Part shown: one piece after another, positions 1-35,510 of the stretch | Numbering within the stretch: the stretch's first letter is position 1 | Layout: the number at the start of each line of letters is the position of its first letter | Virus record (IMG/VR): IMGVR_UViG_3300020469_000125 | Location: 1-35,510 of that record | DNA from: a virus | DNA: 35,510 bases | Strand: one strand, 5' to 3' | Notes under the pieces: generated by a model | The model's input: the letters and a program-made list of their open reading frames with translations, nothing else | What the model was told of the DNA's origin: nothing | The model's database searches: none | Position numbers and translations under genes: made by a program

Positions 1-33
1 AGACATAGACTTGGGACCAACTTGGTGTTAATT

Positions 34-327
34 ATGGAAGACGACTCAATATTATTCGAAGCATACCACCTTGTAAACAAAGATAGAAAAGAAGACTATG
101 GTGATGTTTTAAAAGATTTTACTAGAACTTCAACCATATGGTCAAGTTTATTAGAAGATAGGTTAAAAAGTAACTTGACACCAGTTGATGTCGCTGTAAT
201 GATGATAGCTCTCAAATTATCAAGAACTGCTTTTAAAAAAGACAAGAGAGATAATTGGGTTGATATCGCAGGTTATGCACATCTAGCTGACTTGTGCTCT
301 AAACACAACAATAATAACAATGAATAA
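34..327 (+). CDS. DUF6378-like phage protein
   Basis: Small protein of about 97 residues whose pattern (EAYHLVNKDRKEDYG near the N-terminus, then PVDVAVMMIALKLSR, then DNWVDIAGYAHL) matches, from memory, the DUF6378 family common in phages; its function is unknown. I chose the ATG at 34 because the family motif starts about ten residues later. The frame stays open leftward to base 1 with a TTG at 22, so the true start could lie outside the window. No clear Shine-Dalgarno sequence is visible. It overlaps the next gene by 8 nt and is the first visible member of the rightward early operon. The C-terminus is a low-complexity Asn run. Confidence 0.75.
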   Translation: MEDDSILFEAYHLVNKDRKEDYGDVLKDFTRTSTIWSSLLEDRLKSNLTPVDVAVMMIALKLSRTAFKKDKRDNWVDIAGYAHLADLCSKHNNNNNE

Positions 328-907
328 TGAAACAAATATTACTATCACTGAAAGTGAAGATACTTCAGATCTTGTTGAAGATGCTGAAGCTACTGTCGTG
401 CAAAACGACTTGGCAGAAATTAGGCAATTGGGTGATACACTCAATAACCTCGATCAAGAAATACTTAGAATCGAAGCTGAAACAAGTAACCTAAAACAAA
501 AACGTAAGCAGGTAGCAGAAGAGTTGATACCTGACTTAATGAATAAATGTGGTTTATCTTTAATTCAACTAAGCAATGGATCTAAAATACAAATCAAAGA
601 GTTTGTAGATGCTAGAATCAAAGATCCTAATGTAGCATTTGAATGGCTTAGAGAAACAAACAATGATTCTATTATTAAAAATGAGATTACTATTAGTCTT
701 AATAAAGGCGAAGATGAAACTGCTCGTAACATTCTCGCAACACTAAAAGAAACATTTGATGTCGACGCTGGTTTAAAAATCGGTGTTCATAACATGACAC
801 TAAAATCTTTCTGCAAAGATGCTTTGGCAAATCCAGAGCTTGCAGAATCCTTACCTCGTGAAGCTTTCGGTATCTACGAAGGTCAACGAGCGAAAATAAC
901 CAACTAA
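320..907 (+). CDS. Coiled-coil early phage protein, unknown function
   Basis: 195 residues. The N-terminal 35 residues are acidic and Thr/Ser-rich; residues about 38-72 form a heptad-like coiled coil (repeated Leu/Ile with LKQKRKQVAEEL). A compact domain follows with LSNGSKIQIKEFVDARI, AFEWLRE and FGIYEGQ. The pattern resembles a family I have seen in many marine and cyanobacterial phages, always beside replication genes and without an assigned activity (possibly DUF7173, low certainty). It overlaps the previous gene and lies 16 nt before an SSB-like gene, so a role in DNA metabolism is inferred from context only. Confidence 0.7.
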   Translation: MNNETNITITESEDTSDLVEDAEATVVQNDLAEIRQLGDTLNNLDQEILRIEAETSNLKQKRKQVAEELIPDLMNKCGLSLIQLSNGSKIQIKEFVDARIKDPNVAFEWLRETNNDSIIKNEITISLNKGEDETARNILATLKETFDVDAGLKIGVHNMTLKSFCKDALANPELAESLPREAFGIYEGQRAKITN

Positions 908-923
908 CAGAAAGAAGAAAAAT

Positions 924-1652
924 ATGGCATTTGATATTACAACAGTATCAGGTCAGGGAACAGAGAACCTCGATTCAGGTGGTTCTTCTTTACCCTTCGT
1001 AAAGTTGTTGCAGGACTTGAGTCCTCAACTAAAAGCTCAGAAAGATGAATACATCGAGGGCTCTAAGTCAGGTGATCTTATGTTTGCAAAAACACAAAGC
1101 ATCATCCAACAACCAGCAAGGATATTACCTTGTTACACAAAATCCATTTACACAGAATGGATTCCACGATCAAAAGGTGGAGGCTTTGTAGGCAACCATC
1201 CTTTAAACATTGTTAGTCACAAAGACTATCAAAAAGGTCGTGAACGACAATACGATGAATGGCTTGGTGATAACGAGCTAAAGTTCACAACATACTGGTT
1301 TGTTCTACTAGAACAAGACGGAGTTTGGGAACAAGCAGTTATACCATTCACTTCCTCACAATTGCGAGTATCACGCAAACTCACTGGTGACATCAATAAG
1401 TTCCGTTATCAAGAAATGGACGTGAAGCCACCATTGTTTGCACAATCATGGGAACTAACCTCTGCGTTAGAAACCAGCAAGAATGGAGATGATTACTACA
1501 ACTTCAACTTCGCAGAACCAAAAGTCCTTGACTTTGAGGCTGATGAAACGTTGTTGTCTTTAGCATCAGAGACATTCAAAAGTGCATCTGATACACCGTT
1601 GTTACAAACTAGCGAACAGCCAGTTATGTTAACATCGGAACAACCGTTCTAA
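924..1652 (+). CDS. Putative ssDNA-binding (SSB-like) protein
   Basis: 242 residues. The core has LPFVKLLQDLSPQLK, a YIEGSKSGDL segment and TEWIPRSKGGGFVG, a layout seen in phage proteins often annotated as single-strand DNA binding; I infer that role. The last residues are SEQPF. A Pro-Phe terminus is the hallmark of the bacterial SSB protein-docking tip, although the tip here is only weakly acidic. The upstream context AGAAAGAAG before the ATG is a weak ribosome site. It lies directly before the structured leader of the primase gene. A non-SSB role cannot be excluded, because no OB-fold motif can be proved by eye. Confidence 0.6.
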   Translation: MAFDITTVSGQGTENLDSGGSSLPFVKLLQDLSPQLKAQKDEYIEGSKSGDLMFAKTQSIIQQPARILPCYTKSIYTEWIPRSKGGGFVGNHPLNIVSHKDYQKGRERQYDEWLGDNELKFTTYWFVLLEQDGVWEQAVIPFTSSQLRVSRKLTGDINKFRYQEMDVKPPLFAQSWELTSALETSKNGDDYYNFNFAEPKVLDFEADETLLSLASETFKSASDTPLLQTSEQPVMLTSEQPF

Positions 1653-1836
1653 CACGGTGTCCCATCTCACACTCTTTGTTTTGATTGTTCATACTAAAAA
1701 CATTCGTGAGATGGGACTTAACTTTCCTGGGACGCCCTTGAGATGGGGCTAAACGAACAGCCGTAGCGTTAATACGGATCGCACTAAGGAGGCGTGAGGT
1801 AGTGAGAAGAATTCTACCATCCTTAACATTTTTTTT
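1653..1836 (+). promoter_or_regulatory. Structured RNA leader of the primase gene
   Basis: 184 nt without a gene in an otherwise overlapping operon. It holds a perfect 12-bp inverted repeat (1659-1670 with 1706-1717). A second copy of the 3' arm core, TGAGATGGG at 1739-1747 (first copy 1707-1715), could pair with the same 5' arm. There are small hairpins at 1734-1749 (GCCC/GGGC), 1761-1777 (CCGTA/TACGG) and 1782-1804 (CACTA/TAGTG). The last one exposes AAGGAGG (1786-1792), the best Shine-Dalgarno match in the early arm, yet it lies 44 nt before the primase ATG. Competing arms and a hairpin-embedded SD suggest a translational or attenuation switch. Not a tRNA. Confidence 0.5.
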
Positions 1837-1852
1837 ATGTCATTACCAGTAG
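1802..1852 (+). CDS. Possible 16-aa leader peptide (uORF)
   Basis: A GTG codon at 1802 sits 9 nt after the AAGGAGG at 1786-1792 and opens a 16-codon frame (begins VRRILPSL) that stops at 1852, inside the first codons of the primase. The primase ATG itself has no Shine-Dalgarno sequence and follows a run of eight T. The uORF could couple translation to the primase, or slippage on the T run could join the two frames. Evidence is only SD spacing and overlap. Confidence 0.2.
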   Translation: MRRILPSLTFFLCHYQ

Positions 1853-3381
1853 CAGATTTAGCCTTTAGATTTCATGAATTATTTACATGCAACACTGAAG
1901 TATATGGGCAAACTACACTTACTGGAAAAACCAGAGAACGAGACGGCAAGACTGATTCAAAATCATTCTTAGTTAAGTCTGAGTTAAACACTGATATATG
2001 GGAACAACATCTTAGAGGAGAAAAAATTATTGGATGCACTCCTTTAATTAATGAAGAGAATGTTAAATGGGGAGCTCTTGATATAGATGTATATCAAAAC
2101 GCTAATACAATAGAAAATATTTTAGATTCTATTGTAGAACATAAGCTACCTTTTATACTATGCAGGTCTAAGTCAGGTGGTGCTCATGTATACATATTTT
2201 TTTCAGAAGAAATATCTGCAGTTGCTGTTATTGACAAACTAAAGTCTTTCTCTGCATTCTTTGGTCAGGGTGCTTGCGAGATATACCCTAAGCAACCTAA
2301 AATAGGTAATCGTAAAGATAACAGCAAATATGGCAATTGGATAAATATGCCATACTCTGGCACTCCTACATTACAATACGCTTTTAATTGGGATAAAGAA
2401 GCTTTAAATCCAGAACAGTTTATAGAATTTGCTGTTTCTAAAAAGTTAAACAAAGCAAGCTTTAACGACTTAAAAGTTCCTGCGTTAGATGAAGAAGCAT
2501 TACCAGACGGACCACCATGTCTTAATTATATATTTAAACATAACGCAAAACACAGTGAATCGAGAAACATCACATTAGCTAATGTAGCTGTATACTTAAA
2601 GAAAGCATATCCAAGTGAATGGAAGTTAATGCTTTCAAAGTTTAATAGAAAATTCTCAGAACCTTTAGAAGATAGAGAAGTAGAAAACATAATTAAATCT
2701 TACGAAAAGAAAGATTATAAATATCAATGTGCTAACAATCCATTGTGTAAGTATTGTGACGCTAAACTATGTGGACAACGTAAATACGGTATAGGTCAAG
2801 AAGAGTTCTTACCTAATAACCGATCACTTATACAACTTAAAAGCGATCCACCTTTATGGTTTTTAACTTTAGATGATGCTGAAATACAACTTACAACAGA
2901 ACAATTTGATAACTTTAATCAGTTTAATCAACGTGTAATGGAGCGTTTGTTATTTAAGTTTCCTCCAATTAAACAAGAAGACTGGATTAAACAACAAAAC
3001 TTATTGCTCAAAAATTGCACACAGATTGAAATACCTTTTGAGATGACACCTATAGGTCAGCTTGTAGAATATGTATCAATGTTTTGTGCTACAGCTAGCG
3101 ACAATGCTAATAACATAAAGCTTGGACCAATCAAACAACATGGATGTTTTTATTTCCGTATGGTTGATCTAAAAGATTATTTAGGACAACAAAGATTTAA
3201 AGAGTTACCTGATAACAAAATACTATCTGTAATTAAACAAGTGTTAAAAGCAGATGCTGTAACTCACACAATAAAAGAACCTGTTAAGCTTAATGTAAGA
3301 TGTTGGAGAGTTCGTAGTGAGGTTTTGGAAATTAGTCCGTCTCATTCATTACCTAATTTAGAAGATGAAAATCCCTATTGA
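1837..3381 (+). CDS. Archaeo-eukaryotic primase (PrimPol/TOTE-type)
   Basis: 514 residues. The AEP catalytic signature is visible: LDIDVY with Asp82 and Asp84 (motif I), SKSGGAHVYIFF with His117 (motif II) and the EIYPKQ/GNWINMPY region around 148-173 (motif III area). A four-Cys cluster follows (Cys298, Cys304, Cys307, Cys312) ending in CGQRKYGIG, typical of the C-terminal zinc region in primases of TOTE conflict and plasmid/phage PrimPol types. The C-terminal 190 residues are unassigned. AEPs of this class make primers and many also polymerise DNA. The next gene starts 17 nt inside its end. With no DNA polymerase visible in the window, it is the main replication enzyme present. Confidence 0.85.
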   Translation: MSLPVADLAFRFHELFTCNTEVYGQTTLTGKTRERDGKTDSKSFLVKSELNTDIWEQHLRGEKIIGCTPLINEENVKWGALDIDVYQNANTIENILDSIVEHKLPFILCRSKSGGAHVYIFFSEEISAVAVIDKLKSFSAFFGQGACEIYPKQPKIGNRKDNSKYGNWINMPYSGTPTLQYAFNWDKEALNPEQFIEFAVSKKLNKASFNDLKVPALDEEALPDGPPCLNYIFKHNAKHSESRNITLANVAVYLKKAYPSEWKLMLSKFNRKFSEPLEDREVENIIKSYEKKDYKYQCANNPLCKYCDAKLCGQRKYGIGQEEFLPNNRSLIQLKSDPPLWFLTLDDAEIQLTTEQFDNFNQFNQRVMERLLFKFPPIKQEDWIKQQNLLLKNCTQIEIPFEMTPIGQLVEYVSMFCATASDNANNIKLGPIKQHGCFYFRMVDLKDYLGQQRFKELPDNKILSVIKQVLKADAVTHTIKEPVKLNVRCWRVRSEVLEISPSHSLPNLEDENPY

Positions 3382-3751
3382 ATTTATAATGTGTATAGCA
3401 ATGATTGAATCAGGGCAAAACCCTAATGCAATCGGTGATAACTACGAGTCTTTAGGCATCCTACAAATCCAGGAAGCATATGTAATAGATGCTTCTTCAT
3501 ATGCAAATGCTAATTGGACACACGAAGATGCTTTAGATGAAGACACAGCTATAAAAATATTTTACGCTTACATGTATCGTTATGCTACTAAAGAAAGATT
3601 AGGTCGTGAACCTACATTAGAAGACATTGCTAGAATACATAATGGGGGACCAAATGGTTATCTAAAACTTTCAACAATAAAATACTGGAACAAAGTTAAA
3701 CAACTATATGACAAACACCACAATATATGTAGCAAGTGCTGGGACAGGTAA
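3365..3751 (+). CDS. Lytic transglycosylase / lysozyme-like (SLT fold)
   Basis: 128 residues. AMIESGQNP places the catalytic Glu at residue 15, followed by SLGILQIQEAYV and IARIHNGGPNGYLK, the three signature blocks of soluble lytic transglycosylase/lysozyme-like domains. The enzyme would cleave peptidoglycan glycan strands. No signal peptide or membrane segment is visible, so export would need a holin or virion packaging. It overlaps the primase by 17 nt and the helicase by 44 nt, an unusually deep nesting that ties it to the replication genes rather than the lysis genes at 14.2-14.7 kb. T7 also keeps its lysozyme (gp3.5) in the replication region. Confidence 0.85.
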   Translation: MKIPIEFIMCIAMIESGQNPNAIGDNYESLGILQIQEAYVIDASSYANANWTHEDALDEDTAIKIFYAYMYRYATKERLGREPTLEDIARIHNGGPNGYLKLSTIKYWNKVKQLYDKHHNICSKCWDR

Positions 3752-5222
3752 AACTACAACACTTATGGACATTGTCACTAAATGTCTAGAAACTACAACT
3801 CCTGACAAAATTTGTTTTACTACGTTTACTAAAGCTGGTGCTCAAGAAGCTATAGACAGAGCTTTAATAAAAAACACAAACTATTCCTTATCAGATTTTA
3901 AAGCTTTTAGCACATTACATGCTTTATGTTATAGACGTATACCACGCAAGCAAATGCTTGGTAATGAAGATTATAAATTATTGTCAGAGCTTACAGGATA
4001 TAATATATCTGGTAATACAGCTTATGATTCATCTGGCATTTTGTATTACAACAATACAGGTGATCGTATATTATACTATAATAGTTTAGGACGTAACTTA
4101 AAAATATCTGCTAACGAAGTATTATCCTTACAAATAGGGGCAAAATTGACGGCAGAACATCTTGAGGAGTTTAATCAATTCTACAAAGAATTTAAGATAC
4201 AAAAGAATAAATACGACTTTACTGACCAGTTGGAAGAATATATAAGGCAAGACATAAAGCCTAATTTTGATTATGTATTTGTTGATGAAGCTCAAGATTT
4301 ATCTCCGTTACAATGGGATGTTATTAATTTTATTAGTCAAAACTGCAAACAATTATTTATTGCAGGGGATGATAAACAATCTATATTTAAATTTGCTGGT
4401 GGCGATCCTAAATCACTAATCAACAAAAAAGGTAATAGAATTGTATTAGATACATCGTATAGACTACCTACAGCTATCTTAAAATATGCAGAAAAAATAG
4501 CTGATAGAATAAACGAAAAACAAGATTACAAAGTTAAATCTAAAAATGACAACGGACACGTTCAAAACGTGCATAGTTTATGTGATTTAAAATTTAACAA
4601 TAAAGAAACTTGGTTTCTTCTATGTAGAAATAAAACTTTATTGTCTATATTTGAACATGAGCTTATGCGTCAAAAACAACTGTTTGTATCCGCAAGTTCT
4701 AGTTCTTTGTTTAATCATCAACAAATAAAATTTATACTACTTTGGGAAAGACTCCGTCGTGGTTACAAAATTAAAGCACTTGAGCTTAAAAAACTATATC
4801 ACGATTATCTACCAACAGGTAGTGTAGTAAAAAGAGGTTGTAAAAAACAACTAGATATAATGCCAGATAATGAATTGTTTGACAAAGATGATTTAAAAAG
4901 TAATTTTGGATTACTATCAACTGATAAATGGAACACAGTATTTAAACTACCTGAGTTTACAAAAGATCTTTTATTAAAAGCAGAATCAGAAGATAGATTA
5001 GACAACGCAAACAACATAGAAGTTAACACAATACACGCTACAAAAGGTAGAGAAGCTGACAACGTAGTTATTCTACCTGACATGTCAGGCATTACTTACA
5101 AAGGTATGCTGCGTGATCCAGACAACGAACATAGAGTTTTTTATGTAGCAGCAACTAGAGCTAAACAAAAACTATTTGTTCATTCACCAGTAACAACACA
5201 ATTTTATAAAATGCCAAGATGA
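3708..5222 (+). CDS. UvrD/PcrA-like SF1 DNA helicase
   Basis: 504 residues with the ordered SF1A motifs: Walker A ASAGTGKTTT (Lys15), Ia-like CFTTFTKAGAQEA, Walker B VFVDEAQDLSPLQ (Asp193-Glu194), motif III AGDDKQSIFKF, motif IV SYRLP (Arg252), motif V NTIHATKGREADNVV and motif VI FYVAATRAKQKL. It should translocate 3' to 5' on single-stranded DNA and unwind the phage template. The protein is short for a UvrD (about 700 residues) because the 1B/2B insertions are reduced. The last four bases overlap the next gene as ATGA, indicating translational coupling to the SF2 helicase. Confidence 0.9.
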   Translation: MTNTTIYVASAGTGKTTTLMDIVTKCLETTTPDKICFTTFTKAGAQEAIDRALIKNTNYSLSDFKAFSTLHALCYRRIPRKQMLGNEDYKLLSELTGYNISGNTAYDSSGILYYNNTGDRILYYNSLGRNLKISANEVLSLQIGAKLTAEHLEEFNQFYKEFKIQKNKYDFTDQLEEYIRQDIKPNFDYVFVDEAQDLSPLQWDVINFISQNCKQLFIAGDDKQSIFKFAGGDPKSLINKKGNRIVLDTSYRLPTAILKYAEKIADRINEKQDYKVKSKNDNGHVQNVHSLCDLKFNNKETWFLLCRNKTLLSIFEHELMRQKQLFVSASSSSLFNHQQIKFILLWERLRRGYKIKALELKKLYHDYLPTGSVVKRGCKKQLDIMPDNELFDKDDLKSNFGLLSTDKWNTVFKLPEFTKDLLLKAESEDRLDNANNIEVNTIHATKGREADNVVILPDMSGITYKGMLRDPDNEHRVFYVAATRAKQKLFVHSPVTTQFYKMPR

Positions 5223-6625
5223 TTTACAAAACTAAACCTTTAAACCATCAGTTTGACGCTGTTACTAGATTCCATAATAAATATTATGGAGCTCTGTTTT
5301 GTGAAATGGGAACAGGCAAAACTAAAATAATGTTAGATATTTTACAGAACAGCAATAGCAACTTTGATGCTGTTGTAGTAGCACCTAATGGTTTACATCA
5401 TAATTGGACACTTAATGAAATACCTAAACACATAGACAATGTAGAAGTTTACTGTTGGAAAGGTCCCATAAAAACTAAACGTGGTAAACAAGACATTGTT
5501 CGATTTTGCAACCACACAGGTAATCGCATATTCTTAATAAACATAGAAGCTTTAAGAACAAAACCAGGTTATTCAACAACAGAACAGTTTACAAAAACTT
5601 TTAAACCTAATTCACATTTTATTGTTGATGAGTCAACATGCATAAAAAATCCAAAAGCTTTACAAACTAAAAATGTTTTAAAGTTATCTGCTACTTCATT
5701 GCGTAGATGGGTCTTAAACGGAACACCAATAACACAGTCTCCACTAGACCTGTTTACGCAATGTCGATTTTTACATAAAGAAGCTATTCCTTATAACACC
5801 TATACAGCTTTTAAACATCAGTTTGCTATAGAACAAACAATAAATATGGGAAGTAGATCTTTTCGTAAAGTAGTTGGGTTCCAAAACTTAAATCAACTCA
5901 CTGAGCTTTTAGAACCATTTACATTACGCATAGAAAAAAAAGATTGTTTAGATTTACCTAATAAAACTTTTGAAAAAGTAGTTGTTCCTATGACATTGGA
6001 ACAAGAAAGAGTATACACTTCTATGAAGAATGATTGTATTGCTTTGTTAGAATCTGGTGCTCTAGTTACAACAACTTTAGCGTTAACAAGAATCATTAAA
6101 CTTCATCAAATACTAACAGGGTTTATTACCTGCGATGATAGCACAGAACACGCTATTGAAAACAACAGGATAGCTGCACTTCTGCAAATAGCAGAGACAA
6201 CACAGCCTTTAGTTGTGTTTTGTGCTTACAAGTTTAATGTAAAAATAATATTAGAAGCATTACAAAACAAATTTCCAAATGCTAATATTGTGCAATACAC
6301 AGGAGATGTGTCAGATAAAGTGCGAAATAAAGGCGTTCAAGATTTTCAAGACGGTAAAGCACAATTTTTTATAGCTACGTCAGCAGCTTCTAAAGGTTTG
6401 ACACTTCACAAAGCATCTACTATGGTATACTTCTCAAACAACTACAGTCTAGAAACTAGACTTCAAAGTCAGGATAGAATACACAGAATTGGTCAAAACA
6501 ACAAATGTACCTACATTGATCTTGTAGTGCCTAAAACAGTAGATGAACAAATATTAAAACGACTAAAAGAAAAGAAAGAATTATCTAGCATGGTGTTAGA
6601 TGATTTGATAGAAATAATAAAATGA
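5219..6625 (+). CDS. SNF2-like SF2 helicase/ATPase
   Basis: 468 residues. Walker A CEMGTGKTKIM (Lys34), Walker B HFIVDEST (Asp137-Glu138), motif III LNGTPITQSPLDLF, and motif VI SQDRIHRIGQ at about 417-426, the classic SNF2 arginine-finger block. Lone SNF2-like ATPases of this size occur in many phages; they translocate on duplex DNA and may help fork movement, recombination or removal of bound proteins. The start is fixed by the ATGA overlap with the SF1 helicase; the end overlaps the following 57-aa gene. No nuclease or HNH domain is fused. Confidence 0.9.
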   Translation: MIYKTKPLNHQFDAVTRFHNKYYGALFCEMGTGKTKIMLDILQNSNSNFDAVVVAPNGLHHNWTLNEIPKHIDNVEVYCWKGPIKTKRGKQDIVRFCNHTGNRIFLINIEALRTKPGYSTTEQFTKTFKPNSHFIVDESTCIKNPKALQTKNVLKLSATSLRRWVLNGTPITQSPLDLFTQCRFLHKEAIPYNTYTAFKHQFAIEQTINMGSRSFRKVVGFQNLNQLTELLEPFTLRIEKKDCLDLPNKTFEKVVVPMTLEQERVYTSMKNDCIALLESGALVTTTLALTRIIKLHQILTGFITCDDSTEHAIENNRIAALLQIAETTQPLVVFCAYKFNVKIILEALQNKFPNANIVQYTGDVSDKVRNKGVQDFQDGKAQFFIATSAASKGLTLHKASTMVYFSNNYSLETRLQSQDRIHRIGQNNKCTYIDLVVPKTVDEQILKRLKEKKELSSMVLDDLIEIIK

Positions 6626-6795
6626 ATTCACCATTTGACCAAAAAGCAACAGACATTCTACAAAAAGGTTTAGAAGTCATGACTAAAGCTTGTGACGCTT
6701 TAACAAAACAAAACGATCAGTTGAACAAAGACATAAAAGGTCTTAAGTTAAAGATTCAACGATTAGAAGAAGAACTAGTAATATATAAACAATGA
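6622..6795 (+). CDS. 57-aa coiled-coil protein
   Basis: A short frame beginning MNSPFDQKATDILQ and ending EELVIYKQ. Residues about 25-54 show a clean heptad coiled coil (LTKQNDQLNKDIKGLKLKI). It starts in an ATGA-type overlap with the SNF2-like gene and ends in an ATGA overlap with the metallophosphoesterase gene, so both neighbours support translation. No catalytic motif. A dimeric partner or adaptor for a neighbouring enzyme is a guess. Confidence 0.75.
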   Translation: MNSPFDQKATDILQKGLEVMTKACDALTKQNDQLNKDIKGLKLKIQRLEEELVIYKQ

Positions 6796-7757
6796 AAAAA
6801 TCAGATGTTGTAAAGAAGTATGTTGAAAAGTTCCCAGACATTGGAAACAGAACTTTAGCTAATCTAATTTACAAAGAACATCCGAATTTGTGGACAACCA
6901 AAGAAGCAGCACGTTCTTCTGTTAGGTATGTAAGAGGTAACATTGGTAAAGATGTTAAAAGATTTGCCAGTCACCCTAAAAAAAATGGTGTTGCTGGTGA
7001 GTATAAATTACCTAAATCACTTAACAAAAAAAAATCAATAGTCCGTATACCTGATGGCACAACGCTTATACTAGCTGATGTGCACATACCATATCACGAT
7101 GTTGAATCTTTAGAGTGTGCTTTATCACATTTAAATAATCCTACAAACATTGTATTAAACGGAGATGCATTAGACTTTTTTGCTGTTAGTCGCTGGGACA
7201 AGGATCCTGATGCACGAGACTTAGCTGGTGAGCTACAAGCTAGCCGTCAGTTTCTTATGCACCTCAGAGAAAGATTCCCAGATTCCAACATATACTTTAA
7301 AATAGGTAACCACGAAGAGAGGTGGGAGACGTATTTATGGAGAAAAGCACCAGAAATTTGTGGTGTGCCTGACTTCAAATTATCCAAGTTACTAAGATTC
7401 GAAGAACTAAACATCGAAGAAATAGGAGGTCGCCAGCTTGCTAAAGCTGGTAGCCTTTGGATATTACATGGTCACGAGTTTCCAGGAGCCTTTGACCCAG
7501 TTAACTTTGCTCGGACTTTACAAGTCAAAACAGGATGTTGTACCATCGCTGGTCACAAGCATAAAACCAGCCAACACGCGGTCAGGAGGATGAATAACGA
7601 TACTATCAGTTGTTGGAGCATCGGCTGTCTCTGCGACCTCGATCCTGACTATATGCCTGTGAACCAATGGAACAGAGGATTCGCTGTCGTCACCCACAAG
7701 GGCAAGAAATTCAGCGTAGATAATTACAGGATCGTTGACGGAGAAGCCCACCGTTAA
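6792..7757 (+). CDS. Calcineurin-like metallophosphoesterase
   Basis: 321 residues. The two-metal phosphoesterase signatures are all present: ADVHIPYHD (Asp96, His98), NGDALDFF (Asp125), GNHEER (Asn173, His174), LHGHEFPG (His226) and AGHKHKTS (His255, His257). The N-terminal 60 residues are basic and look like a helix-turn-helix (VVKKYVEKFPDIGNRTLANLI), suggesting DNA or RNA contact. Relatives in phages are annotated as metallophosphoesterases or DNA-repair exonucleases; nuclease, phosphatase and cyclic-nucleotide phosphodiesterase activities are all possible. It is the last gene of the early operon and meets the late operon tail to tail. Confidence 0.85.
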   Translation: MKKSDVVKKYVEKFPDIGNRTLANLIYKEHPNLWTTKEAARSSVRYVRGNIGKDVKRFASHPKKNGVAGEYKLPKSLNKKKSIVRIPDGTTLILADVHIPYHDVESLECALSHLNNPTNIVLNGDALDFFAVSRWDKDPDARDLAGELQASRQFLMHLRERFPDSNIYFKIGNHEERWETYLWRKAPEICGVPDFKLSKLLRFEELNIEEIGGRQLAKAGSLWILHGHEFPGAFDPVNFARTLQVKTGCCTIAGHKHKTSQHAVRRMNNDTISCWSIGCLCDLDPDYMPVNQWNRGFAVVTHKGKKFSVDNYRIVDGEAHR

Positions 7758-7843
7758 CTAGCAATTTCAGGGCTAGTAGAAGGTGTGGTTTGAGTTCCAA
7801 TATCAGGACTTGATGTTGTGCTTGATGTAGTTTGTTTTGGCAT
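7754..7843 (-). CDS. Possible 29-aa Ser/Thr/Pro-rich peptide
   Basis: A 29-codon frame (begins MPKQTTSSTTSS) starting 4 nt after the tail-fibre stop and ending in the convergent junction. A TTGACA lies at 7874-7879, 30 nt upstream of its ATG, the same spacing seen before three other late genes, but no good -10 follows. Composition is low-complexity. It may be a real last gene of the late arm or chance; longer in-frame starts up to 7936 would overlap the fibre gene. Confidence 0.35.
   Translation of the reverse strand: MPKQTTSSTTSSPDIGTQTTPSTSPEIAS
7757..7777. terminator. Weak hairpin at the convergent junction
   Basis: ACTAGC (7757-7762) pairs with GCTAGT (7772-7777) around a 9-nt loop, just past the stop of the early operon. 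The stem is only 6 bp and no T tract follows, so intrinsic termination here is doubtful. Confidence 0.25.
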
Positions 7844-7847
7844 AATG

Positions 7848-10800
7848 TTAAGTTTGTGTTGTAAAGGTAGAACTGTCAACATACTTTGCTGTGTCATAAG
7901 TGCCAGTAGTGCTGCTAGATTTTTTATGGTCTTCAAATGACGTTACAGACAAATCAGCAATTACAAAATTAATTCCTCTAAAAAATAGATTTGTTCCAAT
8001 ATTAAATGAATTAGTAGCAACATCTGTTAACTGAGGATCAGCTACAGTGCTTATAAATAAAAATGCATTGCTTGATACTTTATCAGCACCACCAAATGCT
8101 TTACCAAATTTAACAGTTGCAGTTTTCCATTCACCAACAGTTATTGGATCAGATGGTTGACCTGTAAAATTATAAACAGCAGACGAACTGTTTGCAGCAG
8201 CATGAGATCCAACATGGAAATAACAATTATTAAGACCACCACTTATAGAAAGGTAATATGCAGGAATATAATATTTAAAAGTAACAATACCAGCTTTAGT
8301 ATTAATATAAGCAGAGTTATCTAAGTCTGTAGAAAATTGATATGTTGTTGAATCTGCTGCATGATCATATTCATCAACAGTATCAGGAATAATTGTAGCA
8401 TATTCTTTTGGAAGTAAATTACTAGTGCCATAAAAAGCTTGCATATTAGTTTCAACAAAAGGTCTTACATCTAAAGTTTGTTTTCTTATTAGCAAAATTT
8501 CTGCGACCTGACCCATACATATTCCATTGTCTCTTCCTTGACTACCAATTGAAGATGGAGTACCAGGATCATTTATTGTAGCAGCACCAGCTACTGCAGT
8601 TTCTCTTGAAACTAAACTACCATCTATAAAAGATACAAAAGTACGATTGTTATCATTATCTTGATAACCAACTACACTAAATATACATCCGTTTAATAAA
8701 TTTGTATTCATATATGCACCAATAAGACCTGACCCAGCATCCTGACTAACTTTTACTACAGGTCTGTTGTTAGTACCATTGTAACCTATTCCTGTAATAC
8801 TACTACCTGAGCCTTGTGTTACAAAATAATTAAGATTGCTGTGAGATTCTCCAGTTAAATCTGATAAGGTTGCATTGTTAAAAACATTGTTATTTTCATC
8901 AAATTTCTTAACAACAGCATAAATACTGCAGTCATCTGTAGTATCTAAAACAGTGTCTATATCTAAATGTTCATCACTATGCTCAAATAAAAGAGATGAT
9001 TTACCTTTAATAGTGTGTATCCTACTTTCAGTATCAACAAGTGTTGGCTGTAAATGATAAGATGGTTGAATAGCATTGTGCACTTGTTTAGCGTTTGCAG
9101 GTGCAGGTATTGTAGTGTTACTAACGCCTTCAGTACTTTGATCAAACCATGTATTTACTACAATGCTTGATGCAATATTTATTCTAAGATTAGTAATTTT
9201 AACTTTAGCCCCAACAGTAAAATCATCAAAACCAATACCTCGTATGTCATTTGAATTTGATTGTCCAAAAGCATTAGTAAAAGTATATGTTATATGTTGT
9301 TTAGAACTAGCAGCGTTTACAACATAACCTTGTGCTTCGCTTCCATTAGAGTTTAGTCCAGTCCAATGCATTTCACTTGAAAAACTAGAATAAGGTTTTA
9401 CATGAAGATGACCAGTGTCTAGTTCTACATCAAATGAAACTGTAATTTTAGTTTTAACAGCAGAAGCATTATCAATTTCTTCTGTTAATGGCATTATAAC
9501 AGGAACAAAACTACTCTCAGCTGTCATTTCAAAACCATCATCGTCTATTAATTTAAAAGTAGAATTTGATAGACTTATATTAAATGGTGGTTTCTGTGGA
9601 TTTGTATGTTGTTCATTAACAAACTCTTTTAATGTTTTAGCTTTAGTAGTTGAAGAACCCTTAGTTTCATCTCGCGAAGCTTGATTAGATCCTTCTCCAG
9701 TAGCTTCACCAATAGAAGTTAATCGTGATGAAGTACTAGAATTAATTTGTTGTGATGCAAAAGTAATAGGAGAATCTAAATCTATTACATCTCGACCACC
9801 AAAGTGAACATGAGCATGACAATTATCAGATGTTCGTCTAACTGTTAAACATTTGTCATCATTTTCTACAATTTTAATATTACGAAACTCTGCTTCAATT
9901 TCTCCTTGTGCACGATAATTAGTTTCAAATATACCTAAATCAATAAAATTATGATTAGCATTAGGGTTATAATCAGCTACTCCTCCTAAATTAAAACCAC
10001 CAGTACAATCAAACTTATGAAACTTACCAACATCTTCATCTTGTATGTTTCTTAATGAAGTGCTACTTTCTCCAAAATCTCCTGCTGATGAGTCACTTAT
10101 GTCTGCTTGTGCTTGAATGAACCTTCTTTGCCTATCAACTAAATCTCTATTATCACGATACGGCTCATGAAGCTCACCTAAAACATTTAAATATTGTCCA
10201 CTAGAATTTGTATATTGATAACCACCAATTTTAGTAATTGCCCACTCTCCACTTATACTATAAGTTTTGCCAGCTTCTATTCCTCTAAATCTTAAACACA
10301 ATCCATAATTTATACCCATAGAAATTTTAACAGTTCCGCTAGCATTTGGAGTCCAAGCAATTTGACCATTTTTACTGTTTAATACAATGCTGTTATTAAC
10401 GCTAAGAGTATAAAAATCACCACCCCACACTCCTCCTGTTGAATTTAAACCATTTAAAGTCATACTAATACCAGAGCCAACCATAAACAATCGTATCGTT
10501 TGTGATCTTTGTGTGGTGTCATTATCTGCTTTAAACTTATCAATAAAAGAAATATTTGTTAAAGTTAACGCATCACCAGCAGCGTTTACAGTAGCTGTAA
10601 CTGATTGGTCTTGGTAATTGTTAGCATTTAGAGTTGCACCTAACTTAATACCAGTACGAACTCCATCAGTTTTTACCCAAGAAATTTTATAACTGTCAGC
10701 ACTGCTATTACTAGCACCAAAAAAAGACAAATTTAGTGGAGAATTTGCAATTTGATTTCCATAATCACCAAGCCTAAGAGGAGAATTTGCACTATTTTGT

Positions 10801-11180
10801 TGAGCAGAAAAACCATCTTCATATCTGCCTACATAATCACCTTCAATATTTTCAGGTAAATCTTCAAGAGAATTAAGTAAAGTAGTTTTTGTTCCATATA
10901 GATTGTTTATTTTTCTTAATGAATACGCAGAACCAGGATCCTCATCAGTGCTATACATAGTATTATACTCTTCTAATAACCCTAAATCAGAACCAGATTT
11001 CTTTTGTATTTTAAATTGTGATGCAGATCCTCCTGGTTTCCATTCAACAGTGTCATTTACTAAAGGATTACCGCCATCTGCAGTAGTTTCTGTAGCTAAA
11101 CTGTAAACTGTTTTAGCTTTTAACTGAGGCAGAGTTTCTCTTTTAGTTTGTGATGTATAGACTGATTGTTTGTAAGCCAT
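7848..11180 (-). CDS. Large tail fibre / host-recognition protein with LamG-like domain
   Basis: 1110 residues, rich in Ser/Thr/Asn/Gly beta structure. Residues about 675-920 carry a concanavalin-like (LamG/laminin-G, arabinofuranosidase-like) lectin pattern: NTWFDQSTEG with Trp678, then QPTLVD, LLFEHSDEHLD, and the closing block AEILLIRKQT...NMQAFYG near residue 890. This block is common in phage fibres that bind glycans. The C-terminal 190 residues look like a second beta-sandwich. No pectate-lyase repeats or intramolecular chaperone are obvious. It has its own near-consensus promoter 6 nt before the ATG and no Shine-Dalgarno. It lacks an evident T7 gp17 N-terminal domain, so attachment may use the neighbouring small proteins. 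Confidence 0.75.
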   Translation of the reverse strand: MAYKQSVYTSQTKRETLPQLKAKTVYSLATETTADGGNPLVNDTVEWKPGGSASQFKIQKKSGSDLGLLEEYNTMYSTDEDPGSAYSLRKINNLYGTKTTLLNSLEDLPENIEGDYVGRYEDGFSAQQNSANSPLRLGDYGNQIANSPLNLSFFGASNSSADSYKISWVKTDGVRTGIKLGATLNANNYQDQSVTATVNAAGDALTLTNISFIDKFKADNDTTQRSQTIRLFMVGSGISMTLNGLNSTGGVWGGDFYTLSVNNSIVLNSKNGQIAWTPNASGTVKISMGINYGLCLRFRGIEAGKTYSISGEWAITKIGGYQYTNSSGQYLNVLGELHEPYRDNRDLVDRQRRFIQAQADISDSSAGDFGESSTSLRNIQDEDVGKFHKFDCTGGFNLGGVADYNPNANHNFIDLGIFETNYRAQGEIEAEFRNIKIVENDDKCLTVRRTSDNCHAHVHFGGRDVIDLDSPITFASQQINSSTSSRLTSIGEATGEGSNQASRDETKGSSTTKAKTLKEFVNEQHTNPQKPPFNISLSNSTFKLIDDDGFEMTAESSFVPVIMPLTEEIDNASAVKTKITVSFDVELDTGHLHVKPYSSFSSEMHWTGLNSNGSEAQGYVVNAASSKQHITYTFTNAFGQSNSNDIRGIGFDDFTVGAKVKITNLRINIASSIVVNTWFDQSTEGVSNTTIPAPANAKQVHNAIQPSYHLQPTLVDTESRIHTIKGKSSLLFEHSDEHLDIDTVLDTTDDCSIYAVVKKFDENNNVFNNATLSDLTGESHSNLNYFVTQGSGSSITGIGYNGTNNRPVVKVSQDAGSGLIGAYMNTNLLNGCIFSVVGYQDNDNNRTFVSFIDGSLVSRETAVAGAATINDPGTPSSIGSQGRDNGICMGQVAEILLIRKQTLDVRPFVETNMQAFYGTSNLLPKEYATIIPDTVDEYDHAADSTTYQFSTDLDNSAYINTKAGIVTFKYYIPAYYLSISGGLNNCYFHVGSHAAANSSSAVYNFTGQPSDPITVGEWKTATVKFGKAFGGADKVSSNAFLFISTVADPQLTDVATNSFNIGTNLFFRGINFVIADLSVTSFEDHKKSSSTTGTYDTAKYVDSSTFTTQT

Positions 11181-11186
11181 GTTTTT

Positions 11187-11214
11187 TTTATAGTTTTATT
11201 GTAGTATTTGTCAA
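11187..11214 (-). promoter_or_regulatory. Sigma70-like promoter of the large tail fibre
   Basis: On the minus strand TTGACA (11209-11214), a 16-nt spacer, then TATAAA (11187-11192). Only 6 nt separate the -10 from the ATG at 11180, so transcription should begin at or next to the start codon. It falls in the 41-nt gap between two genes. Confidence 0.75.
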
Positions 11215-11221
11215 CTAGTGG

Positions 11222-11818
11222 TTAAGGCGTAAAATTTAAAGTTCTTATAGAAATAAGTCCGTTATCATTAGCATCTGCACCTCCTTCACCAATCAGTGCT
11301 TCGTATGTGTCACCTTTTTTAACAAAAGCACAAACAAAAGCTCCACCTTGGGTATAGTTGCTACCTTCGGCAAAAGCTACTTGATTTCCGCCTATTTTTA
11401 TTTCAGCATAACCGATTCTTTGTTTATTACTTTGACTAGAGCTGTTGACTTTTCCAGATACAGTTATAAATAAATCTGTTGCAGCTGTTCCAGATTTATC
11501 TTGATCTACATAAGTATTAATACTTCCCACATAAGTTGTAGCTGGACTAAAATTACTTAACGCACTTGCAATATAAGTTCTAATAGCTTTACTTGAAGCA
11601 AATTTGTGATCAGTATCAGTCAAACCGCTGCCAGTGTCTACTGAGGCAGAATCAAAATTACTTACTTGTAGTTGTTGTAGATAATTGTACAGTCCTCCGC
11701 TTGTAACCATATTTGTACTAACTCCATTAGAATTAGGAGAAGACTCTGCGTTTACTACAGTGCTTAAAGCATCTGATATTTCTTGACCTTCAAAAGGTAT
11801 GGTGAATGTTGTGCTCAT
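11222..11818 (-). CDS. Tail-fibre-associated protein
   Basis: 198 residues. The N-terminus TTFTIPFEGQEISDALSTVVN matches the start of the 66-aa protein at 13124-13324 (TFTIPHEADDISNAITKVIN), so the two share an attachment or trimerisation module. The middle (TDTDHKFASSKAIRTYIASAL) resembles the repeated element of phage fibre shafts; the C-terminal 90 residues form a beta-rich domain. Function as a short fibre or adaptor is inferred from this and from position between fibre genes. A consensus promoter lies directly upstream. Confidence 0.65.
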   Translation of the reverse strand: MSTTFTIPFEGQEISDALSTVVNAESSPNSNGVSTNMVTSGGLYNYLQQLQVSNFDSASVDTGSGLTDTDHKFASSKAIRTYIASALSNFSPATTYVGSINTYVDQDKSGTAATDLFITVSGKVNSSSQSNKQRIGYAEIKIGGNQVAFAEGSNYTQGGAFVCAFVKKGDTYEALIGEGGADANDNGLISIRTLNFTP

Positions 11819-11825
11819 TAGTATT

Positions 11826-11854
11826 TATATATTTTTAATCCTGGTTATTGTCAA
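11826..11854 (-). promoter_or_regulatory. Sigma70-like promoter of the 198-aa fibre gene
   Basis: Minus strand TTGACA (11849-11854), whose TGA is the stop codon of the upstream oxygenase-like gene, then a 17-nt spacer and TATATA (11826-11831; a TATAAA with 19-nt spacing is an alternative at 11824-11829). The ATG at 11818 is 7 nt further, implying a leaderless or nearly leaderless message. Confidence 0.65.
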
Positions 11855-12402
11855 GCATAAGCAAAACCTACAGAAACTCTGTCTGAATGTGCACCTACAC
11901 AATGCCAAAACAAATTATCTTGTTTATTGTCTAAACTAAATTGTCGCATTTGCCAACCTGGTTTGTCGTACTTTGTAACAATTTGTTTAGTTTTATTATC
12001 CACATAACGGAAAAAACTTTTATTAGCTTCTTTTGCCCAGACCAAATATAATCTATTCTTATGACCAGAAAAATTGCTGTTTGTATGCCAACCACAATAT
12101 GCTCCAGGTGGGTAATAAAAGAAACCACTTTTAAATACAACTGATTCAACAATGTCTGATAAAATACTTTTTAATTGACGTGTATATTTATTAGATCGAT
12201 ACGATATTCTATTATCATTAGTTGCTAAATACCTAGCCTTGGGTAAATCACCCTCTTCTTGAATTTCTTGTAACCTTTTAGAAGACAAAGTAAAATTTAT
12301 TTTTTTGTTTATGGGAGAGTAAGTATTGTTCATAAGTTCAGAAGAATCTAAGTTAATAAGCAAATCGTCTAACAAAAAAAGTAAATGTTTGTTTTCTATC
12401 AT
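11851..12402 (-). CDS. 2OG-Fe(II) oxygenase-like protein
   Basis: 183 residues. The C-terminal half fits a double-stranded beta-helix dioxygenase: GWHTN (His106, Asn108), RLYLVW, KSFFRYVD, FWHCVGAHSDR (His167, Arg175) and SVGFAY. The first metal motif is HxN instead of the usual HxD/E, which could weaken iron binding or be the norm in this phage subfamily. Such enzymes hydroxylate proline, lysine or nucleic acids; the substrate is unknown. It starts on a TAATG overlap with the 240-aa tail gene and sits among fibre genes, so virion-protein modification is one possibility. Confidence 0.6.
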   Translation of the reverse strand: MIENKHLLFLLDDLLINLDSSELMNNTYSPINKKINFTLSSKRLQEIQEEGDLPKARYLATNDNRISYRSNKYTRQLKSILSDIVESVVFKSGFFYYPPGAYCGWHTNSNFSGHKNRLYLVWAKEANKSFFRYVDNKTKQIVTKYDKPGWQMRQFSLDNKQDNLFWHCVGAHSDRVSVGFAYA

Positions 12403-13124
12403 TAATCAGACATTACATCGTGATGCCACGTTCTAACAGCTATTTTAGCAAAAACTTCTCCTGATGGATCTCCACCATATGTGCTAGCGTTATCTATAAA
12501 CTCGTTTAGTTCAACAAATGCACCACTTACCTTCACAGCTAAAGCCGACGAATCAGACAATACATATCGCCACACTCGTTTAACTGTTCCTGAACTTCCT
12601 ATAATTATACCAGCTTCTATTTTAAATTCGTCCTCATCTTCCACCTGATTATTATCGTTTGTTAAACTGTTGCCAAAATATCCATCACTATTTTTTACAT
12701 AAAAATTAGTTATTGCACCTTCAGAATTTAAAGTAAAAGGTCCCCAAGTTAAGTTTTTAGTTCTTTCTATTGAATTAAAAGTTCCATTAGAGTTAGTATT
12801 TTGTATATAAGGAAAAGCAGTAGTTAGCCAATTTACTATTTGACTACTGCTAGTAAAACCCAAACCACCATTGTATACAAATAAATTTCCATAAGCTGGA
12901 TCCCACAGACCATCTACTCTGGCTGGACCATTCCAATTGTCTGGTCCCTGCGGATGAGGACTTGTTGTATTAGGAAAACCAGAATATAAATCAGCTGGTT
13001 GATCAGGGCTTTTTTGCCAAGCAAGCACTCCATCTATTACTAACTTTTCAACATCTTTGCTAACACCATTGTCTACATAAGTAATTATTTGAGTATCATC
13101 TTTGTCTAAACTATAAGTAGGCAT
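12402..13124 (-). CDS. Tail-associated hypothetical protein
   Basis: 240 residues, beta-rich and acidic. The start (ITYVDNGVSKDVEKLVIDGV) looks like the short strand-turn repeats of tail and fibre proteins; a Pro/Gly/Trp-rich stretch follows at about 45-80. The C-terminal part (EDEFKIEAGIIIGSSGTVKRVWRY) has no motif I recognise. It is coupled on both sides by TAATG overlaps to the 66-aa fibre-module protein and the oxygenase-like gene, so the three are probably co-translated. Confidence 0.55.
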   Translation of the reverse strand: MPTYSLDKDDTQIITYVDNGVSKDVEKLVIDGVLAWQKSPDQPADLYSGFPNTTSPHPQGPDNWNGPARVDGLWDPAYGNLFVYNGGLGFTSSSQIVNWLTTAFPYIQNTNSNGTFNSIERTKNLTWGPFTLNSEGAITNFYVKNSDGYFGNSLTNDNNQVEDEDEFKIEAGIIIGSSGTVKRVWRYVLSDSSALAVKVSGAFVELNEFIDNASTYGGDPSGEVFAKIAVRTWHHDVMSD

Positions 13125-13324
13125 TAGTTAGTAATTGTTAAAGTTTTAGTACTAGCATCATAGTTAATAGTTAATGCACCATCTACATAACTTTTTATAA
13201 CATCAGAATTTACTAACAAAGTATCGTTAGATAAAGTTCCAGTGGTTCTAGTGTTTATAACTTTTGTTATAGCATTAGAAATATCATCTGCTTCATGTGG
13301 TATTGTAAAGGTTGGATTACTCAT
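13124..13324 (-). CDS. 66-aa protein with shared fibre N-terminal module
   Basis: 66 residues. The first 25 (TFTIPHEADDISNAITKVIN) match the N-terminus of the 198-aa protein at 11222-11818. The end (SVDGALTINYDASTKTLTIT-like beta hairpin) resembles fibre shaft termini. It may be an adaptor anchoring a fibre or a truncated paralogue produced by duplication. TAATG overlap with the next gene; 3 nt gap after the DUF6321-like gene. Confidence 0.6.
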   Translation of the reverse strand: MSNPTFTIPHEADDISNAITKVINTRTTGTLSNDTLLVNSDVIKSYVDGALTINYDASTKTLTITN

Positions 13325-13327
13325 AAA

Positions 13328-13567
13328 TTAACATTTCCATTTTCTAAGTGCTAGTGCCTTACGAGTAGGTTTGCCGTTTGGTTTTTTCATTGGTCCCTTA
13401 ACACCAGACATTCTTGCACAAAAAGACTTACGTCGTTTAGCAGCTTTCGAGCCACGTTTAACTTTACCAGTTACAGGAGCTTTAAGATTAGCTCCTTCTT
13501 TGGCTTTAAAATACCTACGACCTGCAGCAGTTAAACCACCAGTTTTACTTTTATGTTCTTTTCTCAT
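13328..13567 (-). CDS. DUF6321-like small basic protein
   Basis: 79 residues, about one third Lys/Arg. GGLTAAGRRYFKAKEG, then AAKRRKSFCARMSG, then KPTRKALALRKWKC match, from memory, the DUF6321 family, found near phage structural genes. Two Cys residues and strong positive charge suggest nucleic-acid or virion binding, but no function is established. ATGA overlap with the upstream DUF5872-like gene. Confidence 0.75.
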   Translation of the reverse strand: MRKEHKSKTGGLTAAGRRYFKAKEGANLKAPVTGKVKRGSKAAKRRKSFCARMSGVKGPMKKPNGKPTRKALALRKWKC

Positions 13568-13797
13568 TTCCTACGATGCTGATATTTAATTCTTTTACTG
13601 CTAGTTTTGTTTCGTTTAAATTTAGCTTTCTCGGATGAAGACATTTCTGATTTAGTTTTTGGAGTTTTTGAACTAACTCGTACGGAGGGTCTACATGCTG
13701 GATAGGCTCGTTTACTTTTGCTTGCTGATCGTCTTCCGCATTCTTTACCTGTCTTGACATCTACCCATTTTTCCTTGAACCATCTTTTTAAGCTCAT
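13564..13797 (-). CDS. DUF5872-like small basic protein
   Basis: 77 residues, highly basic. WFKEKWVDVKTGKECGR, YPACRPSVRV, TPKTKSEMS and RIKYQHRRK match, from memory, the DUF5872 family of phage and environmental proteins. The conserved Cys pair and basic tail could bind metal or nucleic acid. ATGA overlaps on both ends place it in a four-gene basic cassette. Confidence 0.75.
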   Translation of the reverse strand: MSLKRWFKEKWVDVKTGKECGRRSASKSKRAYPACRPSVRVSSKTPKTKSEMSSSEKAKFKRNKTSSKRIKYQHRRK

Positions 13798-13949
13798 GAC
13801 TTTGAGTATCCTTTAGCAGTCATCTTCTTACCCCCTGATTTAATCTGTCCCTTGCAAACACGAACAGCATAACCGTTAGCATAAGCTGACGGATACACTT
13901 TAAATTTACGCTTGGCTGCTGCCTTACCTCTAGCACATAGTTTACCCAT
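13794..13949 (-). CDS. 51-aa basic protein
   Basis: 51 residues (begins MGKLCARGKAAAKRKF, contains VYPSAYANGYAVRVCKG), Lys/Arg-rich with two Cys. The open frame extends further upstream to 14027, but I chose the ATG at 13949 because the conserved part starts there and a 47-aa gene occupies the upstream sequence, overlapping by 8 nt. Function unknown; the family recurs in marine podoviruses beside DUF5872/DUF6321-like genes. Confidence 0.75.
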   Translation of the reverse strand: MGKLCARGKAAAKRKFKVYPSAYANGYAVRVCKGQIKSGGKKMTAKGYSKS

Positions 13950-14085
13950 TTGCCTTCTTTTTCTTTTTAGCAGCTGCAATAATGTCGCCTCTGGTAACTT
14001 TATTCGTGTTACCATACATTCCTGCAAGACGAGACTTTACTTTCTTTTTCGGCTTTTTACTTCCGTGACCATAATGACCTGGCAT
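13942..14085 (-). CDS. 47-aa basic protein
   Basis: 47 residues (begins MPGHYGHGSKKPKKKVKSRL, ends AAAKKKKKANG). A good ribosome site (AAAGGA, plus-strand 14094-14099) lies 8 nt upstream, one of the few clear Shine-Dalgarno sequences in the late arm. Extremely Lys-rich at both ends, so nucleic-acid or envelope binding is plausible but unproven. First gene of the basic cassette. Confidence 0.75.
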   Translation of the reverse strand: MPGHYGHGSKKPKKKVKSRLAGMYGNTNKVTRGDIIAAAKKKKKANG

Positions 14086-14151
14086 AGTTTATTCCTTTCT
14101 TTAGTTTGGTTAAAAACTTATCTTTAGTTTTACATATAAAACACTTCATAA

Positions 14152-14547
14152 TTATTTAATGGTTGATGACCCAAAATAAAAGCCTACAATGGCAAGCACA
14201 GTCTGCCTTATTTCTGGGAGTATGAGATATCCGTTAAGTGTTTGATACTTAACAGTTTTAAAAAATCCAAAGAATCCTGCTGTCTCTTGTCCTACTGTTA
14301 CACCTTCTGGGCTGTGAGCTAGAATAAACGGAGCTATGATAACAGCAAACAATACAGTAATAACAATAAGTCTTCGCACCCACTCACCACCTCGTGATGC
14401 AGCTTGGTTGTGACTTTCATCTGCAGCTTTTTGTTTCTTGAGCATAGCATTTGTAACAGCAGCTTGGTTAGACACAAGTTGCCCAATAAGTTTAAAAAGA
14501 AAACCGCTAGCTCCCCCTCCAAGCATTGCTATTAATTCAGTCGTCAT
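14152..14547 (-). CDS. Putative 3TM holin
   Basis: 131 residues. Membrane segments are visible at about 6-25 (GGGASGFLFKLIGQL), 60-80 (RLIVITVLFAVIIAPFILA) and 112-128 (TVLAIVGFYFGSSTI). The arrangement, including the amphipathic linker and the GFYFGSS ending, resembles the 3TM holin family first defined in gene-transfer agents. It would permeabilise the inner membrane at lysis. It overlaps the small membrane-protein gene by 11 nt; together they form the only lysis-like cassette on the late arm. No endolysin adjoins; the transglycosylase at 3365-3751 is the nearest candidate partner. Confidence 0.7.
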   Translation of the reverse strand: MTTELIAMLGGGASGFLFKLIGQLVSNQAAVTNAMLKKQKAADESHNQAASRGGEWVRRLIVITVLFAVIIAPFILAHSPEGVTVGQETAGFFGFFKTVKYQTLNGYLILPEIRQTVLAIVGFYFGSSTIK

Positions 14548-14704
14548 TTTTTAATTCTCGCGAAACTTTAATAACTGAGAGCACCATAAATGTCAAGGTA
14601 GCCAAACCAACCATAATACTAATAGCCAGGTGTACCTGTTGCAATCCTAAGGTTGCAAAAAAACCTGATACTCCAATTGATCCTCTAGTTACTACTTCTT
14701 GCAT
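14537..14704 (-). CDS. 55-aa membrane protein (holin/antiholin candidate)
   Basis: 55 residues (begins MQEVVTRGSIGVSGFF, ends SVIKVSRELKNDD). Residues about 24-46 (VHLAISIMVGLATLTFMVL) form one strong transmembrane helix; a weaker hydrophobic stretch lies at 9-22. The charged C-terminus resembles small class II holins. It follows a consensus promoter and overlaps the 3TM holin start, so dual start or holin-antiholin pairing is possible. Identity rests on topology and position only. Confidence 0.65.
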   Translation of the reverse strand: MQEVVTRGSIGVSGFFATLGLQQVHLAISIMVGLATLTFMVLSVIKVSRELKNDD

Positions 14705-14713
14705 CACAAATTT

Positions 14714-14741
14714 GTTATATATATATCATCTTGAGTGTCAA
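14714..14741 (-). promoter_or_regulatory. Sigma70-like promoter of the lysis cassette
   Basis: Minus strand TTGACA (14736-14741), 16-nt spacer, TATAAC (14714-14719). The ATG of the 55-aa membrane gene is 9 nt further, leaving a leader of only two or three bases. It begins just after the stop of the large internal virion gene. Confidence 0.7.
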
Positions 14742-14744
14742 TCA

Positions 14745-17700
14745 CTAAAACCGCTTTTGAGGCTCGTCAACTCTGTCAAGCATGTCTTGCTGAATATTTA
14801 ACATTGTTTCTCCAGCTACGAAACCAACGGCTTGTTCAAGCACTGGTCCAAGCACTGGATACTGTTGCCCTGTAAACGGCTTAAAAGCCTTGTCAAAGTC
14901 TCCTGAAAGAAGATCGTACCCTTGACCCACAACAGGAGAAAAAAGCTCTTCTGGACCAAATATAGCTGCATCTACGCCTAATTCTCCGATTGTTAACAAT
15001 CCTGACTGTTTTAATATTCGTAAAAAATCAAATTTAGTCATATCTAAAGGATTAATTGGTTCTTTAGCTTTGGACAAATCTTTCATAATTGTAGTTAAAT
15101 AAGCAAAAGCAATTGCCATCCCTATGTACGTTATCAAATGAGACATTTTAAATGCGTTATGTTTGGCATCTCCTGTGTAACCATTTAAGAAACGTCTATA
15201 AACAACACGAGCCATACCCAACATAAATGAGCTATACTGAAAAGCAGTTCGTGCTGCTTCACCAGAATAAGTGCCAGCTTCTAACCCAAGACGAGACAAA
15301 GCTTGTGCACCTACGTCAGGCTCTATAACAGCTTCTTTCATATACTGAAGATAAAAAGCTGAAAGCTTAGCTTGTAACTTAGCGTTAGTTACTGAAGATG
15401 GAGCTAATCTGTTTATACCATCTACTGTAGTTTCTACATGTTTTGCTAAACGTTTTATTTCAGCATCTGTAAATTGATAAGATTTTAATCGTTCTAAAAG
15501 AACTTTATTAGCCCCCTTAGTCACAGCATCAGCTAAAGACAAAGATATAATATCTATTGTTATTTGCTGATGAGTTGCTGTAATTCGGTTCAATCCGTTA
15601 ATTTCAAAAACAAGTTGATTTGCAAAACCCATTTTGCCACCATCAATTGACTCACCAGTAACAACTTTTTGAGCTATTGTTCGTGTTAACAAATCAAAAC
15701 CAGCTCCTTGTGCTCTATACCAAGCAGCCATTTCTTTATTTTTTCCTCTAAACTGTGTGTTAATAGCGTTCTTATAACTGTTTATAAATGTGCTAAAATT
15801 AAAATCTGCATTTAAATATTGAAGTGTTGAAATCATCAAAGGAACATCAGACATTGCTGACATACCTGACCCAGCCAAATAAAGAATATTAGAAGCCTGA
15901 CGAACTTTTTGAAAATTTCTAGCTATATTTACATCAACAGGATTATCTAGCATTCCTGTAATTTGTTTAGCTGTCATGTTAAAAGTTTTAATACCAGGAG
16001 TACTTTGAAGTTGTTGATCAGCAACTACACTCATCAAAGTATTATATGGATCATGACCTAAGGACTTTATTAAGGCTATTTTTTCAGATCGATTTCTTAT
16101 TTGATCTAAGAGCAAACGACCTAAATTCTTAAAATTACTAAATTTTGTTAATGCATCTATTTGATGTTCAGGCTTATAAGCTATTTTAGAACTTTTTCTA
16201 AGCCCTCCAGCAATTGATTTATTTTGCGTTGCAGCATCTTCTAAATCAAACTTGTTATTTATTATTGCTAAATACAAATTTTTTATAAAACCATTTATTT
16301 CAAAATCTACTACGGTTTTTGTTCCAGCAACATCAGTTGCAAACATTACACCGCCATGCAATTGACTTGTTTTAGATGCATCAATTACATTTATCATATA
16401 ATCATAAAAGCCTTTTTGACCCATGCTTTTTACGACTAAAGGATCATATTTAATACTGTAACCTGTAAATGTTTTGCTTTCTCGTATGTTAACACCTAAT
16501 CTATTAATCTCTGCTAACTGACCACGAGTTATTGTTTTAATAACATCAACTAAACCTTTAAAATCATCTATGTTTTCTAATATAAAAGGTTTTCCATCTC
16601 TTATAGCTTCCATTATAGCTTGGTGAAAAACTACAGAAGCTTTTTCTAAATTTTCTCCATAAGCTTTCTTAGAATTTTCAGAAGGAAAATACTTATTAAA
16701 ATAACTAGACATATACTTGCTAGGATCTTCACCTAAAAACACCTCTAACAAATCTTTGTTAACTAAATATTCTATAATAGGAGATTGGTCTTTAACAACC
16801 TGAGCATTTATTTGTTTGTGAACAGAGGCTTCAAGTTTTACATCGCTTCGTAAACTTCCGTCTAAAAGAGTTTTAAATTGCTTAACTTTATTTTGTTTAG
16901 TCTTAATGCTATCTAGTTTAGCATTTAGTTCTGATTGAACAGTTTTGTTGTGTATAAGTCTTACCACCATTGCTCTATCTTCTTCAGATAAATACTCAGA
17001 CACTTTACCTATTTTCTCTGTTTTGCTTAGATTATTATTTAACAGAATAGAGCCCACTCTTGATAAAACTTCTGGTGGAGCATTTTTTTCAAAAAGTGCG
17101 TTTAAAGCTTCTGTATTGCTTATAGTAGTATTTTTTCTTAAAGCTTTTATAACAGAAGCTTTCCTTGAAGCAGATCCTTGTAAGTTTCGTAAAATAACAT
17201 CTACAACTGGAACAATGTGTCCCAAACCTTTTTCTTCTAAAGAGCTTACTAAAGATGCTATGTAATCTCTTCGCCCTGCTTCACCTAAACTTTGTTTAGG
17301 AAGGTTTAATAACATTGGGACTACAGTTTCATCTCCAACTAAGTCTGCTATACGTTCTTCTAAATATTTTATAGTGTTAGCATTTTGTCTTTCTAATTCT
17401 GAAACACGACCTGCTAAATTAGGGTTTTCATAAGAAGGTTTGTATGTTGCCTTATAATAGGATGCTGCTGTTAAATTTTCAGAGTTAGTTATGCCTTGTT
17501 GTAGCTTAGCTAGTCTACCTTGGAAACTAGCATCGTTCTTCATGCCTTGAAGTATACTCTGAACAGACTTTGCTATGTTCTGTGATTTGTTTAGATTGTT
17601 AATCTCTTCTGAAAACTCTGGTCTTTTTATTCTTAAAGACTCTGCTATCTTCTCAAACAAACCTTTTAGCAAAGCAATAAACTTCTGATAAAGATTTGGT

Positions 17701-19625
17701 TTTTGTTTTTTAAGATTATCGTAAAACTCTTGTCGAGTAACATACCATTCCATAAGTAAAGGAACTTTCTCTACTTCAACTGTAGAAACATACCCTGTGT
17801 CTCCAATTACAGCAATTCTGTCTTTGTAAATATACTCAACCCAGGGAAATTTTTCTAAGTCAAACGCAAAAGCATTATCCTCTAAGTAACCAACTCTTTT
17901 TATTTCCTTAATTAATATATCATTTAACTCAGGATTTTTTACAATAAAATTTTCAAGGTCTTCATATACCTTAGGTTGTAAATCTTGCAGTTGATGAAAT
18001 AGTTCATGCACGTTAGTAGTTATTATCTTACCAGCACCAAGACCTCCTAAGTCAGGCTGTGCTCCTTCGAACATAGTGTATACATCAGTAATCTGAATGC
18101 CCAATTTACCAAAAGTAACTTTACCTTGTTGAGTTTTTGTTGGGTTCAACAAAGCTTGCTCTAACTTAAAATCTTCTACCTTAACAGGAACAGCTTGTTC
18201 ACCAACAAATATTTGATTTATCAAAGAATTTACATCTTGAACTATAAATTTATACTCTTCTTCTTGACCCTTTATAAGACGAGCTTGTGCCACAGTTGCT
18301 TTAAATTCTTCTCGTGAAGAAGGAACTCTTGAGTAAGCATCTAAATCTGTAGCTATACCAGGAACATAACCAACATCAGGAGTAACATTACGTTCTGCTC
18401 GGTTTTGACGAGCTCTCTTACTTTTTAAATTTAAACCCTGCCTTTCTAAAAAACTAATATCTGCTTTAGTTAAACCAGCATCATTACCTTCTAATATAGC
18501 TTTTTGAATACGAGCCATCTGAGTTCTAAACTCTAGTTCATTTTTAACAACTGACCCATCTTTAGCTCTATACTGTTTTGCTAAAGCTTTATTTAATTCT
18601 ACAAGTAAAACATGAGTTTCTTGTTCAGCTAAGATTTTGCCCATGTCTTTAACATCTGCATCTGTAATTTTATTAGCAGAGATTTTTTTCTCAGCAATTG
18701 CTTTTAAACGAGGATTTGAATTTATGAGAGCTCTTACATGAGGAGTAGCATAGTCACTAATAGTTTGAAACACTTCTAAAACTTTAAAACCGCCAGCTTC
18801 TTTTCGAATAATTGGCTTAACGTTAGGATCAACAGGAAAAACCATTTCTTTATATGTGCCGTCCATTGCACGTCTATAATCTCTAGCTTGGCGTTGATAC
18901 GTTCTTACTTTAGAAAAATTACGATAATTTCTAGGTACGTTAATACCTGTCATAAGTCCACCAAAAGCTACAAAACCCATAGCATGGTTAGCTGCCATTT
19001 GTCCTGTGTAGTCGTTTACGCCCACACTATCAATAGCTTTTGCATAAGCGAACTCTGTGCCTACTGAAAGAGCAGCATAATTTTGAAGCTGACCTTTTGC
19101 AGAATGAGCTGCAGCTATAAGAGGTTTTCCAGCTTGAGCTGCTAACCTACTGCTAGCAAAAGAAGCTCTACTTATTCCTGCAATTCCTCCTGAACCTCCT
19201 GAAGCGAGCATTAAAAGAACGTTAGCAGGATCAACAAAACCTGTTCCCAAAGATCCAACAAAATTAGATATACTTCTATCTTGTCCTTGAGCTTGAAGAG
19301 AATAAGCTCTTTGAGACGCTGCTTTTCTTATTCTAAAATCTAGTTGAGCTTCTGTTTCTCCTTCTTTTTGTTCAAGACCTAATTGAGAAGCATAAGAATT
19401 ATTAAACACGTCATCAGTAACTGCAACATCATCATCTTTAAAAAAATGATAATTAATAAAATCTGCAGCAGCTTGAGTTAAACCATGACTCCAAGTATTT
19501 TGAATGTTAGCAATATTAGAACCAACAAATCCATAGTCGCTTCCTGAATACCGTCTACCAACTAAATCTTCATAAGATTTAGGCTGTATTAAATTGTTAG
19601 AAACTGTTGGCTCTGTCTGTATCAC
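14745..19625 (-). CDS. Large internal virion protein (gp16-like) with HExxH zincin motif
   Basis: 1626 residues. Position as the last and largest of three internal-protein genes, an N-terminal Gly/Ala-rich segment (GFVDPANVLLMLASGG) and a C-terminal 400 residues with amphipathic helices (e.g. HLITYIGMAIAFAYLTT) fit the T7 gp16 ejection protein. Unlike T7 gp16 I see no transglycosylase motif. Instead residues 540-544 read HELFH, with hydrophobic NV before it, a zincin HExxH site; LLMEWYV (Glu626) is a possible third ligand. This resembles the metallopeptidase of phage polyvalent proteins. Start is GTG directly after the upstream TAA; no nearby ATG exists. Likely role: DNA ejection plus proteolysis. 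Confidence 0.75.
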   Translation of the reverse strand: MIQTEPTVSNNLIQPKSYEDLVGRRYSGSDYGFVGSNIANIQNTWSHGLTQAAADFINYHFFKDDDVAVTDDVFNNSYASQLGLEQKEGETEAQLDFRIRKAASQRAYSLQAQGQDRSISNFVGSLGTGFVDPANVLLMLASGGSGGIAGISRASFASSRLAAQAGKPLIAAAHSAKGQLQNYAALSVGTEFAYAKAIDSVGVNDYTGQMAANHAMGFVAFGGLMTGINVPRNYRNFSKVRTYQRQARDYRRAMDGTYKEMVFPVDPNVKPIIRKEAGGFKVLEVFQTISDYATPHVRALINSNPRLKAIAEKKISANKITDADVKDMGKILAEQETHVLLVELNKALAKQYRAKDGSVVKNELEFRTQMARIQKAILEGNDAGLTKADISFLERQGLNLKSKRARQNRAERNVTPDVGYVPGIATDLDAYSRVPSSREEFKATVAQARLIKGQEEEYKFIVQDVNSLINQIFVGEQAVPVKVEDFKLEQALLNPTKTQQGKVTFGKLGIQITDVYTMFEGAQPDLGGLGAGKIITTNVHELFHQLQDLQPKVYEDLENFIVKNPELNDILIKEIKRVGYLEDNAFAFDLEKFPWVEYIYKDRIAVIGDTGYVSTVEVEKVPLLMEWYVTRQEFYDNLKKQKPNLYQKFIALLKGLFEKIAESLRIKRPEFSEEINNLNKSQNIAKSVQSILQGMKNDASFQGRLAKLQQGITNSENLTAASYYKATYKPSYENPNLAGRVSELERQNANTIKYLEERIADLVGDETVVPMLLNLPKQSLGEAGRRDYIASLVSSLEEKGLGHIVPVVDVILRNLQGSASRKASVIKALRKNTTISNTEALNALFEKNAPPEVLSRVGSILLNNNLSKTEKIGKVSEYLSEEDRAMVVRLIHNKTVQSELNAKLDSIKTKQNKVKQFKTLLDGSLRSDVKLEASVHKQINAQVVKDQSPIIEYLVNKDLLEVFLGEDPSKYMSSYFNKYFPSENSKKAYGENLEKASVVFHQAIMEAIRDGKPFILENIDDFKGLVDVIKTITRGQLAEINRLGVNIRESKTFTGYSIKYDPLVVKSMGQKGFYDYMINVIDASKTSQLHGGVMFATDVAGTKTVVDFEINGFIKNLYLAIINNKFDLEDAATQNKSIAGGLRKSSKIAYKPEHQIDALTKFSNFKNLGRLLLDQIRNRSEKIALIKSLGHDPYNTLMSVVADQQLQSTPGIKTFNMTAKQITGMLDNPVDVNIARNFQKVRQASNILYLAGSGMSAMSDVPLMISTLQYLNADFNFSTFINSYKNAINTQFRGKNKEMAAWYRAQGAGFDLLTRTIAQKVVTGESIDGGKMGFANQLVFEINGLNRITATHQQITIDIISLSLADAVTKGANKVLLERLKSYQFTDAEIKRLAKHVETTVDGINRLAPSSVTNAKLQAKLSAFYLQYMKEAVIEPDVGAQALSRLGLEAGTYSGEAARTAFQYSSFMLGMARVVYRRFLNGYTGDAKHNAFKMSHLITYIGMAIAFAYLTTIMKDLSKAKEPINPLDMTKFDFLRILKQSGLLTIGELGVDAAIFGPEELFSPVVGQGYDLLSGDFDKAFKPFTGQQYPVLGPVLEQAVGFVAGETMLNIQQDMLDRVDEPQKRF

Positions 19626-22496
19626 TTATAACTTATTGTTTTTCTGATCTCTATTGGCAGTAGACTCAGACGGTGTCATATCTTCAGCAGAAAAACTATG
19701 TTGGTCTATATAGTAATTAGCTTTTTCAGTAAAAGAACCTAAAATAAAACTTGCTCTTGGAATTCCAAAAGCATTTTTCTGGACATTATAATTTCTAATA
19801 TCTTTTGTTACTACAGACACAGGGACTCGAACTAAGTTGTTATCTTTATCAGTAAAGTTCACATACTTACCAGTATTGGTATCTAAATATAAAGGAACAT
19901 AATAGGAAACACCATCACTGTCAGTAGTAGTTGTAATTTTTCCAATTGCTTTACCTGTTGCTCCTGGTCTTTGAAAGTTCATTGAAGTTCTTTCACCTTG
20001 AGCATAATATTGTTCTCTAGTAAATCCTTGAATAAAAGCTAATTGATTACTTTTAGTTTTACCAACATCAGCTTTACCAATATCTAATCCTTTGTCTCCA
20101 ACTATTTTGTAGAACTCTACAAGGTTAAGATTAAATTTAGCAAACGCATTAGCTAACACAGAAGCTTGAACAGATTCTGCTACATCATTTTCAGATCTGT
20201 AAACCATTCTTGGAGCATCTTCTACTAGGTCTTCTTGTGACCCTCCAAAAGCATATTTTGCAACATCAATTACATTTATAAGATTGTAGCCTATACTTCT
20301 AGCCCCTTGAGACAAATTATCTCTGACTAAATGTGTCATGTCTCTGTTAACAACGTTGTTATAAGTATCAGGGTGAATAGCTACAGATACGTTATTATCT
20401 CCACGAACAACATTTCTAGTATAACCTATTCTAGAAGCCAACGCATCATAAACTTGATTTGATTCACCAAGTATAGAGGTTACAAGTTCTATATCAGAAG
20501 CATTAGGATTATCCAAAATTTCTCTTTTAATAATAGCTGATTGTAGTTTTGTAAAAAAATCTGGTCGTGTATTATCTGGAAGACCTGATGAACTTACTAT
20601 TTCCGACATCAGACGATTCCTTGGAAGTTCATCTAATACTCCCTCTAAACCTATCTCGGTAACACCAAGCAAATTATCAGCACCAGGAAAAGCTGTAGAA
20701 AAAGTACCTTTATCTACATCAGCTGCAAAAACTGTTTGTAAAAGATTTAAAGCATTACTTACTTTACCTTGAGAAACATTTGATAGCTCTGGATCAAACA
20801 TTCTATTAACAAGATCTGATGCAACATTCATATCTCCATCAGCAATTTGAGCGATAGTTAAAACATCTTTTTGGACTGAATTTAAAGGAGGTCCTGAATG
20901 TCTACTATTTGTAACGTTATGTAACGCTTTTGATAAATACGGATTGTTGTTATTATCACTCTGCAACTGAAGTAAAGTATTTACAATGTTTTCAGCAGTT
21001 GGAGCCTCAGTATCTAAGTTATTTTGTAAAGCAGATAGATTAGCTGGAAACATACTAACAGCATACTTTGATCCTTTAAAATCTGAAAGAATGTCTTGAT
21101 CAAGTATTTTCTTAGCTTCTGCCCACTGCCCTGAATTAAAAGCTTGTTCGTAATTAGGGTATACTGCTGTAAAAACTGAAGTATCTCCTATTTCAATTCC
21201 ATCTACAATATTATTAACTTGAGTTTCAAAGAAAGGAGTTAAAAGTGCGTTTACTTTTTTAGAAAAGTTAAACTTACTCAACACTGATTCAGTAGTAGCG
21301 TTGGGATCAAGTATCAGATTTAATACTGCAGCAGCACTAGTACTAGGGTTTTCTCCATCAACGGATGTATAAGGATTAAAAATGTTGGTTGTTTCTTTTT
21401 CTCCGTCAGCATTTGTAAAAATAACTCTGTCGCTTGTTAACTCGTTAAAAGTTTCTAAAAGAGTCTTTAATTCAGAATTTAAAAAAGGTATATCTTCTTT
21501 ATTGATTTTTTTTACTGCTCCAGCCATTTCTTGTAAAATAGAAACACCTAAAGTTTGTGAATCAGTTGCTTTAAATTCCTCAGACTTATTACTTAAATAA
21601 TTTTCTAGATGCTGGTAGCGTATCTCAACAACATCCTCACGATTTTTGTTAATTGCAGTCACACGAGATGATATATCAGGAAGGTCGGCAGCAGTTAAAT
21701 TATACTCACTACCAAAACTACCATATATGCTTTGAACTTGTGCAAATCTCTCTTCTAGCTCTGGGATATTTGTTGCAGACAAAACATAGTTATTTAAATT
21801 ACCTTTAATAACAGTTCTCATAGGGTTAGTAAAAGCACTCTTTTGTTGAGGCAAAGGAGAACCAAAAAATAAAGATTTTACATTCTCATCTTCATTTGGA
21901 TTAGCTGCATTTATAAGACTCAAAAACTCATTTTCATTTGTATTATCAATTGTTGGATTTTTAACAAAAAAATCATTAATGTTGTCTGTGTAATTTTTAG
22001 TAAACTCTACTTTTTTGTTAATTATATTATTAGAGTTAATATATCTCTCTATTCTGCTAGAGTTTAGTTTTTGTATATAATTTAACTCAGCTATAGAATT
22101 TGATGCTAAATCAGCTCTAGTTATAGTACCTACATTATCTCCTGAGTTTCTAATTGCAGAATTAAAATTATCTACAGAAAAACTATCTGCATATTTGGCG
22201 TTGTATTCGTTAATTATAGCTGAAGCATTTTCGTCATTGTTAGTTATAGCTTTAGAAACCTTATCATAATCAGCTTGGGCTTCTGATAAAAGACTATAAC
22301 GTGCATCATTTATAAGAAGTTGTTGACTTGCTGTTTCTTGTTTTGCAAGTGCATCAGAAACCTGAGCTGCTGATTGAGCTATTTGAGAAAAAGCTTTTGC
22401 TGATCCGTCATCAACAGATGTAACACCTGGTAAAGGATTAAAAGATTTTGGATTTGGTCGTACTCCAGGAGAAGATGTGTCTAATTTAATTGCCAT
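19626..22496 (-). CDS. Internal virion protein (gp15-like)
   Basis: 956 residues, mainly helical, Asn/Ser/Asp-rich and without cysteine clusters. The start (GVRPNPKSFNPLPG then long Ala/Gln helices to about residue 70) is like ejection proteins that line the T7 gp15 tube. It lies between a gp14-like and a gp16-like gene, matching T7 order. T7 gp15 has 747 residues, so this version is longer. No enzymatic motif seen. Starts 2 nt after the gp14-like stop. Confidence 0.75.
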   Translation of the reverse strand: MAIKLDTSSPGVRPNPKSFNPLPGVTSVDDGSAKAFSQIAQSAAQVSDALAKQETASQQLLINDARYSLLSEAQADYDKVSKAITNNDENASAIINEYNAKYADSFSVDNFNSAIRNSGDNVGTITRADLASNSIAELNYIQKLNSSRIERYINSNNIINKKVEFTKNYTDNINDFFVKNPTIDNTNENEFLSLINAANPNEDENVKSLFFGSPLPQQKSAFTNPMRTVIKGNLNNYVLSATNIPELEERFAQVQSIYGSFGSEYNLTAADLPDISSRVTAINKNREDVVEIRYQHLENYLSNKSEEFKATDSQTLGVSILQEMAGAVKKINKEDIPFLNSELKTLLETFNELTSDRVIFTNADGEKETTNIFNPYTSVDGENPSTSAAAVLNLILDPNATTESVLSKFNFSKKVNALLTPFFETQVNNIVDGIEIGDTSVFTAVYPNYEQAFNSGQWAEAKKILDQDILSDFKGSKYAVSMFPANLSALQNNLDTEAPTAENIVNTLLQLQSDNNNNPYLSKALHNVTNSRHSGPPLNSVQKDVLTIAQIADGDMNVASDLVNRMFDPELSNVSQGKVSNALNLLQTVFAADVDKGTFSTAFPGADNLLGVTEIGLEGVLDELPRNRLMSEIVSSSGLPDNTRPDFFTKLQSAIIKREILDNPNASDIELVTSILGESNQVYDALASRIGYTRNVVRGDNNVSVAIHPDTYNNVVNRDMTHLVRDNLSQGARSIGYNLINVIDVAKYAFGGSQEDLVEDAPRMVYRSENDVAESVQASVLANAFAKFNLNLVEFYKIVGDKGLDIGKADVGKTKSNQLAFIQGFTREQYYAQGERTSMNFQRPGATGKAIGKITTTTDSDGVSYYVPLYLDTNTGKYVNFTDKDNNLVRVPVSVVTKDIRNYNVQKNAFGIPRASFILGSFTEKANYYIDQHSFSAEDMTPSESTANRDQKNNKL

Positions 22497-22498
22497 TA

Positions 22499-23137
22499 TT
22501 AAAATATTCCTTTCCCTTTAAATGAATCATTAGTGCCAGCTGTTGCGTATTGACCAGCTGCTTGGAACAGAGAACCAACCATAGCATTGTGTCCTTGAGC
22601 TGCAGCCATTTCTCCTTTAAACCTGTAACCTCTTGCTTGTAAATTAGCATTGTATTTTGCCATGTCAGCGTTAGCTAAACCTAACGCATACTGATAATTA
22701 GCTTTACGAGCAAACTCATTTTGTTCTACAAAAGACTGTCTTGTTTTTTGAGAAATATCATAATCAAATTCGGTTAGCTTATCAAAAGATTCTTTTTCTA
22801 CTGCCTTCATGTAATCATAACTTGAGTAGTTACTTCCTATTTTTAAAGTAAGGTCAGCTAACGCATTTTCTATCTCATCATATTTTTGATCGTACTTAAA
22901 ACTATTTTGATTTAAGAAAAAATTCTTATTTGATTCTGATATGTTAGCTTGAGCATTTAAGTTATTAACTTTGCCACTTGATTGGTTTATTACATTCTCT
23001 GCTTGATACTCTCCTAATTGCCTAGCACTATCAGCTTGTTGATTCGCCATTTTTTGCTGAGCCTTACCAGTCCTGTAAGCAGAGTAACCACTTAATACAG
23101 TTCCCCCAATTGCTGCTGCTGCTGCTACATGTCCCAT
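22499..23137 (-). CDS. Internal virion protein (gp14-like)
   Basis: 212 residues (T7 gp14 is 196). Gly/Ala-rich hydrophobic N-terminus (HVAAAAAIGGTVLSGYSAY), then a long helical Gln/Asn/Ala-rich region to the end (GHNAMVGSLFQAAGQYA). This matches proteins that leave the T7 capsid first and form the outer-membrane channel. Start ATG overlaps the nozzle stop by one base (TAATG). Confidence 0.75.
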   Translation of the reverse strand: MGHVAAAAAIGGTVLSGYSAYRTGKAQQKMANQQADSARQLGEYQAENVINQSSGKVNNLNAQANISESNKNFFLNQNSFKYDQKYDEIENALADLTLKIGSNYSSYDYMKAVEKESFDKLTEFDYDISQKTRQSFVEQNEFARKANYQYALGLANADMAKYNANLQARGYRFKGEMAAAQGHNAMVGSLFQAAGQYATAGTNDSFKGKGIF

Positions 23138-26100
23138 TAGTTTAAATCAGTTTTTGTAACCAACGAGGCTACGGTTAAAGGATAGGGCTCAGTCTGTTTA
23201 ATGACAGCAGTTTTGTCAACACCGAAGGTTGAGCCAACGAGTGGGAGTTCTTTATCAAAACCAGTAAACAACGAATCGTTATCATAATTTAAAGAACTAA
23301 TCAAATTTCTAGTATTAAATTGATTAGCAATTCCAATATCGTATTTAACAGAATTAACTAAAAATGGCTTAACAGAAATAACTCTTATAGTTTCAGCTCC
23401 AAAAGCTGGTTTGTTTGAGCCGTCCCATGTGGGATGAATCATTTTTAATTCACCTTCAAATTTCTTACCAACTATAAGAGTGTTTGTATTTGCTGGAATT
23501 GTATAGCCTGTAAAAGTATTTGCACTTGCAATCGTTTTTTGTCCTTCATACTTTCCATCAACTACTACGTCTACTAAATCTCCAATTGCATATCCATCTG
23601 TAGTCATTGTTATGACTAAATTACCAGTTGAATTTTTTGTGTAAGCTTTAAAAGAATCTAAATGAGAAACAGTCTTTTTCGAATTAGCTGCTCCAGCAAC
23701 TGGCTCATACACCTGCAATTCGTTTAGTTTCTCAAAAGTATAAACTGTGCCTGTTGTGTCAGTACGTTCTACAGTTGCTATTAAACTATCGCAAAGCTCT
23801 GAACCACTTTTTGGCAACACTACTATATCTGTTACCTTACCTAAGTCTTGTTTAGACCAAGCGTAGTATTCTTCCTGTCTGTGGTAAGTCAAACAATACA
23901 ATAAACCACTGCGAACTAAAACCCAAATTTTTGGAGTAGGAGAATGTTGATAATCTATTTTTATTATGTCATCTGTATTAAAAATAGGAAATATAAACTT
24001 AGAAACATCATTTGAAGATGAGTTTGCTATGTTCGCTTCATATTTATATTCAAGCAATCGTGTTCCTGCAGCATCAGGATAAAAAATAGTATTTCCTACA
24101 ATAACACCTTGTTCTAAACAAGGTTCTTCTTGAGATAACTCTATACGAGCCGTCTTCGGACTAACACCGTATTGATACTGATTAGGAACAACTCTATACA
24201 ATCCTCCAGATGTCCCTATAACTAAATCTTTTAATGGTAACAACCAAGAAATTGATGCTGTTCTGTTTGCTAACTCATAAGTAAAACCATTAGTGTCCAA
24301 TACATCTTTATCATCTTCTGTAGGTTTAAAACTACGATCGTTATCAACTTCGCTGAAAAACACAAAATTAGGATTTGCAAAAGTTCCCCCATAAACACGA
24401 CGTTGCTCATACTTTGCAACCGTTTGAGGATAATTACCAGTATACCAAGCTCCTTTTCGTAAACTTTCTAATTGTCCCTTGTTTTCATATTCTAATGTTC
24501 TAGAACTTTTGGGAACTTTATTTAACAACAATAGTGAAATTTGTCTTCCGTTTTCATATTTTATACATTTTGCAAAAACATTTCCAGAAATAAACTCTAG
24601 CATAAAATGCCTTCCAACGGTTACCTCACTAGAAGTAAAAGTGCCAGCTTCAGAAGCTATTAAAGTAGCTGAATTAGATATAGTAGTAATAACTATACTT
24701 CCAGTTGTTGTAAATAAATTAGTCCCCTCTTCAACTTTATCTGCACTAGCATCACATTTCATTACATCAAAAACTTTTTGAGTGCTTAAATTAGCTACAA
24801 CGCCATTAGCTAATACTTGGCTTACCTGTGCACCATACTCATTGTTTGGAGCTGCCAAAGAAGATGCTTTTGTTTGAGATAACCCATTAGTGTTAACAAA
24901 CACTCTATTGCCAGTAGGAATTGCACAAAAACCTGTGTTTTTATTTAAATTTCCGTCAACATCTGGTCCTATTACATAAAACTTTTTTAAGGGTTGTCCA
25001 TGATAAGACATAATCTTATAAGTGCTTCCTTGAGAAATATTTTCCTGGCTAAACGGTAGATTACTTCGTATAAAATCTACTGGATGATCTTGTGAACCAA
25101 GATGTTCTGAAAGTTTTACCCATCTAGTGGTTGTTCTATTTTGACCTACAACTACGTCATTTGATCTACGATCATCTCCAACTCTTAACCAAGAACCCTC
25201 AAAACCTTTTCTAAAAACTAAAACATCAGATCTAACATGAATTTCATTCTCTGGAACAAAATCTTGTTCTAGCTGACCAATAGTTTCAACATTAGTTCCT
25301 GTTTCTAAATTATCTAACAAAAACAAACGTGCGTCTGGGTCATTTATATCTAAAACACTGCTTACAGGATTTACATAAACTACATCAGCGGTAGGATTTG
25401 CTACTTCAGGAAATTGACCTCCTACAGTGTCATTGGTAATCTCCCCTAAATACCATTCACCGTCTATTTGATATTCAACATAATCACCAACAGCAGCTCC
25501 GTTAAATGCAGCTTCTTGTTCAAGTTTTATAAGACGAGTTCCTTCTGCCAAAGTAAATTTAATAGATGAGTCTAAAGGAGGTAAATAAGGTTCAAACTCA
25601 AAATCTATTTCTTCTAAAGTCCAATTAGTATCTCCCTGAACTGTTATTGCAGTCCCTAAACTTAAATTGGTTCCGTCTGACTCTGTTGATTGAAGAATAT
25701 CATTTGTTCCGTCTGACTCTGTTGATTGAAGAAGTCTTGCAGATTGAACTAAACCAGTAGTTAACTTAGCTGGTCTAAATGTAGGATGTGTTATATACAA
25801 ACCATCAGTTTCTGAACTAAAACGCAATAACTCTAGATCACCAAGAGAATAAGGAGAAGAAACAGGAGTCGCTGTTTTTAAAATATTTCCCTCTACTTTA
25901 TAAACCTCTAACGCTAAAGAAGTAAAAACTACTCTATAACTTAAACCAGTTGCTAGTGTTAGAACTACAGATTTACTGCTTGATATATCAGAAGAAGTTG
26001 TCTGTAACCTTTCAAAGCCTTTTCTAAAAACAGCAGGACCTTGTAATTCAGGAAAAAAATTAGTAAATGTACGAGTAGAGCTAGATAACTTTTTTAAGTC

Positions 26101-26172
26101 GGCTCTTCCGACCATGTTATCGCTAACTAAGCCACCTGAGAAATCTGTATGAACATTGCTATACCTTGCCAT
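23137..26172 (-). CDS. Tail tubular protein B (gp12-like nozzle)
   Basis: 1011 residues (T7 gp12 is 794). The opening DFSGGLVSDNMVGRADL, then TNFFPELQGPAVFRKGF, is the conserved N-terminus of T7-like nozzle proteins; beta-rich repeats follow (e.g. LVIGTSGGLYRV near residue 650, WSKQDLGKVTDIVV). It forms the distal tail tube. Residues about 146-170 contain a 12-residue tandem repeat (LQSTESDGTN twice) from an exact 28-nt DNA repeat with 36-nt period. Overlaps the adaptor gene by 14 nt. Confidence 0.85.
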   Translation of the reverse strand: MARYSNVHTDFSGGLVSDNMVGRADLKKLSSSTRTFTNFFPELQGPAVFRKGFERLQTTSSDISSSKSVVLTLATGLSYRVVFTSLALEVYKVEGNILKTATPVSSPYSLGDLELLRFSSETDGLYITHPTFRPAKLTTGLVQSARLLQSTESDGTNDILQSTESDGTNLSLGTAITVQGDTNWTLEEIDFEFEPYLPPLDSSIKFTLAEGTRLIKLEQEAAFNGAAVGDYVEYQIDGEWYLGEITNDTVGGQFPEVANPTADVVYVNPVSSVLDINDPDARLFLLDNLETGTNVETIGQLEQDFVPENEIHVRSDVLVFRKGFEGSWLRVGDDRRSNDVVVGQNRTTTRWVKLSEHLGSQDHPVDFIRSNLPFSQENISQGSTYKIMSYHGQPLKKFYVIGPDVDGNLNKNTGFCAIPTGNRVFVNTNGLSQTKASSLAAPNNEYGAQVSQVLANGVVANLSTQKVFDVMKCDASADKVEEGTNLFTTTGSIVITTISNSATLIASEAGTFTSSEVTVGRHFMLEFISGNVFAKCIKYENGRQISLLLLNKVPKSSRTLEYENKGQLESLRKGAWYTGNYPQTVAKYEQRRVYGGTFANPNFVFFSEVDNDRSFKPTEDDKDVLDTNGFTYELANRTASISWLLPLKDLVIGTSGGLYRVVPNQYQYGVSPKTARIELSQEEPCLEQGVIVGNTIFYPDAAGTRLLEYKYEANIANSSSNDVSKFIFPIFNTDDIIKIDYQHSPTPKIWVLVRSGLLYCLTYHRQEEYYAWSKQDLGKVTDIVVLPKSGSELCDSLIATVERTDTTGTVYTFEKLNELQVYEPVAGAANSKKTVSHLDSFKAYTKNSTGNLVITMTTDGYAIGDLVDVVVDGKYEGQKTIASANTFTGYTIPANTNTLIVGKKFEGELKMIHPTWDGSNKPAFGAETIRVISVKPFLVNSVKYDIGIANQFNTRNLISSLNYDNDSLFTGFDKELPLVGSTFGVDKTAVIKQTEPYPLTVASLVTKTDLN
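25670..25733. repeat. 36-nt in-frame tandem duplication in the nozzle gene
   Basis: Bases 25670-25697 and 25706-25733 are identical over 28 nt with a period of 36 nt, giving two adjacent copies of LQSTESDGTN. The identity at DNA level points to a recent duplication. Confidence 0.9.
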
Positions 26173-26779
26173 AGTTACAATGTGCTTGAATGAACGAAGA
26201 ACTTCCGTCTGTTATATATCTCTGAGCAGGAGATGATCTACCTTCAAGAACTCTTGCTCGCCTTAAAGCCAAAGTATATTGTTTAAATAAAATTTCATGT
26301 CTATTTTCAGAACCAGACAACTCAATAGTCATATTCTGTGCCATGTGTAGTGTTAACAAACGAGTAAGAAAAGCTGGGAGCGTGGTGGCTGCAGAAGATA
26401 GATCTGGTACATAAGTATAATAAATATCAACCACAGGGTCGTTGCAGTGAAACAATCCATTATAAAAACTATAATCTGTTATATTATAATGATCTGTAGG
26501 GTGACATATTTTTAGAAGAATATTAAAATCACTTGGTAGGTTGTAATAATACTGATACGGCTCAGTAGTGTTTGCAGTAGAGTTTCCAGCAGTTAACTCT
26601 ACAGACTTCGTATTGTAGCTAAATATATTATCACCAAACACCTCGGTGACAGCTTGTGAAAAAGCACGAGTAGCTATCTCGTAAGTGCTGCTTGTTTCGT
26701 CATCAGCATCAATATGAAAACTGCCAACCATTCGAAGGGCAGAATTAAGTATTTTAAGTTTTGTTGCTTCAGTAGGCAT
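26159..26779 (-). CDS. Tail tubular protein A (gp11-like adaptor)
   Basis: 206 residues from MPTEATKLKILNSALRMVG. This opening helix, the LPSDFNILLKI strand and the late helical stretch LPAFLTRLLTLHMAQNM are typical of T7 gp11 adaptors, which join portal to nozzle. An upstream in-frame start at 26818 would run through the terminator hairpin and encode unconvincing residues, so I use the ATG at 26779. No separate ribosome site is visible; the G run of the hairpin is 14 nt upstream. Confidence 0.8.
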   Translation of the reverse strand: MPTEATKLKILNSALRMVGSFHIDADDETSSTYEIATRAFSQAVTEVFGDNIFSYNTKSVELTAGNSTANTTEPYQYYYNLPSDFNILLKICHPTDHYNITDYSFYNGLFHCNDPVVDIYYTYVPDLSSAATTLPAFLTRLLTLHMAQNMTIELSGSENRHEILFKQYTLALRRARVLEGRSSPAQRYITDGSSSFIQAHCNYGKV

Positions 26780-26780
26780 T

Positions 26781-26814
26781 ATAAAAAAGAGCACCCCCCT
26801 GCCGAAGCAGGGGG
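26781..26814 (-). terminator. Strong intrinsic terminator downstream of capsid
   Basis: Minus-strand stem of 8 bp (26795-26802 with 26807-26814, CCCCCTGC/GCAGGGGG) closed by a cUUCGg tetraloop and followed by TGCTC and six T. It lies between the capsid stop and the adaptor ATG, the position of the T-phi terminator in T7. Confidence 0.9.
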
Positions 26815-26834
26815 ACAACTCAGTTATAGATTAG

Positions 26835-27932
26835 TTACTCTACGCAACGGATTTCGCCAGAAACTTCACCCCACATACGAGAGGCATCAGCTGCCATCTT
26901 GAAGTATAGGTAAGGAATATTTTTCTTAGCAGGAACACGCCACATGTCTCCCTTAAGAGCTGTACCAATAGACATCTTAAGAGCTTTTGGAGTAGCAACG
27001 ATACAACGACGCTCGCTGCCAGCAGAGATAGGAAGTCTTTCACAAACAATGAAGCGGAAGCCCATGAATGTTACGACTGTACCTTCTACTAGTGCCTTGC
27101 GTACTGCAAAGTCAGAGCTAACAACTTCTGTTATACCAAGTAGATCATCAATCTGCTTTGATGTAACAAAACAGTTAACAACTTCATCTTGGTTAATAGC
27201 GTTAAGCTTTAACATTGTACTACGAGCTCCACGAAGTTTCGCAAGAGATAGTCCAGTATCTGAGGCAGTGCCAGAAGCAGAACCATCATAACCTGAACCA
27301 ATTGAGAATCCTTCAGTGTTAGAAGTACTATCGACAGTATAGAGCGTCTCAGAACCAGTGATAAGATTACCTCCAGAAGTAGATTGTCCTGCTCCTACAG
27401 TATCAGCACCAACCTCAATGATTGTAGCTGTGTCAGAAGCACCAACAAAAGTCTTCGTTACTCCACCGTTTTTACCAGTGTAAGCAGATCCGAAGAAACT
27501 GTCAATAATAATATCATCGATCTTACGTTTACCAGAAGCAAGAAGTGCTTGTGTATAAGCGTTCATTGGATCTGTGATAACACGCTTAAGGTCTTTTTCG
27601 TCGATATACTTACCGAGTTCATAGTCCTTAAGTCCAATGCGACGTCTGTCGTGTTCGATTTCCCCAAACGGATTGTCTCCGTAACGACTTACATCTTCAC
27701 TCATTACTGAAGCGATGCCAACACGGTCAAAGTATTGGTACTCTTCAGATTGAGATTCAGATTCGAAATACGGCTGCAGCTTAGATTCAGTTTGTTGGAA
27801 CGCTTGTTCAAAACCTTCACGGAAAGCAGCAACGTATGATGTTTCAATGTTGTTCTCAGCGGATGTACTTGTAGCGAGGCTATTTGTTGCATCGTACGAG
27901 TATCCTTGAGATCCTACAGTTGATAATGCCAT
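26835..27932 (-). CDS. Major capsid protein
   Basis: 365 residues. FDRVGIASVMSEDVSRYGDNPF, then EHDRRRIGLKDYELGKYIDE and DPMNAYTQALLASGKRKIDDII match the phage capsid-like family (HK97 fold) of podoviruses; the C-terminal block LKMSIGTALKGDMWRVPAKK is also typical. It lies directly after the scaffold gene, flanked by terminators at 28050-28086 and 26781-26814, so it is probably expressed largely on its own, fitting the need for hundreds of copies. The leader is long (about 120 nt after the upstream terminator) with AAGAAAG before the ATG. Confidence 0.9.
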   Translation of the reverse strand: MALSTVGSQGYSYDATNSLATSTSAENNIETSYVAAFREGFEQAFQQTESKLQPYFESESQSEEYQYFDRVGIASVMSEDVSRYGDNPFGEIEHDRRRIGLKDYELGKYIDEKDLKRVITDPMNAYTQALLASGKRKIDDIIIDSFFGSAYTGKNGGVTKTFVGASDTATIIEVGADTVGAGQSTSGGNLITGSETLYTVDSTSNTEGFSIGSGYDGSASGTASDTGLSLAKLRGARSTMLKLNAINQDEVVNCFVTSKQIDDLLGITEVVSSDFAVRKALVEGTVVTFMGFRFIVCERLPISAGSERRCIVATPKALKMSIGTALKGDMWRVPAKKNIPYLYFKMAADASRMWGEVSGEIRCVE

Positions 27933-28049
27933 AATAATTTACTTTCTTTTTATAATTAGAATTTGAATGAATAGTTTGCGTTGAGCTACCCTTTCGGACT
28001 CTTCTAGTTATAACGTCAACCAACGGCTTTCCTAAGCTGTGTTAGGACC
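27933..28049 (-). promoter_or_regulatory. Capsid gene leader, probable promoter region
   Basis: Untranslated stretch between the scaffold terminator and the capsid ATG. It contains a perfect 6-bp hairpin (28030-28035 with 28042-28047, loop of 6), a TATAAC at 28006-28011 with only a poor -35 17 nt upstream, a TTGACG at 28014-28019 without a matching -10, and a GUCC-GAAA-GGGU mini-hairpin near 27988-28000. Because a terminator precedes it, a promoter or processing site is expected here, but I cannot place it firmly. Confidence 0.4.
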
Positions 28050-28086
28050 TAAAAAAAGGCTACCCCAACAGTAATCGGAATAGCCT
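28050..28086 (-). terminator. Intrinsic terminator between scaffold and capsid
   Basis: On the minus strand a 10-bp stem with two G-U pairs (AGGCTATTCC at 28077-28086 with GGGGTAGCCT at 28057-28066), a 10-nt loop and then seven T. Confidence 0.85.
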
Positions 28087-28116
28087 AAATTTTATTAGAT
28101 GTCAAGCAAGTTTACA

Positions 28117-29031
28117 CTAATTAACTTTTGATGGGTACATCTTCGCATATAAATCAGCTCTCTCTTGCAAAATTTGCTGACGTTTATTTCTGTCTGGTAT
28201 ACTTAGTGTAGACGGATTACTCATAATTAAATCATTATGTTGAGCATCAAGCCCAGCTAACTCTGATCTAATATTATGAATTGTTTCAGTTGCAAAGCCA
28301 GATGTAGGATTATTTCCTGACAAAGGCAAAGTATCTCCAGAAACTTCTGAAATTCTATGGAAAAGTTTTAATACAGCAGGATGATTTGCAATTTCACCGT
28401 TTGTTTCAACTAAATCTTTTAGCTCAGGAATCTCAGAAGTTAACGCTTGGTAAGCTTCGTTTGCTTGCCTTACGTTATGATCAAAGTTATCGCCCCACTC
28501 TGTTTTCATAGCAGTTCGATATTCAACGACTTGTTTTTGCTGAGCCTCTGAATCTAAAGTGCTTCCTTCAATTCCCATTTTAATATATTGTTCATGCAAC
28601 ATATCAAACTGAGTTTGAGTAAGACCCATTTTTCCTGCAAAATCAACAAGCTCTTGCTCAGCACCTTCAGGAAGTGTTGGCATTTCTTCAATACCTTCAA
28701 CAGTGTCTGGTATTTCATACTCATCATTTGCTGGGCGAAGCTGACTATAAAAATTGTTATAGTCTTTTTCCGTCCAATCATCTTGAGGCAGTTGTAATCG
28801 TTTTGCACCTAACGCTTTTTGAGCGTTGACTAACTGATCAGCTAAAGACTCAAACGATTTTGTATTTTGCAAAGTATCGTTTGTCTTTAAATGGTCAGGC
28901 AAACCATCTAAAAAATCTGTATACTGAGGAGCAATTCCTTCTGTAGAAACAGGTTCTTGAGGTTGTTCAGAAACATCAGAGCCTAAAACGCCCCCTGTTT
29001 CTTCTGTTGTTATGACTTCTTCTTCAGACAT
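28117..29031 (-). CDS. Capsid assembly scaffold protein (gp9-like)
   Basis: 304 residues, strongly acidic at the start (SEEEVITTEETGG) and helical with a basic C-terminal helix (RNKRQQILQERADLYAKMYP) of the type that binds coat subunits in tailed-phage scaffolds. The blocks LTQTQFDMLHEQYI and GDNFDHNVRQANEAY are common in T7-like scaffolds. It lies directly upstream of the capsid gene and overlaps the Bbp19-like gene by 8 nt. A TTGACA just past its stop (28100-28105) has no convincing -10. Confidence 0.85.
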   Translation of the reverse strand: MSEEEVITTEETGGVLGSDVSEQPQEPVSTEGIAPQYTDFLDGLPDHLKTNDTLQNTKSFESLADQLVNAQKALGAKRLQLPQDDWTEKDYNNFYSQLRPANDEYEIPDTVEGIEEMPTLPEGAEQELVDFAGKMGLTQTQFDMLHEQYIKMGIEGSTLDSEAQQKQVVEYRTAMKTEWGDNFDHNVRQANEAYQALTSEIPELKDLVETNGEIANHPAVLKLFHRISEVSGDTLPLSGNNPTSGFATETIHNIRSELAGLDAQHNDLIMSNPSTLSIPDRNKRQQILQERADLYAKMYPSKVN

Positions 29032-29290
29032 TTTCTTCTTCTATTTTATTTATTAGTATTTGAGGATCATCTTGACCCATCAAGGATAAAAAACTCATAG
29101 CTAATCGTCTACGACCTTCGCACTCTCTTAACTTATCTACATCACTATGAAACACAGGCTTAGTAACATGACACTCTTTTAAAAGAATTTTAAAAAATCG
29201 TTTGCCTGGGTCGGTCTTTAGTAAAGACAATAAGTCATCTCTAAGTTGAGCTTTTTCACGCAACTTTAAAACACTTCTTACTTTGTCCAT
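29024..29290 (-). CDS. Bbp19-like phage protein
   Basis: 88 residues. GKRFFKILLKECHV, then CEGRRRLAMSFLSLM and DDPQ match the small Bbp19 family that commonly lies between portal and scaffold genes in T7-like podoviruses. Role unknown; a head-assembly accessory is the usual inference. Starts on the last base of the portal stop and overlaps the scaffold start. Confidence 0.75.
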   Translation of the reverse strand: MDKVRSVLKLREKAQLRDDLLSLLKTDPGKRFFKILLKECHVTKPVFHSDVDKLRECEGRRRLAMSFLSLMGQDDPQILINKIEEENV

Positions 29291-30915
29291 TATATATTTA
29301 ATAAATTACCAACACCTTCAGGATCTGTTTGCTTAGCTTGTGCAATATCTTTTATTGCTCCAGTGATTTGAGGTGCAGATTGAATTTGTTGTTGTTCTTC
29401 AGCTTGCTCAGCTTGTTCGGCTCTCATAGCATTAACTTCTTCTTGAGATTTAACAACTGATGGGTCTATGTTTCTATACTTAGCGTAGCTTTCAAATAAT
29501 TTAGTTTCGTTTAAAGATTGAAGAATTGTAGGTTCAACTTGAGCTAAAGGTGCTATGTCTTTCATAAACGCACTTATGTCAGCTAGCCTTGTTGCAAACT
29601 GTGACTGAGAACTAGGGCTAGAGTATGCTATCTCTAAACTAGCTCCATCTAAACTAGAAGGTCTTTCTGGTAATTCATTTTGTCTGCCTAACAATTCAAA
29701 GGTTGCTTCAATAGCAGGACTTAAATACTCTGACTCCATTCTGTTAAGAAGAGGAGCAAGTTGATTTAACATTTGTCCTCTAGTATCCTGAATCTCTAAC
29801 ACAGACTGACGTTCTTTTTTCTCTTGTCTAATAATTTGATCTACAAAGAAAGAACGATTAACAGACTCACGATACATACGAATCATTTCCATTACATACT
29901 GTGGCTGATTACCTGCCAATATAGGAGAAGGCTTTTCAGTTCCTGGCTCGTGGAACATAATCTGACGAGAACCATACTTCATTGGAAGCATAATGCTGTC
30001 TTCTTCTGCAGTAAGAGTTGGAAAGTTTAAATACTCAGCAGAAGTTAAAGCCTCTTTAACCATCTTATTAAGTGCTCGTATCTGAGACAAACAAGAAAAA
30101 GCTGGACCACGTCCGTAAATTTCATCTGCTAGCTTAGACCAACGTGGTACTAGAAATGTAAAATAACTAGAGCCACTTTCTAAAATTGGTTCTGGCATTC
30201 TTGGACACCAATACACGACTGTATACTTACGCCCTTTTCCTACTCGACTACCTTTCTTAGCAGCTTTGTCTGTGTTAGGAAAGATAGAATAAATTAACTC
30301 ATACTTGCTGTGAACAGAATCAGTAGGATTGAAACCTCGCATGTCTTCAATGCCAGGGAACGACTGCATTAACTGCCTAGCAGTTTTATAACACCTGTAA
30401 TGAACAGTATCTACCGTACCGTACTGGTCTGTGTCAAAAAACACATCTGCTAAAGGTCGAGATCTAAAGTTAACAACTCCTTCAACTTCTGATATCTGAA
30501 CTGGAGATGTTCCATAAGACCCTATATCTAAAAAACATTCATGCGAAGCAGAATAAAATTGTGACTGTGGTAGTGAGAATTCGTGTAATATTCTGTCTTC
30601 GCATGCTTGTAAAAACGATAACTCTTCAGAGTTAAGTAATCCTTGAGGTTTATTCTGAACCCTTAAATAAAACCATCTGTCTGATTTAGGAATTAAATTA
30701 GAAGCTAACCCATTAGCAAACATCTGGTTGCACCACACAGCTGTGTCATCGTACAAGATTTTAGAACCATCTTCTTGTTTACTTGTAAAACCGTGATCAA
30801 ACTTATTTGAATTAGGACGCACATATCTTTGAGAATCCTTAAACATACTATCAAGATTAGATCTTAATAGCTTAAGTTCCTCATAACGTTCAGCTAGTGC
30901 GGTAGTCCCACTCAT
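29290..30915 (-). CDS. Portal protein (gp8-like head-to-tail connector)
   Basis: 541 residues (T7 gp8 is 536). FDHGFTSKQEDGSKILYDDTAVWCN, ASNLIPKSDRWFYLR, EIYGRGPAFSCLSQIRALNKM and QTRGQMLNQLAPLLNR-like C-terminal blocks are the head-to-tail connecting protein family. It forms the dodecameric DNA channel. Gln-rich C-terminal tail (EEQQQIQ). It begins immediately after the stop of the polyproline gene, with no gap. Confidence 0.9.
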   Translation of the reverse strand: MSGTTALAERYEELKLLRSNLDSMFKDSQRYVRPNSNKFDHGFTSKQEDGSKILYDDTAVWCNQMFANGLASNLIPKSDRWFYLRVQNKPQGLLNSEELSFLQACEDRILHEFSLPQSQFYSASHECFLDIGSYGTSPVQISEVEGVVNFRSRPLADVFFDTDQYGTVDTVHYRCYKTARQLMQSFPGIEDMRGFNPTDSVHSKYELIYSIFPNTDKAAKKGSRVGKGRKYTVVYWCPRMPEPILESGSSYFTFLVPRWSKLADEIYGRGPAFSCLSQIRALNKMVKEALTSAEYLNFPTLTAEEDSIMLPMKYGSRQIMFHEPGTEKPSPILAGNQPQYVMEMIRMYRESVNRSFFVDQIIRQEKKERQSVLEIQDTRGQMLNQLAPLLNRMESEYLSPAIEATFELLGRQNELPERPSSLDGASLEIAYSSPSSQSQFATRLADISAFMKDIAPLAQVEPTILQSLNETKLFESYAKYRNIDPSVVKSQEEVNAMRAEQAEQAEEQQQIQSAPQITGAIKDIAQAKQTDPEGVGNLLNI

Positions 30916-31146
30916 CTAATATAACTTGCCACCAGAACCCAAGGTTCTTTTTGTTTGCGTTCTCTTTGTGCCTGAAGCTCGAGCACCTCCAAAACTTCCC
31001 AACATTCCTGAAAGACCTCCTGATAAAGTTCTGCTTGGTGCTTTAGCAGCAGTTATAGGTCTACGAGCTACAGGAGCAGGAGGAGGTGGTGGAGCTGCTG
31101 GAGGTGGAGGTGGTGGAGGAGGCGGTGGTACTTTAGGTCGTCTCAT
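30916..31146 (-). CDS. 76-aa polyproline protein
   Basis: Starts MRRPKV followed by ten consecutive Pro, two Ala, five Pro, APVARRP, then a Gly/Ser/Arg/Lys-rich tail (LSGMLGSFGGARASG, KRTQTKRTL). Proline codons are mixed CCA/CCG/CCT, so the run is maintained at protein level rather than being a simple DNA repeat. Such runs stall ribosomes and need EF-P. Its stop touches the portal ATG, so stalling could affect portal synthesis. Its start overlaps the upstream gene by 14 nt. Small Gly/Arg-rich proteins at this place occur in podoviruses; function unknown. Confidence 0.65.
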   Translation of the reverse strand: MRRPKVPPPPPPPPPPAAPPPPPAPVARRPITAAKAPSRTLSGGLSGMLGSFGGARASGTKRTQTKRTLGSGGKLY

Positions 31147-31510
31147 AATATTTAGCTATGCGTGTTAGTTTATCCCAACTGTACATCTTGGGCTTATCTA
31201 TGTTGTGATAACGGCAAAAGCTAACTCTGTCAAGTCTAAATGGAGCAAGTTCAAGAAACGTAGCTATTGTTTTCTTAGGTAGACGATGAGAAGCGTACGC
31301 AACATCCCAATACTTTCCTTCAGTATCTTCTAGCACTTCTCCTAAAAGTATATAGTTTTTACTCATAAATATATACTTATCTTCATCATGAACATTTATG
31401 TATTCATCTAACAAAGCCCAAAAGTCTTCCCCCCAAGAATTATATAAACACACAGCTTCTTCTACAAGAGGAAGTCTGTAGTGGCTACCAATTAATTGCC
31501 GAGATTTCAT
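31133..31510 (-). CDS. Hypothetical protein between terminase and portal
   Basis: 125 residues. The segment YILLGEVLEDTEGKYWDVAYASHRLPKKTIATFLEL, given here as its first and last parts YILLGEVLE and KKTIATFLEL, and PFRLDRVSFCRYH near the end look like a small alpha/beta enzyme fold and faintly recall GNAT-like virion proteins of T7 (gp13 type), but no acetyl-CoA loop is clear. Unknown function. It overlaps the TerL gene by 26 nt. Confidence 0.6.
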   Translation of the reverse strand: MKSRQLIGSHYRLPLVEEAVCLYNSWGEDFWALLDEYINVHDEDKYIFMSKNYILLGEVLEDTEGKYWDVAYASHRLPKKTIATFLELAPFRLDRVSFCRYHNIDKPKMYSWDKLTRIAKYYETT

Positions 31511-32798
31511 ACTGGTGCTTTTGCTTTGCTTTGTTTAGAGTTGGTTGCTTTAACGCTACAGCTAAAGTTCTAAATGCATCAGCTCCGTGAGAGTTTGAAT
31601 CATGGACAGGAGATTTTCTAAAAACACCTCTGCTAGTATCGAACTCTTTATGATATCCTTTCAACGCTTCAATGCCACGATAGCAATCGTTCTTAGCAAA
31701 CCAACACTTAGGCAACATTGCACGAACTGCTTCAATGCCATCGATTATTGGTATCTTTCTAACAGTTGTAAATTTTAATCCCATACTTCGTGCAATCTCT
31801 AGCCTACTCTTCCCTGTTCCAAGTTCTCTAACTTTGATATCATGCGGTGCATAATGCTTGCCGTAGACAATGTCTTTTTGCACTGCCCATCTTTGCAACT
31901 CACGAGCATAGTGAGGCAATCCCTCTCCACTATTCTCGTAGTAGTTAAGAATTCTTATTTCATTTCTGTAAATTTGTACAAACCAAATAGTTGTAGCATC
32001 ATCCATTCCCAAGTCCCAGGCTGTGTGCACTGGTAAATTAGTCTCTACTTCTATGTTATCTACTATTCTTTTTTCACGATATAGTTTGTTTATCTGATCA
32101 CCGTAGTAAGCTCCCTCTACAGGAACTTTAAACGAGCACATATACTCAGACTGAAAACGTGCTTCGTTGTTCAGTTCATTACGAGCTGTGCGAAGTTCTT
32201 CTGGTGCAATTGCTTTTGTGTCTTTAACAGACAAATGGCTACTATACCACTTGCCGTCGCTTTGTGCTTTTAACAAGATCTTGTAAAAGTGATTCTCACC
32301 ACGAGGCGTTCCGTTGAATAACGCCCATCCTCCATTCTCTGCAAGGATGGGGTTAATCAACTGCCATGCACTCGGATCTGATATACTATACTCTGAAAAT
32401 ACACACCCTACAGGATTTGCTCCCACCATTTTATCAGGGTCGTCTGAGCCCATAAGCTGTACGACGCTACCGTTCTTTAGGTGGATACGCATCTCCTGTT
32501 CGCTTTTTTTCTCTACAAGCTCTCTAGGAAAATAATTTATAAATTTTTTGCCCTCTCCTGTCATACCATTCCAAACAATCCGACGTGCTTGGTTGGCGTA
32601 AGGTAGGACATACCAATAAGTGCCAACACGTTGCATAGCTTTAATAGCAACTATGTTCAGGCAGGTAAGATCCTTGCCAGCTCTTCGATGCCACGCAACA
32701 ACTGCCCTCAACCCACGTTTAGATTGAGACATATACTTTAGCAATGGTAATTGGTAAGCTCTAGGTTGCCACCCCTGAGCTGGTATTTGTACGTTCAT
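31485..32798 (-). CDS. Terminase large subunit (TerL)
   Basis: 437 residues. ATPase: WHRRAGKDLT (Lys42) as Walker A, GCVFSEYSI with Glu136 as Walker B, and the coupling motif ALFNGTPRG. Nuclease: AWDLGMDDATTIWF (Asp262) and, near the C-terminus, HDSNSHGADAFR. It cuts and pumps DNA into the prohead through the portal. The size is short for T7 gp19 (586 residues) and the sequence looks closer to other podoviral terminases. Overlaps the TerS reading frame by 38 nt. Confidence 0.9.
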   Translation of the reverse strand: MNVQIPAQGWQPRAYQLPLLKYMSQSKRGLRAVVAWHRRAGKDLTCLNIVAIKAMQRVGTYWYVLPYANQARRIVWNGMTGEGKKFINYFPRELVEKKSEQEMRIHLKNGSVVQLMGSDDPDKMVGANPVGCVFSEYSISDPSAWQLINPILAENGGWALFNGTPRGENHFYKILLKAQSDGKWYSSHLSVKDTKAIAPEELRTARNELNNEARFQSEYMCSFKVPVEGAYYGDQINKLYREKRIVDNIEVETNLPVHTAWDLGMDDATTIWFVQIYRNEIRILNYYENSGEGLPHYARELQRWAVQKDIVYGKHYAPHDIKVRELGTGKSRLEIARSMGLKFTTVRKIPIIDGIEAVRAMLPKCWFAKNDCYRGIEALKGYHKEFDTSRGVFRKSPVHDSNSHGADAFRTLAVALKQPTLNKAKQKHQYEISAINW

Positions 32799-33300
32799 TC
32801 TTATCTTGGTCGCTTAAAAATTCGTCATATTCACCACCACTCACATCTATTATATCATCCTTCATCACCTTACTATAGTCTACGGTCAATATCTTCATCT
32901 CACCTTGAACCGTCGCTTGGACATCGACGCTTTTTAATTTTGGCTGTGTGTAGCTTGCTAGCTCTTTCCATAAGGCTATCTTATCAGGTTTCTTTATTTC
33001 TGGATCTTGCGTATACTCCAGAAGTTGCTCAATAGGATTAATCCCACGCTCAGCGAACATTGCGAGTAGTGCCTTCCTCTGCTCAGCTGGCGTGGGAGCT
33101 TTAGACATCATATCTAAAAATTCTTTCTTTACATTCAACTGTGCGTCTACTTTCTTCAACTCTTTCTGAGCTTCTTTCATGTCTTCTTCAGCTTTCATTT
33201 TGCGACGACGACACCGTGATCGCTTAGCTGATTGCTGCTTAATCACCTGTTTTGGCTTACCTGCTGCGTAGGTTCTACCGTCTGGCTTCTTATCTGGCAC
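32761..33300 (-). CDS. Terminase small subunit-like protein (TerS)
   Basis: 179 residues from a GTG at 33300. Lys/Arg-rich N-terminus (KRSRCRRRK), a coiled coil (EEDMKEAQKELKKVDAQLN) and a helical middle (LWKELASYTQPKLKS), ending acidic; with its place before TerL this fits a DNA-recognising small terminase. The frame is open to another GTG at 33369, but those residues lie in the iteron repeats, and a TTGACA-N17-CATAAG promoter predicts transcription starting at the 33300 GTG, which also gives a natural N-terminus (VPDKKPDGRTY). ATGs at 33327 or further downstream remain possible starts. Confidence 0.65.
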   Translation of the reverse strand: MPDKKPDGRTYAAGKPKQVIKQQSAKRSRCRRRKMKAEEDMKEAQKELKKVDAQLNVKKEFLDMMSKAPTPAEQRKALLAMFAERGINPIEQLLEYTQDPEIKKPDKIALWKELASYTQPKLKSVDVQATVQGEMKILTVDYSKVMKDDIIDVSGGEYDEFLSDQDKNERTNTSSGVAT

Positions 33301-33307
33301 TGTGGCA

Positions 33308-33336
33308 CTTATGCACTCAATAATCATTTGTGTCAA
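33308..33336 (-). promoter_or_regulatory. Probable late promoter before TerS
   Basis: Minus strand TTGACA (33331-33336), 17-nt spacer, CATAAG (33308-33313), then 7 nt to the GTG at 33300. The -10 is imperfect, but spacing and leaderless geometry match the three better late promoters. Confidence 0.5.
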
Positions 33337-33341
33337 GATCA

Positions 33342-33592
33342 GTTCACACTTATCACACTTGCACCACACTTTATTTGGGTAGGTGTGAACTATCTAATAT
33401 ATAGTAATATCAAGCACTTACGATTTTGTTCACACAATTCACACTTTATTTGGGTAAAACTGATACAAAAACGATTAAGGGGTCAAAAAACTGTGAATTG
33501 TGTGAACGATTTTATAAGTCGTTGATAAAGATACTACTAAATAGTTCACACTTGGACCAAAAAACTGTGAGCTAGGTGTGAATTGTGTGAAC
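33342..33592. repeat. GTGTGAA(C) iteron cluster
   Basis: The 8-mer GTGTGAAC or its complement occurs at 33342-33349, 33383-33390, 33428-33435, 33500-33507, 33544-33551 and 33585-33592, with extra GTGTGAA copies at 33576 and in 33437-33444. The 17-mer at 33428-33444 recurs as its exact reverse complement at 33576-33592, and its first 15 bases recur inverted at 33493-33507. Within it two half sites repeat every 9 bp. A 17-bp direct repeat (33365-33381 and 33440-33456) and a repeated CAAAAAACTGTGA (33484 and 33558) overlap. AT-rich sequence lies at 33391-33412. Fits an origin or operator cluster. Confidence 0.8.
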
Positions 33593-34318
33593 AAATAGCC
33601 AATAATCATGAACCTTTGTTCATTATATCCTCAAATTTTGAAAATTAAATGCCCAGGTAGGGACACCATTACTCGCTGGCTCACAGTTTCCCCCATTGGG
33701 GGACCCTGTGTCGCCAGCTCATGTGTCAACACCCACCCCCACCAAGTTTCCAACGCACCTATGCACCCCCTGACCTAAGGGTCAGGAGATGCAGGTGCTA
33801 TGTTGTATAACTTGTTGGTCGTCAATAGATTAAACATGAATCAAGATTCATATTATCTATTGACTCGTGTTTGCCTAGCCTATCTACCGCCACTCCAGTC
33901 ACAAGTGACTGAGTGTCAGATAGATAGTATCAGCAAACGCTCGCTCGCTTCGCTCGCGACGCACGTTCCATTCCACATGACAATGTTGCCGATGTCCTCG
34001 TCCCCCATGACTTCGTCATCGATAGACGTGTCGACCACCGTGACCCATGCACCTATCTCGCCTAGGACATCTCCACGTTGAGCGATCGTGTGCGACTTCT
34101 CGAGAACCGTTACCTCAAGACGGATTGCTTAACGTTGGAGAATCACCACCGCCAGATTCTTAACGCACCGTCGCGTTGATCGCACCAGCTAGAACCTGGA
34201 TTTTGCATCGTTTGATTCTTAACGCTGACACCACAATATTTTATTCTTAACGTTTAGTTATGAGGTTTGCCAATCAGAGATGTGAGCAAACGCTCATAAC
34301 TAAACTAAATAAAATATC
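33593..34318. other. GC-richer non-coding control region
   Basis: No gene with a credible start. It holds a chain of inverted repeats: 33675-33718 (GCTGGC/GCCAGC, CACAG/CTGTG, CCCCC/GGGGG nested), 33769-33786 (7-bp stem, loop TAAG), 33821-33864 (10-bp plus 7-bp arms, loop AA), 33869-33938 (nested arms GTTTGC/GCAAAC, CTATCTA/TAGATAG, CACT/AGTG, CAGTCAC/GTGACTG) and 34252-34305. A start-less 70-codon frame lies on the minus strand at 33916-34128. Base composition is visibly richer in GC than the genes on both sides. Next to TerS, it is a natural site for packaging and origin functions. Confidence 0.7.
34252..34305 (+). promoter_or_regulatory. 19-bp hairpin upstream of the 74-aa gene
   Basis: Arms 34252-34264 and 34293-34305 pair over 13 bp; after a single bulged G at 34292, GTTTGC (34265-34270) pairs with GCAAAC (34286-34291), leaving a 15-nt loop. 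It ends 13 nt before the ATG at 34319. The same AGCAAACGCTC 11-mer also occurs at 33932-33942. Confidence 0.75.
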
Positions 34319-34543
34319 ATGGCATCAGCTAAATCAAACGACACAAAAGTCCAGAACCTATCTGGCACAATCATCGCGATCGGCACTAAATCTGACGATG
34401 GCGATTATCCAACTACAATCCGTCTCGAGGACGGTTCTTACGAGAAGGTCTGGCACAGCGACCGCTTACAACGCGGAGCCTCTGTCCAGATCGATCTAGT
34501 CACCTGGGATAACGGCTGGGTCGACAAGTATATCGTAGGCTAA
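34319..34543 (+). CDS. 74-aa small beta-rich protein
   Basis: 74 residues. Alternating hydrophobic strands (LSGTIIAIGTKSDDG, TTIRLEDGSYEKVW, ASVQIDLVTWDNGW) suggest a small five-stranded barrel of OB or SH3 type. No Shine-Dalgarno: the ATG follows an A/T-rich leader just after the 19-bp hairpin. A strong terminator ends 35 nt past the stop, so this is a single-gene transcript, the first rightward gene after the control region. That place is typical of an early regulator or host-takeover protein, but the function is unknown. Its codons are more GC-rich than those of the virion genes. Confidence 0.75.
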   Translation: MASAKSNDTKVQNLSGTIIAIGTKSDDGDYPTTIRLEDGSYEKVWHSDRLQRGASVQIDLVTWDNGWVDKYIVG

Positions 34544-34551
34544 AGCCTTCA

Positions 34552-34578
34552 GGGGGACGAGAAATCGTCCCCCTTTTT
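34552..34578 (+). terminator. Strong intrinsic terminator after the 74-aa gene
   Basis: A 9-bp perfect stem (GGGGGACGA at 34552-34560 with 34565-34573), GAAA tetraloop, then five T. Confidence 0.9.
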
Positions 34579-34877
34579 CATGTTCCATTCCACTTAACGT
34601 CGCGAGCTACGCTCGCTCGCTACTCCAGGAGCCATGATTTCTGCTTACGCACAAATCACGCCAATGAATTTTAGTTACATAAATTGCTAGGCAATTTCTG
34701 TTCCTAAAATATCATTGGTTCGCTCCTTCCGTGCCACAGTAAACCCAACAAGATATACCCACAAAAAACAACCAATGATTATTATCAAGATTAGATAACC
34801 TCTCGTCGGCTCGCTGACGCTCGGCTGGTCGAGAGAGGTTATCTAATCTCTCAAAAATAATCCAAAATATATAACAT
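34579..34877. other. Non-coding stretch with two large inverted repeats
   Basis: No credible gene. It has GTTCCATTCCAC at 34582-34593 (also at 33965-33976), a GCGAGC-TAC-GCTCGC hairpin at about 34603-34617, a hairpin 34661-34718 (two 7-bp arms CCAATGA/TCATTGG and ATTTTAG/CTAAAAT around an inner 7-bp AAATTGC-TAG-GCAATTT), and a perfect 17-bp inverted repeat 34788-34804/34833-34849 whose 28-nt loop is GC-rich. Confidence 0.7.
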
Positions 34878-35024
34878 ATGAAATACAAAATCCTAATATA
34901 TCTAACCAGACTAGCATCAAGCTTGCATGACCTCCTCCTTACAATTCTCAGCAAAGAGTTTGAGCGTAAGGTAAAAAAGAATCTCAAACACTTAGAGCTC
35001 AACTCACCAACAAGAGAGTTGTAG
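34878..35024 (+). CDS. Possible 48-aa basic protein
   Basis: A 48-codon frame (begins MKYKILIYLTRLASSLH, ends NSPTREL). The N-terminal half is hydrophobic and could be an amphipathic helix; the rest is Lys-rich (FERKVKKNLKHLEL). No ribosome site, but many genes here lack one. It sits between the long hairpin and the next rightward gene, and frame and start agree with a small early gene. Chance ORF not excluded. Confidence 0.45.
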   Translation: MKYKILIYLTRLASSLHDLLLTILSKEFERKVKKNLKHLELNSPTREL

Positions 35025-35063
35025 TGTGCGTTTATAGTTCAATCAATAATAACCTATCATATT

Positions 35064-35510
35064 ATGAATCAAGAAGTAAAAGATACAATCACAGAGATTC
35101 ACAGCACTGAGAAGTATAGTGACTCTAACAAACTAGCCTGGACTCAACTGTTCAGACTTGCTAAGAATGAAGCATCACGTCTTCGGTTACAAACTAGATA
35201 CAAGAAGTATCGTAAAGATATTATTGTTCCCAGAGAGTCCGATGATATATTAACTAGACTCATCGTCGACTCCTGGATGGCATCAGACAACACAGGTTAC
35301 ATTACTCACAGCCATCCAGATGATGACCGAACAGCTAATGATTGCTCATGCATGCAAGCACTAGTTCGTCAACAGAAACAATTCTTACAAGAGATATTGG
35401 AAACGTTGATTGTGGTTCAAGATCCAACGGCACGAGAACGACTATGGGAATTATACGATTCAGAAGTCAATACCAACTTATCTGCTACTGACTATGAAGC
35501 ATATGCAGAA
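35064..35510 (+). CDS. Partial early protein, runs off the window
   Basis: 149 codons without a stop, beginning MNQEVKDTITEIHSTEKYSD. Largely helical and charged; contains THSHPDDDRTANDCSCMQAL, a His/Asp/Cys-rich stretch that might bind metal, and basic KYRKDIIVPR. I do not recognise the family. Translation would start from an AT-rich leader without Shine-Dalgarno. It is the second or third gene of the rightward arm. Confidence 0.65.
   Translation, partial: MNQEVKDTITEIHSTEKYSDSNKLAWTQLFRLAKNEASRLRLQTRYKKYRKDIIVPRESDDILTRLIVDSWMASDNTGYITHSHPDDDRTANDCSCMQALVRQQKQFLQEILETLIVVQDPTARERLWELYDSEVNTNLSATDYEAYAE

Follow-up and report, generated by a model that had tools for sequence, protein, structure and literature searches.

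Conserved promoter-like elements set close to late gene starts point to leaderless messages in a family of T7-like marine phages

The window analysed here, that is the whole stretch of 35,510 bases making up one virus record, carries T7-like structural genes on its minus strand, among them those for the terminase large subunit (TerL), portal, capsid and tail proteins. Five of its 35 curated gene starts are preceded by exact TTGACA at a distance of 34–37 nt (sites A–E, Table 1), which, counted from the first base of the hexamer to the start codon, amounts to 34, 36, 37, 36 and 36 nt, respectively (37 nt to ATG and 34 nt to GTG at site C). The gene behind site A encodes a fibre-like protein of 1,110 aa, and the predicted +1 falls at or next to the A of its ATG. 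At site B the hexamer overlaps the TGA stop of the upstream gene and serves a gene of 198 aa, and at site C, heading the distal late genes, it begins 3 nt past the stop of a 1,626-aa virion gene; here ATG is a more likely start than GTG, because homologues begin at the ATG residue. Site D heads the late genes and precedes a gene taken as putative terS on the basis of its position before terL (it has no database name); a long non-coding region lies upstream of it. The hexamer of site E belongs to the 3′-terminal part of the fibre gene and its −10 (CAAACT) is poor; in the relatives L082 and L165 a small ORF resembling its 29-aa ORF is preceded by TTGACA-N16-TATAAC-N7 directly before ATG (distance 35 in L165). 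Sites A, B, C and E belong to a dense co-directional gene array, and at sites A–D a TATA-like −10 stands approximately 6–12 nt before the start codon, which is the mark of TA-led genes. An earlier note on this DNA had listed TTGACA at 11209, 11849 and 14736 followed after 16–17 nt by TATAAA, TATATA or TATAAC, a weaker fourth copy at 33331 (−10 CATAAG) equally distant from its GTG, and a hexamer repeating the −35 spacing ahead of the 29-aa ORF at 7843; all of these elements were found in place.

Table 1. Promoter-like elements and adjoining features of the window
Feature	Position	Strand	Composition
Site A	11180..11214	-	TTGACA 11214-11209, N16, TATAAA 11192-11187, AAAAAC, ATG 11180
Site B	11818..11854	-	TTGACA 11854-11849, N17, TATATA 11831-11826, 7 nt, ATG 11818
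Site C	14704..14741	-	TTGACA 14741-14736, N16, TATAAC 14719-14714, 6 nt, GTG 14707/ATG 14704
Site D	33300..33336	-	TTGACA 33336-33331, N17, CATAAG 33313-33308, TGCCACA, GTG 33300
Site E	7843..7879	-	TTGACA 7879-7874, 36 nt before ATG 7843 of 29-aa ORF
Predicted capsid promoter in terminator	28057..28105	-	TTGACA 28105-28100, N17, TATTCC 28082-28077; -10 within 5′ arm of terminator hairpin (28086-28057 plus T-run)
Conserved capsid 5′ leader	27933..28050	-	Downstream of terminator; 80% mean column identity, 18 sequences
Three GTGTG direct repeats	33337..33372	-	Directly upstream of terS -35, ~11 and 9 nt spacing

Among named isolates the closest are pelagiphages of the HTVC010P type, whose homology is distant (identity of about 37% for TerL and about 30% for the capsid protein), and the TerL of many uncultured marine relatives is 76–92% identical to that of the window. 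The single-subunit RNA polymerase (PF00940), the gene that defines T7-type phages (Autographiviridae), had no match in the window, whose record may be incomplete, or in the relatives, the T7 control being positive. A T7-like gene set devoid of RNA polymerase is also what these phages share with the HTVC010P type, and with regard to the earlier note, which held a shared leaderless architecture in a T7-like phage with no visible polymerase to be unusual, it should be said that the polymerase-less state is usual there. The fibre gene used as a query yielded no relatives, and the TerL search of a genome collection gave no match. Naming the host via a 131-aa ORF was given up, as MAG contigs labelled Rhodobacteraceae, Rickettsiales, Sneathiella, Opitutae and Porticoccaceae were too inconsistent; relatives of this ORF come largely from other phages, in which the 56-aa gene as a rule directly follows the preceding stop, and phages sharing the 131-aa gene were kept as a control only.

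In 4,000 dinucleotide shuffles the number of starts with a comparably placed hexamer was 0, 1 or 2 (3750, 244 and 6 cases, respectively) and never three or more. The hexamer by itself shows no excess in the window (19 copies against approximately 31 expected), therefore it is the placement that constitutes the unusual feature. Hexamers with at most two mismatches to TATAAT occupy 29% of equivalent offsets, which makes the −10 alone weak evidence, and generic promoter scans revealed no excess over shuffles; the generic promoter consensus is uninformative here, and the signal is carried by placement.

Relatives found via TerL supplied 72 terS loci, which were reduced to 50 unique promoter sequences (window included) that share ancestry and so are not independent. 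TTGACA is exact in 48 of the 50, and in 48 of the 50 the start codon lies 35–37 nt downstream of it; over all 50 sequences this codon is GTG in 41, ATG in 8 and TTG in 1. Within the 30 sequences having a distance of 36, TTGACA retains 1.65–2.0 bits per base and the cATA core of the −10, spaced by 17 nt, 0.7–1.35 bits, the spacer has drifted to a near-random state (mostly <0.5 bits), and A precedes the start codon in 24 of the 30. The −10 itself (cATAnn) is a weak match to TATAAT. An in-frame stop intervenes between the −35 and the start in 21 of the 50 sequences, so that translation of these cannot start further upstream. Differences among 14 aligned terS N-terminal sequences are distributed over codon positions as 95/95/218, with the third-position excess present from codon 2, and upstream of the start as 469/439/359 with no such excess. 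The terS start codon is thus well supported, because codon periodicity begins there and in-frame stops are present upstream; such support for the placement of the start codon covers terS only.

The second recurrent position is the distal junction behind the virion gene of about 1,600 aa. Ten such junctions were compared, one from the window and nine from relatives; among these are two pairs of records resembling each other, and one record contributes two copies. In all ten TTGACA begins at the virion-gene stop or only a few bases from it (in L168 the hexamer and the end of the upstream gene overlap), and the genes that follow differ, having 55, 578–596, 95, 227, 91, 94 and 179 aa. The distances from TTGACA to the start are 37, 38, 38, 34, 39, 37, 36, 49, 55 and 55 nt, hence seven junctions fall into the range of 34–39 nt compatible with leaderless spacing, and the 49–55 nt found in the other three imply leaders of approximately 13–19 nt, which means that a leaderless start is not obligatory at this junction. 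Leaders of 4–14 nt were not observed in Lactococcus cremoris (PMC10986495), and the gap between 39 and 49 nt is compatible with such avoidance, the sample of ten junctions being too small to claim it. Single cases of TTGACA occur elsewhere, namely behind terL in L133 (37 nt) and also in L179 and L192; further hexamers at 32–33 nt in relatives proved to be inside coding sequence and were set aside.

Family-wide surveys, in which gene starts were called mechanically, rank TTGACA first among all hexamers at −33 to −38 of 303 non-redundant gap genes. Across 404 family gap genes its occurrence peaks at 35–37 nt (17 against 0–4 in each other bin), and that of TATAAT-like hexamers at 8–13 nt before start codons. 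Both peaks are missing in other phages sharing the 131-aa gene and in HTVC010P and HTVC034P, and inspection of MW202510, HTVC010P and HTVC034P revealed no such gap promoters. The scan of relatives for conserved −35/−10 pairs, which the earlier note had proposed as a check, thus turned out in its favour at terS (48/50) and at seven of ten distal junctions as well as through these family-specific peaks. As in sigma-70-type promoters, the hexamers are 16–18 nt apart and their spacing is conserved; with a degenerate −10 at terS and capsid they are regarded as predicted promoters.

Among long family genes 7.8% are preceded by SD-like motifs, which is below the level of control positions, as opposed to 52% in HTVC010P and 67% in HTVC034P; this and the lack of a TTGACA peak before starts are the features by which HTVC010P-type pelagiphages differ from the family. 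The statement of the earlier note that the genes in question are devoid of Shine-Dalgarno sites is true, but it applies to nearly every gene of this phage and holds family-wide, and therefore is not diagnostic of leaderlessness: the absence of SD is a family trait that permits leaderless starts and does not show them. Family gene starts have A at −3 in 59% and at −6 in 52%, resembling the Kozak-like start context of Flavobacterium johnsoniae (PMC6847099). Since most transcripts of this bacterium are leadered, the A-rich context provides no argument for leaderlessness.

The capsid gene is arranged differently. In the window and relatives L083–L157 its predicted promoter is conserved, with TTGACA-N17 in 25 of 26 unique sequences, and, mostly 161–176 nt before the capsid start, the −10 (TAYYnn) is embedded in the 5′ arm of a terminator hairpin that is itself conserved; in the window TTGACA is approximately 170 nt from this start. 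RNA initiated here would lack the 5′ arm and escape the terminator, while read-through RNA from upstream would be stopped. The leader between terminator and capsid gene is strongly conserved (Table 1); an Rfam search of the window gave no match, and the consensus fold of the leader consists of small stems with no pair changed on both sides. Immediately past the capsid gene, a strong terminator-like hairpin was noted at 26792–26817 (minus strand). One and the same −35 geometry appears to serve both leaderless and leadered late messages of the family. The shared leaderless architecture postulated by the earlier note is therefore common but not universal, as the capsid message and those of three distal junctions are predicted to be leadered.

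Upstream of terS, at least two GTGT[GC]-type repeats are present in 40 of the 50 sequences, and those of the window (Table 1) are possible activator or initiator sites. Combined with the weak −10, the repeats suggest an activator acting at terS. In the window (33337–33610) and relatives, GTGTGA direct repeats spaced by 9–11 nt are located close upstream of the terS −35, the unit reading GTGTCA or GTGTCT in other phages with copies altered in concert; more TTCACAC copies are scattered further upstream. These repeats may be sites for an activator or iterons of an origin. In some relatives TTGACAC / GTGTCAAC units form clusters near terS (L162 3572–3670; L131 620–640, plus strand, and its minus strand) that look like iterons containing the −35 hexamer, and repeated CGTTAAGAATC-type units occupy a non-coding stretch at 34040–34310 of the window (minus strand).

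Taken together, we consider it likely that host sigma-70-type promoters abutting ORFs produce leaderless or near-leaderless late mRNAs in a host that makes no use of SD. A sigma-70-type holoenzyme of the host would recognize TTGACA, the 16–17 nt spacer and a TATAAT-like hexamer, and with the −10 ending 6–9 nt before the start codon RNA would begin on the codon or no more than about 3 nt from it. Promoters of this kind would stand in front of the late genes (terS) and of the distal late genes that follow the ~1,600-aa virion gene, and also at further late junctions. Ribosomes would start at the 5′-terminal codon, with longer messages as a possible additional source of translation at sites A–C and E. 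The proposal of the earlier note that transcription starts at the start codon or a few bases from it gains support from the conserved spacing; the predicted starts follow the usual sigma-70 spacing rule, from which the host polymerase could deviate by a few bases. Since the host is seemingly without SD use, a leader would be dispensable, so that the promoter fits into a gap of 30–40 nt, often beginning from the previous stop codon.

Other explanations were weighed against this one. Chance matches in AT-rich gaps would agree with the abundance of TATA-like hexamers (29% of offsets) and with generic scans showing no excess over shuffles, yet none of the 4,000 shuffles reached three starts and conservation in relatives already contradicts such an origin, whose probability is next to nil. 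Scarcely more credible is that start codons were mis-called and true starts reside downstream behind ordinary leaders: the prevalence of GTG at terS (41/50), a weaker leaderless start in E. coli, would speak for it, but the third-position excess sets in from codon 2 and the start is aligned across relatives as GTG or ATG. The TTGACA box may also be imagined as the target of some other protein (a regulator, a replication initiator or the terminase) instead of a promoter element, given that GTGTG-type direct repeats near terS resemble protein sites and the terS −10 is weak; however, a −10-like sequence follows the box after 16–17 nt at terS, before the capsid gene, at the distal junction and next to scattered late genes, and this recurring spacing fits a sigma-70 promoter, making such a role very unlikely.

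More weight, though it is still improbable, is to be given to the idea that promoters are real and RNAs start near the codons but translation of the first gene relies mainly on longer read-through RNAs, the leaderless RNA being a by-product of genome compaction that serves downstream genes. The location of sites A, B, C and E among densely packed co-directional genes and the leaders tolerated at three of ten distal junctions agree with this, yet terS, having no close upstream gene but a long non-coding region, exhibits the tightest spacing (35–37 nt in 48/50). Returning to host promoters abutting ORFs, an extended version can be outlined tentatively, and as a whole it is rather doubtful: leaderless late-gene starts (largely GUG at terS) would be the norm family-wide in an SD-less host, a repeat-bound activator would work on the weak −10, the capsid promoter hidden in the terminator would yield a leadered message, and those of terS and the distal genes would be leaderless.

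The sites described form a testable conserved set of predicted phage leaderless starts, one of them mostly GUG-initiated, in genes (and presumably a host) without Shine-Dalgarno sequences. If mapped, they would reveal how SD-less hosts initiate on 5′-terminal codons and would supply a simple rule (TTGACA, 35–37 nt, start codon) for annotating late promoters of abundant uncultured marine phages.

Several known systems are close to the arrangement proposed. Cluster O mycobacteriophages likewise have promoters of the host main-sigma type and predicted leaderless mRNAs, one of them at the structural operon; their tails are long and their hosts are Actinobacteria, a phylum in which leaderless genes abound, whereas here a podophage family with a presumably SD-less host is concerned and spacing was tested for conservation at terS and the distal junction. 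The leaderless mRNA of lambda cI is produced from a sigma-70 promoter with +1 on the AUG, but this is a single repressor gene of a temperate phage, and here late genes are served. Phage transcripts are often leaderless according to a remark in PMC5312081. In Deinococcus-Thermus a −10 motif 6–7 bp before the ORF is the promoter of leaderless mRNA (PMC12340547), a spacing equal to that seen here; for those cellular genes a −10-adjacent pattern was described, while in the phage family the exact −35 TTGACA is strongly conserved. In the survey of Zheng et al. (2011; PMC3160421), leaderless (TA-led) genes are recognized by a TATA-like signal lying about 10 bp before the start codon; the phage sites fit this class, although that survey dealt with cellular genomes. 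Leaderless promoters are known from scattered phages and bacteria, but seldom have they been demonstrated as a trait conserved throughout a phage family; what is new here is that the arrangement is conserved across the family, that terS mostly starts with GTG and that the setting lacks SD sites.
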